Below, piece by piece: positions 1 through 64,000 of a DNA stretch of 64,000 nt. The notes under the pieces were generated by a model. It ran no database searches, had not been told where the DNA came from, and worked only from the letters and a program-made list of their open reading frames with translations. The DNA comes from Sphingomonadales bacterium. Lineage in GTDB: Bacteria; Pseudomonadota; Alphaproteobacteria; Sphingomonadales; Sphingomonadaceae. The first letter of the stretch is position 1, and every line of letters starts with the position of its first letter. The stretch covers positions 32,508 through 96,507 of the forward strand of contig SBGG01000040.1 of the NCBI GenBank assembly GCA_006226685.1. The letters are read 5' to 3'. The position numbers and the translations under genes are program-made.

Positions 1-885
1 GTCGACATTGCCGGTCTGGTGCGTGGCGCGTCCAAGGGCGAAGGGCTGGGCAACCAGTTTCTCGGCAATATCCGCGAGGTGGATGCTATCGTCCATGTGC
101 TGCGCTGTTTCGAGAATGACGACATCCAGCATGTCGACAATCGCGTCGATCCGATCGCCGACGCCGAAACGGTCGAAACCGAACTGATGCTATCCGACCT
201 GGAATCCCTCGAAAAACGGGTTCCGGCGGCCCAGAAAAAGGCCGCACAGGGCGACAAGGAAAGCAAGCTGGTCGCCTCGGTTCTGGGTCGGGCGCTGGAC
301 CTGCTGCGCGACGGCAAGCCCGCCCGGCTGGTCGTTCCAGCCGATGAGGAGGAAGCCCGCGTCTTCAAACAGGCGCAGTTGCTGACGTCCAAGCCTGTCC
401 TCTATGTCTGCAATGTCGAGGAAGAAAATGCCGCGACCGGCAATGATTTTTCGGCCCGTGTGTTCGAAAAGGCAGCGGCCGAAGGCGCGCAGGCCGTCGT
501 CGTTTCGGCGGCGATCGAGGCCGATCTGGTCGGCATGGAAGCGGAGGAACGGCTTGAATTCCTCTCCGAACTCGGCCTGCACGAAACCGGCCTCGCCCGC
601 GTGATCCGCGCAGGTTATGAACTGCTGCACCTCATCACTTTCTTCACCGTCGGCCCGAAAGAGGCCCGTGCCTGGACCGTTCACAAAGGCGCCCATGCCC
701 CGCAAGCGGCAGGCGAAATCCACAGCGATTTCGAAAAGGGGTTCATCCGCGCCGAAACCGTCGCCTATGACGATTATGTCACGCTGGGCGGCGAGGCCAA
801 GGCGCGCGAGGCGGGTAAGCTGCGTGCGGAAGGCAAGGCCTATGTCGTGCAGGATGGCGATGTCATGCACTTCCTGCATAGCTGA
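1..885 (+). CDS. ychF: Redox-regulated ATPase YchF (Obg-like GTPase), 5'-truncated by the window edge
   Basis: VDIAGLVRGASKGEGLGNQFLGNIREVDAIVHVLRCFEND... and C-terminal TGS-like region (HSDFEKGFIRAETVAYDDY). Confidence 0.95.
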   Translation, partial: VDIAGLVRGASKGEGLGNQFLGNIREVDAIVHVLRCFENDDIQHVDNRVDPIADAETVETELMLSDLESLEKRVPAAQKKAAQGDKESKLVASVLGRALDLLRDGKPARLVVPADEEEARVFKQAQLLTSKPVLYVCNVEEENAATGNDFSARVFEKAAAEGAQAVVVSAAIEADLVGMEAEERLEFLSELGLHETGLARVIRAGYELLHLITFFTVGPKEARAWTVHKGAHAPQAAGEIHSDFEKGFIRAETVAYDDYVTLGGEAKAREAGKLRAEGKAYVVQDGDVMHFLHS

Positions 886-921
886 GACACGCGTCACCGC
901 ATCGGCGGAAATGAGGATCAG

Positions 922-1371
922 ATGAGCCTGCGCCCGCAAACCCTGCCAAAGCAACCGACCACGCCCTTCGAACGCATCGGCGGGCGTGAACCGGTGGCCG
1001 GGCTGGTCATGCGCTTTTACGACCTGATGGACCGCGACCCGGCCTTTGCCGAACTACGCGCCATCCATGGCCCCGATCTTGGCGAAATGAAGGAAAAGCT
1101 GACCGATTTCCTCGTCGCCTGGATGGGCGGCCCGCGCGACTGGTTCGACAAGAATCCGGGCGCCTGCATCATGTCGGCGCATGCCGCGATGAAAGGGATA
1201 GACACGCAAACCGCCGATCAGTGGATGGCCTGCATGGAACGCGCCGCCGAGGATATCGCGGCGACCGACCCGGACCTCGCCACTTCGATGCTTACCTCCA
1301 TGCGATCCATGGGCCGCACCATGGCCCGCCGCGCCGGGCAACCGTCGGAAAGCTATGCCGGTAAGCTATGA
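922..1371 (+). CDS. Group II truncated hemoglobin-like protein
   Basis: ORF with FERIGGREPVAGLVMRFYDLMDRDPAF...FLVAWMGGP...HAAMKGIDTQTADQWMACM globin pattern. Confidence 0.85.
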   Translation: MSLRPQTLPKQPTTPFERIGGREPVAGLVMRFYDLMDRDPAFAELRAIHGPDLGEMKEKLTDFLVAWMGGPRDWFDKNPGACIMSAHAAMKGIDTQTADQWMACMERAAEDIAATDPDLATSMLTSMRSMGRTMARRAGQPSESYAGKL

Positions 1372-1418
1372 CTGAACGCTCTTCCCTGCCGGCTGGGGCA
1401 ATGGCATAAGCTGTACCT

Positions 1419-1748
1419 ATGCTGCCCCGCCTGCTCCTTTCGCTGTTGCTCGCCTGCCTCGCTCTTCCGGCGATGACGGCCGCCGCCGGATGCGATCCCG
1501 CGCCGGCCCCGACGAAAGCACAGGCCCATCATGCCATGCACCATGATGAGGCGCCTAATGCTCCGGCCAGCCCGGCCTCCCCTCATCATGACTGCATCGG
1601 TTGCATCGCGCCGATTGCCCGCACCACGTACCGGCCCGAACGGGAACCGATATATGGCGGATCGCCGATCCGTCCGCTGACCGGGATTGACGGCCTTGCC
1701 CGCGCATCCGGTCCGCCGGAGCCACCCCCTCCCCGCCTGCTTGCCTGA
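1419..1748 (+). CDS. Small secreted protein with His/Cys cluster (HHDCIGC), putative metal-binding
   Basis: N-terminal signal peptide, HHAMHHDE and HHDCIGC motifs; directly upstream of the His/Met-rich outer-membrane-type gene. Confidence 0.6.
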   Translation: MLPRLLLSLLLACLALPAMTAAAGCDPAPAPTKAQAHHAMHHDEAPNAPASPASPHHDCIGCIAPIARTTYRPEREPIYGGSPIRPLTGIDGLARASGPPEPPPPRLLA

Positions 1749-1789
1749 AAATCCGACATACGGTTTTTTCAGACAAGGAAATCAAATAG

Positions 1790-3145
1790 ATGAAGATCAT
1801 TATTACCACGCTTGCGAGCCTGCTCGCAGGCAGCGTGAGCCCTACCTTATGGGCGCAGGATCACGATCATGACATGCACCATGAGGGCATGGAAATGCCC
1901 GGCATGATGCCTAAGGACACCGGTGCCGATCACAACAATCACGCCCTCTCTCCCAACTCGCCAATGCATGATTCTTCCTCCCATGCGATGGTCATGAAAG
2001 GAGATACCCCTATCTGGGCCACCGGCTCCGGCACGTCGCGCCTGCCTGGGGCGGAAGGCGGGATGCACGGCCTGCACCTGATGCCCGGTGACGGCTGGAT
2101 GCTGATGGCCCATGGCTGGGTCCGGGCGAGCTACAGCAACTATAGCGGGCCGCGCGGCGACGACATGGCCTATGTCACGTCGATGACGATGCTGAGTGCG
2201 CAAAAGGATATGGGCGGCGCGCGCTTCACCCTCAAATCCATGATGTCGCTCGAACCGCTAATGGATGCGAAAGGCTATCCGGCGCTGTTCGCGACCGGAG
2301 AAACGGCTCATGGGCAACCGCTGGTCGATCGCCAGCATCCGCACGACCTGTTCATGGAACTGGCGGCGCGGCTGGATGTCGATGTCGCCCCCGGCACCGC
2401 GCTGTTCGTCTATGGCGGCCCGGTCGGCGAACCGGCTCTTGGTCCCTCGGTGTTCATGATGCGCGGTTCCGCCCGCGACAACCCCGAACCGCCGATCAGC
2501 CACCACTGGTTCGACAGCACCCACATCACCTATGGCGTGGTGACAGCGGGCATCAGCGCGCCGCACTGGCAACTGGAAGCCTCCGCCTTCCGGGGCGCGG
2601 AACCCGATGAAGAACGCTGGGGCATAGAAACGCCGAAACTCGATAGCTGGTCCGTCCGTGCAAGCTGGAATCCGGCGCCCCACTGGTCGGCGCAGGTCAG
2701 CCATGGCTTTCTGAAACAGCCCGAGGCGACCCATGCAAGCGAGAATGAGCATCGCACCACGGCCAGCGTCCATTATGCGGACGGAAAATTATCGGCCATG
2801 GCCGCCTTTTCCGCCAAGAACCGGGCCCCGGGCAGCACACTGACCGCATGGCTCGCCGAGGCGCAATATGACCTTACGCCCCGGCACGGCCTGTTCGCAC
2901 GGTTCGAAAATGTCGCCAATGCAGAGCTGTTTCCGGATCATGAAGACCCGCTGCACGACCGGGCCTTCCGGATTTCAAAGCTGGAAGGCGGTTATGCCTG
3001 GAACACGCCGATCGGCGGCGGCCCCGTCTATCTGACGCTGGGCGGCAGCGTCTCCGGTTATATCAAGCCGGACGCTCTTGACGCCGTCTATGGCCAGAGC
3101 CCATGGGGATATACGCTTTTTACGCGGCTTTCCCTCGGGCGATAG
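1790..3145 (+). CDS. Secreted His/Met-rich protein with beta-barrel-like body, putative copper-associated outer membrane protein
   Basis: Signal peptide; DHDHDMHHEGMEMPGMM...MHDSSSHAMVM N-terminus; aromatic-rich body ending in a barrel-like LFTRLSLGR. Confidence 0.7.
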   Translation: MKIIITTLASLLAGSVSPTLWAQDHDHDMHHEGMEMPGMMPKDTGADHNNHALSPNSPMHDSSSHAMVMKGDTPIWATGSGTSRLPGAEGGMHGLHLMPGDGWMLMAHGWVRASYSNYSGPRGDDMAYVTSMTMLSAQKDMGGARFTLKSMMSLEPLMDAKGYPALFATGETAHGQPLVDRQHPHDLFMELAARLDVDVAPGTALFVYGGPVGEPALGPSVFMMRGSARDNPEPPISHHWFDSTHITYGVVTAGISAPHWQLEASAFRGAEPDEERWGIETPKLDSWSVRASWNPAPHWSAQVSHGFLKQPEATHASENEHRTTASVHYADGKLSAMAAFSAKNRAPGSTLTAWLAEAQYDLTPRHGLFARFENVANAELFPDHEDPLHDRAFRISKLEGGYAWNTPIGGGPVYLTLGGSVSGYIKPDALDAVYGQSPWGYTLFTRLSLGR

Positions 3146-3152
3146 GAACAGC

Positions 3153-3620
3153 ATGATACGCACATTCGACGATCTGGTGGTGGGTACGGTCGAACGCTTC
3201 GGCCGGTATGAGATGAAGCGGGAGGAGATAATCGCCTTCGCCCGCGATTATGATCCTCAGCCTTTCCACTTGTCGGATGCAGCGGCGGCCCAGTCCCTGT
3301 TCGGGCGGGTCGCCGCAAGCGGCTGGCAAACGGCGGCCGCGACCATGCGCATGGTCGTCGATCACTGGAAGGCCAATGGATATGACAAGGGCAGCCTTGG
3401 AGGCATCGGCACTGATGAACTGCGCTGGCTGAAACCTGTCTATCCGGGTGATATATTGAGCGTCGAAGTCGAGTTGCTGGAAAAAATCCCGTCACGCAGC
3501 AAGCCGGATCGGGGCGTGGTGCGCGCGCGCTGGACCACGCTGAACCAGCATGGGGAGGCCGTGATGACCCAGATTTCCATCGGCATGATGCAACGCCGCA
3601 CAGCCTCCGATCAGGACTGA
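3153..3620 (+). CDS. MaoC-like (hotdog) dehydratase
   Basis: FARDYDPQPFHLSDAAAAQSLFGRVAASGWQTAAATMR motif; ATG start chosen at 3153. Confidence 0.85.
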   Translation: MIRTFDDLVVGTVERFGRYEMKREEIIAFARDYDPQPFHLSDAAAAQSLFGRVAASGWQTAAATMRMVVDHWKANGYDKGSLGGIGTDELRWLKPVYPGDILSVEVELLEKIPSRSKPDRGVVRARWTTLNQHGEAVMTQISIGMMQRRTASDQD

Positions 3621-3703
3621 TCGTCCGCGGCCCCGTGCCGCACACGCTGGAAGTGGTTTCGGAGGGGATCGGAGCTTTTCACCGCAGGCAATTATGGCCC
3701 GTC

Positions 3704-3873
3704 CTAGGGCGGATCGACATTCAGAAGATGACGAGCCGAAAATGGTGATTTTGCGTGATCCGGAGCGAAGCGTACTCAAAGTACGTGAGCACCGGAAGCG
3801 CGCGAAAGCGCCATTTGCAGGCCGCCAGGGCTGGGGCCGAAGGCGACCGGAGGGCAATGTCGATCCGCCCTAG
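3704..3873. mobile_element. MITE-like element, family A copy 1 (170 bp)
   Basis: Perfect 18-bp terminal inverted repeats CTAGGGCGGATCGACATT (3704-3721) / AATGTCGATCCGCCCTAG (3856-3873); TA at both ends; no coding capacity; homologous copies at 19948 and 42524. Confidence 0.85.
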
Positions 3874-4523
3874 CCCTGCAGGCCGCAAATCCAGCGTCCC
3901 GCATAAATACGTTGCCGCTCCTTGCCGACAGTCACCGTCAGGCTGGCAGGGTAAGAGGATTGCTGCCCCACCGGCGTCAGCGATACCCGGCTGGTGAGGC
4001 TGATATCAACCGTCACCCCTTTGCCGACAAGGCTCGTGCCCCCGGCAAGCGCGCCAAATCCACCGGCGGCGGCACTGGCCAGCCGCTCTCTCACGCCCCC
4101 ATTCGCGATCACCGCAATGGCATGGGCACCGGGATCGACATCGGCCTTGGCCACCAGAACAGGCGCGGACGCGGAAGAGGGGATGAACCCGCATCCCATT
4201 TCGCCGGACCGGTGCAATGTGCCCGCCCCGGCAATCGGATCAAGTGCAATATCCTTGCCGATAAAAGCATCCGCATCGCTGCCCCAGCCCGGAGGCTGCT
4301 CGGCAACGAGAGCCGCCTCGACATCCGCACCGGTTCCGGTAACCGCATCCACAGCATTGCGCGCATCGCCCAGCGCATTGACGACCGAGTTCTGCACCAC
4401 GTCGCCGACTTCCATCGCCTCATTGGCTGCGCTGTTCTCATCCGCCTGAATGGCGGATTCCTGCGAGCAGGCGCACAGAATGAGCACGAGGGCGGCAAAC
4501 AGAGGAGGGAAACGAACGGCCAT
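3870..4523 (-). CDS. Hypothetical lipoprotein
   Basis: N-terminal signal with lipobox-like LILCAC; Ala-rich body; stop codon lies inside the family A element end. Confidence 0.75.
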   Translation of the reverse strand: MAVRFPPLFAALVLILCACSQESAIQADENSAANEAMEVGDVVQNSVVNALGDARNAVDAVTGTGADVEAALVAEQPPGWGSDADAFIGKDIALDPIAGAGTLHRSGEMGCGFIPSSASAPVLVAKADVDPGAHAIAVIANGGVRERLASAAAGGFGALAGGTSLVGKGVTVDISLTSRVSLTPVGQQSSYPASLTVTVGKERQRIYAGRWICGLQG

Positions 4524-4583
4524 GCGCGCTTGTTGCCCTGCGCAGGATGAAGCTTCGCTGAACTTAGCGGTTCAATCCACCGC

Positions 4584-6458
4584 TCATTTGCGCCCGAACA
4601 ACTTTTCTATGTCGCCATGGGCCAGCTTCACCCAGGTTGGCCTGCCATGGTTGCACTGGCCGCTATGCGGGGTCACCTCCATCTCGCGCAGCAACGCATT
4701 CATTTCCGCTACCGAAAGCACCCGTCCGGCGCGCACCGAACCGTGACAGGCCATGGTGGCGGCGACATGATCCAGCCGTTCTTTCAGCGACAAGGCCTCG
4801 TCCGCCTCGGCCAGATCGTCGGCGAGATCGCGGACCAACCCCTCTGCATCGCCATTACCCAATAAAGCCGGAGTAGCCCGCACCAACATCGCCGACGGGC
4901 CGAAACGCTCCAGCTCCAGCCCGAATTCGCGCAACTCCCCGATACGCGTCTCCAGACGATCGCAGGCCGGTTCATCCAGTTCCACCACCACCGGCAGCAG
5001 CAAGGCCTGAGAGGCGACCCCCGCCCCGTCCAGCCCTCGACGCATCCGCTCCAGTACCAATCGCTCATGCGCGGCATGTTGATCGACGATGACAAGGCCG
5101 TCTTCCGCCTCGGCGACAATATAGGTTTTTGCCACCTGTCCGCGCGCAACCCCCAGGGGAAAATGCGCAACTTCGGGAGGTGCCTGATAGGCAACCTCCG
5201 CCCGCGCCGCGGGGACCAGAGAAGGCATTCCTTCTGCCGAAGCAATAGGACCGGCCGCCGGAGCGGAATGGAAAGTCCGCGTGGCATCGCTCACCGCCGG
5301 CCATGCCGCCGGATTGGATAGGCCGGCCCTTGCCTCGCCGTCCACATTCCCCTGCACGCCCGGCACAAAATCGAAAATCGGCGTCCGGCCGATCGGCGTG
5401 GGCGAAATGGGAGGAGCCATGGGCTCCGTCCGCCATGCCCCCATAGAGGCGGCATCTGGCCGCTGAGCCGAACGAAAACCGGCATCGTCAAGCGCACGAC
5501 GAAGCCCGTTCACCAACATGCCCCGAACCAGTGCCGGATCGCGGAAGCGCACCTCCGTCTTGGCCGGGTGGACATTCACATCGACCTCGCCCGGCGGCAC
5601 TTCGAGGAACAAAGCCAGCACCGGATGCCGGTCGCGCGCCAGCAGGTCCGCATAGGCGGCGCGGACCGCCCCCACCAGCAACCGGTCCCGCACAGGACGA
5701 CCATTGACGAACAGGTAGAAATGATCGGCCACGCCGCGGTTGAAAGTCGGCAGGCTCGCGACCCCGGCAAGGCGCAATCCCTCCCGTTCCAGCGACACGA
5801 TCACATGATTGTCGGCCAGCGCCCGGTCGATCAGCGCGGCGACGCGTTCCTCCCGCCCTTCCCCTCCCTGAAGGCCGAGCGTGCGCCGCCCGTCATGCTC
5901 CAGCGTGAAAGCGATTTCGGGATGGGCCATCGCTAGCCGCCGCACCACATCGAGCGCGGCCGCATATTCCGACCGGGGGCTGCGCAGGAACTTGCGGCGC
6001 GCGGGCACGCGCCCGAACAGATTCTCGACCCGGATGCTGGTGCCCGGCGGCATCGCGTGCGGCCCCTCGCCCTCAACCCGGCCATTATCGACCACCCGGC
6101 GCCATCCGTCACCGCCCCGCACGCGGCTTTCCATCGTCAACCGCGCAACGCTGGCGATAGAGGGCAACGCCTCGCCGCGAAAGCCGAGCGTTTCGACCGC
6201 CTCGATCCGCTCATCGGGCAGCTTCGATGTCGCATGACGTTCAAGCGCAAGCGCCATTTCGTCGGGCACCATGCCGCACCCGTCGTCAATCACCTCGATT
6301 CGGTCGAGACCGCCGCTCGCCAGCCGGATGGTGATCCTTTCCGCCCCGGCATCGATGGCGTTTTCGACCAGTTCCTTGAGGGCACTGGCGGGTCTTTCCA
6401 CCACTTCACCGGCGGCGATGCGGTTGATAAGATGTTCGGGCAGACGGCGTATTGACAT
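4584..6458 (-). CDS. mutL: DNA mismatch repair endonuclease MutL
   Basis: MSIRRLPEHLINRIAAGEVVERPASALKELVENAIDAGA, GFRGEALPSIASV, and C-terminal ACHGSVRAGRVLS...CNHGRPTWV. Confidence 0.97.
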   Translation of the reverse strand: MSIRRLPEHLINRIAAGEVVERPASALKELVENAIDAGAERITIRLASGGLDRIEVIDDGCGMVPDEMALALERHATSKLPDERIEAVETLGFRGEALPSIASVARLTMESRVRGGDGWRRVVDNGRVEGEGPHAMPPGTSIRVENLFGRVPARRKFLRSPRSEYAAALDVVRRLAMAHPEIAFTLEHDGRRTLGLQGGEGREERVAALIDRALADNHVIVSLEREGLRLAGVASLPTFNRGVADHFYLFVNGRPVRDRLLVGAVRAAYADLLARDRHPVLALFLEVPPGEVDVNVHPAKTEVRFRDPALVRGMLVNGLRRALDDAGFRSAQRPDAASMGAWRTEPMAPPISPTPIGRTPIFDFVPGVQGNVDGEARAGLSNPAAWPAVSDATRTFHSAPAAGPIASAEGMPSLVPAARAEVAYQAPPEVAHFPLGVARGQVAKTYIVAEAEDGLVIVDQHAAHERLVLERMRRGLDGAGVASQALLLPVVVELDEPACDRLETRIGELREFGLELERFGPSAMLVRATPALLGNGDAEGLVRDLADDLAEADEALSLKERLDHVAATMACHGSVRAGRVLSVAEMNALLREMEVTPHSGQCNHGRPTWVKLAHGDIEKLFGRK

Positions 6459-6543
6459 ATGCACCTGACTAGCCCAAGCGGTCGCTTTCCGCGAGCCGCG
6501 ACCGGACAATTTTTTTCCGCGAACCCGATTGTCCGTTCGGTGA

Positions 6544-7656
<1,113 letters not shown>

Positions 7657-7680
7657 CGCCGATGAAGGAGAGCTTCTGCG

Positions 7681-8583
7681 ATGGCGCGATCCTCCAGTCG
7701 CCGTCCCGGAATCAATCGACGGGCACAATATAGCCTGTTCGTCAGCTATGTGATCGCCATTGCCGGGGCCGTTACCGGTCTGCTCGCCTTGTTGCTGGCG
7801 AAGGCGGATCCGGCGGGCTTTGCAGTGCTGCGCGCGGCGGCGAGCGAGACCACCCGACCGGTTGCCGCGACGCTCAGTTCGATGGTGAGCGGTATCGGAT
7901 CGATCGACGAGCATTTCGTCGCCTATATCAACGCCGGATCGCAAAATGCGGCGCTGCGCCGTCAGGTTGAGGCGAACCGGGTGCGCGTGATCGAGGCGCA
8001 GGCGATAGAGCAGGAAAATATCCGCCTCAAGAAGCTGCTGAAGCTCACCGAATCGACGGATGCCGAAGTCGCGACGGCACGCCTCATCAGTTCCTCCTCG
8101 ACTATCAGCCGCCGGATCGCGCGGATCAACGCGGGCAGCCTGCAGGGGGTCGCGACCGGCATGCCGGTCCGCGCGCCCGAAGGGCTGATCGGCCGTGTCC
8201 TTCTTGTCGGCCCCAACAGCGCGGACGTGCTGCTGCTGACCGACAGCCAGAATATCGTTCCGGTACGCCGCGCAAGCGACAATGCGGGGGGCATTTCGAC
8301 CGGACGCGATGACGGCACGATCGAAATCAGGCCGCTCAGCGCCGGCGCCAACCCCTTTCATCCGGGTGACATCATGGTCACGACGGGGACCGGCGGCCTT
8401 TACAGCCCCAATATCCCCGTCGCCGTCGTCGTCGCCCTGCGGAACGGCACGGCGATTGGCGTACCGCTCGCCAGCCCGGCCCGGGTGGAGGCGGTAATGA
8501 TCGAACGCCCCTATGACGCCAATATCCCGCCGCCGCCTGGCGCGCCGGAGGAAGGCGACAATGGCGAGAAGCAAGGCCAATGA
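7681..8583 (+). CDS. mreC: Rod shape-determining protein MreC
   Basis: Position after mreB; coiled-coil plus RISSSSTISRRIARINAGSLQGVATGMPV...GLIGRV. Confidence 0.93.
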   Translation: MARSSSRRPGINRRAQYSLFVSYVIAIAGAVTGLLALLLAKADPAGFAVLRAAASETTRPVAATLSSMVSGIGSIDEHFVAYINAGSQNAALRRQVEANRVRVIEAQAIEQENIRLKKLLKLTESTDAEVATARLISSSSTISRRIARINAGSLQGVATGMPVRAPEGLIGRVLLVGPNSADVLLLTDSQNIVPVRRASDNAGGISTGRDDGTIEIRPLSAGANPFHPGDIMVTTGTGGLYSPNIPVAVVVALRNGTAIGVPLASPARVEAVMIERPYDANIPPPPGAPEEGDNGEKQGQ

Positions 8584-9110
8584 CCGGAGAACCGATGAAC
8601 GGCCCGGTTCCGCGCCTCGGGCGCACGCCATCGCGCTGGCGCGTGCAGGCAACCCCTATAATATGCGTGATGGCGGGATCGACCATCCCGGCCCTGTTGC
8701 CCATCATCTCCCAATCGCCGACCCTGCCGCCGTTCGGCCTCCTCATCCTGATCGGCTGGCGATTGCTGCATCATGAAATATGGCCGCTATGGATCGGCGC
8801 GCCGCTAGGCGCCTTTGACGACCTGATGAGCGGCCACCCCTTCGGCACCGCCATATTGCTCTGGTCGCTGGTAATGATGCTGATCGAAATGGCAGATTCC
8901 CGCCTGTTCTGGCGCGATTACTGGCATGACTGGCTGATCGCGATCCTCGCCTGCGCCCTGTTTCTGGGTGGAAGCCTTCTCATCACATGGGCATCGGGCA
9001 GCAAGACACCGCTGCTTCTCGTCCTTCCGCAATTGCTCTGGTCTGCATTGCTCTATCCGCTTATTGTGCGCATCATCGCCGCTGTGGACCGATGGCGCAT
9101 GATGGCATGA
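8580..9110 (+). CDS. mreD: Rod shape-determining protein MreD
   Basis: Polytopic membrane ORF overlapping the mreC stop; synteny. Start may be an internal ATG. Confidence 0.85.
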   Translation: MTGEPMNGPVPRLGRTPSRWRVQATPIICVMAGSTIPALLPIISQSPTLPPFGLLILIGWRLLHHEIWPLWIGAPLGAFDDLMSGHPFGTAILLWSLVMMLIEMADSRLFWRDYWHDWLIAILACALFLGGSLLITWASGSKTPLLLVLPQLLWSALLYPLIVRIIAAVDRWRMMA

Positions 9111-11170
9111 AATTTCCGAAACTGACCCCCAAACATGTTACCGAAGCCAGCCTGTCCTTTACCTTCACGCGCCGCGCGATGGTATTGGGCGCGTTTCAGG
9201 GCGGAATCGGTGCGCTGCTCGCCGGGAGGATGGCGTGGATCAGCGTCGCCGAGAACGAAAAATATGTGCTCGCTTCGGAAAGCAACCGGGTCAACCTCAC
9301 CCTGGTGCCGCCTCGCCGCGGCTGGATCATCGACCGGCACGGCAAGCCACTGGCGAAAAATCGCACCGATTTCCGCGTCGATATCATTCCCGATCGCCTG
9401 AAGAACAAGGAGGCGGTGATCGACACGCTGGCCCGCTTGCTGGCGCTGGAGCCGGAAGATGTCGAACGCATCCGCGAAGATCTCGACAAGGCTGCCGGTT
9501 TCCAGCCGGTACAGGTCTCCGACAAGCTGAGCTATGACCAGTTCGCGGCCGTGTCCGTCCGGCTTCCCGACCTGCCCGGTGTAGCCCCCGCTCAGGGTTT
9601 TTCGCGGGACTATCCCGCCGGTCCGACGGTCGGTCATCTGCTCGGCTATGTCGGTGTCGCCTCGGCCAAGGATTATGAGGAACGCCGCGATCCACTGCTC
9701 ATCACGCCGGGGTTCAAGATCGGCAAGGACGGGCTGGAACGCGCCTTCGAAAACCAGCTTACCGGAAAGCCCGGGGCCAAGCGGGTCGAGGTAACGGCGC
9801 GCGGCAAGATCGTGCGGGAATTGACGACGCGCCCCGACACGCCCGGCAAGACCATCCGGCTCAGCATCGACGCGGGGCTGCAGGATTATGCCGGGCGGCG
9901 GTTGGGCACGCAGAGCGGATCGGTGGTGGTGATGGACTGCCAGACCGGCGACCTGCTGGCGATGGCATCGATGCCGAGCTTCGATCCCAACAGCTTCTCC
10001 GATGGGATCAGCCATCTTGAATGGGACATGCTCAGCCAGGACGATCATGTCCCGCTGCGCAACAAGACTCTGCAAGGCCTTTACCCGCCCGGCTCCACGG
10101 TAAAGCCAATGGCCGCGCTATCCTTTCTGGAGGCCGGGCTCAGCCCGCATGACACCGTTCATTGCGGCGGCGCGATCCGGGTCGGTAACGGCCTCTTCCA
10201 CTGCTGGAAACGCGGCGGCCATGGTGCGGTCGACATGCGCCGGGGCATCGCCCAGAGTTGCGACATCTATTTTTATGTGATCGCGCAGCGTCTCGGCATG
10301 CAGGTGATCGCCGACATGGCGCGCCGCCTCGGGCTGGGTCAGAAATTCCCGTTACCCTATCCCAGCCAGAGCTATGGCACCGTGCCCGACGCGGCATGGA
10401 AGCTGAAGAAATATGGCAAGGACTGGCAGATTTACGATACGGTGAACGCCACCATCGGACAGGGCTATATGCTGGTCAACCCGACCCAGATGGCGGTGAT
10501 GGCGGCGCGTATCGCATCGGGCAAGATGCTGATGCCCACCCTGTTGTTCGATCCGAAACGCCCTGCCCCGGCCACGCTCGGCGTGGCACAGGACCATCTC
10601 GACGTGATCCATGAGGCGATGCGCGACGTGGTGAACGGCGGCGGCACCGGCGGCGCGGCACGCCTGCCGATTCCCGACATATTGATGGCGGGCAAGACCG
10701 GCACCGCACAGGTGCGGCGCATCACCATGGCCGAACGGCGCGGCGGCGTGCGCGGCAATGCCTCGCTTCCGTTCAAACTGCGCGACCATGCATTGTTTCA
10801 GGGTTTCGCGCCCTATGACAATCCACGCTATGCGATCGCAACGATCATCGAACATGGCGGCCATATTAACCGGATCGAAGACGCGCCGATGATTTCCAGC
10901 GATGTCATCAGCTATCTTTATGATCCGGTGAAAGCGATGGAACGGCTGGAAAAATATGAGGCCGGATGGGGCGGCTCGCCGGAGGCGCGGCTGAAAACGC
11001 AAATGGCCGCCTTTCGCGTTTCGAAAGGACTGGCCGAAGCGCCTCCCCCGGCCGACAATGCCAGCAATGCCAGCAATGCCGCTACCGGCAATATAACGGC
11101 AAACTCCGACACGCCGCCGGACGATGCTGCGGGCGGGGCCGCCAACGGAACAGGGGATGTCGCGGAATGA
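9107..11170 (+). CDS. mrdA: Penicillin-binding protein 2
   Basis: PPRRGWIIDRHGKPLAKN, LYPPGSTVKPMAALSFLEAG (SxxK), AGKTGTAQV (KTG); ATG at 9107 overlaps the mreD stop. Confidence 0.96.
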   Translation: MKFPKLTPKHVTEASLSFTFTRRAMVLGAFQGGIGALLAGRMAWISVAENEKYVLASESNRVNLTLVPPRRGWIIDRHGKPLAKNRTDFRVDIIPDRLKNKEAVIDTLARLLALEPEDVERIREDLDKAAGFQPVQVSDKLSYDQFAAVSVRLPDLPGVAPAQGFSRDYPAGPTVGHLLGYVGVASAKDYEERRDPLLITPGFKIGKDGLERAFENQLTGKPGAKRVEVTARGKIVRELTTRPDTPGKTIRLSIDAGLQDYAGRRLGTQSGSVVVMDCQTGDLLAMASMPSFDPNSFSDGISHLEWDMLSQDDHVPLRNKTLQGLYPPGSTVKPMAALSFLEAGLSPHDTVHCGGAIRVGNGLFHCWKRGGHGAVDMRRGIAQSCDIYFYVIAQRLGMQVIADMARRLGLGQKFPLPYPSQSYGTVPDAAWKLKKYGKDWQIYDTVNATIGQGYMLVNPTQMAVMAARIASGKMLMPTLLFDPKRPAPATLGVAQDHLDVIHEAMRDVVNGGGTGGAARLPIPDILMAGKTGTAQVRRITMAERRGGVRGNASLPFKLRDHALFQGFAPYDNPRYAIATIIEHGGHINRIEDAPMISSDVISYLYDPVKAMERLEKYEAGWGGSPEARLKTQMAAFRVSKGLAEAPPPADNASNASNAATGNITANSDTPPDDAAGGAANGTGDVAE

Positions 11171-12276
11171 GTATCGTCCCCGCCCCTATCGCGCAACTTC
11201 CGTGGAAGCTGATGCTGCTCATCACCGCGATCGCCACGTTCGGCATCGTCGTACTGTACAGTGCGGCAAGCGGCAGCATGACCCCCTGGGCCTTTAATCA
11301 ACTTATCCGTTTCGTCATATTTTCGGTGATGGCGCTCGTCCTCTCGCGCTTCCCGGTTTCCCTATTCGCCACCTGGTCCCTGCCCGCCTATGGCGCGATC
11401 CTGATCGCGCTGGTGCTGGTCGAACTGATCGGCGGCGTCGCAGGCGGCAGCCAGCGCTGGATCAACCTCGGTTTCATGCAGCTTCAGCCATCGGAATTCA
11501 TGAAACCGGTGATCGTCCTTGCGGTCGCCCGTTTCTACTCCCGCCTGCCGGTCAGCGAAATTCGCCGATGGAACGCGATATGGCCCGCGCTGGTGCTGAT
11601 CGGCCTGCCCTGGTCGCTGGTGATCCTGCAACCCGATCTCGGCACGGCGACGATGATCGCGGCGGGGGGCGTCACCGTGATGTTCCTTGCCGGCCTGCCC
11701 CTGCGCCTGTTCATCGGCGCGGGATTGATCGGGGGTGCCGCCATCCCGATCGCCTTCAGCTTCCTTCACGATTATCAGCAAAAACGCGTGCTGATCTTCC
11801 TCAACCCCGAAAGCGATCCGCTGGGCGCGGGCTATCATATCAGCCAGTCGAAAATCGCCATCGGGTCGGGCGGTCTGTGGGGCAAGGGGTTCCTTCAGGG
11901 CACGCAGAGCCATCTCGATTATCTTCCGGAAGGCCATACCGATTTCGTCTTCGCCACCATGGCGGAAGAATGGGGCATGGTCGGCGGCATATCGCTGATC
12001 TTCGCGTTCCTGATGCTGTTCCGCTGGGGCATAAGAGTGTCGATCCGCGCGCAGGATCGTTTTTCCCGGCTCGTCGCGGCGGGCCTCACCACGACCATCT
12101 TCTTCTATGTCGCGATCAACCTGATGATGGTGATGGGCCTTGCCCCGGTGGTGGGCATTCCGCTGCCCTTCATGTCCTATGGCGGGTCCTCTATGCTGAC
12201 GGTGATGCTGTGCATCGGCATCATCATGGCAATCGACCGGGACCGCAGGAAGAGCAGCCGAAGTAACTGGGAATAA
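11167..12276 (+). CDS. rodA: Rod shape-determining protein RodA
   Basis: Polytopic SEDS protein; GGSQRWINLGFMQLQPSEFMKP, GHTDFVFATMAEEWGMVGG, PFMSYGGSSML. Confidence 0.96.
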   Translation: MSIVPAPIAQLPWKLMLLITAIATFGIVVLYSAASGSMTPWAFNQLIRFVIFSVMALVLSRFPVSLFATWSLPAYGAILIALVLVELIGGVAGGSQRWINLGFMQLQPSEFMKPVIVLAVARFYSRLPVSEIRRWNAIWPALVLIGLPWSLVILQPDLGTATMIAAGGVTVMFLAGLPLRLFIGAGLIGGAAIPIAFSFLHDYQQKRVLIFLNPESDPLGAGYHISQSKIAIGSGGLWGKGFLQGTQSHLDYLPEGHTDFVFATMAEEWGMVGGISLIFAFLMLFRWGIRVSIRAQDRFSRLVAAGLTTTIFFYVAINLMMVMGLAPVVGIPLPFMSYGGSSMLTVMLCIGIIMAIDRDRRKSSRSNWE

Positions 12277-12279
12277 GCC

Positions 12280-13161
12280 GTGCAGGTCCGTCTCGTCCGC
12301 TATTTTCTCGCCCTGGTTCGCGAACGCCATTTCGCCCGTGCGGCCGAAAGCTGCGGCGTCACCCAGCCGACGCTCTCGGCAGGCATCAGCGCGCTGGAGC
12401 GGCAATTGGGCAAGCGGCTGATCCTGCGCGACCGTCGCTTCATCAGCCTGACACCGGAAGGGGAAGCCCTGCTCCCCTGGGCGCGGCAACTGGTCGCCGC
12501 ACAGGAAGGGATGACCAGCGCGATCGCCGCGACGCAGGGCGATGTTAGCGGCCAGTTCCGGCTCGGCGCGATCCCTGCCGCCCTGCCCTATAGCGGACAT
12601 ATCGCCGAGGCGTTGCTGACGGCGAGGCCGGGCCTTGCGCTTTCGGTCCTCTCCCTCACCTCGCGAGAGATTGTCCGGGCGCTCGCCGACTATGAGATTG
12701 ACGGCGGCCTTACCTATCTGGACCATGAACCGCCCGCCAATGTGCTGACCGTTCCGCTCTGGGAGGAACGCTATTGCCTGCTGACCCGTGCCGACGGACC
12801 GCTGCGAGCACGAGACACCCTCTCCCTTGCCGACGCGGCGGAACTGCCGCTGTGCCTGCTGCATCAGGGGATGCAGAACCGGCGTATATTGGATGCGCGG
12901 ATGGCCGAACATGGCATTGCGCTGCACCCGCGCGTGACCGCCGATTCCTATGTGACGTTGTTTTCGATGGTGCAGGCTGGACCGTTCGCAACGATCCTTC
13001 CCGACAGCTATGCCCGCCTGTTTCCCGATCTCGACTGGGCGCGGACACTCTCACTCGAACCGGCCTTACCCGCCAGTCACCTCGGCCTCGTCCTGCTTGA
13101 TCGCTCACCGCTTACCCCGCTGGCCCATGCCGCGATAGAGGCAGCTCGCGCCCTCTCCTGA
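12280..13161 (+). CDS. LysR-family transcriptional regulator adjacent to the formate dehydrogenase operon
   Basis: GTG start; RYFLALVRERHFARAAESCGVTQPTLSAGISALERQLGKRL HTH. Confidence 0.9.
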   Translation: MQVRLVRYFLALVRERHFARAAESCGVTQPTLSAGISALERQLGKRLILRDRRFISLTPEGEALLPWARQLVAAQEGMTSAIAATQGDVSGQFRLGAIPAALPYSGHIAEALLTARPGLALSVLSLTSREIVRALADYEIDGGLTYLDHEPPANVLTVPLWEERYCLLTRADGPLRARDTLSLADAAELPLCLLHQGMQNRRILDARMAEHGIALHPRVTADSYVTLFSMVQAGPFATILPDSYARLFPDLDWARTLSLEPALPASHLGLVLLDRSPLTPLAHAAIEAARALS

Positions 13162-13251
13162 TAGAGAATATCTATCAACCATGACGCGGTTCGATTTGAC
13201 CCGGCAGCCTGCCCGGCGCATTATCCCGCCTTCATTGTGCAGGATAAATCG

Positions 13252-13698
13252 ATGAAACCGGTATTGGGAGAGTATATCGCGCAAAGCGCCGCACAGCACA
13301 GGCGGGAGGACGAACCGGCACGCGGCGCGTTGCTGCCGATACTGCACGATATTCAGGCCGAATATGGCCATGTGAGTGAAGAGGCGGTGCGTGAAATCGC
13401 GGTCCTTCTCAACCTCACCCGCGCCGAAATCCATGGCGTCGTCAGCTTCTACCATGATTTCCGCAAGCAACCGGAGGAGCGGCCAGTGCTCAGACTATGC
13501 CGCGCAGAGGCCTGCAAGGCGCGCGGCGTCGAGCATCTGGTCAATGCGGCCATGACAGTGGCGGCAGGCAAGGTTTCGATAGAGACGGTCTATTGTCTGG
13601 GCCTCTGCTCCATCGGCCCTTCGGCAATGGTCGGGGACAGCGTCCATGCCCGGCTCGATGCCGAACGGCTTGCCGCGCTGATCGGAGCAATGGCATGA
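13252..13698 (+). CDS. fdsG: NAD-linked formate dehydrogenase gamma subunit (NuoE-like)
   Basis: LLPILHDIQAEYGHVSEEAVREIAVLLNLTRAEIHGVVSFYHDFR; CRAEACKARG, CLGLCSIGPSAMV. Confidence 0.92.
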   Translation: MKPVLGEYIAQSAAQHRREDEPARGALLPILHDIQAEYGHVSEEAVREIAVLLNLTRAEIHGVVSFYHDFRKQPEERPVLRLCRAEACKARGVEHLVNAAMTVAAGKVSIETVYCLGLCSIGPSAMVGDSVHARLDAERLAALIGAMA

Positions 13699-15194
13699 GC
13701 GCAGAACAGCCCCTTATCCGCATTGCCGATGATGCGGCCGCCCTCGCCTGCGGCGCTGATACGCTCGCCCGCGCTTTCGAGCAGGCGGGTGCCCATGTCG
13801 AACGCGTATCGAGCTGGGGCCTGCACTGGCTGGAACCGCTGGTTGAACGCGACGGCATCGGATATGCCAAAGCGGCCCCTGCCGATATTCCCGCGATCCT
13901 CGACGGTTCAGCACCGTCGATCGGCCGGATCGAAGAGCACCCCTTTCTTGCGCGCCAGCAACGGCTGACCTTCGCCCGCGCCGGGAAGACCCGCCCGCTC
14001 AGCCTCGATGATTATGCCGCGGCCGGCGGTTGGGAAGGTCTGACCAAGGCTCGCGCGATGCGGCCCGAGGCGGTGATCGACCAGATGAAGCTATCCGGTC
14101 TGCGCGGACGCGGCGGCGCCGGTTTTCCGGCAGGCATCAAATGGGATACGGTGCGATTGGCGAAGGCCGACCGCAAATATATCGTCTGCAACGCCGATGA
14201 AGGCGATAGCGGCACCTTCGCCGACCGCATGGTGATGGAGGGCGACCCCTATATGCTGATCGAGGGCATGGCGATTGCTGGCCATGCGGTCGGTGCGAGC
14301 AAGGGCTATGTCTACATCCGCAGCGAATATCCCCATGCGATCGCAAAAATGCGCGCGGCGGCGGAACGATGCGCCGCGATCATCGCCCCGTTCGAAATCG
14401 AAATCCGCGCCGGAGCCGGGGCCTATGTCTGCGGCGAGGAAACCTCCCTCCTCAACAGCCTTGAGGGGCGTCGCGGGGAAGTCCGCGCCAAGCCGCCATT
14501 GCCTGCGCTCAAAGGCCTGTTCGGCAAACCAACGGTCATCAACAATGTGCTGACCCTCGCCGCCGTGCCGTGGATTATCGCCCATGGCGGTGAAGCCTAT
14601 GCCGCCTATGGCATGGGCCGTTCCCATGGCACCATGCCGATCCAGCTTGCCGGCAATGTGAAACATGGCGGCCTGTTCGAGGTTGCCTTCGGCATCACGC
14701 TGGGCGAACTGGTGAACGAGATCGGCGGCGGCACGGCTTCGGGGCGCCCGGTTCGCGCGGTACAGGTTGGCGGGCCGCTCGGCGCCTATATCCCGGTCGA
14801 ACAATTCGACATGGCGTTCGATTATGAAAGCTTCGCCCATGCCGATGCGCTGATCGGCCATGCGGGCATCACCGTGTTCGACGACAGGGTCGACATGGCG
14901 CAAATGGCGCGCTTCGCCCTTGAATTCTGCGCGGAAGAAAGTTGCGGCAAATGCACGCCCTGCCGCCTTGGCAGCACGCGCGGGGTAGAGGTGATGGACG
15001 AAATCCTCGCCGGGCGCGATGTCGAAACCAACATGCTGCTGATCGAGGATCTGTCCGACACGATGAAATATGGCTCGCTCTGCGCGCTGGGTGGCTTCAC
15101 CCCCTATCCGGTGATGAGCGCGATCCGGCATTTCCGGGGCGATTTCGACTCCCGATCCGTTTCAGGCGAAAAAGCCATGGAGGTCGCCGAATGA
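13695..15194 (+). CDS. fdsB: NAD-linked formate dehydrogenase beta subunit (NuoF-like)
   Basis: GLRGRGGAGFPAGIKWD, YIVCNADEGDSGTFADR, AGAYVCGEETSLLNSLEG, CAEESCGKCTPCRLG; ATG at 13695 overlaps the fdsG stop. Confidence 0.95.
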   Translation: MSAEQPLIRIADDAAALACGADTLARAFEQAGAHVERVSSWGLHWLEPLVERDGIGYAKAAPADIPAILDGSAPSIGRIEEHPFLARQQRLTFARAGKTRPLSLDDYAAAGGWEGLTKARAMRPEAVIDQMKLSGLRGRGGAGFPAGIKWDTVRLAKADRKYIVCNADEGDSGTFADRMVMEGDPYMLIEGMAIAGHAVGASKGYVYIRSEYPHAIAKMRAAAERCAAIIAPFEIEIRAGAGAYVCGEETSLLNSLEGRRGEVRAKPPLPALKGLFGKPTVINNVLTLAAVPWIIAHGGEAYAAYGMGRSHGTMPIQLAGNVKHGGLFEVAFGITLGELVNEIGGGTASGRPVRAVQVGGPLGAYIPVEQFDMAFDYESFAHADALIGHAGITVFDDRVDMAQMARFALEFCAEESCGKCTPCRLGSTRGVEVMDEILAGRDVETNMLLIEDLSDTMKYGSLCALGGFTPYPVMSAIRHFRGDFDSRSVSGEKAMEVAE

Positions 15195-18103
15195 CCTATC
15201 AGCCGCAAACCGATTTCGGCACGCCCGAAAGCCGCTCGACTGCGCAGGTGACACTGACCATCGACGGACGCCCGGTCACCGTTCCGGCCGGAACCAGCGT
15301 GATGCGCGCCGCCGCCGAAATCGACACATCGATCCCGAAGCTGTGCGCGACCGACAGCCTTGAAAGCTTCGGTTCCTGCCGCCTCTGCCTTGTCGAGATT
15401 GACGGGCGGCGGGGCACGCCCGCCAGTTGCACCACGCCGGTCGAACCCGACATGGTGGTGCACACCCAGACCCCTCGCCTGCAAAAGCTGCGCAAGGGCG
15501 TGATGGAGCTTTATATCTCCGACCATCCGCTCGATTGCCTGACCTGCGCCGCCAATGGCGATTGCGAACTTCAGGATCAGGCCGGCGCCGTCGGCCTGCG
15601 CGAGGTACGCTATCCGGTCGCCGCCACCCATTTGGGACAGGCGAAGGACCAGTCCAACCCCTATTTCGATTTCGATCCTTCCAAATGCATCGTCTGCTCC
15701 CGCTGCGTGCGCGCCTGCGACGAAGTGCAGGGCACGCTGGCCCTGACGGTCGAAAGCCGGGGTTTCGGGTCGAAGATCAGCGCGGGCCTTGCCTCCGATG
15801 ATTTCATGGCCTCCGAATGCGTATCCTGCGGCGCGTGCGTTCAGGCCTGCCCGACCGCGACGCTGGTCGAGAAAAAGGTCGTGGAAATCGGCACGCCGGA
15901 CCGCAGCATCGTCACGACCTGCGCCTATTGCGGCGTCGGCTGCACCTTCCGCGCGGAAATGCGGGGGGAGCAACTTGTCCGTATGGTGCCGTGGAAGGAC
16001 GGCAAAGCCAATCACGGCCATAGCTGCATCAAGGGTCGTTTCGCCTGGGGCTATGCCAATCATGCCGAGCGCATCACCACGCCGATGATCCGCGACAGCA
16101 TCGACCAGCCCTGGCGCGAGGTGGGCTGGAAAGAGGCGCTCGATTTCGCCGCGAGCCGGATCAACGCCATCGCCGAAACCCATGGCCCGTCGGCGCTGGG
16201 CGGCATTACCTCATCCCGCTGCACCAATGAGGAAACCTTCCTCGTGCAGAAGTTGGTGCGCGCCGGTTTCGGCAGCAATAATGTCGACACCTGCGCCCGC
16301 GTCTGTCACTCGCCGACCGGCTATGGCCTCAAGACCACCTTCGGCACATCGGCGGGCACGCAGGATTTCGATAGCGTGGACGAAAGCGACGTGATTCTCA
16401 TCATCGGCGCCAACCCGACCGACGCCCACCCGGTATTCGGCAGCCATATGAAGCGCCGCCTGCGCGGTATCGATGGCCGCCCGGCGGCGAAGCTGATCGT
16501 CATCGACCCGCGCCGCACCGATCTCGTCCGTTCCCCCCATATCGAGGCCGATCACCATCTGGCGCTGCGTCCCGGCACCAATGTCGCGGTGCTGACCGCC
16601 ATGGCGCATGTGATCGTGACTGAGGGGCTGGCCGATGAGGCCTTCATCCGCGAACGCTGCGACTGGGATGAATATCGCCACTGGGCGGACTTCGTCTCGC
16701 TGCCGACCAACAGCCCGGAAACGCTTCAGGCGGTGACGCAGGTCCCGGCCGCAACCGTCCGCGCCGCAGCCCGGCTTTACGCGACCGGCGACGACCGCCG
16801 TAGCGATGTTTCGCAGAGGCGCAGGATAAACGCCGCCATCTATTATGGTCTCGGCGTCACCGAACATAGTCAGGGCAGCTCGACCGTGATGGCGATTGCC
16901 AATCTGGCGATGGCCACCGGCAATATCGGGCGGCGCGGCGTCGGCGTGAACCCGCTGCGCGGCCAGAATAATGTGCAGGGCGCCTGCGACATGGGCAGTT
17001 TTCCGCACGAACTTTCCGGCTATCGCCATATATCGGATGCCGAAACCCGCGCCCTGTTCGAGGCGGACTGGGGCGTCACGCTCGATGCCGAGCCGGGGCT
17101 GCGCATTCCCAACATGCTCGATGCCGCTGTCGATGGCACGTTCAAGGGCATTTATATTCAGGGCGAGGATATTCTCCAGTCCGACCCCAATACCCACCAT
17201 GTCGCGGCGGGCCTCGCGGCGATGGATTGCGTGATCGTCCACGACCTGTTTCTCAACGAAACCGCCAATTACGCCCATGTTTTCCTGCCCGGATCGACCT
17301 TCCTCGAAAAGGATGGCACCTTCACCAATGCCGAGCGGCGCATTCAGCTCGTCCGCAAGGTGATGACGCCGCAAAATGGCGGTGCCCACGGTCATGGGAT
17401 GCAGGATTGGGAAGTGACGCAGGCGCTGGCCAATGCGTTGGGGCTGGGCTGGAGCTACACGCACCCGTCCGAAATCATGGACGAGATCGCCCGGCTGACG
17501 CCCAGCTTTGCAGGCGTGACCTATGACCGGCTGGAACAGGAAGGGTCGCTCCAGTGGCCGATCAACGCCGCGCACCCCGATGGTTCGCCCATCATGCATG
17601 TCGATGGCTTTGTAAGGGGTAAGGGCAAGTTCGTCGTCACCGACTATGTACCGACCGACGAAAAGACCGGGCCGCGCTTCCCGCTGCTGCTCACCACCGG
17701 CCGCATCCTCAGCCAGTATAATGTCGGCGCGCAGACCCGCCGCACCGCGAACAGCGAATGGCATGGCGAGGACCGGCTCGAAATCCACCCCGCCGATGCG
17801 GAGGATCGCGGCCTCAAGACCGGTGACTGGGTGAAGCTTGCCAGCCGCGCGGGCGAAACCACGCTACGCGCGCTGGTGACGGACCGGGTCGCACCCGGCG
17901 TCGTCTACACCACCTTCCACCACCCGGATACGCAGGCCAATGTCGTCACCACCGATTATTCGGACTGGGCAACCAACTGCCCCGAATATAAGGTGACGGC
18001 GGTTCAGGTGAGCGCCTCCAACGGCCCGACCGGCTGGCAGCGCGATTATCAGGAGCAGGCGCGGCAATCCCGCCGTGTGCTTCACCATGAGGCGGCGGAA
18101 TGA
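15191..18103 (+). CDS. fdsA: Formate dehydrogenase alpha subunit, Mo/W-bis-PGD enzyme with ferredoxin-like N-terminus
   Basis: 2Fe-2S (SFGSCRLCLVEIDG), 4Fe-4S (CIVCSRCVRACDEVQG; CVSCGACVQACP), VDTCARVCHSPTGYGL active site, GVGVNPLRGQNNVQGACDMG. Confidence 0.96.
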   Translation: MTYQPQTDFGTPESRSTAQVTLTIDGRPVTVPAGTSVMRAAAEIDTSIPKLCATDSLESFGSCRLCLVEIDGRRGTPASCTTPVEPDMVVHTQTPRLQKLRKGVMELYISDHPLDCLTCAANGDCELQDQAGAVGLREVRYPVAATHLGQAKDQSNPYFDFDPSKCIVCSRCVRACDEVQGTLALTVESRGFGSKISAGLASDDFMASECVSCGACVQACPTATLVEKKVVEIGTPDRSIVTTCAYCGVGCTFRAEMRGEQLVRMVPWKDGKANHGHSCIKGRFAWGYANHAERITTPMIRDSIDQPWREVGWKEALDFAASRINAIAETHGPSALGGITSSRCTNEETFLVQKLVRAGFGSNNVDTCARVCHSPTGYGLKTTFGTSAGTQDFDSVDESDVILIIGANPTDAHPVFGSHMKRRLRGIDGRPAAKLIVIDPRRTDLVRSPHIEADHHLALRPGTNVAVLTAMAHVIVTEGLADEAFIRERCDWDEYRHWADFVSLPTNSPETLQAVTQVPAATVRAAARLYATGDDRRSDVSQRRRINAAIYYGLGVTEHSQGSSTVMAIANLAMATGNIGRRGVGVNPLRGQNNVQGACDMGSFPHELSGYRHISDAETRALFEADWGVTLDAEPGLRIPNMLDAAVDGTFKGIYIQGEDILQSDPNTHHVAAGLAAMDCVIVHDLFLNETANYAHVFLPGSTFLEKDGTFTNAERRIQLVRKVMTPQNGGAHGHGMQDWEVTQALANALGLGWSYTHPSEIMDEIARLTPSFAGVTYDRLEQEGSLQWPINAAHPDGSPIMHVDGFVRGKGKFVVTDYVPTDEKTGPRFPLLLTTGRILSQYNVGAQTRRTANSEWHGEDRLEIHPADAEDRGLKTGDWVKLASRAGETTLRALVTDRVAPGVVYTTFHHPDTQANVVTTDYSDWATNCPEYKVTAVQVSASNGPTGWQRDYQEQARQSRRVLHHEAAE

Positions 18104-18306
18104 CGGGCGACACCACCGAAACGCTGATCCGCATGGCGAACCAGATCGCCACAAATCTGGGCCATGAGGATGATCCCGCCGCCGCCACGGCCGAACATAT
18201 CCGCCTCTATTGGGACCCACGCATGAAGAGCGCGATCACCGCCTATCGGGGCGACGGCCTTGGCCCCGTGGCGACGGAGGCCGTCCGGCAGATCGCCGGC
18301 GCATGA
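18100..18306 (+). CDS. fdsD: Formate dehydrogenase delta subunit
   Basis: Short ORF: LIRMANQIATNLGHEDD...HIRLYWDPRMKSAI; between fdsA and fdhD. Confidence 0.9.
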   Translation: MTGDTTETLIRMANQIATNLGHEDDPAAATAEHIRLYWDPRMKSAITAYRGDGLGPVATEAVRQIAGA

Positions 18307-19115
18307 GCATAGCTGCCTCCTCCGCCAGTCATATCTATGCACTGACTCGCCTCACCCCGCAGACCGCAGCAGAACGGATTGAGCGCCCCATTGCGATCGA
18401 AGCCCCCGTTTCGATCGAATATAACGGCATCGCCTATGCGGTGATGATGGCGAGCCCCACTGATCTGGAGGATTTTGTCACGGGCTTCAGCCTGTCCGAA
18501 GAGGTGATCCGATCCCCCGCCGATATTGTGGCGATGGAGATAGCGGAAATAGAGCTCGGCTGGGTTGCGCACGTGACGCTGGCCCCCGAGCGGATCGAAA
18601 AGGTGATGGACCGCGCCCGAATGCGGGTGAGTGAGGGAAGTTGCGGCCTGTGCGGTCTTGAAAATCTGGAGCAGGTGATGCGGCCGCTGCCGATGATCGA
18701 TGCCCGCCCCGCCGCGACCGCCGCCGCGCTGTTTGCCGCGCTCGATGCGCTGGCCGATCATCAACCGCTTTCCCGCGCGACGGGGGCCGTCCATGCCGCC
18801 GCCTTTTGCGCGCCCGATGGCGCCATATGGGCCGCGCGCGAGGATATTGGCCGCCACAATGCGCTCGACAAGCTGACAGGAGCGCTCGCCCGCGCTGGGC
18901 AGGATACCCGCGGTGGCTTCTTCCTGCTGACGGCGCGCTGCTCCTATGAGCTGGTGGAGAAAACCATCCTTGCCCGATGCCCGTTGCTGGTAACGATTTC
19001 CGCGCCATCCAGCCTCGCGATCGAACGGGCGAAAGCGCATGGCCTGACGCTCATCGCCCTTGCCCGGCCCGACGCCATGCTGGTCGCCCATGACCCGCAC
19101 CGCCTCTTTTCCTGA
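18303..19115 (+). CDS. fdhD: Formate dehydrogenase accessory sulfurtransferase FdhD
   Basis: ASPTDLEDFVTGFSLSEEVI, GSCGLCGLENLEQVM, EDIGRHNALDKLTG, SYELVEKT. Confidence 0.93.
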   Translation: MSIAASSASHIYALTRLTPQTAAERIERPIAIEAPVSIEYNGIAYAVMMASPTDLEDFVTGFSLSEEVIRSPADIVAMEIAEIELGWVAHVTLAPERIEKVMDRARMRVSEGSCGLCGLENLEQVMRPLPMIDARPAATAAALFAALDALADHQPLSRATGAVHAAAFCAPDGAIWAAREDIGRHNALDKLTGALARAGQDTRGGFFLLTARCSYELVEKTILARCPLLVTISAPSSLAIERAKAHGLTLIALARPDAMLVAHDPHRLFS

Positions 19116-19191
19116 AGCCAAATCACCTCTTTTTCCCCTTTCCTCCGGATATAATCATCGCCACATGCGTTGTTCGGATAAGGAGAAGATA

Positions 19192-19668
19192 ATGACTGAG
19201 GATATTCGCGCACTGCTGTGGAACAGCATGGCCGAAAGCCCGTTCCTGATGGTGAAGCGAAATGCCGGCAACGATCATGCCGAACCGCTGATCGCTCAGG
19301 TCGATCCCAATGCCCATGGTGCTTTCTGGTTCTATACCAGCCGGGACAATCGCATCGCGCCGGGCGGCCCGGCCATGGCCCAGTTCGTCGCGCGGGATCA
19401 CAGCCTGTTCTGCTGCATCGCTGGCACGCTGGTCGAGGAAAGCGACCCGGCAGTCATCAGCCGATACTGGACGCCCACGCTGGAGGCCTGGTATGATAAA
19501 GGCCGGGATGATCCCAACCTGCTGGTGATGCGGTTCGATCTGGACGATGCCGAAATCTGGAAACCCGACAACAGCATTGAGGGACTGTTCCGCATGATGA
19601 CCGGCAAGGCCGAAGCCCCGCGCGAAATGGGTTTTCACAAAACCATCTCGCTCAAGCACGCGGGATAA
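19192..19668 (+). CDS. Pyridoxamine 5'-phosphate oxidase-like (general stress) protein
   Basis: Split-barrel flavoprotein pattern: GAFWFYTSRDNRIA...AQFVARDHSLFCCIAGT...YDKGRDDPNLLVMRFDLDDAEIW. Confidence 0.8.
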   Translation: MTEDIRALLWNSMAESPFLMVKRNAGNDHAEPLIAQVDPNAHGAFWFYTSRDNRIAPGGPAMAQFVARDHSLFCCIAGTLVEESDPAVISRYWTPTLEAWYDKGRDDPNLLVMRFDLDDAEIWKPDNSIEGLFRMMTGKAEAPREMGFHKTISLKHAG

Positions 19669-19707
19669 TCGATTTTCTGTCCTCTTCAGCCTGACAAGGA
19701 GGCTAAA

Positions 19708-19950
19708 ATGAGTTTGCTCACACGCATCGGATTACTCGCCGGGGTCGGCGCGACGCTTTATGCGTTGCTGCGTAAAGGCGGCGGCTGCTCCACCGCGAAG
19801 GAGGAAACCGCCGCCCCGGTCTATTCCTCCGGCGTGATGCGAAATGCGGGGCCTGAAGAACAGCGCGATTCCGACGGGCAGCCATGGGACAAGGTCGACG
19901 AACAGGTCGATGAATCCTTCCCTGCCAGCGATCCGCCCTCCAATTATTAG
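19708..19950 (+). CDS. Small hypothetical protein with DESFPASDPPS C-terminal motif
   Basis: 80-aa ORF with good RBS (aaggaggctaaa); N-terminal hydrophobic segment; stop codon at the start of the family A copy 2 element. Confidence 0.7.
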   Translation: MSLLTRIGLLAGVGATLYALLRKGGGCSTAKEETAAPVYSSGVMRNAGPEEQRDSDGQPWDKVDEQVDESFPASDPPSNY

Positions 19951-20084
19951 GACGGATCGACATTCAGATGATGGCGAGCCGAAAATGGTGATTTTCCGTG
20001 AACCGGCGCGCAGCGTACTTCTTGTACCTGAGCACCGGAAGCGTGGGGAAGCGCCATGTACATGGAAAGCCTGTAGCGCCAAAA
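19948..20084. mobile_element. MITE-like element, family A copy 2 (left end present, right TIR not found)
   Basis: TAGGACGGATCGACATTCAGATGATGGCGAGCCGAAAATGGTGATTTTCCGTGA...GCGTACTTCTTGTACCTGAGCACCGGAAGCG...GCGCCAT aligns by eye to copies at 3704 and 42524; 3' limit approximate. Confidence 0.7.
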
Positions 20085-20286
20085 ACAGACTCGGAAGGAC
20101 AATGAACGCCGGGCGTACCGCCCGCTTCCACCTTCGCTCATCGTAGAGACACATGCGCCTCGGGGCATTTCGAGTCGAGAAAAACGGCGCCACGCGCACC
20201 GAAACGCAGCCTGCTCAGGAAAGTCAGGCGCCGGAAGCGCAAAACCACCATGAGCAGGATGCCGACGCCGCAGGCGGCCAGAACAT

Positions 20287-22956
20287 TTAACCCAAACGGA
20301 CCAGCGCCGCCTGCAACCGTTCCGCCTCCGCCGACTTTTCGGCATGGTCGGCCCGCGCCTTCTCGACCGCCTCGGGCTTCGCCTTTTCGACGAAGCTCGG
20401 ATTGGCGAGCCGCCCCGCCAGCGATTTCGCTTCCTTCGCGACCCCTTCCAGCGCCTTGGCCAGACGCGCCTTTTCGGCGGCAATGTCGATCACGCCTTCC
20501 AGCGGCAGCACGAACGTCGCCTCATCGACCACGACCTGCGCCGAACCGCCCGCCGGAGCCGGATCGAACGACCAGCTGTCTATCCGCGCCAGGCGCGAGG
20601 CCGATGCTTTCTGCCGCTCCAGCCGCGTACGGGTCGCCTCCCCGGCGTCCTGCACATGGGCGGTCAGCTTCGCGCCGGGGGTGATGTTGAGTTCGGCCCG
20701 CGCCGCGCGCACTTCGCTCACCAGCCGGATCAGCCAGTCGACCTCCGCCTTCGCCTCGGCGTCCACCACCGCATTCGGGTTCGGCCATTGCGCGACGATC
20801 AGGTCATAAGGACGCTCGCCGAGCGCATGCCACAATTCCTCGGTGATGAACGGCATGAACGGGTGGAGCATGACGAGAATCTGGTCGAGCACCCAGCCCG
20901 CAACCGCCTTCGTCTCCTCATCGATCGATCCCTTGATCAGTTCCAGATACCAGTCGCAGAACTGATCCCAGACGAAATGATAGATCGCATTCGCGGCTGC
21001 ATCGAACCGCAGTTCGGCCAGCGCCTTGTCGAGCGCGGCGACGGTTTCGACCACCTCGCCGATGATCCACGCATTAACCGGCTGAGTCGCCGCCGGGGCT
21101 TCGACCGATGCGCTCGCGCCGATGCCGTTGGACATGGCGAAACGGGTCGCGTTCCACAGCTTGGTCGCGAAATTGCGATAGCCCTCGACGCGCTTCTCAT
21201 CCATCTTCACGTCGCGGCCCTGACTTTCCATCGCCGCCATGAAGAAGCGCAGCGCATCCGCGCCATAGCGGTCAATGAGGCCGAGCGGATCGACCACATT
21301 GCCCTTGGACTTGGACATTTTCTGCCCGTCGGCGGCGCGGACAAGGCCATGGAGATAGAGCCGTTTCCACGGCACCTCGCCCATGAACTCGATCCCCTGC
21401 ATCGCCATGCGCGCATCCCAGAAGAACAATATGTCGAAACCGGAAATCAGCAGGTCATTGGGATAATGCTTGGCCAGCAGATCGGTCTTTTCCGGCCAGC
21501 CGAGCGTCGCGAACGGCCACAGCGCGGAGGAGAACCATGTGTCGAGCACGTCGCTGTCGCGGGTCAGCGCCTTGTTGCCCGCCAGCGCCTGCGCCGCAGC
21601 CTCATCCTCGGCGACATAGACAGCACCATCCTCATCATACCATGCCGGTATCCGATGCCCCCACCAGAGCTGACGGGAAACGCACCAGGGCTGGATATTG
21701 TCCATCCAGTTGAAATAGGTTTTTTCCCAGCTCTTGGGGACGATCTCGATCGCGCCGCTCTTCACCGACTCGATCGCCGGTTTCGCCAGCGTCGCGGCAT
21801 CGACATACCATTGGTCGGTCAGCCAGGGTTCGATCACCACGCCGGAACGATCGCCATAGGGCGTCTGGATCACGCGATCCTCAGCCTCTTTCTCATTCCC
21901 TTCCTTGTCGGCAAAGGTCACGAGCAGCCCCAGTTCATCGAGCGCAGCCACCACTTTGCGGCGCGCATCGAACCGGTCGAGACCGATATAAGCCTCGGGA
22001 ACCAGCCCATCCGCCGTCTGGCAGACATGCGCATCGGCATCGAGCATGTTCAACATCTGCGCGGGGGCAATGCCCGCTCGCTTGCCGACCTCGAAATCGT
22101 TGAAGTCATGCCCCGGCGTGATCTTCACCGCGCCCGACCCCAGTTCCGGGTCGGCATGATCGTCGGCAACGATCCTGATCCGGCGCCCGGTAATCGGCAG
22201 GACAACCTCCTTGCCGATCACGCTCTTATAGCGTTCATCCTCGCCATTCACCGCAACCGCCATGTCGGCGAGCATCGTTTCCGGCCGGGTGGTCGCGACG
22301 ACGATATGATCGCGCCCGTCATCCAGCGTTACCCCATCGGCGAGCGGGTAACGGAAATGCCAGAATTTGCCGAGAACCTCCCGCGTTTCGACCTCAAGGT
22401 CGGAAATCGCGGTCTTGAGGCCGGGATCCCAGTTCACCAGCCGCTTGTCGCGATAGAGCAGCCCTTTATTGTAAAGGTCCACGAACACCTTGACGACCGC
22501 CCGGGTGAAATGCGGGTCCATGGTGAACTGCTCACGGCTCCAGTCCATCGAGCAGCCGAGGCGACGAAGCTGGCCGGTAATCGTGCCGCCGCTCTCCGCC
22601 TTCCATTCCCAGACTTTTTCGACGAACTGGTCGCGCGAATAGTCGGTACGCTTCTCGCCGCGCGCATTCATCTGCCGCTCGACCACCATCTGCGTGGCGA
22701 TGCCCGCATGGTCGGTGCCCACGACCCACAGCGCATCCTTGCCGCGCAGCCGCTCATAACGGATCATGATGTCCTGCAGCGTATTGTCGAGCGCATGGCC
22801 GATATGCAGCGAGCCGGTGACGTTAGGCGGCGGGTTGACGATGGTGAACGGCGCGGCAGCGGGGCGTTCGGGGCGGAACAGGCCACCCTCTTCCCAATGC
22901 TTGTACCAGCGCGCCTCTATGGACGCGGGATCGAATGTCTTGGCAAGTTCGGTCAT
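20287..22956 (-). CDS. valS: Valyl-tRNA synthetase
   Basis: [47 protein letters not shown] at 22956. Confidence 0.98.
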
Positions 22957-23068
22957 GGCGCGGGCCTTAACGGGATTTAGAGCGAAATGGAACATTGTAG
23001 GACGAGAGAAATCCCGCCCGACGGACACTGGACAGCAGCGGATCGGACAAGAGGCGGAAAACGCAAAA

Positions 23069-23090
23069 CGGGGCAAGCGATGCTGCCCCG
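23069..23090 (-). terminator. Rho-independent terminator of the popZ-like gene
   Basis: CGGGGCA...TGCCCCG hairpin; minus strand reads ...TGCCCCGTTTTGCGTTTT. Confidence 0.65.
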
Positions 23091-23119
23091 TTCAAGCCGT
23101 TAGCGGAACCTGTTCAGCC

Positions 23120-23701
23120 TCAGAGCGAGCGGCCGGTAATCCGCGCAATTTCCTTCGCCACCATGCCTTCAACCAGCGTCGGCAGATTGGCGTCCAGCCA
23201 TTGCTTCAACATCGGCTTCAGCATTTCCCGCACCAGCCCTTCCAGCGTATGGTCGCCGGGCGTGGAGGGCGAAACGATCATCGAAGACAGCGCCGCGAGC
23301 GAAGACCGCGCCGCAATTTCACTTTCCACCGAAACGATGGGGCCCTCGGCCGCAGCATCCAGCGATACCGGGGCTTTGACCGCTCGAGTCGTTGCCTGCT
23401 CCTGATGGACCGGTTCGATTTCAGGATCGTCTTCCATGGGATCGATCTCGTCCCCCTTGCCGACCTTCGGCATTTCATCGGTCAGTTCCAGAACCTCATC
23501 GACATAGGAAGGCGAAACATCTTCGGTCACGCCCGCCATGCTCGCCACCACGGCCTTGCGATGCGATTCACGATCCGATTCGCGGCGATAGCGCGCTTTT
23601 CGCCCTCCCTGCGGATCGGCATTTTCCGCATCTTCAGCTATTATGCGTTTGATGGAGGACAATATCTCCTCCATGGACGGTTCCTTGCTCATGTCGCCCA
23701 T
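23120..23701 (-). CDS. PopZ-like / DUF2497 protein
   Basis: N-terminal MSKEPSMEEILSSIKRIIAED, acidic/Pro-rich linker, C-terminal LEGLVREMLKPMLKQWLDANLPTLVEGMVAKEIARI. Confidence 0.87.
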   Translation of the reverse strand: MGDMSKEPSMEEILSSIKRIIAEDAENADPQGGRKARYRRESDRESHRKAVVASMAGVTEDVSPSYVDEVLELTDEMPKVGKGDEIDPMEDDPEIEPVHQEQATTRAVKAPVSLDAAAEGPIVSVESEIAARSSLAALSSMIVSPSTPGDHTLEGLVREMLKPMLKQWLDANLPTLVEGMVAKEIARITGRSL

Positions 23702-23838
23702 CGATAGCCCACCTGTCTCTCGGCCCACCCCATTATGTGGCCGCGCACAATGGCAGTTTATCATAGTGTGTCAAGTTGAAGCAATTCGGTTAACCCGATC
23801 ACCGTGCGGGCGACCGGATCAGGCCCGAAAAAACCGGG

Positions 23839-24501
23839 TCAGAACTGGAATTCGGGACGCTTCACTTCGAAACCCGGCACTTCGGCCATTTCCATATCGG
23901 CAAGGCTCGCAAAACCGATCACATCATTCACCTTGCGCCCAGATACCAGCCGGGTGACGCCGCGCTCCACCAGACCCATGGCAACATGGCCGCCTTCGGT
24001 GAGCTGGGCTGTCAGCGCCGCCGGAAATTCCGGCACGACGCCATCGATGACAATCGCATCATAGGGCGCACCTGCCGCATAGCCCTCGACTCCCTTGCCC
24101 TGCACCCAGGTCACGCCTTCCTGCAGGGCCTCGGGACGCTCATCCTCGCTGACGACCGTCACATCCACGCCCATCGTATCGAGCAGCGCGGCGCTATAAC
24201 CGGTCGCATCGCCCAGCAACAGCACCTTGTCGCCTTCGCCGATCTCGGCGATGGTCAGCAGGCGCCCGGTGGCCAGCGGCGGATTGATCGAACGGCCGTT
24301 GCCAAGCGGAACCGGGCGATCGATATAAGCGGATGCGCGCCGGTCTTCAGGCAGGAAATCCTCGCGCGGCACGCTCGACATAGCGGCAATCACGGCACCA
24401 TCATTGACATCGCTGGTCCGAAGCTGGCTCAGCACCATGGCCTCGCGCATCGCCGCAAAATCAACCTGACCCAAATTCGCCTCCCGAATCACCGCGCCCA
24501 A
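23839..24501 (-). CDS. Protein-L-isoaspartate O-methyltransferase family protein
   Basis: AMVLSQLRTSDVNDGAVIAAMSSVPREDFLPEDRRASAYIDRPVPLGNGRSINPPLATGRLL. Confidence 0.87.
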   Translation of the reverse strand: MGAVIREANLGQVDFAAMREAMVLSQLRTSDVNDGAVIAAMSSVPREDFLPEDRRASAYIDRPVPLGNGRSINPPLATGRLLTIAEIGEGDKVLLLGDATGYSAALLDTMGVDVTVVSEDERPEALQEGVTWVQGKGVEGYAAGAPYDAIVIDGVVPEFPAALTAQLTEGGHVAMGLVERGVTRLVSGRKVNDVIGFASLADMEMAEVPGFEVKRPEFQF

Positions 24502-24540
24502 TGCGCGCTTAAAGACCGATATACAGGCCCTCTAGGGTCA

Positions 24541-24568
24541 AAACCCGATCAGGACAAGGATCGGGTTT
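24541..24568 (-). terminator. Rho-independent terminator downstream of 3-hydroxybutyrate dehydrogenase
   Basis: Perfect 10-bp stem AAACCCGATC / GATCGGGTTT, minus strand followed by T-run. Confidence 0.7.
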
Positions 24569-24644
24569 CCACCGCACGACGCCTTTCGACATGGAGGGCG
24601 CCCGCCGGGCTATTCATCCGGACCGGCCGCGCTCTCCTCGCCCA

Positions 24645-25442
24645 TCACTGCGCGGTCCAGCCCCCGTCAACCGAGATATTGCTCCCGGTGATGTTGGCCG
24701 CCGCATCTCCGCACAGGAACAGCGCGACCGCCGCAACCTGCTCCACGGTAACGAACTGCTTGGTCGGTTGCCCGGCGAGCAGCACATCGTTCATCACCTG
24801 CTCGCGCGTCATGTTGCGCGCCTTCATCGTGTCCGGGATCTGCTTTTCGACCAGCGGGGTCCAGACATAGCCGGGCGAAATACAGTTGGCGGTCACGCCG
24901 AAGGTCGCCAGTTCCAGCGCGATCGTCTTGGTGAACCCGGCAATGCCGTGTTTCGCGGTGACATAGGCGCTCTTGAACGGCGAAGCGATCAGCGAGTGAG
25001 CCGAGGCGGTCTGGATGATCCGGCCCCATTTCTTTCCCTTCATATAGGGGACAGCCAGCCGCGTGGTATGGAATGCACTGTTCAGGTTGAGCGCGATGAT
25101 GAGATTCCACTTGTCGAGCGGGAATTCCTCGACCGGAGCCACATGCTGCATCCCCGCATTATTGATGAGAATATCAACGCCGCCGAAAACACTGGCGGCC
25201 TCATTCATCATCGCTTCGATCTCTTCGACCTTTGTCAGGTCATGCCCCAGATAAATTGCTTTTGCGCCGCTCGCTGCCTCCAGCCCCTGACGCTCCTGCT
25301 CGATCGCATCCTTGTCGCCGAAACCGTTGATGACGACATTCGCCCCTGCCTCGGCCAGCGTCTTCGCATAAGCAAGGCCGATGCCGGAGGTCGAGCCGGT
25401 GATGAGCGCTGTCTTGCCTGCAAGGCTTTGGACTTGGGTCAT
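24645..25442 (-). CDS. 3-hydroxybutyrate dehydrogenase (SDR family)
   Basis: KTALITGSTSGIGLAYAKTLAEAGANVVING, NNAGMQHVAPVEEFPLDKW, YVTAKHGIAGFTKT, NCISPGYVWTPLVEKQ. Confidence 0.92.
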   Translation of the reverse strand: MTQVQSLAGKTALITGSTSGIGLAYAKTLAEAGANVVINGFGDKDAIEQERQGLEAASGAKAIYLGHDLTKVEEIEAMMNEAASVFGGVDILINNAGMQHVAPVEEFPLDKWNLIIALNLNSAFHTTRLAVPYMKGKKWGRIIQTASAHSLIASPFKSAYVTAKHGIAGFTKTIALELATFGVTANCISPGYVWTPLVEKQIPDTMKARNMTREQVMNDVLLAGQPTKQFVTVEQVAAVALFLCGDAAANITGSNISVDGGWTAQ

Positions 25443-26587
25443 GCTTTCTTCTCCTTGAGATGGTCTGGCCGATCGAGATCGAAGGTCGCGGTCGATCCGT
25501 CCAATATATTGCTGGCGATCAGGTCGCCTTTGTGCATCACGCCGTCCACCGCTTCCATGCCCTGCATCCAGTGATCGAGCATGGTGGAGCGTGAAAATTC
25601 GAAATCGCGCGCACCGCTTTCCCAGGCGCGGCTGCGATAAATCAGGTGAACGATGTTGAGCGCACCTTCATTTATCATTCCACGCAGACGCACGACATCC
25701 GGGTCGCCGGCCATCTCCGGCGGCAGCTTGTCGAGCACCCGCCGGATCGCATGATGTTCCATACGGCTGCGCAGATAGCTGTCCGTCACATGCCGGGTGC
25801 GGCTCGAATATTGAATATCCTTCTGCCGTGACCAGACATCGGTCAGCTCCCGCGGCATCGGCCCCTCCGCCGGGAACAGATCGACCTGAAAGACCAGCAT
25901 GTCATCATCACATTGATGATCGACAACATGGGCCAGCGGCGTGTTCGAGACGATGCCGCCGTCCCAATAATGGCGACCGTCTATTTCTATGGGCGGGAGG
26001 CCCGGCGGCAGCGCGCCCGACGCCATGATATGACGCACATCGATCCGGCCATCGCGATGATGCTCGCCACCGGGGCCGCGCGTATCGAAATAAACGAAAT
26101 TGCCGCTCTCGACATCGACCGCTCCGACCGAAAGCCGCACCGGCCCGTCATTCAACAGATCCCAGTCGATCAGGTCGTTGAGGGTTTCGGCGAGCGGCGA
26201 CGTATCATACAGGCTGATCGCTTCCTTCGTCCCCATCGGCTGCAGAAAATTGGGCAGGCTGTGCGGACGGAAAAACCCCGGCACGCCGAAAGCCGCGACC
26301 ACACTTGCGGCGGCGAGATGGGCCGCCTCACGAATATGGTCATTTTCCAGCAGCCAGAAATTGGGCATGCCGCCGCTGACCTTGTTCCAGAAGGCGCGTA
26401 GCTTTGCCAGCCGTTGCTCCGGGGGGTTGCCGGCGATAATCGCGGCGTTGACCGCACCGATCGAAATACCCGCGACCCAGTCGATATCGACATCGAGCGC
26501 GGCAAGCTGCTCATAGACGCCAGCCTGAAAAGAACCGAGTGCGCCGCCGCCTTGCAACACAAGCACGACATGGTCGGGAAGAGGCAT
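25439..26587 (-). CDS. Patatin-like phospholipase family protein with DUF3734-type C-terminus
   Basis: LVLQGGGALGSFQAGVYEQL, GISIGAVNAAIIAGN, HYWDGGIVSNTPL; overlaps the downstream dehydrogenase start. Confidence 0.9.
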   Translation of the reverse strand: MPLPDHVVLVLQGGGALGSFQAGVYEQLAALDVDIDWVAGISIGAVNAAIIAGNPPEQRLAKLRAFWNKVSGGMPNFWLLENDHIREAAHLAAASVVAAFGVPGFFRPHSLPNFLQPMGTKEAISLYDTSPLAETLNDLIDWDLLNDGPVRLSVGAVDVESGNFVYFDTRGPGGEHHRDGRIDVRHIMASGALPPGLPPIEIDGRHYWDGGIVSNTPLAHVVDHQCDDDMLVFQVDLFPAEGPMPRELTDVWSRQKDIQYSSRTRHVTDSYLRSRMEHHAIRRVLDKLPPEMAGDPDVVRLRGMINEGALNIVHLIYRSRAWESGARDFEFSRSTMLDHWMQGMEAVDGVMHKGDLIASNILDGSTATFDLDRPDHLKEKKA

Positions 26588-26752
26588 AGGCGCCTTAGCG
26601 CGGCGTCGAAAACTGTGCCGTGAGTGTTCCATTGTGCGGTGCGATATACGCCTTCTCCACTCCTTGATCCATAGCCAAAGGTAAAGTTACAGCCCTTTTT
26701 CTGGTCAAGCCCCGCCTGCTCGCTTAAGAGATTCGCGGAAAGGATTGGAGCG

Positions 26753-27655
26753 ATGCGCCTCGACGACGAACAGGAAAGCAGCAATTACGAGATTCAGACC
26801 GGTCGTTCCGGCGGGATTGGCGGCGGCCTCGGCGGCGGCAATCTGCTCGGCATGTTGCTGCCGCTCGTCGGGTCCAGATTCGGATGCGGCGGAATCGCCG
26901 TCGTCCTCATCCTGATGGCGGTAATGGGCGGCGGGCTCAATCTGGGATCGCTCACCGGGCTTCAGGATGGCGGTGTCACTCCTCACCAGCAAAGCCAGAG
27001 CCCTGCCGGATCGACAGAGCTCACCGATATTCAGCGCATCTCGCTCAAGGTATTGGGATCGACCGAGCGGCGCTGGCAGGAGATTTTCGCGGCGGAGGGC
27101 CAGACCTACCCACCGCCCACGCTGGTCTTCTACAGCCGCAACGGCATGTCGGGATGTGGGGCGGCGCAATCGGCCATGGGACCATTCTACTGCCCGGCGG
27201 ATCGGAAAATCTATCTCGACACCGACTTTTTCAATGAAATGAAAACCCGGTTCAACGCACCGGGTGATTTCCCGATCGGCTATATCATTGCCCATGAGGT
27301 CGGCCACCATATCCAGACGGTCACCGGCCTCTCCGACAAGGTCCGCAAGGCGCAGCAGCGTGCCAGCGAGGCCGAAGGCAATACATTGCAGGTCCGCATG
27401 GAGTTGCAGGCGGATTGCTATGCCGGCGTCTGGGCGGCCCGCGACCAAAATTTGATGGAACCAGGCGATCTGGAGGAAGGCATGCGCGCGGCCCATGCGA
27501 TCGGCGATGATACGCTGATGCAGCAGGCGGGACGTGCGCCGGTCGAGAGCATGTTCACCCATGGCTCCTCCGAACAGCGTATGCGATGGCTGAAAAAGGG
27601 ACTGGATACGGGCAATCCGGCCGCCTGCGACACTTTCGCGGCAAGCACCATCTGA
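26753..27655 (+). CDS. Neutral zinc metallopeptidase (YpfJ family)
   Basis: MRLDDEQESSNYEIQTGRSGG, AIIGYIIAHEVGHHIQ (HEVGHH), LQADCYAGVWA. Confidence 0.93.
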   Translation: MRLDDEQESSNYEIQTGRSGGIGGGLGGGNLLGMLLPLVGSRFGCGGIAVVLILMAVMGGGLNLGSLTGLQDGGVTPHQQSQSPAGSTELTDIQRISLKVLGSTERRWQEIFAAEGQTYPPPTLVFYSRNGMSGCGAAQSAMGPFYCPADRKIYLDTDFFNEMKTRFNAPGDFPIGYIIAHEVGHHIQTVTGLSDKVRKAQQRASEAEGNTLQVRMELQADCYAGVWAARDQNLMEPGDLEEGMRAAHAIGDDTLMQQAGRAPVESMFTHGSSEQRMRWLKKGLDTGNPAACDTFAASTI

Positions 27656-27679
27656 AGCCAGCTTCTATTGCAGGTTGAG

Positions 27680-27739
27680 CTAGGGTCAGGATCGCCATTT
27701 GGACGCCTCAACGGCGCCAATAACGGGTCCTGACCCTAA
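27680..27739. mobile_element. MITE-like element, family B minimal copy (about 60 bp)
   Basis: CTAGGGTCAGGATC...GGTCCTGACCCTAA inverted ends with TA; its reverse complement aligns with the left end of the 61720 element. Confidence 0.7.
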
Positions 27740-28194
27740 GGAAAGGCAGCTTGTCGCGCTGCACAGCACGGCCGGTTGAAACGGGCCAACAACGAGCGCG
27801 ATAATCGCCGTTTCGGTTCATCGGCACAGGTCTTGGATATCCGACGGCCGTCGGGCAAGTGCGCCGATAGCGAACTCATCCTTCTGCGCCGCAGATATTT
27901 AATCACCATAAGAGGGGGGGGATCATCGGCACGCGACCCGAAAGCGACACAGCTTCTTGCCGATGATCCTTGCCGCATCGCCTCGTGGGCTCCGGGAAGA
28001 CATATTCAGGAAGCAGCGCAGATAAGGGCGGGTCATAAAATCGTCATGTCCCGCACATGGGGGACAGCGACCGCAGCATGGCCGGAACATTTCCAAACCC
28101 GATGGACACATCGGGCACTCCGAAAGGCAGAAGCATGCAGTCTGCCGCCGATCCGAACAAAACCGGACAAGCCCCGGTAACATCATTACAGGAA

Positions 28195-28226
28195 AAGGGC
28201 CGCCCGGAATAATCCGAACGGCCCTT
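28195..28226 (-). terminator. Rho-independent terminator of pnp
   Basis: AAGGGCCG...CGGCCCTT hairpin; minus strand followed by TTTT. Confidence 0.75.
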
Positions 28227-28252
28227 CCCTCACTATCTTTGCCCGGAGGCGA

Positions 28253-30559
28253 TCAATCCTGCGTCAGGAAATCCGGCAGGCCGCCCGGCGCATCACCATC
28301 GTCATCGCCCGAACGCTCCTTGCGCGGTCCGCGATCACGGTCGCCGCGACCACCGCCACGACGACGGTCACCCCGGTCGCCGCGACCACCCCGGTCGCCC
28401 CGGTCACCACGATCACCCTTGTCGCCGCGCGATTCCCGCGGAGGACGGGTATCCTCCAGCTCCTCACCGGTTTCCTGATCGACGACGCGCATCGACAGGC
28501 GAACCTTGCCGCGACCGTCGATCTCGAGCACCTTGACCTTGACCTCCTGCCCTTCGGACACGACGTCGGTCGGCTTCTCGACCCGCTCATTCTTCATCTC
28601 GGACACATGGACGAGACCGTCACGGCCGCCCATGAAGTTCACGAACGCGCCAAAATCGACGATGTTCACGACCTTACCGGTATAGATCTTGCCAACTTCC
28701 GGTTCCTCGACAATGCCGAGAATCCAGGCCTTGGCCGCCTCGATCTGGTTGATGTCGGACGAGCTGATCTTGATGACGCCATCATCATCGATATCGACCT
28801 TCGCGCCGGTTTCGGCGACGATCTCGCGAATTACCTTGCCGCCGGTGCCGATAACGTCACGGATCTTCGACTTATCGATCTGCATCGTCTCGATACGCGG
28901 AGCGTGGGCCGAAAGCTCACCGCTCACATCACCGATCGCCTTCTTCATCTCGCCAAGAATATGCGCGCGGCCTTCCTTCGCCTGAGCGAGAGCCTGCCGC
29001 ATGATTTCCTCGGTGATACCGGCGATCTTGATGTCCATCTGAAGGCTGGTGATGCCTTCTTCCGTACCCGCGACCTTGAAATCCATATCGCCCAGATGAT
29101 CCTCGTCACCGAGAATGTCGCTGAGTACCGTGAAGTCCTTGCCTTCAAGGATCAGGCCCATAGCGATACCCGAAACCGGGCGCTTCAACGGAACGCCGGC
29201 ATCCAGCATCGAGAGGCAGCCGCCGCACACCGTCGCCATCGACGAGGAGCCGTTGGACTCGGTGATGTCGGAGAGCACGCGGATCGTGTAGGGGAACTCT
29301 TCCTTGGTCGGCAGCACCGGATGCAGCGCGCGCCAGGCGAGCTTGCCATGGCCGACTTCGCGGCGACCCGGAGCACCGAAACGGCCCACTTCACCGACCG
29401 AATAGGGCGGGAAGTTGTAATGGAGCATGAAGCTCTCATAACGCAGACCGTCAAGACCATCGATCATCTGCTCGGCATCCTTGGTGCCCAGCGTGGTGGT
29501 GCAGATCGCCTGCGTCTCGCCACGGGTGAACAGCGCCGAACCATGGGTACGCGGCAGGAAGCCGACCATCGATTCGATCGGGCGCACCTGCGTGGTGGTG
29601 CGGCCGTCGATACGCTGGCCATCCTTCAGGATCGCGGTGCGGACGATTTCCGCTTCCAGCTTCTTGGTGATCTTGATCGCAGTCATCAACGTCTGGCCAT
29701 CGACGCCCTGCCCTTCATAATGGGCCTTCACGCGATCACGTGCGGAATTGAGCGCGTTGGAACGGGCCTGCTTGTCGGTCAGTTTGTAGGCCGCAGCGAT
29801 ATCGTCGCCGACCATCGACTTGATATAGGCCTTCATCTCGGCCGTATTGTCGGAAAGGTCGATTTCCCACGGTTCCTTCGCCGCCTTTTCGGCGAGCGCA
29901 ATGATCGCGTCGATCACCTTCCTCGATTCGGCATGGGCGAACATGACCGCGCCCAGCATCTCATCCTCGGTCAGTTCCTTGGCCTCGGACTCGACCATCA
30001 TCACCGCATCCTGCGTCGCGGCAACGACGAGGTCGAGACGGCCCTCGGCGGCTTCGGAAAGCGACGGGTTGAGCTGATACTCGCCATCCTTGAAGCCGAC
30101 GCGCGCAGCGCCGATCGGCCCCATGAACGGAACGCCCGAAATGGTAAGCGCGGCCGAGGCCGCCACCATCGCGACGATATCGGGCTCGGTCTCGCCGTCA
30201 TAGCTCATCACCTGGGCGATGACGTTGATTTCGTTGTAGAAACCTTCGGGGAACAGCGGGCGCACCGGGCGATCGATCAGGCGGGAAACCAGCGTTTCCT
30301 TCTCCGTCGCGCCGCGCTCACGCTTGAAAAAGCCGCCGGGGATACGACCGGCAGCGGAATATTTTTCCTGATAGTGAACGGTGAGCGGGAAGAAATCCTG
30401 CCCTTCCTTCACCGACTTGGCCGCCGTGACCGCGCACAGCACCACCGTTTCGCCATAGGTCGCGAGTACCGCGCCATCGGCCTGACGGGCGACACGGCCC
30501 GTTTCGAGAGTCAGCGTCTTGCCGCCCCACTCGATTTCCACTTTCTTCACATCGAACAT
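28253..30559 (-). CDS. pnp: Polyribonucleotide nucleotidyltransferase
   Basis: [31 protein letters not shown] ([18 protein letters not shown]) and S1 ([20 protein letters not shown]) domains; RGD-rich tail. Confidence 0.98.
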
Positions 30560-30698
30560 CGATTTTCCTTCCACCCACTGCGCCCTATTGCGCGGCGGGG
30601 CTTACAGATGCGGACAAGGCCGGTCCGCAGCGGCACGGAGGCAGTCTTTTCGCCCCCTGGACAGGACCATGCCGGATTGCATGACCTCTGAATCGAAA

Positions 30699-30716
30699 CG
30701 GCCCCGAAGGGGGCCG
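30699..30716 (-). terminator. Terminator-like hairpin after rpsO
   Basis: CGGCCCC-GAAG-GGGGCCG, minus strand followed by TTTCGATT. Confidence 0.55.
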
Positions 30717-30732
30717 CTTCACTTTGCCGACC

Positions 30733-31002
30733 TTATTTACGAAGGCCCAGCTTTGCGATCAGCGCCTCATAGCGGCCCTGATCCTTTTTCTTCAGATAAT
30801 CGAGCAGCGAACGGCGCTTGTTGACCAACATCAACAAGCCGCGGCGGCTGTGATTATCCTTGTGATGCCCTTTGAAATGCTCGGTCAGGTTCACGATACG
30901 CTCGGAGAGGATCGCAACCTGTACTTCCGGCGAACCGGTATCGCCCTCGGCGCGGGCATGTTCCTTGATCAGCGCTTCCTTGCGCTCAGCAGTAATCGAC
31001 AT
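30733..31002 (-). CDS. rpsO: 30S ribosomal protein S15
   Basis: [51 protein letters not shown]. Confidence 0.98.
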
Positions 31003-31019
31003 CGGGCTTCCTTTCTGAA

Positions 31020-31901
31020 CTAGAGATTGAAACCCCGCACGACCTTTATTTCCGGTCCGGTTCCTTCAACCAGCGCGACGGGCGTTTCGCCCTCCATCGC
31101 CAGCATCAGGCCCTGCCTGCGGGGGTTCCCGACGAGCACGCGCCCCTGACGGAGCGCGCCTGCCTCGGCGGGAGTGACGGGTAGAGCCGGGATGTCGTCC
31201 AGCCCCGCCGTCAACGGCAGCATATACTGACCGATGCCGCGCTCCCTAGCAGCTTCCTGCAATTTGTCCAGTGGAATCGCCTGTTCCAGCGTGAACGGCC
31301 CCGCCTTCGTCCGGCGCAGCATCGTCACATGGCCGACCGTTCCCGCCGCCAGCGCAATGTCGCGGGCAAGGCTGCGGATATAGGTGCCCTTGGACACGGC
31401 GGCGGTGAAAGTCGCGCTCTCACCGTCATAGGCGACCAGGTCCAGCATATGAATCGTCACCGCGCGGGATTTGAGGACCACGTCCTCCCCTGCCCGCGCC
31501 AGATCATAGGCCCGCCGCCCGTCGACCTTCAGCGCCGAAAAGGCCGGCGGCATCTGCTCGATGGGGCCTCTAAAACGCGCCAGCACCGCCTCAACCCCCT
31601 CTCGTGCGGGGCGGACATCGCTCGTCGCGATCACCTGCCCCTCGGCATCCAGCGTATCGGTCTGCTCCCCGAATTTCAGCGTAAAATCATAGATTTTGTC
31701 GCTATCGAGCATTCGCCCTGCCAGCTTGGTCGCCTCGCCCAGCGCCACCGGCAACACCCCGTTTGCCAGCGGATCGAGCGTGCCGCCATGACCGATTTTC
31801 GTCTTGGGTACACCCGCTTCCCGCAGGCAACGCTTGATCGCGCTCACCGCCTGCGTCGATCCCAGCCCATAGGGTTTGTCGAGTATCAGCCAGCCGTGCA
31901 T
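31020..31901 (-). CDS. truB: tRNA pseudouridine(55) synthase TruB
   Basis: [41 protein letters not shown]. Confidence 0.97.
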
Positions 31902-32407
31902 GGAGTCTCCGTCGGAAAAGCCAGGCCCAGCGCATGGTCACGCACGGCAACCGGCCACTGCGCCATCAGTTCCATAAACCGCACGCGGTCCCCCGCATAA
32001 AGCGCACGAACCGCTTCTTCGAAATGGGGGCGATCACCCGCCATCACATTCAGAAAGCGGAAGGCGGCGTCCTTCGCGTCCCGTTCCGAACGGCCCGCCT
32101 TACGCGCCTGCTCTACCAGCTTGCGCAAGGTGACCGATGCGCCGCCGGGTTGCCCCGCCAGCCATTCCCAATGACGCGGCAACAAAGTCACCTCCCGCGC
32201 CTCGACACCCAGTGCGGGGCGGCCTCGCCGTCGCGGAGCGGCCGGCATGGCCTCCGGATCGAGGTCGATCTGGCGGCCGCTATCATCCTCGAACATCAGC
32301 AGATCGGAACTGCGCGCGAGCGGCGGCAACGCCCGGATCGCCTCGGCGACACGATCGCGCGTGCCGCTCAGCAATATCTCATCTTTCAGAAAGGCTGTAA
32401 CAGTCAT
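31886..32407 (-). CDS. DUF2239 family protein
   Basis: FEDDSGRQIDLD...RGRPALGVEAREVTLLPRHWEWLAGQPGGASVTLRKLVEQARK. Confidence 0.85.
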   Translation of the reverse strand: MTVTAFLKDEILLSGTRDRVAEAIRALPPLARSSDLLMFEDDSGRQIDLDPEAMPAAPRRRGRPALGVEAREVTLLPRHWEWLAGQPGGASVTLRKLVEQARKAGRSERDAKDAAFRFLNVMAGDRPHFEEAVRALYAGDRVRFMELMAQWPVAVRDHALGLAFPTETPCTAG

Positions 32408-32413
32408 GGCTTA

Positions 32414-32470
32414 TTCTCCCGGCGCCTATTTATATCCGGGTTAAATATTGTCAATACATCCGGGTGAAAT
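32414..32470 (-). promoter_or_regulatory. Putative promoter with direct-repeat operator upstream of the DUF2239 gene
   Basis: Minus strand TTTCACCCGGATgtaTTGACAatatTTAACCCGGATATAAATA: near-identical 13-mers (32434-32446, 32458-32470) overlapping TTGACA and TATAAAT-like boxes. Confidence 0.6.
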
Positions 32471-32472
32471 TA

Positions 32473-33045
32473 TTACCCGCCAGAATGCATTGTTTGCCAT
32501 TCATCGGCCAATATCGAAAACAGCGCGGTATCCCGTATATGACCAGTCCAGGTCACGCGATTACGACGCATCACCCCTTCCCGCACCGCCCCCAGCTTTT
32601 CCATCGCCGCCAGCGACCGCCCGTTGCGCATATCCACGGTGAATTCGATACGCCAGAAGCCACAGGCAAACGCATGATCGATCATCAGATGTTTCATCCG
32701 CCGGTTGAAACCGGTGCCCCGCACGGACGGCGCGATATAGGTTCCGCCGATCATGACCGTACCGTTAGCGGGATCGGGATGAATATAACAGGTGGTACCG
32801 ACCACTTCCCCGTCATTCAGCACGGCAAAGCGTATCCAGCCCTCCTCGCCGTGAAAACTCCTGAGCATAGCCTCGGCATCGTCTGCCAGCATGTTCACCG
32901 GGTAAATTTCCCAGATCGCCCGATCCTGCTCACAAGCCCTGCGCAACGGCCGGGCATGTTCCTCGGCAAAAGGCACAAGGTGCACCTCCTGATCGGACAG
33001 CGGAGTTCCAAGCGCCGTTGCATCCGCACGGGGCGGAACCGTCAT
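32473..33045 (-). CDS. GNAT-family N-acetyltransferase
   Basis: IGGTYIAPSVRGTGFNRRMKHLMIDHAF...DMRNGRSLAAMEKLGAVREG. Confidence 0.9.
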   Translation of the reverse strand: MTVPPRADATALGTPLSDQEVHLVPFAEEHARPLRRACEQDRAIWEIYPVNMLADDAEAMLRSFHGEEGWIRFAVLNDGEVVGTTCYIHPDPANGTVMIGGTYIAPSVRGTGFNRRMKHLMIDHAFACGFWRIEFTVDMRNGRSLAAMEKLGAVREGVMRRNRVTWTGHIRDTALFSILADEWQTMHSGG

Positions 33046-33046
33046 C

Positions 33047-33433
33047 TCATTCCTCGTGGTCGAGATCGCGCGCCACGCGTGGATCACGCAGCAATGCGTC
33101 GATATGGCTGCCCTCGTCGAAACTCTCATCGGCTATGAACTTGATCTTCGCCGCATATTTGAGCTTCACCCGCCTCGCCACTTCGCGCTGGAGATAGGCG
33201 GTATTGGTGCGCAATGCCTTCAGCACGACCTCTTCGTCCTGCCCCAGCAGCGGTTTCACATAGGCGGTCGCATGTCGCAGGTCAGGCGTCATCCGTACCT
33301 CGGTCACGCTCACCATATGATGGTCGAGCACATCGTCATGCACATCGCCGCGCTGAAGGATATCGGCAAGCACATGGCGCACCTGCTCACCGACCCGGAG
33401 AACCCGGACGGAGGGACCTTCATTCCCGCTCAT
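33047..33433 (-). CDS. rbfA: 30S ribosome-binding factor RbfA
   Basis: [23 protein letters not shown]...[20 protein letters not shown]. Confidence 0.95.
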
Positions 33434-33492
33434 CCTACATCACCTTTCCCAAACCCACCCCGCCCAATGACGGGATGGATTTTTCCAAGATA

Positions 33493-36102
33493 TCAAAGCG
33501 TGCGTTCGCGCTCCTCGACCTCAAACAGTTCGAGCATATCGCCCGGCTTGATGTCGTTGGTATCCTCCAGCACCGCACCGCATTCCAGACCCGCGCGCAC
33601 TTCGGCGACATCGTCCTTGAACCGGCGCAACGAAGCGATGACCGTCTTCGACACGATGACATCGTCGCGAGTGAGGCGCGCATTGAGGCCCTTGCGGATA
33701 AGACCGTCGACAACGAGCAGACCCGCCGCCTTGTCCTTCTTGCCCGCCGGGAACACTTCCTTGACCTCGGCGCGACCGACCACCGTCTCGATACGCTCGG
33801 GCGCGAGCTGCCCTGCCATCTCGCCCTTCACTTCTTCGAGAAGGTCGTAGATCACATCATAATAGCGCAAGGAAACCTTGTCCCGCTCGGCAAGCTGGCG
33901 TGCCTTGGCGTTGGGGCGAACATTGAAACCGATCAACGGCGCGCCGCTGGCCGCCGCCAGGGTCACATCGCTCTCGGTGATCGCACCGGCACCGGAATGG
34001 AGCACCCGTACCTTGATCTCGTCCGTCGAAATACGATTGAGCGAATTCACGATCGCTTCGACCGAGCCCTGCGCATCTGCCTTCACGACGATCGGATATT
34101 CGATCTGCGTCGTGCTCAACGCCGAGAACATGTTCTCGAAGCTGGTCGGCGCCGCCGTGGTCCGCTTCTTCGTCGCCTGTTCCTGACGATAGGTCGCCAC
34201 TTCGCGGGCGCGTGCTTCATTTTCGACAACACTGAGCTGATCGCCCGCCATCGGCACGCCGGAAAGGCCAAGAACCTCCACCGGCACCGAAGGCCCGGCT
34301 TCCTTCACATTCTTGCCCTTGTCATTGACCATCGCGCGGACCTTGCCCGAATATTCGCCGACGACGAACACGTCCCCAACCTTGAGCGTGCCGCGACGCA
34401 CAAGAATAGTGGCCACCGGACCACGCCCCTTGTCGAGTTGCGCCTCGATCACCGTACCTTCGGCGGCACGATCGGGGTTGGCCTTCAGCTCCATCAACTC
34501 GGCCTGAAGCAGGATCTTCTCGATCAGATCGTCAAGACCTGTCTTCTTGAGCGCCGACACCTCGACATCCTGCGTCTCGCCGCCCATGTCCTCGACGATC
34601 ACCTCATGTTCGAGCAGGCGCTCGCGGATCTTCTGCGGATTGGCATCGGGCTTGTCGCACTTGTTGATCGCCACGATCATCGGCACGCCGGCCGCCTTGG
34701 TATGGTTGATCGCCTCGATCGTCTGCGGCATCAGCCCATCATCGGCGGCAACCACCAATATGACGATATCGGTAACATTGGCGCCGCGTGCGCGCATTTC
34801 CGTAAAGGCTTCATGGCCCGGCGTATCGAGGAAAGTGATGATATCCCCGCTCTTCGCCTTCACCTGATAGGCGCCGATATGCTGGGTAATGCCGCCCGCT
34901 TCGCCCGCGACGACATCGGTGCCGCGCAATGCGTCGAGCAATGAGGTCTTTCCGTGGTCGACATGCCCCATGATCGTCACCACCGGCGCGCGGGGCTTCA
35001 ACGTCTCGGGTGCATCGACATCCGCCTCGGTATCGATTTCGACGTCCGAATCCGACACGCGCTGGATGCGATGACCAAATTCTTCGACGAGCAGCTCGGC
35101 GGTATCCTGATCGATAGTCTGATTGACGGTAACCATCACCCCCATCTTGAACAGAGCCTTGACGAGATCCGCGCCCTTTTCGGCCATGCGGTTCGCCAGT
35201 TCCTGCACCGTGATGGCATCGGGAACGACGACATCGCGGCTCTGCTTTTCGCGCGGCTGCTGAATGCCGCCCATATGCGAGCGACGTTCCTTTTCACGAG
35301 CACGCTTCAGCGCGGCAAGGCTGCGTGCCCGCGCGCTATCATCATCGGCCAGCGCACGATTGACGGTCAGCTTGCCCGACTGACGACGATCCTGATCGCT
35401 CCGCTTCGCCCTGTCGGGCTTGGCCGGTTCAGGCCGCTTGGCAGGCGTAACCGGAGTAAACCGGCGCGGCGGGGGAACAGTCGCGCCCGTGGCAGCGGCA
35501 GGAGCCGCAGCCGCGCTTTTGTTCGCCGTAGCCTTCTCGCTGGCGGCGGGAGTTTCCACCTGTACCGGTTCCTGAGCGGCCTCTTTCGCTTCCGTAGCGG
35601 TTTCCGATGCCGTCGGAGCCTGCGCTTTTGCTTCGGCAGCCTGCTCCGCCTCGATTTCGGCCTTGCGATTTTCTTCGGCGCGGCGGCGTTCTTCTTCGCT
35701 CGCAGCCTGACGCTCGGCCTCCTCGCGGCGACGCGCCTCCTCCATGGCCGCCATGCGGGCTTCCTCGGCCTCGCGCAGCAGCTTCGCCTGCATTTCCTGA
35801 CGGGTCATCAGGTCGGCGCGGGCCGGGGTCGGCGCGGGCGTCGGCGTGGCGCGGCGCGGCGATGGCGCCACCGGCGGCCGGGGTGCGGGTTCGGGCGCCT
35901 TCGCGACCGGCTCCTCAACGGGCGGCGTGGGTGCCGGGCCTTCCCCCGGCTTGCCGATGATGCGACGGCGCTTCACCTCCACCACGACGGTGTTCTTCCG
36001 TCCGTGGCTGAAGCTCTGCTGAACCTGGCCAGACTCGACCGTCCGCTTGATCCCCAGCGGCTTACGGCCCAGTACCGGCTTGTCTTCCTTGCTGTCACTC
36101 AT
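33493..36102 (-). CDS. infB: Translation initiation factor IF-2
   Basis: [41 protein letters not shown]; long low-complexity N-terminus. Confidence 0.98.
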
Positions 36103-36169
36103 CGACTGAATTCAACCTTCTCAACTTCAAACACCAAGTGCGGCACGGCCTGTTCAGGCCCGCCGCCCG

Positions 36170-36838
36170 TCACATCTGTCCGGTGGACAACCCCATGGGG
36201 TGCGCCATGGCCGGGGTGTCTTGTCCTCCCCCGTTAGCGCATCCGTTATAGCTTTGCCAGCGGCTTAGCAATCCGGCCAGCCGAGCGGCGGCCTTGCCGT
36301 CCGTCACTGCGACATGAACAACATTGTCGCGGCCCATCGCTCTAGATAAGACTTCCCGCGCAACAGGCAAGACCTGCCCCGCATGATCGGTCCCTTCGGC
36401 CTCCTCGCCCACGCGCCAGGCCTGATCGAGTTTCCGCCGTCCGTCCGGCGCGGCATCGGCGGCATGCAACAACATGCGCACCTGCCCGCGCCGCGCCGCG
36501 ACCTCTATTTTTTCGGAACCGGTGAGGATGTTAGACGCCCGCGCCTCCAGACCGAACCGGTCCATCGCCTGTTTTTCCAGCGCGTCACCGACCAGCATCG
36601 CCAGATCCGACGGCACCTCGATCGCGCTCGTTTTGAACGAACGGGAAAGCGCCCCTTTCAGCTTGCCATTGGCGACGGCGGCTTCCAGCTCCGCGCGGGA
36701 CACGCCAATCCACGCCCCCCGCCCCGGCGCCTTGGCCGCGACATCGGGCATCACCAGCCCATCCGGCGACACCGCAAGGCGCACCAGATGGTCCGGCGAG
36801 GTTCGTTCCCCGGTCAGGATGCAGCGGCGCTCGCTCAT
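36170..36838 (-). CDS. YlxR/DUF448 RNA-binding protein
   Basis: RRCILTGERTSPDHLVRLAVSPDGLVMPD...GRGAWIGVSR; between nusA and infB. Confidence 0.92.
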   Translation of the reverse strand: MSERRCILTGERTSPDHLVRLAVSPDGLVMPDVAAKAPGRGAWIGVSRAELEAAVANGKLKGALSRSFKTSAIEVPSDLAMLVGDALEKQAMDRFGLEARASNILTGSEKIEVAARRGQVRMLLHAADAAPDGRRKLDQAWRVGEEAEGTDHAGQVLPVAREVLSRAMGRDNVVHVAVTDGKAAARLAGLLSRWQSYNGCANGGGQDTPAMAHPMGLSTGQM

Positions 36839-36883
36839 GCCAGCGCCTCCGCAACGTCACTATTTATTTCAGCAGCAGGCCGA

Positions 36884-38518
36884 TCATTGGGAGTCATCCG
36901 CAGCATCTGCGACCTCCCCGGGCGTTGCCCCTTCTTCCGCGCCATCCTCGTCCTCGAACCAGTGCGCGCGCGCTGCCATGATGATCTCGTTGCCCTGCTC
37001 CTCGCTGAGGCCATATTCGGCGAGCACGCCGCCCTTGTCCTCGGCATTATCGCGGCCACGGCGACGATCGCCCTGACGCTTCTTCGCGACCAGTTCGTCG
37101 GTCGCGAGATCGGCGAGATCGTCAAGCGTCTTGATACCAGCCTTGCCCAGCGTGACGAGCATGGCTTCGGTCAGATGCGGCATGTCTGCCAACGCATCCT
37201 CGACACCAAGCCCGCGGCGCTCCTCACGCGCGGCAGCCTCGCGCCGATCCAGCGCCTCAAGCGCGCGGTTCTGCAACTCCTGCGCCAGCTCCTCGTCGAA
37301 ACCTTCAATGCCCGCCAGTTCATCGACACCGACATAGGCGACCTCTTCCAGCTCGCCAAAGCCTTCGGCAACCAGAAGCTGGGACAGGGTTTCGTCAACG
37401 TCCAGCTCGTTCTGGAACATTTCCGACCGCTCGACAAATTCCTTCTGCCGCTTCTCGCTGGCGTCGGCCTCGGTCATGATATCGATGGCCTTGCCGGTCA
37501 GCTGGCTGGCAAGGCGAACATTCTGACCGCGACGGCCGATAGCGAGCGAAAGCTGATCGTCGGGAACGACGACTTCGATACGACCTTCGTCCTCGTCGAT
37601 AACGACGCGGGACACGGTCGCGGGCTGCAGCGCGTTGACGACGAAGGTCGCCGTATCCTCGCTCCAGGGGATGATATCGATCTTCTCACCCTGCATTTCC
37701 TGCACGACGGCCTGCACGCGGCTGCCCTTCATACCGACGCAGGCGCCGACCGGGTCGATGCTGCCGTCATGGCTGATGACACCTATTTTCGCGCGGCTGC
37801 CAGGATCGCGGGCGGCGGCCTTAATCTCGATGATGCCATCGTAGATTTCCGGCACTTCCTGCGCGAACAGCTTCTTCATGAATTCGGGGTGCGCGCGGGA
37901 AAGGAAAATCTGCGGCCCGCGATTTTCGCGGCGAACATTGAGGATCACCGAACGAACGCGATCGCCGACACGCACAACCTCGCGCGGGATCTGCTGATCG
38001 CGGCGGATCACGCCTTCGGCGCGACCAAGATTGACGACGACATGGCCGAACTCGACCGACTTGACGACGCCGGTGATGATTTCACCCACGCGATCCTTGA
38101 ACTCATCATATTGGCGCTCACGCTCCGCATCGCGCACCTTCTGGAAGATCACCTGCTTGGCCGACTGGGCATCAATACGGCCGAGATCGATCGGAGGCAG
38201 CGGATCGACGATGAAATCGCCAATGGCGGCGCCCGGCTGGAGCTTCTGCCCCTGCTTCAGGTCCACCTGCCTGAAATAATCGTCGACTGCTTCGACCACC
38301 TCGACGACGCGCCACAGGCGCAGATCGCCAGTATCAGGATCGAGCTTAGCGCGAATATCATTCTCCGCACCATAACGGGCACGGGCGGCGCGCTGGATCG
38401 CATCCTCCATCGCCTCGATGACGATAGCCTTGTCGATCATCTTTTCCGACGCCACCGAATTGGCGATAGCGATCAACTCGGCCTTGTTGGCGGAAATGGC
38501 GGTAGCCATTCTAGTCAT
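36884..38518 (-). CDS. nusA: Transcription termination/antitermination factor NusA
   Basis: AIEDAIQRAARARYGAEND, VGACVGMKGSRVQAVVQEMQGEKIDIIPW. Confidence 0.97.
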   Translation of the reverse strand: MTRMATAISANKAELIAIANSVASEKMIDKAIVIEAMEDAIQRAARARYGAENDIRAKLDPDTGDLRLWRVVEVVEAVDDYFRQVDLKQGQKLQPGAAIGDFIVDPLPPIDLGRIDAQSAKQVIFQKVRDAERERQYDEFKDRVGEIITGVVKSVEFGHVVVNLGRAEGVIRRDQQIPREVVRVGDRVRSVILNVRRENRGPQIFLSRAHPEFMKKLFAQEVPEIYDGIIEIKAAARDPGSRAKIGVISHDGSIDPVGACVGMKGSRVQAVVQEMQGEKIDIIPWSEDTATFVVNALQPATVSRVVIDEDEGRIEVVVPDDQLSLAIGRRGQNVRLASQLTGKAIDIMTEADASEKRQKEFVERSEMFQNELDVDETLSQLLVAEGFGELEEVAYVGVDELAGIEGFDEELAQELQNRALEALDRREAAAREERRGLGVEDALADMPHLTEAMLVTLGKAGIKTLDDLADLATDELVAKKRQGDRRRGRDNAEDKGGVLAEYGLSEEQGNEIIMAARAHWFEDEDGAEEGATPGEVADAADDSQ

Positions 38519-39129
38519 CCTTCCGTTTCAATCTCATCCGCCCCATCAGAGGAGAGCGGCATGGTAGCAGAAATCAATGCATCCGTCAGTATCAGCTTGG
38601 CGCTGTGCAGATTATCGAAGCCGATTTCGACACGCCCCAGCTTCAGGTCGTCAAGCAGGATGGTGTCTCCGTCGAGCCCTGCCAGCACCGCCTTGAACTG
38701 TTTGCGCCCCTGCACCGCCTCGGCGACATTGACGCGCGCCTCATGCCCGGCCCAGTCGGCAAAATCCTTCAGCCGGGTCAGGGGTCGGTCGATGCCGGGC
38801 GAACTGACCTCCAGCCTGTAAGCGCTCTCGATCGGATCCTTCTCATCGAGCATATCCGACAAGCGACGGGAAAGCGCCGCGCAATCGTCGATGGTAAGCT
38901 GACGCGTATCGGGCCGCTCCGCCATCACCTGAAGCGTCGCATCCTCGCCGCCGAATATCTTCACGCGCACGAGGTCGAATCCCAAAGCCTTTGCCTCGGG
39001 TTCAATCAATTGCGTCAGGACGTCGATATCAGCCAGCTTCTTCCCTTTCCGTGCATCCACCGCCGATCGCGCCGGACCCTTTCGGGACCGACCCAACAAC
39101 GATACCGATGTCAGGAGAATGAACGCCAT
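38515..39129 (-). CDS. rimP: Ribosome maturation factor RimP (true start probably internal, near 39060)
   Basis: LIEPEAKALGFDLVRVKI...DDCAALSRRLSDMLDEKDPIESAYRLEVSSPGIDRPL; overlaps nusA start. Confidence 0.93.
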   Translation of the reverse strand: MAFILLTSVSLLGRSRKGPARSAVDARKGKKLADIDVLTQLIEPEAKALGFDLVRVKIFGGEDATLQVMAERPDTRQLTIDDCAALSRRLSDMLDEKDPIESAYRLEVSSPGIDRPLTRLKDFADWAGHEARVNVAEAVQGRKQFKAVLAGLDGDTILLDDLKLGRVEIGFDNLHSAKLILTDALISATMPLSSDGADEIETEG

Positions 39130-39210
39130 ATAGGAGGGAACGCGATTTTTGACAACAATAATGTGTGTAGTGCGTTAGTATGCCCTACCCCATCCGCCTC
39201 GCGAGGTTTT

Positions 39211-40422
39211 ATGCGCCGGAATCCCGCCCTTTATTCGCCGATCCTATACGCAAGCGCGATCGCCTCAATGTTGGCAGGCTGTCAGGCCGGCCCTGCAACC
39301 GGGGCAGATCGGGAGGCGTCCGCCAACGCCACCGACAACGGAGGAACGAGAGAATCGGGTACCCGCCCGTTCAAGAGCACCGAAATCGCGCGTTTCGACC
39401 AGCCATGGGCCATGACCTTCATCGACAAAGGGCGCTATCTCCTCGTCACCGAAAAACCGGGGCGCCTCATCCTGATCGACCCGAACACCCATTTCCGTGC
39501 CGCAGTTTCCGGCGTACCGAAGGTCGATCATGGCGGTCAGGGCGGATTCGGAGACATCGTGGCCGCTCCCGACCCCGATCCCACTGACAAGCTGTTTCCC
39601 GTCTATCTGAGCTGGGCCGAAGCCGGCGGCGGCGACACGCGCGGGGCGGTCGTGGCGCGGGCGGATCTCCTCATCAACGGCATGGCCGAAGGCGGTTTTG
39701 CACTGCAAAATCTGAAAATCATCTGGCGACAAGTGCCCAAAGTAACCGGGCGCGGCCATTTCGGGCATCGCATCGCCCTGGCTCCCGATGGGCAGCACAT
39801 CTTCATTTCATCGGGCGAACGACAGAAATTCGATCCGGCCCAGGACAAGACCGGCAATCTCGGCAAGATACTGCGCCTGAACCTTGACGGCAGCATTCCT
39901 GACGACAACCCCTTTGCAAAAGAGGGGGGCATAGCCGCCCAGATCTGGTCGATGGGCCACCGCAATCCGCTCGGCCTCGCCTTCGACAGCGAAGGACGGC
40001 TGTGGGAAGATGAAATGGGGCCCAAAGGCGGCGACGAGGTCAATCTGGTGACGCGCGGCGGCAATTACGGCTACCCCCATGTCTCCAACGGTTCTCATTA
40101 TGACGGACGCGATATTCCCGATCACGCGCCCGGAGACGGTTTCATCGCGCCTGCTACATGGTGGAACCCGTCCATTTCTCCGGGCGGAATGACCTTTTAT
40201 GGCGGGTCTCTCTTCCCGCAATGGAAGGGGTCGCTGCTGTTGGGGGCGCTGTCCGGCGAAGCGTTAATTCGCCTCAAAATCGACGGCGACCAGCTTATCA
40301 AGGCCGACCACTGGCCGATGCAGGCCCGTATCCGCGAGGTGGAAACAGGTCCTGACGGTGCGATCTGGCTGCTGGAAGACGGCCCGGATGCGCGGCTATT
40401 GAAGCTCACGCCGGCCCGATGA
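39211..40422 (+). CDS. PQQ-dependent sugar dehydrogenase (aldose sugar dehydrogenase-like) lipoprotein
   Basis: FDQPWAMTFIDKGRYLLVTEKPGRL, IALAPDGQHIFISSGER, WSMGHRNPLGLAFDSEGRLWEDEMGPKGGDEVN; lipobox-like MLAGC. Confidence 0.93.
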   Translation: MRRNPALYSPILYASAIASMLAGCQAGPATGADREASANATDNGGTRESGTRPFKSTEIARFDQPWAMTFIDKGRYLLVTEKPGRLILIDPNTHFRAAVSGVPKVDHGGQGGFGDIVAAPDPDPTDKLFPVYLSWAEAGGGDTRGAVVARADLLINGMAEGGFALQNLKIIWRQVPKVTGRGHFGHRIALAPDGQHIFISSGERQKFDPAQDKTGNLGKILRLNLDGSIPDDNPFAKEGGIAAQIWSMGHRNPLGLAFDSEGRLWEDEMGPKGGDEVNLVTRGGNYGYPHVSNGSHYDGRDIPDHAPGDGFIAPATWWNPSISPGGMTFYGGSLFPQWKGSLLLGALSGEALIRLKIDGDQLIKADHWPMQARIREVETGPDGAIWLLEDGPDARLLKLTPAR

Positions 40423-40432
40423 AACATTCTTC

Positions 40433-41233
40433 TTACCCGCGCGGCATCTGACTCAACGGTCGGGACGTGACCGGATAGCCATGATCCTGCGGAATGCACA
40501 GATGTTCCTCGCCATCGCGCATTTCGATCCACGGGGAGATCAGGCGCACAGGCTGCGCCCGTGCATGGTCGAGCAACGCCTCGACCGTTTCGAACCGGGC
40601 AAGCCTTTCGAGATTGCACCGGGTCGGGAAAATGATCCGGGCCTCCCCCCGTTCGGCGCGATCCAGCATCTCTCGGGCACTATACCAGCCCAGATCGGTG
40701 GTTTCCCGCCCATCAGGCCGCAGATCGCCGACATCTTCGCCAATAACGGCTATATAGAAGCGGGTATCGAACCGGCGAGGCACCTTCTCCGAATGCGGGC
40801 ACCAGCGCGCAAACGGCACCAGCCCTGCAAAATCGAAATTCAGCCCGAACGCCGCGATTACCGCCGCCAGCCCCGCCCCTTCCAGCAACGCCCGACGCGC
40901 AGCCTCGCCAAGATCGCGCGATAAACCGTCCGCATGGGCGACAAGCGCAAGACCACACTCCTCGATCGTTTCGCGTATCGCGGCAATGCGCACGGCAAGA
41001 TCCTCGGCCACCGCCGGATCAGACGACCGGCCCAGCGATCGGGCGAGATCGCGATCCGCCTCATCCACCGCGCCGCCGGGGAATACCATCGCGCCGCCCG
41101 CGAAACGCAGCGTGGCCGCGCGCTCGGTCATCAACAAAAGTGGAGGCCCGTCCGACCGTCGCCTTACGACGATCAGCGTTCCCGCATCCCGTATTATCTG
41201 GGTAGAAGTATCGGTTTCCGACATGACCATCAT
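40433..41233 (-). CDS. NUDIX hydrolase-like protein
   Basis: GGAMVFPGGAVDEADRD...AAIRETIEECGLAL (Nudix-box-like). Confidence 0.88.
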   Translation of the reverse strand: MMVMSETDTSTQIIRDAGTLIVVRRRSDGPPLLLMTERAATLRFAGGAMVFPGGAVDEADRDLARSLGRSSDPAVAEDLAVRIAAIRETIEECGLALVAHADGLSRDLGEAARRALLEGAGLAAVIAAFGLNFDFAGLVPFARWCPHSEKVPRRFDTRFYIAVIGEDVGDLRPDGRETTDLGWYSAREMLDRAERGEARIIFPTRCNLERLARFETVEALLDHARAQPVRLISPWIEMRDGEEHLCIPQDHGYPVTSRPLSQMPRG

Positions 41234-41336
41234 ATGCGGATCACGCCACCCCCGCGTCAAGGGGCAGGCCTGATCGCAAAGAGACATTGGGCGGACGCCA
41301 CGCCTCTATCGATTCGCTGAGCTGAAAGGAAAGAAA

Positions 41337-41411
41337 TGGCTGGGGCGGCAGGATTCGAACCTGCGCATGCCGGTACCAAAAACCGGTGCCTTACCGCTTG
41401 GCTACGCCCCA
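41337..41411 (-). tRNA. tRNA-Gln (anticodon TTG), CCA encoded
   Basis: Minus strand TGGGGCGTAGCCAAGCGGTAAGGCACCGGTTTTTGGTACCGGCATGCGCAGGTTCGAATCCTGCCGCCCCAGCCA folds as a cloverleaf; loop TTTTGGT. Confidence 0.97.
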
Positions 41412-41690
41412 ACGAAGAAAGGCGCGTCATTCCCGCGCCGTTCAGGGCGCATATAACGGCTGCGACGCGAAAGGGAATAGCCCGGTGCGCATTTATCGCA
41501 TGGGTGCAGATAGAAACTTCCCCCGACTCACAAGCGCGGCAGAAAGTCCGAACAGCGACCCTGTTTTCATCAAAATCGGACAAGGCGCAGCATCCACAAC
41601 AGCCCCGACGCGCTCCTCCAGCGCCATTTTCCTGCGCGCAAACGGTTGCCGCTTGCCAAGCCGGTGGAAAGGAGCCAACAACAAGGCCCC

Positions 41691-42176
41691 ATGGCCGCAT
41701 CAACAGCATCTCCCCTCTTCCTGCGCGAAGACGAAATTCGCCGCGGGATAGAATTGCTTTATTTCGGCTACAGCAACCTGACCCGCTCGATCGATGCCGA
41801 CCTCGCCCGGCAAGGGCTGGGGCGCGCGCATCATCGCGCCCTCTATTTCATCGCCCGCCAACCCGATCTGATGGTAAGCGAACTCCTTGCCCTGCTGGCA
41901 ATCACCAAGCAATCGCTGGGCCGCGTGCTCAATGAACTGGTCGCTCGCGGCCTTGTCGAATCGCGCGCCGGCAAGAAAGACCGGCGGCAGAAGCTGCTGC
42001 GGCTCACCGCCGAGGGCGCGAAGCTGGAGGCAATGCAGTTCGATGCCCTCCGCGCCAAAATGGCCGCCGCCTATGTACAGGCGGGGCAAGGATCCGTCAC
42101 CGGCTTCTGGCATGTTCTGGAAGGGCTGATCCCAGAGCAGGACCGGCAGATGGTGGCAGCCCTGCGCGACAGCTAA
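41691..42176 (+). CDS. MarR-family transcriptional regulator
   Basis: winged HTH: VSELLALLAITKQSLGRVLNELVARGLVESRAGKKDRRQKLLRLTAEG. Confidence 0.9.
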   Translation: MAASTASPLFLREDEIRRGIELLYFGYSNLTRSIDADLARQGLGRAHHRALYFIARQPDLMVSELLALLAITKQSLGRVLNELVARGLVESRAGKKDRRQKLLRLTAEGAKLEAMQFDALRAKMAAAYVQAGQGSVTGFWHVLEGLIPEQDRQMVAALRDS

Positions 42177-42180
42177 GGGC

Positions 42181-42460
42181 GGTGAGCGCAACGACGTCAC
42201 CCGGATCGGCGCGCTTCTCGCCGGACTGCGTGCGAACCACATTCTGACCGACAAAGGTCAGGATGGACAACGCGCCATGGGTGCGATCGCCGCTGCGGGC
42301 GCAAAGCCGGTCGTCCTGCAACGGAGGTTACCGCCAGCTGATCGAACGCTTATTCAGCAAGATCAAACGCTTCAGGAGAAGCGCCATTCGATACGACAAA
42401 CTCGCCAGAAACTACGCCGGCTTCCTCAATCTCGTCGCGGCTCTCAAATGCTGCCTGTGA
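42181..42460 (+). pseudogene. Relic of an IS5-family DDE transposase (C-terminal part, frameshifted and internally deleted)
   Basis: GERNDVTRIGALLAGLRANHILTDKGQDGQRAMGAI in one frame, then YRQLIERLFSKIKRFRRSAIRYDKLARNYAGFLNLVAALKCCL* in another. Confidence 0.82.
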
Positions 42461-42473
42461 ATGTAAACGCCAC

Positions 42474-42520
42474 CCAGGGTCAGGACCCATTGCAGGCGAC
42501 CAGAGGTCAATGTCGATCCG
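42474..42520. repeat. Decayed family B element end abutting a family A right-end-like fragment
   Basis: CAGGGTCAGGACCCATTGCAGGCG followed by GTCAATGTCGATCCGACCC. Confidence 0.5.
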
Positions 42521-42523
42521 ACC

Positions 42524-42692
42524 CAGGGCCGATCGACATTCAAATGATGACGTTGCGAAAATGGCGGATTTTCGTGACTGGGAGCGCAGCGTACTAAAGG
42601 TACGTGAGCACCGGAAGTGCGGAAAGCTGCCATTTGCAGACCGTCAGGGCTGGGGTCGAAGGCGACCGGAGGGCAATGTCGATCCGCCCTAG
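42524..42692. mobile_element. MITE-like element, family A copy 3
   Basis: Left CAGGGCCGATCGACATT (degenerate) and right AATGTCGATCCGCCCTAG (identical 18 nt to copy 1); interior aligns along its length with copy 1. Confidence 0.85.
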
Positions 42693-43504
42693 GACGCCAG
42701 CTTCTCCAGCTCGACACCCCGATCCCGCGCGGCCCGCAACGTATCGAGCAGCAGCCGCTCAAGCCGCCGCTCCTCATCGAGTATATTCAATCCCTCGCGG
42801 GTCATTCCGCCCTTGCTCGCGACCTTTTCGGCCAGCACGCCAGGGGCATCCACGGCATTTTTCGCAAGCGCCGCCGCGCCGTCCACCATGGCAATAGCGA
42901 AACGTTGCGCCTGCGCCGGTTCCAGCCCCAGCTCGGCCGCCCCCTGCGCGAGCGCATCGATGAAACGAAACAGAAAAGCCGGACCGCAACCGGTCAGCGC
43001 GGTCACAAGATTATATTGCCCTTCATCAGCGATCCATTCGGCCAGCCCCAACGGCGCCAGCAGCCGATCAGCAAGCTGCCGTCGCATCTCGCTCATCGAC
43101 GAATCGGCGTAAAGAGCACACACACCTTTGCCCAGTGCAACCGGGGTATTGGGCATCACCCGAATGGTCTGGCTGCGTGGTACCCCCGCCTCCTCCAGCC
43201 TGCCGACCGACACCCCGGCCAGCAGGGACAACAGGGTCAGGTCCTCACGCCAGCGCGTCTTGAGTTCAGGCGCTACGCTACCCAATTGCTGCGGTTTCAT
43301 GCCAAGGAGGACCAGCGCCTGCTCGGGGAGACTGTCGGGAAAGGATGTGATCACCGCAATCCCCTCGCCCACCGCCTTCCCGCTTGGGCGCAAAACAGTC
43401 ACAAGCGAGGGATCAAGGCCGCATTCCAGCCAACGGGATAGCATCGCTCCGGCCATCGTTCCGCACCCGATCAGAAACAGCGGACGGTCAAACCGGTCAA
43501 GCAT
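42689..43504 (-). CDS. proC: Pyrroline-5-carboxylate reductase
   Basis: LIGCGTMAGAMLSRWLE, LLGMKPQQL, VMPNTPVALGKG, ALTGCGPAFLFRFIDAL; stop codon lies in family A copy 3 terminus. Confidence 0.95.
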   Translation of the reverse strand: MLDRFDRPLFLIGCGTMAGAMLSRWLECGLDPSLVTVLRPSGKAVGEGIAVITSFPDSLPEQALVLLGMKPQQLGSVAPELKTRWREDLTLLSLLAGVSVGRLEEAGVPRSQTIRVMPNTPVALGKGVCALYADSSMSEMRRQLADRLLAPLGLAEWIADEGQYNLVTALTGCGPAFLFRFIDALAQGAAELGLEPAQAQRFAIAMVDGAAALAKNAVDAPGVLAEKVASKGGMTREGLNILDEERRLERLLLDTLRAARDRGVELEKLAS

Positions 43505-43561
43505 CGTCAGTCCTTCGCTCATGAACATCCATCACCATATGCAGCGCGGGATTCGCTATCC

Positions 43562-44068
43562 TTATGCCTCACCCCGCGTTTCGATCATGCTGGCGACGAT
43601 CGCCTCAGACGGGGTTTTTCCTCCCCACAGCACGAACTGGAACACCGGATAGAAACGCTCGCATTCGTCAAGCGCCGCCTCGACCAGCATCTGCGCCTGA
43701 TCGAGGCTCAGCGTTTCATTGCTGCCCAACAAGGCGCCGTGGCGGAAAAGAACGACGCCCGTGCTCGACCATAGTTCGAAATGGCCGAGCCAGAGCTGTT
43801 CATTGATGAGGCCGATCGTTTCGTAAATGGCGGGCCGCTGCTCCTCCGACACGCGAATGTCCGGCAGGGTGAGCAATTGCAGCACCTGATCCTCCTCGCG
43901 CCAGATCGCGCGAAGCTCATATTGGGTCCAGCTTCCCTGTATGGTGGCGGCGATTTCATCCTCGCCGCTCTGCTGGAACGACCAGCCATTGGCCTCGAAA
44001 TAGCTGGCCAGCATATCCAGCGGTTCGGCCTCATGGCCGTCTTGCTCGAACTCGTCATTCCCCATCAT
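43562..44068 (-). CDS. YbjN domain-containing protein
   Basis: PLDMLASYFEANGWSFQQSGEDEIAATIQGSWTQYELRAIWREEDQVLQLLTLPDI. Confidence 0.85.
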   Translation of the reverse strand: MMGNDEFEQDGHEAEPLDMLASYFEANGWSFQQSGEDEIAATIQGSWTQYELRAIWREEDQVLQLLTLPDIRVSEEQRPAIYETIGLINEQLWLGHFELWSSTGVVLFRHGALLGSNETLSLDQAQMLVEAALDECERFYPVFQFVLWGGKTPSEAIVASMIETRGEA

Positions 44069-44186
44069 GATATACTGCCGTCAAAACTCCACGCTCCGCA
44101 AAGCCGGGTCTACCATCTGGCGGACCACAATCCTATCGCGAAGCGGTGGAAAAAGCTGTGGATAAAGTGTCGATAAATTCAGAAAA

Positions 44187-44492
44187 TCAGGCTCCGCCCT
44201 TGCGCGAGCGCCCCGATGCGGCGGGTTTTTCGCCTTCCTTGCCCGCTTCCGGCTTACCCGATTCCAGCATGGCGATCCGGGCTTTCAATTGCTCGACCTC
44301 TTCACGCGCAGTGGCGGCCATCGCTTTTACCGCGTCGAACTCTTCGCGGCTGACGAAATCCTGCCCGCCTACCCACTGCTTCGCCTTTTCGCGGGCATTG
44401 GCCTCAAACTCGCGGCCCATGCCGGCAAGCGTGCCCGCAGCACCATTGATGATCCTGCCCAGATCGTCGAAAAAACGGTTCTCGCTTTGCAT
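44187..44492 (-). CDS. UbiK-like accessory factor (BMFP domain)
   Basis: DDLGRIINGAAGTLAGMGREFEANAREKAKQWVGGQDFVSREEFDAVKAMA coiled coil. Confidence 0.85.
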   Translation of the reverse strand: MQSENRFFDDLGRIINGAAGTLAGMGREFEANAREKAKQWVGGQDFVSREEFDAVKAMAATAREEVEQLKARIAMLESGKPEAGKEGEKPAASGRSRKGGA

Positions 44493-44522
44493 GACAGCCT
44501 CAAATACCGGATGAATACCCGC

Positions 44523-45071
44523 TCATATACGGGTTTTCAGCGCTGGTACAACCAACCTCGACGCATCAGGGTTCAGCTGATCGATCGATTGGGTCAGCAT
44601 CGCCGCGAAAATCAGCCAGCCGAGATAAGGCAGCAACAGCACCGCAGCGAACAGGCGAATGCGCGCGAACACCCAGGCGGTCAGCGCGGAAAGGGCGAAA
44701 ATGAAGAGGATCAGCCAGAATGCCTCGGGCACCATATGGGCGCGGAAGAACAATGGCGTCCAACAATAATTGGCGACAAGCTGAACAAGGAAAAGCGCAA
44801 TCGCCACACCGCGCAACCGCGCGCCGCGCGCATGCAATATGATCGCGATCGCCAGCCCCAGCAGCAGATAGATGATGCTCCATGCCACCGGGAACACCCA
44901 GGCAGGCGGCATGAAATCAGGCTTTTGCAATGCCGCGAACCAGCGGTTGCCATAACCGCTGTCCGAAACCTTACCAGAGAGAAAACCCAGGAAGATGACC
45001 ATGGGGACCGTGAAGAGAGCCCAGCGCACATAAGACATGCGAAGCTGGCCCTGCGAAGCGATTTCGTTCAT
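44523..45071 (-). CDS. TspO/MBR family protein
   Basis: WFAALQKPDFMPPAWVFPVAWSIIYLLLGLA, ANYCWTPLFFRAHM; five TM segments. Confidence 0.93.
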   Translation of the reverse strand: MNEIASQGQLRMSYVRWALFTVPMVIFLGFLSGKVSDSGYGNRWFAALQKPDFMPPAWVFPVAWSIIYLLLGLAIAIILHARGARLRGVAIALFLVQLVANYCWTPLFFRAHMVPEAFWLILFIFALSALTAWVFARIRLFAAVLLLPYLGWLIFAAMLTQSIDQLNPDASRLVVPALKTRI

Positions 45072-45185
45072 TCCCGATCTTCCGCCTGCCCACCCCTGTT
45101 CATCCGCAAGGCGAAACCGCATTCATCGAATCCCGGCGCCTATAGGAGGAATGTGGGCAGATTTACGGTGCACCGCAAGAAAATT

Positions 45186-45207
45186 GTCCCGTCCCGTAGC
45201 GGGACAG
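45186..45207 (-). terminator. Terminator-like hairpin downstream of tlyA
   Basis: TGTCCCG...CGGGACA, minus strand followed by ATTTT. Confidence 0.45.
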
Positions 45208-45287
45208 TTCGGGAAACCACCCGACAAGGGCCCGGAGCAACTATTCCCGATCCGGCTCCAGCCCTTACCAACCGTTCCGAGAGACTT

Positions 45288-46061
45288 TTATGTGCCGGGT
45301 TCGGAGAGAGGCCGATGCGCCGCGATCAGGAATTCGACATTGCCTTCCGGCCCGGTAATCGGACTCGTCACAATACCCTCGACAGACCAGCCCGCACTCT
45401 CCAGCCATATGCGAACCTCGGCACACACCCGTTCATGCACTGCGGAATCCCGCACGACACCGCCCTTGCCGACTTCCTCCCGCCCGGCCTCGAACTGCGG
45501 CTTGATAAGCGCCATCAGCCGCGCGCCGGGTCTCGCAAAGCTCATCGGCCGCTCCAGCACCTTGGAGAGTGCGATAAAGCTGGCGTCGCAGACGATCAGG
45601 TCGATCGGCTCGACGATATGCTCGTCGGTCAATATCCGGGCGCTGGTCTGTTCATGTACGATCACACGCGGGTCTGTGCGCAATTTCCATGCAAGCTGGT
45701 TGGTCCCGCTATCGATCGCATAGACCCGCACCGCGCCGTTGGTCAGCAACACATCGGTAAAGCCCCCGGTCGAACTGCCCACATCCATCGCGACCGCTCC
45801 GGTCACGTCCCAATTGAAATGGGCAAGCCCATGGGCGAGCTTGACGCCCCCGCGCGAAACCCAGGGATGATCGCGCCCGCGCAGTTCCAGCGCCGCGTCG
45901 GCGGCCAGTTGCTGCCCCGCCTTCTCGACCTTGCGTTCCCCGCTATAGACCAGCCCCGCGAGGATCAGCGCCTGCGCCCGCGCCCTGCTTTCGACAAGGC
46001 CGCGATCGACCAGCATCTGGTCCGCTCGCACCTTGCCCGCGCCTTTTCCGCGACCGCTCAT
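45288..46061 (-). CDS. tlyA: TlyA-family rRNA (cytidine-2'-O)-methyltransferase / hemolysin
   Basis: RADQMLVDRGLVESRARAQALILAGLV S4-like domain; AMDVGSSTGGFTDVLL. Confidence 0.93.
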   Translation of the reverse strand: MSGRGKGAGKVRADQMLVDRGLVESRARAQALILAGLVYSGERKVEKAGQQLAADAALELRGRDHPWVSRGGVKLAHGLAHFNWDVTGAVAMDVGSSTGGFTDVLLTNGAVRVYAIDSGTNQLAWKLRTDPRVIVHEQTSARILTDEHIVEPIDLIVCDASFIALSKVLERPMSFARPGARLMALIKPQFEAGREEVGKGGVVRDSAVHERVCAEVRIWLESAGWSVEGIVTSPITGPEGNVEFLIAAHRPLSEPGT

Positions 46062-48178
46062 GCGCCCTTTTCCGCAAGACCGGTCAGCAGCGACGGCGTC
46101 AATATCTGCGGCAGTTCGCGCGGCTCTGCACCGCCTCCCGGATACCAGAGATAAAGCGGCACGCCCGACCGGCCATGGTCCTCCAGAAAGCGGGTGATGG
46201 CAGGGTCGCCATTAGTCCAGTCACCGATCATGGTGCGGACCCCGGCCTTTTCGAACGCCGCACGCACTTCTGCGCGATCGATCGCGGCGGCCTCATTCAC
46301 CTTGCAGGAAAGGCACCAGTCGGCAGTGAAATAGAGGAAAAGCGGTTTATCGCCCGCGCGCGCCTGTGCCAGCACGGCCTCGCTGAAGGCATTGGCCGGG
46401 GCGGCCTGATGCGCATTGCCGGCAGGCAGGCGCGCCAGCGTCACGGCCCCGCCCGCGACGGCCAGCAAACATCCCGCCGCGACGATCGGCCCGCCTTCAT
46501 GATGGCCGCCACGTTGCCGCCTGCCCAGCCACCAGAGAAAAGCCATGACCGCAACAGTTACCGCCACACCCGCGCCAAAACCGATGCCGCCCGCCTGACG
46601 CCAGAGCAGCCACAACAGGGCCGCGGCGGTCAGGGCCATCGGTACGGAAAGCCAGCGGCGTGCCCGTTCCATCCATGGTCCAGGGCGCGGCATGCGCGCG
46701 CGCAGGGCCGGAACATAGCCGAGCAACAGGAACGGCAAGGCAATACCGAGCCCCAGCCCCGCAAAAATCGCCAACGCCGCCGCGACCGGTAACAACAAGG
46801 CCGCGCCGAGCGCCGCCGCCATGAACGGCCCGGTACAGGGTGTCGCGGCAAAGGCGACCAGCACCCCGCTCCAGAAATCGCCGGAAAGTCCGCGTCGCGT
46901 CGTCAGGCCGCCATCCAGTTGCAGCGAAGCCAGTTCGAACAGCCCGGCAAAATTGAGTGCGATCGCAACGCTGAGCGCCAGCAGAGCGACAATCACGGCC
47001 GGGCTCTGAAGCTGGAACGCCCAACCGATGCTCTCTCCCCCTGCACGAAGCAACAATACCGTGCCGCCCAGCGCCACGCAGGTCAGCACCACTCCGGCCG
47101 TATAGGCCCAGGCCTCATGCCGGGCATGGGCCCCCGATGCGCCGGAACGCAACAGGCTCATCGCCTTGAGGCTGAGGATCGGAAAGACGCAGGGCATGAT
47201 ATTGAGGATAAGGCCGCCGACCAGCGCCCCGCCGAACGCCAGCACTATCGTGCTCCAGTTCCACGCTCCGCCTGCTTGCGCACCGCCCCCCGCTGCCCCC
47301 CCTGCGGAGACAACCGCCTGCGCGCCGTCGGAAGGCGGCGGCACCATGCCCGCCCGCGCGTCGATCTCCACCCCCTGATCCGGTCCGATACGCAGCACAC
47401 CGCGCAAAGCCCCTGCAGGCGCCGGGAAATCAGCCAGAATGACGACCAGCCTGTCCCCGTCCCGCATCATTCCCTGCGGCGCAGCATAGCTTTTCATGCC
47501 TGGGGTCAACGCGAAGAAATGAGCATCCTCCAGATCGGCCGCTCGCGGAAAGGGAATGGCAAGACGCAGCCCACCCTGTCTGTCCGCCTGAAACAGCGCG
47601 GTTCCGCCCAGCGGCCGGGGCAAAGCCCGCCGATATCCGTCGAACAACGCGCGTTTGTCGGCCTCTGCTTCGCCACCCGGCCGGCCGACAATCAGATCAA
47701 GCGCGAGATCGGCCCGTTCGGGCACGCAGATACTATCGGTACAGGCCAGCCAGTCGGCATGAGCGCGGACCGGCAAAGCCGCTCCGGGTGTCAGCCCGTC
47801 GGGTAGGTGCAGATCGACGAGCACCGCATAGCGTCCCTCATAGACATGGTTCATCAACCCGGCCACGAGCAGCACATGCGGCACCGGATAGCGCAAGGCC
47901 CCGACCGTCGCCCCGGCGGGCAAATCCCATTTCAGGTCGAGCGGCTTGCCCGCGTCTCCGGGGTTTTCCCAATATCCATGCCACCCCGACTCCGGCTCCA
48001 TCACGATGGCCAGAGTCACGGTCGATCCCGGCGCAGGCGCCCCGCTCTCCGCTTCCAGATAGGGCCGGATATGGGGTTCCCCCGCACCACCGAGTGTCAG
48101 GCCCTGAGCAAGGGCGCCGCCACCGGGCATCATAAGCAGGAACGCAATCAGCAAAGTCAGGAAAGAATGAATACGCAT
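46058..48178 (-). CDS. DsbD/ScsB-like thiol:disulfide interchange membrane protein
   Basis: N-terminal DsbD-alpha-like domain, polytopic centre (NIMPCVFPILSLKAM), C-terminal thioredoxin motif FTADWCLSCK. Confidence 0.93.
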   Translation of the reverse strand: MRIHSFLTLLIAFLLMMPGGGALAQGLTLGGAGEPHIRPYLEAESGAPAPGSTVTLAIVMEPESGWHGYWENPGDAGKPLDLKWDLPAGATVGALRYPVPHVLLVAGLMNHVYEGRYAVLVDLHLPDGLTPGAALPVRAHADWLACTDSICVPERADLALDLIVGRPGGEAEADKRALFDGYRRALPRPLGGTALFQADRQGGLRLAIPFPRAADLEDAHFFALTPGMKSYAAPQGMMRDGDRLVVILADFPAPAGALRGVLRIGPDQGVEIDARAGMVPPPSDGAQAVVSAGGAAGGGAQAGGAWNWSTIVLAFGGALVGGLILNIMPCVFPILSLKAMSLLRSGASGAHARHEAWAYTAGVVLTCVALGGTVLLLRAGGESIGWAFQLQSPAVIVALLALSVAIALNFAGLFELASLQLDGGLTTRRGLSGDFWSGVLVAFAATPCTGPFMAAALGAALLLPVAAALAIFAGLGLGIALPFLLLGYVPALRARMPRPGPWMERARRWLSVPMALTAAALLWLLWRQAGGIGFGAGVAVTVAVMAFLWWLGRRQRGGHHEGGPIVAAGCLLAVAGGAVTLARLPAGNAHQAAPANAFSEAVLAQARAGDKPLFLYFTADWCLSCKVNEAAAIDRAEVRAAFEKAGVRTMIGDWTNGDPAITRFLEDHGRSGVPLYLWYPGGGAEPRELPQILTPSLLTGLAEKGA

Positions 48179-48308
48179 AAGGCCTCGGTTGCGCATTTAG
48201 GCCATTTTGGCGGCCCGCGCAAACCTGCCTCCGACTGGTGGAAAGGCCCGGGGAAGAAACCGCAACGATCAGCCGTGAAGCTCTGGACCCGAATCTCAGA
48301 GCCTGTGC

Positions 48309-50516
48309 TTAATCCACAGTGCGAAGAGCGGGCTCCCGGTTGTGTGCGTACATTTCGCTGATCGCTGCGGGTTCGACCGGACGACTGAAAAGAAATCCCT
48401 GAATTTCCTCGCAACCGACATTGATGAGATAATCGCGCTGCTCATCGGTTTCGACTCCCTCGGCGATGACATGAAGCCGAAGCGCCCGCGCCAGCCTGAC
48501 AATCGCCTGCACCACCGCGCGCGCCTCTCCCTCGACGCCCAGATTGGCGATGAACGACCGGTCGATCTTGATCTTGTCGATCGGATAGCGCTGCAGATAG
48601 CTGAGGCTCGAATAGCCGGTGCCGAAATCGTCGAGCGCGATCGAAAAGCCCATATGGCGCAACCGCATCAGCACCGTGTGGGTAACCGGATCATCCCCCA
48701 GCAACAATCCTTCGGTGATTTCCAGTTCGAAATCGCACGGATCGACCCCGCATTCCTCGACCAGCGCGCTAATTTTCTCATGGAAGTCCCGCATGCGAAG
48801 CTGACTGGCCGAAATATTGATCGCGACCTTCAACCCCTTCCACAAATGGCTGGCGGCAAACGCCTCTCTCAGAGTGAAAAAGCCGACATCGTTGATAAGA
48901 CCGCATTCCTCCGCAATCTGGATGAACATAGCCGGGGAAACATCCCCCCGTACCGGATGATGCCATCGCACCAGCGCCTCGACCCCGACGATCCGGCCAT
49001 ATTTATCTGCCTGCGGCTGATACACCATGCGCAATCCGCCTTGATCCAGAGCCTCGCGCAGATCCAGCTCGATCTCCCGCCGCATCCGCATCGCGGCATC
49101 CATCTCCGGTTCGAAAAAGCAATATTGCCCCCGACCGTTATTTTTGGCGCGATACAGGGCCAGATCGGCCTGACGCAATATTTCGGCGGCGGACACCTCC
49201 ATATCGCCGACGATCTCGGGAACCGTATTGACGCCCAGCGAACAGGACACATGAACCCGCCCGCCGGAAAGGTCCATCGGCTGCGCCATCACCTCGACGA
49301 TGCGTTCGGCCAGTCGAGCCGCCGCCAATGGCGATGCATTAAGCTGCACGATCGCGAATTCGTCGCCGGACAGGCGCGCGAACGTATCGGACCGGCGGCA
49401 TATTCCGGAAATGCGATGGGCCGCCGCCCGGATCAGTTCATCGCCCATCTGATGACCGAATGTGTCATTCACCTCCTTGAACCGGTCAAGATCGATGCAA
49501 TGAACGGCGATCGTCGTACTCTTGCGACGCACCTGCTCGAGTGCGCTGCCAAGCCGGTCGAAGAACAACAGGCGGTTGGGAAGACCGGTCAACGGATCAT
49601 GATAGGCCATGTGCGAGGCCCGCGCCTCGCTGGCGATCAGCGCCTGCGCCGCGCGCCAGCTCCGCCGCTGCATCGCCAGCACGGCCAGAAAGAACAGGAT
49701 GACAATCGCCAGTGCGGGAACCGCCAGCCGCGTTGCCAGCCAGGTTCCGGGCGTGGCCGCTTTCCATTCCAGCGTGGCGACATACCGCCCATGATCATCA
49801 TTGAGATTGATCCGCGCCATCTCATGGCTTGGCGCCTGCTGCTTTTGCAGAATGTGGAGATCGGGTTGCAAATAGCGCGCACTAAGATGCGACAGGAAGT
49901 TCCCCGCTATCGGATAGGCCGCCACGATGATCGGCGCCCGCGCGTACATCTGTTCCGCCTTGCGGAAATCAGACTGCACCAATGCCACGACCACGATATA
50001 CACCTGCCCGTTAACCCGCATGATATTATGCACGGTAAGGGGCAGCCGAAGCGGTGCGCCTGGCTGCGCCCTGTTCTGCCTCTCCCGTTCACGTTTCCTC
50101 ACGGTTTCGATCGCCTGGTGCATCCCCCCCGCAAAGCCGGTGTAAATGCTGGCCGCGCGTACACTTCCCTTGTGCGCGGCGAAGAACAGATGGTCGTCAT
50201 GATCGAGAACAAATACATAGTCATAACCGGCAATCTGATAATAATAGCGTCCCATATATTCGGCGGCCCACTCGCTGTTCCGGCGCTCGAGATTGATCAG
50301 CGCATCATCCCACGCGGCGATGGCCCAGACATCCTTGTAGAGATCGAGTATTCCGGCTTTGACGCCATTGGCGACCAGACTCTGGTCCCGTAGCCGGGCC
50401 GTATTGTCGATATTATACATCATGGTCAGCCCGCCGACGAACAACATCAGCGCGGCAGCGATCGACAGGAAAACCAGCGGTCGAAACAGTTCGTTAGCAC
50501 GTGCGGACGTAACCAT
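48309..50516 (-). CDS. CHASE4-GGDEF-EAL membrane protein
   Basis: AIAAWDDALINLERRNSEWAAEY (CHASE4-like), ARLSGDEFAIVQ (SGDEF variant), GVEALVRWHHP and DDFGTGYSSLSYLQRYPIDKIKIDRSF (EAL). Confidence 0.93.
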   Translation of the reverse strand: MVTSARANELFRPLVFLSIAAALMLFVGGLTMMYNIDNTARLRDQSLVANGVKAGILDLYKDVWAIAAWDDALINLERRNSEWAAEYMGRYYYQIAGYDYVFVLDHDDHLFFAAHKGSVRAASIYTGFAGGMHQAIETVRKRERERQNRAQPGAPLRLPLTVHNIMRVNGQVYIVVVALVQSDFRKAEQMYARAPIIVAAYPIAGNFLSHLSARYLQPDLHILQKQQAPSHEMARINLNDDHGRYVATLEWKAATPGTWLATRLAVPALAIVILFFLAVLAMQRRSWRAAQALIASEARASHMAYHDPLTGLPNRLLFFDRLGSALEQVRRKSTTIAVHCIDLDRFKEVNDTFGHQMGDELIRAAAHRISGICRRSDTFARLSGDEFAIVQLNASPLAAARLAERIVEVMAQPMDLSGGRVHVSCSLGVNTVPEIVGDMEVSAAEILRQADLALYRAKNNGRGQYCFFEPEMDAAMRMRREIELDLREALDQGGLRMVYQPQADKYGRIVGVEALVRWHHPVRGDVSPAMFIQIAEECGLINDVGFFTLREAFAASHLWKGLKVAINISASQLRMRDFHEKISALVEECGVDPCDFELEITEGLLLGDDPVTHTVLMRLRHMGFSIALDDFGTGYSSLSYLQRYPIDKIKIDRSFIANLGVEGEARAVVQAIVRLARALRLHVIAEGVETDEQRDYLINVGCEEIQGFLFSRPVEPAAISEMYAHNREPALRTVD

Positions 50517-50555
50517 GTCGCAGCCTTGCTCCGTGATTGAGGTCAGGACTTAATC

Positions 50556-50604
50556 AGGGTCAGGCACCATAGCTGGCGCCATTGAGATGTCCGGCCAATG
50601 ATCG
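50556..50604. repeat. Decayed family B element end
   Basis: AGGGTCAGGCACCATAGCTGGCGCCATTGAGATGTCC resembles the 61720 left end GGGTCAGGCCCCATTGCTGACACCGTTGAGGCGTCC. Confidence 0.6.
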
Positions 50605-51082
50605 GCGCGTCACGAAAGTCTTGAAATACCGACATATTCCTACACCTTCCCTGCTTGTGCGGAACGATTCCGCTTCCACCCCAATGACAGCAGAAAATAG
50701 ACCCCACCCTTAGAATCATGATCGGCCCAAATAGCGAATAACAGTAAATGGATTCTCTATGAATCATCCGAAATAAACGGAGAAAATATAATAATTTTCG
50801 TTAAATGGTTAACCTTGCTGTAATTCGACAGGAATTCACTCTCTTGTCTACAAAAACAGGATGTTTTGGTCATATCTGAGATAATTGACAAAATAGGACC
50901 ATCTCCGAATAAAAAGATTAAATTCCTTCATCCCGTAAATTTTCTGCCTGTAACGATGTCCGCTTCCCTCGCTTCACCACAGACCAACCGGCCCCGAAAG
51001 GTGAAAAGCTGATAGAGGCCATGCCTCAGAGCGGCCTGCTACCGCTCCAAGCTTCCCGCCGCTCCAGTCACCACGATCTTGG

Positions 51083-51970
51083 TTACAGCGCGACCAGCGC
51101 CGCCCCCAACCGCATCTTCAACTGATCGACGAGCAGCCTTACCTTTGGCATCAAATGCCTCTGTTCGGGATAAACCGCCCAGATCGGTTCCTCACGACGG
51201 CGGCAATCGGGCAATATTTCGACCAGAGCGCCCGAGGCCAGATGGCGCAACACGTAAAAGTCGGGAAGCTGGCAAATACCGAGCCCCGCCAGCGCGGCAT
51301 TGGCGATCGCAACGCCGCTGTTACAGCGCCAACGCCCCTTCGGACGAAACGCCCGGTCGGCCCCGTCCACCTCGAAATGCCAGATCAGGGCGCTTCCGAT
51401 CAGGCAATCGAACCGGGCAAGATCCGTAACTGAAACGGGTACACCTTTCCGTTCCAGATAATCGGGCGAAGCGCAGCTATACAGGCTGCGGCTCGCAACC
51501 CGGGTACGAACCATGCGGGAATCCGACATATCACCGGTCCGGATTGCCAGATCATATCCCTCCGCGACCAGGTCGACGATGCGGTTACTCAGATCCAGCG
51601 TCACATTGATCTGCGGCCAGGCCAGACAGAAATCCTGCACGATCGGCGCGACGAAGCCCTCCCCCAAGGCGGTCGAACAGGTGATGCGCAATTCGCCACC
51701 CGGCTCGCCGCTTGCGCTCAGTGCGGCGAAGGCCTCATCCCGTTCCGCGATAATCCTGCGGCAATGGTCGACAAAGACGCGGCCGCTTTCGGTCAACGCC
51801 ACCTTGCGCGTGGTGCGATAGAAAAGCTGCGTACGCACCTGCGCCTCCAGCCGTGCGACCGCCCTGCTGACCGTCGAGGTCGGTATGCCGAGCTGCTTGG
51901 CCGCCCCGGCGAAGCTGCCCAGGGTCGCCACTGCGACAAATTCGTCTATACCGTGCCAGCGACTGGACAT
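51083..51970 (-). CDS. LysR-family transcriptional regulator, divergent from adhC
   Basis: FVAVATLGSFAGAAKQLGIPTSTVSRAVARLEAQVRTQLFYRTTRKVALTESG. Confidence 0.93.
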   Translation of the reverse strand: MSSRWHGIDEFVAVATLGSFAGAAKQLGIPTSTVSRAVARLEAQVRTQLFYRTTRKVALTESGRVFVDHCRRIIAERDEAFAALSASGEPGGELRITCSTALGEGFVAPIVQDFCLAWPQINVTLDLSNRIVDLVAEGYDLAIRTGDMSDSRMVRTRVASRSLYSCASPDYLERKGVPVSVTDLARFDCLIGSALIWHFEVDGADRAFRPKGRWRCNSGVAIANAALAGLGICQLPDFYVLRHLASGALVEILPDCRRREEPIWAVYPEQRHLMPKVRLLVDQLKMRLGAALVAL

Positions 51971-52062
51971 TATCCCATTCCCGCAACAGTGAATTGCTAT
52001 AGCTTGCCTTTATTGCAAATCACGAAGTTTCGTAAAGACGCCTCCAAAGGAGAAACTGCATC

Positions 52063-53175
52063 ATGAAAACGCGTGCCGCCGTAGCCTTTGAGGCCAAAAA
52101 GCCGCTCGAAATCGTCGAAGTCGATCTGGAAGGCCCCAAGGCGGGGGAAGTTCTGGTCGAGATCATGGCGACCGGTATCTGCCATACCGATGCCTATACG
52201 CTCGACGGATTCGACAGCGAGGGCATTTTCCCCTCGATTCTCGGCCATGAGGGCGCGGGCGTGGTACGCGAAGTCGGCGCGGGCGTGACCAGCGTGAAGC
52301 CGGGCGATCATGTGATCCCGCTCTACACCCCCGAATGCCGCCAGTGCAAAAGCTGCCTCTCCGGCAAAACCAACCTGTGCACCGCAATCCGCGCGACGCA
52401 GGGCCAGGGCCTGATGCCGGACGGCACCACCCGTTTTTCCTATAAGGGCCAGCCGATCTTTCACTATATGGGCTGCTCGACCTTTTCCAACTTCACCGTG
52501 TTGCCGGAAATCGCGGTCGCGAAGATTCGTGAGGACGCACCGTTCAAGACGAGCTGCTATATCGGGTGCGGCGTGACGACCGGCGTCGGCGCCGTCATCA
52601 ACACCGCCAAGGTGCAGGTCGGCGACAATGTCGTCGTGTTCGGTCTGGGCGGCATCGGCCTCAACGTGATTCAGGGCGCGCGGCTGGCCGGCGCGAACAA
52701 GATCATCGGCGTCGATATCAACCCCGATCGCGAAGAATGGGGCCGCAAGTTCGGCATGACCGACTTCCTCAACAGCAAGGGACTGAGCCGCGAGCAAGTG
52801 GTCGCCAAGGTGGTCGAGATGACCGACGGCGGCGCTGATTACACCTTCGACGCGACCGGCAATACTGAGGTGATGCGCACCGCTCTGGAAGCCTGTCATC
52901 GCGGCTGGGGCACCAGCATCATCATCGGCGTGGCCGAAGCAGGCAAGGAAATCAGCACCCGCCCCTTCCAGCTTGTAACCGGCCGCAACTGGCGCGGCAC
53001 CGCTTTCGGCGGCGCCAAGGGCCGCACCGATGTTCCCAAGATCGTCGATATGTACATGACCGGCAAGATCGAAATCGACCCGATGATCACCCACGTCATG
53101 GGCCTGGAGGACATCAACACCGCGTTCGACCTGATGCACGCGGGCAAATCCATCCGCAGTGTCGTGGTCTTCTGA
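52063..53175 (+). CDS. adhC: S-(hydroxymethyl)glutathione dehydrogenase / class III alcohol dehydrogenase
   Basis: [71 protein letters not shown]. Confidence 0.96.
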
Positions 53176-53206
53176 ACCGGAATTCCGAACCCGAAGGAGA
53201 AATTGC

Positions 53207-53605
53207 ATGGCAGACCCGATTATTTGCGGTGACGGCGTTTTTTCACACGCCTGCGTCGGAGCCACCGATCTTGCCGCCTCGTCAGCCTTTTACGATGCCG
53301 CCCTCGCCCCGCTCGGCGTGAAGAATCTCGGGCCGAGCGGCGAAACCGTCATGCTTTACGGGAAGGATAAGCCGGCGTTCCTGGTGCTGAAGCCCAGCAA
53401 TGGCGAAGCACCCTCCGGCAATGGCGTGACTATCGGCTTCGCGGCGGCCAGTCCGGCCGATGTCGATGCCTTTCATGCCGCAGGTCTTGCCGCCGGTGGC
53501 ACGGATGAGGGCGCACCCGGCCCGCGCGACATCCTGCCCGGCGCCTATGCCGCTTATCTGCGCGATCCGGCAGGGAACAAGATCTGCTCCTATGCCTTTG
53601 TCTGA
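53207..53605 (+). CDS. VOC-family (glyoxalase-like) protein
   Basis: FSHACVGATDLAASSAFYDAALAPLG...YAAYLRDPAGNKICSY. Confidence 0.9.
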   Translation: MADPIICGDGVFSHACVGATDLAASSAFYDAALAPLGVKNLGPSGETVMLYGKDKPAFLVLKPSNGEAPSGNGVTIGFAAASPADVDAFHAAGLAAGGTDEGAPGPRDILPGAYAAYLRDPAGNKICSYAFV

Positions 53606-53620
53606 GGATGTGAGGGACTG

Positions 53621-54475
53621 GTGATGGAACAGGTCAGCGCCAACAAAAGCCATGGCGGCGTGCAGAGTGTATACAAGCACCAGTCCGCAGTGACGAAAAC
53701 GGAGATGACCTTCTCCGTTTTCGTCCCCGACCATGAACCGGGCGTAAGGTTACCGGTGCTCTGGTATCTTTCGGGACTTACCTGCACCCATGCCAATGTG
53801 ACGGAAAAAGGCGAATATCGCGCCGCATGTGCCGAGCACGGCATCATTTTCGTCGCGCCGGACACGTCCCCGCGCGGGCCGGACCGCGACGGCAAGGACG
53901 TGCCGGACGATGCCGAAAGCGCCTATGATTTCGGTCTCGGCGCGGGTTTCTATGTCAATGCGACACAGGCTCCGTTCGCCACCCATTACCATATGCGCGA
54001 TTATATCGAGGCCGAGCTGCCCGCGCTGATTGCCGACCATTTCCCCGCCGACATGAATCGGCAAGGCATTACCGGCCATTCTATGGGCGGTCATGGCGCC
54101 CTGACCATCGCCCTGCGCAATTCCGGCCGGTTTCGTTCTGTTTCCGCCTTCTCTCCGATCGTCTCGCCGATGAACTGCCCCTGGGGGCACAAGGCGCTTT
54201 CCGGATATCTGGGCGAAGCCTCCGCCGACTGGGCCGATTATGACGCCTGTGCCCTGATCGACAATGGCGCTCGCCTTCCCAACCTTCTGGTCGATCAGGG
54301 CGATGCCGACATCTTCCTTGAGGGGCAGCTCAAAACCCATTTGCTGCGCGAGGCTTGCAACCGCGCCGGGCAACCCGCGACCATCCGCATGCAATCTGGT
54401 TATGACCACAGCTATTATTTCATCTCCACCTTCATGGCGGACCATGTCGGCTGGCACGCGGCCCGGCTGAAATAG
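53621..54475 (+). CDS. fghA: S-formylglutathione hydrolase
   Basis: MTFSVFVPDHEPGVRLPVLWYLSGLTCTHANVTEKGEYR, GHSMGGHGALTIAL; GTG 53621 or ATG 53624 start. Confidence 0.96.
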   Translation: MMEQVSANKSHGGVQSVYKHQSAVTKTEMTFSVFVPDHEPGVRLPVLWYLSGLTCTHANVTEKGEYRAACAEHGIIFVAPDTSPRGPDRDGKDVPDDAESAYDFGLGAGFYVNATQAPFATHYHMRDYIEAELPALIADHFPADMNRQGITGHSMGGHGALTIALRNSGRFRSVSAFSPIVSPMNCPWGHKALSGYLGEASADWADYDACALIDNGARLPNLLVDQGDADIFLEGQLKTHLLREACNRAGQPATIRMQSGYDHSYYFISTFMADHVGWHAARLK

Positions 54476-54570
54476 CATTCCCGTTTCGCATACTCTGGTC
54501 GCGCGGCGGATTGCCTTTGCCCCGCGACCGCCTATTCTCTCCCGGCCGATGAAAATGCCGGGAGAGCCTC

Positions 54571-55461
54571 ATGTGCGATGAAACCACGGAAACCGAAAAT
54601 GCCGACTGGCTGGCCAGACACACGCTCGGTCGCCGCGAATTCGGCCTGATCGGGGTCAGCGCGGCTGGCCTTGCGCTGTTCCCGGGCTGTGCCTCCGGCA
54701 CCGGCCCGTCCGGTGCGTCCACGAACACCGTCTCACAAAAGGTCATCATCGACACGCCCGATGGCAGGGCCGATGCCTTTTTCGTTCATCCTGCCGAGGG
54801 CAGTCATCCCGCGATATTGTTGTGGCCGGATATTGCCGGACTGCGGCCCGCCTATGAGATGATGGCGACGCGCCTTGCCGCCTCAGGCTATGCGGTGCTG
54901 GCGATCAATCCCTATTACCGCTCGCAACCCGCCCCTGTTTTTGAGTCTTTTGCAGAATGGCGTACCGAAGCGGGGCAGGCAAAGCTGGCGCCGATGCGCG
55001 AAGCCATCACCAATGACGGCATCGTCAGCGATGCCCGCACGCTCATCGGCTGGCTGGACCAGCAGCCTGCGGTCGATACCGCACGCGGCATAGGCAGCTG
55101 CGGTTATTGCATGGGCGGCCCCTACACCTTCCGCACCGCCTTTGCACGGCCCGAGCGGGTGACGGCTATCGCCTCCTTCCACGGGGCGAGGCTAACGGGT
55201 AAGGACGCCGACAGCCCCAATGCCCTGATCGCCGGCTTCAAGGCCGCCATGCTGATCGCGATCGCGCAAAATGATGATGAGCGCGACCCCGATGCCAAGG
55301 ACATATTGCGCGCGGCGGCCAAAGCCGCAGACCGCCCCGCCGAAATAGAGGTTTATCCGGCCCAGCATGGCTGGTGCACGATCGATTCCCCGGTCTACGA
55401 TCAGACACAGGCCGAAAAGGCATGGGAACGGATGCTCGCGACGTTCAGAGAATATCTGTAA
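54571..55461 (+). CDS. Dienelactone hydrolase family protein with Tat-like/lipoprotein N-terminus
   Basis: RREFGLIGVSAAGLALFPGCAS; HPAILLWPDIAGLRPAYEMMATRLAASGYAVLAINPYYR; GSCGYCMGG. Confidence 0.9.
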   Translation: MCDETTETENADWLARHTLGRREFGLIGVSAAGLALFPGCASGTGPSGASTNTVSQKVIIDTPDGRADAFFVHPAEGSHPAILLWPDIAGLRPAYEMMATRLAASGYAVLAINPYYRSQPAPVFESFAEWRTEAGQAKLAPMREAITNDGIVSDARTLIGWLDQQPAVDTARGIGSCGYCMGGPYTFRTAFARPERVTAIASFHGARLTGKDADSPNALIAGFKAAMLIAIAQNDDERDPDAKDILRAAAKAADRPAEIEVYPAQHGWCTIDSPVYDQTQAEKAWERMLATFREYL

Positions 55462-55597
55462 AAGCAAGGCGTTGACAATTTCCGGGCCATAAGGCGGATG
55501 ATCCCACGGCCCGGAAACAAAAACCAAAACCGGACGAGCGCCGTTTTCCCGGAAACTGGGAAGTACCCCCTTCCTCTCACGCTCAGTCGCCCTGCCT

Positions 55598-56128
55598 TCA
55601 ATCGACCCGCTTCAGCCCCTTGGCAAAGGCGGCGGCCTTTTCGGCATAATGGTCGGCGGACCGGCGCAGGGCCTCGACCGCCGCCTCATCAAGCGAGCGA
55701 ACCGCCTTGGCCGGAACCCCGACGATAAGACTGCCCGGTTCGAAGGTCTTGCCTTCGGTCACCAGCGCGCCCGCGCCGACGATGCAGTTTTCCGGAATAA
55801 CCGCGCGATTGAGGATCGTCGCCCCCATGCCGATCAGGCTGTTATCGCCAATGGTGCAACCGTGCAGCATCACATGATGGCCGACCGTCACCCCCTCGCC
55901 CACGGTGCAGGGGATATCCGTGTCGCTATGCATCACCACCTGCTCCTGAATATTACTGCGCGCGCCAATGATGATCGGCGTATTGTCGGCCCGGACAACC
56001 ACGCCGAACCAGATACTGGCCGCGCTACCGAGCCGGACATCGCCAATGAGATCGGCCGACGGCGCCACCCATGCCGACCCATCAACGGGCAATGACGGCG
56101 ACTGGCCGTTAAATTCATATAAGGGCAT
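55598..56128 (-). CDS. Gamma-carbonic-anhydrase-like hexapeptide-repeat protein
   Basis: ADLIGDVRLGSAASIWFGVVVRADNTPIIIGARSNIQEQVVMHSD...TVGHHVMLHGCTIGDNSLIGMGA. Confidence 0.92.
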   Translation of the reverse strand: MPLYEFNGQSPSLPVDGSAWVAPSADLIGDVRLGSAASIWFGVVVRADNTPIIIGARSNIQEQVVMHSDTDIPCTVGEGVTVGHHVMLHGCTIGDNSLIGMGATILNRAVIPENCIVGAGALVTEGKTFEPGSLIVGVPAKAVRSLDEAAVEALRRSADHYAEKAAAFAKGLKRVD

Positions 56129-56251
56129 TCCAATCCTCTCCCGCAAACAGGGGCAAGGATCAGGACTGTAATGGAAACAGAGAAAATCCGCATCCCCTGA
56201 TGCGCGGGAGCAATGAATGCTCCCACGCTTCCGGCCCCATGCAAGCGGTAA

Positions 56252-56923
56252 TCAGAAGCGGAAGAGCATTCCTCCCTGAACGGCCGTCGGATTCAACGTC
56301 ACATCCGCCGTCAACGGCGCACCGCCATAGACGCCGGAACCATCGGTTTTCATCCAGGCATAGGAAATGCTCGCATAAATACCGATATGGGAATCCAGCA
56401 TATATTCGGCGCCCCCCTGCACCATCGGCCCCCAGCTTCCATCGACATTCAGGTTGGAAACCGCCGCATCCTTTTCCTTGAAGCTTACGAAATGGGCGAC
56501 CCCTGCCCCCACAAAGGGCTGGAATGGGCTGGACTGATTCAGATGATATTTGGCCAGCACCCCGCCAAGTCCATAGCGGACGGAACCAAGCTTGCCGACC
56601 GGATCCAATATCCCCCTGCCATCGACATCCGTCGTGGGCGGAATGCCGAGAGTCAGCGTAAGCGACACCTCCGGAACGACATAGACCTCCGCTTCGAACG
56701 ACAGCGTCAGCCCGTCGCTCGCATGCAGATTAGCGCCCGGAAGATCCGTGCCCAGCACCTTGAATTTGGCCGAGGAATCAAACAAAATGCCGACTGGCCC
56801 GGTGCGCACGCTTATATCGCCCGCTTTCGGGCGATAGTCTTCGGCCAATGCCGGGGAAGCCATGGCGGAAACCACCATGGCGACAGCGATAAAAATTCTG
56901 TTTTTTTGTTTAGGCGGCGACCA
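56252..56923 (-). CDS. OmpW-family outer membrane protein
   Basis: Signal peptide ASPALAE; AEVYVVPEVSLTLTLGIPPTTDV...FQPFVGAGVAH...AEYMLDSHIGIYASISYAWMKT...FRF C-terminus. Confidence 0.88.
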   Translation of the reverse strand, partial: WSPPKQKNRIFIAVAMVVSAMASPALAEDYRPKAGDISVRTGPVGILFDSSAKFKVLGTDLPGANLHASDGLTLSFEAEVYVVPEVSLTLTLGIPPTTDVDGRGILDPVGKLGSVRYGLGGVLAKYHLNQSSPFQPFVGAGVAHFVSFKEKDAAVSNLNVDGSWGPMVQGGAEYMLDSHIGIYASISYAWMKTDGSGVYGGAPLTADVTLNPTAVQGGMLFRF

Positions 56924-57956
56924 CATTTTTCTTTTCTCTCTCATGATAAGACAGGTTTTTTATAGGAAATTTCTTCTCCATCCAGCCGCACAATATGTCG
57001 GAAACAGCCTTGTCGACCAGAAGGTCGAAATGGCCGCATTGTCCGATCGGCGGCATATCCGCATGTGGGGCAACAACATCCAGCGCCTCCCGATAACGCG
57101 ACTGGTCGAAACACTCGTCGGTTTCGCCAGCCAGCAATAAAACCGGCTTCGCAGGCATAATCGGTTCGGCATCGGGGATCCATCGCCCCGCCCCAAAGGC
57201 CATCATCGTGTTGAACGACCAGTGTCGTACGAACCGGGGATCATGCGGGGCTGCGTCGAGATCGAAATCGACCACTGTCATATTGTTGAACCAGCGCACA
57301 CCGAAAAGATTGGCGAGAACCAACGCCTTCATCCGCATCGCGCGCAGACGGGTCCAGCCACCGAAATACGGACGCACCGTCGGGGATCCCAGCCCCAGAT
57401 AAGGGGCAAGAAAGACATAGCCGTCGACCAGTTCCCGCGCCTCGCTGCGGGAAAGGCCGAGAACCACGCCGCCGCCCGCCGAGTGACCGCCAAGCACGAT
57501 CCGGTCATCGGGCCGCTCTTCGCGCAGCTTCGCCAGAAAACGGCCCACATCAGCAATGATCTGGCCCGGATCGGACACCGCATGTCCCTTGTCGCCACCG
57601 GTCAGGCCATGACCGCGCATGTTGAGCGTATAAACACGCGCCTTGCCGGAACCGGAAACGGCCGAAGCGATAGAATGGAGCTGATCGCCAAAGCATCCTG
57701 CCCCGTGAATGAGCACCAGATGCACGTCCGACGCCGCCTCATAACGGCGAAACCCCAGCGCCATCCCGTCCCCCATATCGAGAAACCGCGCCCTCGGCAG
57801 GCCATCGTCACGGATTTCGGGCAGACGATCGAAGGCCGTCGCAGGAAAAGGGCGACGGCCCGATCGCGTAAAATGTCTCAGGGCGCGTTCGTAGACAAAC
57901 AGAGTCCGCCACTCCACGCCCGGAGCATGATCCATGCTGACAGATTTACGCGACAT
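56910..57956 (-). CDS. Alpha/beta hydrolase (lysophospholipase-like)
   Basis: LVLIHGAGCFGDQLHSIA, NMRGHGLTGGDKGHAV, LGGHSAGGGVVLG nucleophile elbow. Confidence 0.88.
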   Translation of the reverse strand: MSRKSVSMDHAPGVEWRTLFVYERALRHFTRSGRRPFPATAFDRLPEIRDDGLPRARFLDMGDGMALGFRRYEAASDVHLVLIHGAGCFGDQLHSIASAVSGSGKARVYTLNMRGHGLTGGDKGHAVSDPGQIIADVGRFLAKLREERPDDRIVLGGHSAGGGVVLGLSRSEARELVDGYVFLAPYLGLGSPTVRPYFGGWTRLRAMRMKALVLANLFGVRWFNNMTVVDFDLDAAPHDPRFVRHWSFNTMMAFGAGRWIPDAEPIMPAKPVLLLAGETDECFDQSRYREALDVVAPHADMPPIGQCGHFDLLVDKAVSDILCGWMEKKFPIKNLSYHEREKKNVVAA

Positions 57957-57981
57957 AACGCAAATCTATCGCATAAACTGG

Positions 57982-58824
57982 TTAAGCCTTTGTTCCCGAT
58001 ACGACGACGATGCTGAGCGCTGCGGCAAAACGATCATTTTCGGCCCGGACCTTCAGGTCGTCGCCCCATTTCGCCGCCCGCTCCTCGGACACCAGTCCGC
58101 CCGAAACAGCCATTTTCACCACCAGAGACAGGTCGAGCACCTTCGACACCGCCTTAATGTCCGAAGACGTCAGAGTCTGGATCGAACAGCGCACATCCTT
58201 AAGCCCATGGTCACGCATCATCGTCCACAGGTCGCGCGGCAGATAAGGCATCACGCAGCTATTGGCGATCTCGTTCACCAGCAACCGGGTCGTCCCGTAA
58301 TCGTCGCTGGCGACCCAGAAGCCGTGCATATCCGGTTCGCTCAGCACGATCCGCCCCCCCGGCCTGGTAACCCGAATGAATTCGGCCAGCGTCGCTTCCG
58401 GGTTCTGAACATGGATCAGCACGCGGTCCGCGCGAATGGCGTCCAGCTCATTGTCGGGCAGGCCGAGCCCTTCCGACGACGCCTGGAGGAAGCTGACATT
58501 CCCTTTATCGGCATGGCGCTTCTGCGCCTCGGCGATCATCGCGCTACTAAGGTCAAGGCCAATAGCCTGGCCAGAAGGTCCCACCAGATCGGCAAGACTG
58601 CTCACATCCTCACCGGTGCCGCAGCCGACATCGGCCACCCGCGCACCGGACGCGATATTCATGAGGTCGAACGTGAATTTCTTATAAGCCCGGAACACAT
58701 CCAGGGCGTGCATTTCATCCAGACGCTCGATGAAATCATTGGCATCCGTCTTGTCGACGGCCGAAAATGCGCCAAGCTGGCGATCCAAAACTGGCTGATC
58801 CTTGTCGCTCACTATCACCCTCAT
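57982..58824 (-). CDS. Class I SAM-dependent methyltransferase
   Basis: GARVADVGCGTGEDVSSLADLVGPSGQAIGLDLSSAMIAEAQKR...DAIRADRVLIHVQNPEATLAEFIRVTRPGGRIVLSEPD. Confidence 0.92.
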   Translation of the reverse strand: MRVIVSDKDQPVLDRQLGAFSAVDKTDANDFIERLDEMHALDVFRAYKKFTFDLMNIASGARVADVGCGTGEDVSSLADLVGPSGQAIGLDLSSAMIAEAQKRHADKGNVSFLQASSEGLGLPDNELDAIRADRVLIHVQNPEATLAEFIRVTRPGGRIVLSEPDMHGFWVASDDYGTTRLLVNEIANSCVMPYLPRDLWTMMRDHGLKDVRCSIQTLTSSDIKAVSKVLDLSLVVKMAVSGGLVSEERAAKWGDDLKVRAENDRFAAALSIVVVSGTKA

Positions 58825-58989
58825 CTATGCAATATCCCGACCCGAAATGGCACCACGAAGGGTGCCGCATGGCGTAATGCCAGCAGGATCACTCCCCCAT
58901 GAATCGTTAAGTATGTTTGTGCAGACGTGGGTAACCCAAAACCATTCGGGATCAATCGCCTTAACCAATTGGGCCGCCCCCCGGTGCCC

Positions 58990-59079
58990 ATCGGCCACCT
59001 GCGTCCCCGGCCCCAACACCCTGTAAATGGCGGCTCTTCCTATGCCCCAGGTCAGACATACTGTCCCAAAATGACGCAT
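58990..59079 (-). pseudogene. Possible relic of a serine recombinase/resolvase C-terminal HTH
   Basis: FGTVCLTWGIGRAAIYRVLG resembles the resolvase ...LGIGRATVYRVLG helix-turn-helix; no intact catalytic domain nearby. Confidence 0.35.
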
Positions 59080-59232
59080 GCAGATATTTCAGGGCGTGTT
59101 CGCGCCTACGTTACGCCATCTTCTGAACGGCAGTTCGGTCCGCGAGCCCAATGCAAAGCCTGCCTCCTCCATGAGGCGCATGGCACGCGCGGAGGAGCGC
59201 AAAAGCAATATGCCGACCGTATCGCAGCCGAC

Positions 59233-60180
59233 TCAGTTACCGATGGCCGCGGGATCGCTCCACCATGTCAGCGTGTGTACATCATGGGCGGTCGTCCACA
59301 CGCCCTCCGGCGTATAGCGCAGGGCACCGCTGCCCGACGCTTTGCCGACGCGCGCGCGAACCTCCATCGAGACCGGATCGATCACGGCAAAGGTCTGCCC
59401 CAGGGTCGTGCGCAACCATATCTTGCCGCCCCCGGTATCGATATCCCCATAGACAAGGCTTTCATCGACCTTGACGCGCCCTGATATATCCCCGGTCGCA
59501 GGGTCTACCCGGACCACCGTGCCGTCCCCCTGTTCCTGAACCCAGACCGCGCCTTCGCCCGCAGCCAGGAAACCCGGCTGCCGCCCCAGTTTCGTCCTTG
59601 CAACGACAACATTGGTTTCCGGATCGACTTTCTGAAGCGTTTGCCGGGAAGCACTGACCACCCAGAGCGACCCGAAACCAAAGGCCAGATAGCTGCTACC
59701 CGGATCAACCCGAACCGAGGCGATCACGCGATTGGAGGCGGGATCGACCCGGGCCACCACACCTTCAGCATCGCTCGCCACCCAGACGTAACCGGCCCCG
59801 GCCACAACATTCAGTTCCCCATCGGGACTGGCGATGCCGGTCGGGATGGCAGCGACCTTCCGGGCCGTTTCCACATCAATCCGGTTAAGCGTCCGATCCT
59901 CGCAATCAGCCACCCACAAAGCCCCCGCAGCCATGGCCATCGTCCCGCAAGGGTGAGTCATGGCGACTTCGGCAAGCTTGCCCTGTTTCGACCAGCGCTC
60001 GACTCTTCCCGCATTGGTCGTCCAGACGGAATCCCGATCGACCGTAAGGAAGTCCGCAAACCCCGGAACCTCTAGCACCAGTTCGCTTTCCGCAGCCACT
60101 GCCGGGAAGACCATGCCACCACTTCCGATCATCATGGCCGCGATGGCCGCAACAACCCGTTTCCTGCTTCCCATGTTCAC
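59233..60180 (-). CDS. Secreted beta-propeller protein (Vgb/YVTN-like)
   Basis: Signal peptide; repeated GYVWVASDAEGVVARVDPASNRVIASV / GSLWVVSASRQTLQKVDPETNVVVARTKLG blades. Confidence 0.85.
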   Translation of the reverse strand: MNMGSRKRVVAAIAAMMIGSGGMVFPAVAAESELVLEVPGFADFLTVDRDSVWTTNAGRVERWSKQGKLAEVAMTHPCGTMAMAAGALWVADCEDRTLNRIDVETARKVAAIPTGIASPDGELNVVAGAGYVWVASDAEGVVARVDPASNRVIASVRVDPGSSYLAFGFGSLWVVSASRQTLQKVDPETNVVVARTKLGRQPGFLAAGEGAVWVQEQGDGTVVRVDPATGDISGRVKVDESLVYGDIDTGGGKIWLRTTLGQTFAVIDPVSMEVRARVGKASGSGALRYTPEGVWTTAHDVHTLTWWSDPAAIGN

Positions 60181-60260
60181 GAAGCACTTCCCTCTTTAAT
60201 TTCCAAGCTGAGCTGACCCGGGCTGTTCCAGCCCATTTCCCCGAATGAAGCCCGATTGCA

Positions 60261-61142
60261 TCAGCCCGCTGTGGAAGTGGACTCGGCCCGTTTCGCGTTG
60301 AAGCGCTCGATCAGCGGCAAGAAGGGAAACAGGAACTGCTCCTTGATCGACAGCCGACGGCGCTCGTCCTGACCCACAATCTCCGACTCCCCTTCGCGAT
60401 AGGTTCCGAAGATACGGTCGAGCAGGATGAACGAGTTCGCATAGTTGCAGCGCGTCGAGTCATAATCCACCGAATGATGCAGGCTGTGGTGCCGGATCGT
60501 CGTGAAGAAAAACGCATACCAGCGAGGCGGATCCAGACGCGTATTGGCGTGAGCGAAGGACGAAATCACATGCAATATGTTCGCCCCGCAGAATATCGCG
60601 GCATCCTGGAGATCGAACAGCGCGACCACGCTGAGGCTGATCAGGAAGAGTTCCAGCGGGTTGCCGATCGCGCCCTTCATTGCATTCAGCTGAGTGACAT
60701 GATGATGCGGGGCATGGGTGGACCAGAAGAAGCTGTTATTATGCATCAACCGGTGCATCCAATATTGCCCGAATTCGATCAGGAAAATGACCAGCGCGAC
60801 CTGCGCAAGGAAAGGCATGTGCATCGCCCATTGGGTGGTGATGCCGAGCGACTGCTTGACCGCGAGCAACGGATCTTCGGCCAGATGCGTCGTGACCCAG
60901 CCGATCACGGTCGTGTTGAAGATCACATAAAAGAGGTCGGTCGCAAATTCGCGCTTGTTTATCCGCCAGCTTGCATAGCGTTCGGCGATCAGTTCAAGCC
61001 CCTGTATCGACGCCGTGATAAGCGCCCCGACAATAACGATGGTCCACGGACTCTTCACCCAGGCTTCGGGGGCGGACATCCAGAATATTATGAGCGCCAC
61101 GACGATCGCGGGCTGCACTAGACTGAACATGGCTTTCTTCAT
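60261..61142 (-). CDS. Sterol desaturase / fatty acid hydroxylase family protein
   Basis: EFGQYWMHRLMHNNSFFWSTHAPHHHVTQLNAMKG and RHHSLHHSVDYDSTRCNY histidine boxes. Confidence 0.93.
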   Translation of the reverse strand: MKKAMFSLVQPAIVVALIIFWMSAPEAWVKSPWTIVIVGALITASIQGLELIAERYASWRINKREFATDLFYVIFNTTVIGWVTTHLAEDPLLAVKQSLGITTQWAMHMPFLAQVALVIFLIEFGQYWMHRLMHNNSFFWSTHAPHHHVTQLNAMKGAIGNPLELFLISLSVVALFDLQDAAIFCGANILHVISSFAHANTRLDPPRWYAFFFTTIRHHSLHHSVDYDSTRCNYANSFILLDRIFGTYREGESEIVGQDERRRLSIKEQFLFPFLPLIERFNAKRAESTSTAG

Positions 61143-61719
61143 GGCATTCTTACCCTCGTCATGTGATTTCGAAAGAAGAGCGGCGAACGATTGGCAAGGC
61201 GTTTAGGCTGCGGGCCATCGGATACCGGCTTTGCCAACCGCACCTCATGCCCATGATCTTCACAGGCAAGGCGCCCCGGATTTCGACACATCACACCAGA
61301 TCGGCCCAGCGCCGATGAAGTTCATCCTGCCTGTCGATACGAATGCGGCCAACTCAGCCATAGGCGTCTCCCTATGGCCACATCATGCGGGGAGGCATGG
61401 ACGGAACAAGTGTACAAATGACGTAGGATTGCCTCTCCCCTACCTTCGGCGGTTTCAGGGGGAAGATGCACCCGTTTGATCATCGTCGCGCCGCGAACAA
61501 TCGCCGACGCACCGAGCACGGCCTTGAAGGCCGGAAGGTCCCTGATTGCAGAGCTGGGGCGCTGGACCGGATCAGCGTTTACCGCGCTATCCGGTCCGGG
61601 GAATAATCCATTTTACCGAATAATCATTTCGGGCAGGCAGAGTTTTCACCGCGCACGCCGTGCACAAGGCGAATGCCCTGCCTTTCAGGGAGCCCGCAAA
61701 CTCGTCCTCAGGTCAGGCT

Positions 61720-61941
61720 CTAGGGTCAGGCCCCATTGCTGACACCGTTGAGGCGTCCAGATAGCGATCCTATCGGGCCATATTGCCCGCCAGGAAGGCT
61801 GGTTGCCTTTCCAGGGACAATTTGGTTCCAGAGGGAAGCCATCTGGACGTCCCGGAGGGATTTGACCAGAATGGCCCGGCGCTGCGTTGAGCCATTTTGC
61901 TTCAAACCTCAATGGTGCCAGTAAGTGAGTCCTGACCCTAG
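61720..61941. mobile_element. MITE-like element, family B (222 bp)
   Basis: CTAGGGTCAGG...(GT)CCTGACCCTAG inverted ends with TA at each side; no coding capacity; homologous end at 27680-27739. Confidence 0.78.
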
Positions 61942-62939
61942 CCCCGCACCACGCATCGGAAACCAATATGGCTGGTCGAACTGTCGATCGGCTGACCCTG
62001 CCGCGCAGCGGGACGGTATCTCTGGCAATAATTTTCCGCGCAAAGATGCGATCCCCCCTTGGTGACCCGGCGCGGAATTCTGGAATCGGGCATGCACGGG
62101 TCGAAACTCTCCCGCATCACCCCGCCGCGCGGGTTCGCGACCGTACAACAGGCGTCAGGCTTTCGTTTCTCGACAGCCTTGGGCATCGCATACCAATCGC
62201 CCGTCCATTCCCAGACATTACCGATCATGTCATAGAGGCCATAATCATTGGCCGGATAGCTGCGAACGGGACTCGTTCGTTCCCATCCGTCTTCCCGCGT
62301 ATTTTCGTGCGGAAAGGCGCCCTGCCAATAATTGGCGAGCATCTTTCCGTCCGGGGCCAGTTCATCCCCCCACTGATATTCGCGGCCTTCATGCCCGCCG
62401 CGGGCGGCAAATTCCCACTCCGCTTCGGTCGGCAGGCTCTTCCCTATCCATTTCGCATAGGCTTCCGCATCGGCATAGCTCACCTGCGTTACCGGATGAT
62501 CTTCCAGACCGGCGAGGGAACTGCCCTCCCCCAGCGGGTGACGCCAGTCCGCGCCGAAAACAAATTGCCACCACTGGCTCCAGTTGTTCAACGGAACCGA
62601 ATGAGCCGGGCTGACAAAAACAAGCGAGCCGGGCTTTGCCATCTCCGGGTCCATACCGGGATAATCCTTCGGATCAGGTGCTATCTCCGCAAGGGTCACA
62701 TGACCGGTTGCCTCGATGAATTCAGCGAACTGCCTGTTGGTGACAGGCGTTTCATCGATCCAGAACGGATCCACCTTCACCCGCCGCAAAGGCCGTTCTT
62801 CCGGATAAAATGCCTCGGATCCCATGGTGAACACACCACCGGTCAAATGGATCATCCCCTCCGTCGAGGCGCGCTTTTTCTTGAATCTGGTTGCCATCGG
62901 GTCAGTTTGGCAGACTTTCATAAAAGCCTGCAATGCCAA
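61938..62939 (-). CDS. Formylglycine-generating enzyme (SUMF1 family); start may be internal
   Basis: GGVFTMGSEAFYPEERPLRRVKVDPFWIDETPVTNRQFAEF...VTKGGSHLCAENYCQRYRPAARQGQPIDSSTSHIGFRC; stop codon lies in the family B element terminus. Confidence 0.93.
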   Translation of the reverse strand: MALQAFMKVCQTDPMATRFKKKRASTEGMIHLTGGVFTMGSEAFYPEERPLRRVKVDPFWIDETPVTNRQFAEFIEATGHVTLAEIAPDPKDYPGMDPEMAKPGSLVFVSPAHSVPLNNWSQWWQFVFGADWRHPLGEGSSLAGLEDHPVTQVSYADAEAYAKWIGKSLPTEAEWEFAARGGHEGREYQWGDELAPDGKMLANYWQGAFPHENTREDGWERTSPVRSYPANDYGLYDMIGNVWEWTGDWYAMPKAVEKRKPDACCTVANPRGGVMRESFDPCMPDSRIPRRVTKGGSHLCAENYCQRYRPAARQGQPIDSSTSHIGFRCVVRG

Positions 62940-63166
62940 TTTCTGCCCTTGTTCCCGCCCGACAGGCGGTCAGAGGCACCTCTATATCATAAAGAAGCAC
63001 CGAAATCGGTCGAAGCAAGGGTCCGGCGGTCAATAGGTTTTTTGACAATCATGACCCGTTCATGCGTCGGATCGTTCAGCAAAGGTCCATCTGCCGCGTG
63101 ACAGAAAGGAACAAGATTGTTAGGGGGCGCGTCCGAAGCGCCATTTACGCTGTAGAGGGAAAAGGG

Positions 63167-63547
63167 ATGAAAGTGGTGAAGTTACTGTCTTCGGTTCTGA
63201 TCGTTTCCGGAATGATGTCGGTTGCTCCGGCCCATGCGGCTGGTGATGCGGCCAAGGGCAAAACGCTCTATTCGCGTTGCGCCATCTGCCACAGCCTTGA
63301 TGCGGGCAAAAATATGATCGGACCGTCGCTGTCCAAGGTTATGGGCCGCAAAGCAGGCACTCTCACCGGTTTTTCCTATTCTCCGGCGATGAAGAAATAT
63401 GGCAAGGCCTGGAACACCCAGACGCTCGATACATACATCGCCGCGCCGATGAAGGCTGTCCCCGGCACCAAGATGGTCTTTGCCGGACTTTCCAATCCCA
63501 AGGACCGGGCAGATCTGATCGCTTATCTGCAAAGCGCCACCAAATAA
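63167..63547 (+). CDS. Cytochrome c family protein (c2-like)
   Basis: Signal peptide; GDAAKGKTLYSRCAICHSLDAGKNMIGPSLSKVMGRKAG...GTKMVFAGL. Confidence 0.95.
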   Translation: MKVVKLLSSVLIVSGMMSVAPAHAAGDAAKGKTLYSRCAICHSLDAGKNMIGPSLSKVMGRKAGTLTGFSYSPAMKKYGKAWNTQTLDTYIAAPMKAVPGTKMVFAGLSNPKDRADLIAYLQSATK

Positions 63548-63595
63548 GATATTTACCGGGCGCAGGAACCGCGCCCTGCTCGTCATGAATATAGA

Positions 63596-63630
63596 AAGGC
63601 CCGGCCGCTTCGATGCCGGGCCTTTTTTTT
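63596..63630 (+). terminator. Rho-independent terminator of the cytochrome c gene
   Basis: AAGGCCCGGC...GCCGGGCCTTTTTTTT. Confidence 0.9.
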
Positions 63631-63895
63631 GCGCTGATCGGACGCCCTGATGGATCGCAAACGATCCTCTGCCAAACCATACTCCCCCTCGGCGAGCCCA
63701 CAGGATTCCGACGATATATAATCTCGCCCGCTTTTGCTGCCGGCTAAATTTCCCACCTCCTGAATCCGGACTTGGCTGCGCGTCATTTTTGCACTAGAGG
63801 ATAGTTTTAAGCAATAGACCGCACGCTCGGCACATACCGTCCTACACCGCATGGGGGGCCGGATTTATGGGCAAGAATCTGACAGGAGGTAAGGG

Positions 63896-64000
63896 ATGAA
63901 GCTGTTGGTCCCGGTGAAGCGGGTGATAGATTATAATGTGAAGCCTCGGGTGAAGGCGGATGGCACGGGCGTTGATTTGTCGAACGTGAAGATGTCGATG
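63896..64000 (+). CDS. etfB: Electron transfer flavoprotein beta subunit, truncated by the window edge
   Basis: [38 protein letters not shown] aggaggtaaggg. Confidence 0.93.

Follow-up and report, generated by a model that had tools for sequence, protein, structure and literature searches.

Small repeats that supply stop codons without truncating genes, and IS5-type elements that target CTAG or YTAA, are already known. In Streptococcus pneumoniae, 36 copies of the BOX repeat provide a gene's stop codon without clear truncation, and pneumococcal repeats are enriched between convergent genes (PMC3049150). The two families described here, A and B, resemble BOX in both respects, but BOX is an unrelated repeat, and the available part of that account holds no target-motif explanation, matched-site comparison or double docking. 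Amongst IS5-family elements, MITEPsy1 and IS5-group elements (PMC3189936) and ISMysh01 (PMC9241763) are MITEs or insertion sequences found at CTAG or YTAA; MITEPsy1 and ISMysh01 duplicate four bases whereas A and B duplicate TA alone, and stop-codon docking is not reported in the available portions of these accounts. The IS427 group in Paracoccus (IS1248, ISPaes1 and ISPpa6) consists of elements of 832-865 bp, mostly with a DR of 2 bp, that carry two overlapping ORFs with a frameshift motif (PMC3281130). The full-length partners of A and B are alike in size (about 834-853 bp, one 877 bp), in their two ORFs with DUF4096 and DDE_Tnp_1, which overlap in the family B partner, in their 2-bp duplication and in their short inverted repeats; the IS427-group description, in its accessible part, mentions neither CTAG, nor stop codons, nor MITE derivatives of the group (PMC3281130). 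ERIC/RU, RUP and Correia MITEs are small, TA-flanked, mostly intergenic hairpin elements, but RUP is tied to IS630-Spn1, unlike the IS5-type A and B, and RU insertions often extend or fuse genes whereas A and B preserve the stop (PMC2229807, PMC2759123). The Caulobacter CIR repeats, abundant intergenic hairpins in alphaproteobacteria, are set apart from A and B by the part of their description available, which gives them GANTC sites and no typical inverted repeats (PMC2229807).

The window (the whole 64,000-nucleotide stretch of DNA analysed here) holds five recognisable copies (Table 1). The first-pass annotation had described four of them as docked, with a terminal TAG that is the stop codon of the adjacent gene, and all four dockings are exact to the base. 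It had placed the fifth, the short family B copy, 25 bp after a TGA; this copy is indeed undocked, its left TA at 27681 lying 25 bp past the TGA of ORF 26753..27655, which ends at 27655. Taking a per-insertion chance of ~0.16 (2 x the per-end 0.081), at least four docked copies out of five has a probability of ~0.003. The empty site of copy 1 reads CCGTCC[TA]GCCCTG in the window sequence, a CTAG, so the lipoprotein stop was already TAG before the insertion. The empty sites of the longer and the short family B copies read GGCTC[TA]GCCCC (CTAG) and GAGC[TA]AGGA (CTAA), respectively. No recognisable right end of copy 2 was found in the window sequence, and the empty site of copy 3 is unreadable because this copy lies within a tandem of element relics. 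Within the tandem, an IS5-like transposase C-terminus at 42263-42460 (PF01609, E=3.5e-4, below Pfam's own cut-off) is followed by an end like that of family A, GGGTGGCGTTTACATT, and then by a family B-like end at 42475 and a family A-like right end reaching about 42522, the latter two linked via CCCAGGG.

Table 1 Element copies and relics in the window, with the stop codons on which they are docked.
Feature	Coordinates	Strand	Element and TA duplications	Docking
Family A copy 1	3705..3872	.	164-bp MITE 3707-3870, both ends perfect; TA 3705-3706 and 3871-3872	CTA 3870-3872 = TAG stop of lipoprotein ORF 3870..4523 (minus)
Family A copy 2	19948..20116	+	degraded	TAG 19948-19950 = stop of 80-aa ORF 19708..19950 (+)
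Family B short copy	27681..27738	.	54 bp 27683-27736 between TA duplications	
Relics beside copy 3	42263..42522	+	tandem	
Family A copy 3	42524..42691	.	164 bp at 42526-42689; right TA 42690-42691	CTA 42689-42691 = stop of proC (42689..43528, minus)
Family B copy	61721..61940	.	216-bp MITE 61723-61938; TA 61721-61722 and 61939-61940	CTA 61938-61940 = stop of formylglycine-enzyme-like gene 61938..62939 (minus)

Both families are short, non-coding, bounded by inverted repeats and present in many copies, as MITEs are. The ends of family A read TA|GGGCGGATCGACATT and those of family B TA|GGGTCAGGACCC; family A copies are 142 or 164 bp long, and family B copies reach 266 bp, with shorter forms besides. 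The host genome (3.57 Mb) contains roughly 45 A and 60 B copies. Few or no copies of either were found in the 20 relatives searched, so the expansion is confined to the host species or to close relatives of it. Family A ends are widespread among alphaproteobacteria, and a search of 301 genomes of the order showed family B ends in 34. Many host contigs break off within a family A or B copy, some 77-95 bp from its edge, so the assembly is broken up largely by these elements, and full-length IS copies appear collapsed in it.

Almost all two-ended insertions (77/81) lie at YTAR, with 39 at CTAG, 32 at CTAA/TTAG, 6 at TTAA and 4 elsewhere, giving a preference order of CTAG>CTAR>TTAA; a weak G at -4 and C at +5 surround the insertion site. 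The left junction is YTA|G and the right junction C|TAR even where the outer bases differ. Since the junctions keep YTAG and CTAR although the flanking four-mers are unlike at the two ends, TA alone is duplicated, and a four-base YTAR duplication as in IS5 is ruled out. Because the element begins with G, reading into it from the flank gives YTAG at every junction. The TA duplication and CTAG-type target proposed by the first-pass annotation thus hold, the target being refined to YTAR with CTAG as the best site. Its statement that CTAG is largely confined within genes to stop codons is not supported: the CTAG positions in the sample counted comprise 64 in gene interiors, 80 in intergenic DNA and 16 at stops.

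The transposases found between the same ends indicate the origin of the two families. For family B, eight pairs of ends spaced 838-881 bp apart were found in other genomes, and one of them (L369) carries an ORF matching DUF4096 (PF13340) and, overlapping it, an ORF matching DDE_Tnp_1 (PF01609). For family A there is one 853-bp version, in Rhizobium rhizogenes (L239), with two ORFs of the same kind and a far end that has 3 mismatches to the family A end; ORF1 of the A partner and that of the B partner are 35% identical. Fragments of transposase also occur in the host genome, immediately inside B ends at the contig edges C85, C66, C83 and C40 and within a decayed copy at C107, and the full-length-type end C40:129 is itself docked. 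No family A partner was found in the host genome beyond relics. The first-pass annotation had called the elements IS630-type. The TA duplication fits IS630 and Tc1-mariner too and is not diagnostic, since a 2-bp duplication is also given for the IS427 group (PMC3281130, in its available part). Between A or B ends, however, we found no DDE_3-type transposase, the transposases there being DDE_Tnp_1 with DUF4096, and the host genome yields a single DDE_3 match, a fragment at C92. The ends thus match autonomous insertion sequences with an IS5-type transposase, which rules out an IS630 origin, and families A and B are classed as non-autonomous IS5-family MITEs that most resemble the IS427 group. 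Their description as two unrelated families is not supported either: because they are alike in target, duplication and transposase type, they do not constitute independent evidence.

To count docking genome-wide, as the first-pass annotation had proposed, we called genes with a home-made codon-usage model trained on the host genome, and scored unoccupied YTAR sites, drawn from ~1.14 Mb around the host copies, with the same gene finder as the element ends. Docking was seen at 28 of the 113 non-coding ends in the host genome versus 63 of 967 end-views of unoccupied YTAR (OR 4.7, p=1.5e-8). Expected counts were then weighted by motif, as the YTAR motifs differ in preference; with this weighting and stricter end calling, 23/100 host ends were docked versus 8.1 expected (2.8-fold, p=4e-6). 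In other alphaproteobacteria, where loci were located by end sequence alone, the counts were 47/105 versus 12.0 for family A (3.9-fold, p=1e-17) and 20/89 versus 8.1 for family B (2.5-fold, p=1e-4). All these p-values treat ends as independent, whereas the ends of one insertion and the copies in one genome are only partly so. The excess at stops over matched sites is thereby confirmed. Amongst two-ended insertions, 35/74 are docked. No docking bias was seen between family A end types (CAG versus GCC ends, 9/27 versus 4/11).

We consider that YTAR targeting and TAG regeneration by IS5-family MITEs, followed by purifying selection, very probably explain docking. As the junction sequences show, the transposase inserts A and B at YTAR, preferentially CTAG, and duplicates TA. 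With a G after TA at each end, the junctions read YTAG into the element from either side, and where TA forms the first two bases of TAG or TAA, the reading frame survives and still closes on TAG at its former position. Since the site is palindromic and the two ends are symmetric, two convergent genes can both keep their stops in this way. Three insertions, L218, L232 and L276, are indeed docked on two convergent genes at once, the stops of both having lain in one YTAR; in the same sample, 3/58 unoccupied plus-strand CTAG stops are common to two convergent genes. The motif further tilts landing to intergenic DNA and stops, because any YTAR read in frame 0 gives a stop codon and gene interiors hold few YTAR sites. 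Purifying selection would then clear insertions within genes, near-upstream of starts and between closely spaced genes of an operon, so that stops and 3' ends come out enriched. Consistent with this, about 40-47% of weighted target sites are inside genes versus 3-5% of element ends, and ends <=60 bp upstream of a start have an O/E of 0.2-0.6. A convergent neighbour is commoner beside docked genes than beside the other genes that end in YTAR (25:15 versus 48:85, p=0.004, counts in which each of the three double dockings appears twice, once per side). All 15 co-directional docked insertions lie in gaps of at least 54 bp, while gaps <=30 bp make up 40% of the background. Such a pattern, with few insertions in genes, 5' flanks and operon gaps and a convergent preference, is that expected of purifying selection. 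The docked share is alike in perfect and decayed host ends, and filtering over time thus lacks direct support from this comparison.

The 'safe landing' put forward by the first-pass annotation stands in part, as an outcome of motif, terminal G and selection. An evolved device for safe landing, built from the target motif and the terminal base and with insertion perhaps biased to stops beyond the motif, is in our view unlikely. Active targeting, in which the transposase or a process coupled to termination of transcription or translation steers elements to stops or 3' ends beyond YTAR, also seems unlikely, although several observations favour it. Of the ends that lie 0-150 bp 3' of genes, 23/52 in the host fall on the stop versus 32% expected (p=0.04), 47/69 versus 42% for family A elsewhere (p=1e-5) and 20/35 versus 38% for family B elsewhere (p=0.02), so that in all three sets there is a per-site excess exactly at stops over the 1-150 bp downstream. 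This excess is modest and not fully explained, as a smooth 3'-end gradient does not predict it; targeting, or better tolerance exactly at the stop, may contribute. The similar docked share of perfect and decayed copies and the weak G at -4 and C at +5 point the same way. However, about three quarters of host ends are undocked, and the depletions and convergent preference are what selection gives. Residual excess aside, we found no evidence that the elements recognise stop codons.

Retention of docked elements as hairpin 3' UTR terminators or stabilisers of the host gene is quite unlikely. Both families fold far better than shuffled sequences (z = -4.5 and -8.7), as such a role would have it, but MITEs are built from inverted repeats, and the folding is a consequence of that.

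It is very unlikely that the elements hit gene interiors and that their TAG ends now close shortened frames, even though TA followed by G reads as TAG in one frame out of three wherever an element inserts. The pre-insertion codon of the 35 docked two-ended insertions was TAG in 26 cases and TAA in 8, the exception being a TAT (Tyr) at L348, which is what truncation would give. Orthologue ends were read from matched relatives about 75-80% identical, too distant to give exact empty-site DNA. All 24 orthologues in the genus of the gene docked at C26:150 end on the same residue. The orthologues of the GlnD-like, aldolase, ThuA-like and transpeptidase docked genes end within a few residues, and most other docked genes are 0-5 residues from orthologue ends. 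With an ancestral stop in 34/35 cases and matching orthologue ends, the genes were not truncated, in agreement with the first-pass annotation, and truncation as a general cause is ruled out. On the other side, the AsnC-like gene at C28 stops 3-8 residues before its orthologues and the formylglycine-enzyme-like gene ~7 residues before two orthologue ends. Taken together, these docked genes, AsnC-like (C28:55770, L083) and formylglycine-enzyme-like (window 61938), are 3-9 residues shorter than their orthologues. In these two genes the stop was possibly created slightly upstream, and the AsnC-like gene is the clearest candidate for loss of residues. Finally, chance, helped by counting too many small or spurious frames as genes, can practically be dismissed: at a third of random junctions TAG is in frame with some open frame, but one gene finder scored the background sites and the element ends alike, most docked genes are long and score strongly as coding, and p ranges from 1e-4 to 1e-17 with non-independence left uncorrected.

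In the literature searched, which leaves most subscription journals outside, we found no earlier report of stop-codon docking by IS5/IS427 or CTAG elements, nor of the combination of a TA duplication and terminal G that remakes TAG at YTAR, a matched-site test and double docking. Docking offers a concrete, testable reason for the high copy number of some transposable elements in compact genomes, because reading frames seldom contain the motif other than at their stops, where the element end puts the stop back. Docked elements are also a natural example of insertions without protein change, and if the reading as an evolved safe-landing device is true, every stop-codon hit, on one or both strands, becomes a silent insertion. 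For annotation, where such an element borders a gene with TAG, the gene in most cases really ends there.

A and B copies also abut with one common TA, at 15/137 TA ends in the host genome (for example C2:23302, C18:10294, C18:97462, C66:75119 and C101:9062), the CTAG remade at one element end being a target for the next insertion. Shared 12-18 bp flanks (C1/C105 and C29/C56) had suggested recombination between copies, which we rejected because the match stops there. The host further contains about nine 12-bp remnants, TA|GGGTCAGGACCC|TA or near that, amongst them C18:10293-10308 (L074), C40:3717-3732 (L091), C32:5271-5286 (L087), C101:9048-9063 (L137), C36:17487-17516 (L089), C18:97462 (L075), C91:5219 (L133) and C43:120 (L093). 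They match the product of a family B deletion between internal and terminal GACCC and resemble nearly precise excision by slippage, and two or more of them are themselves docked on stops.
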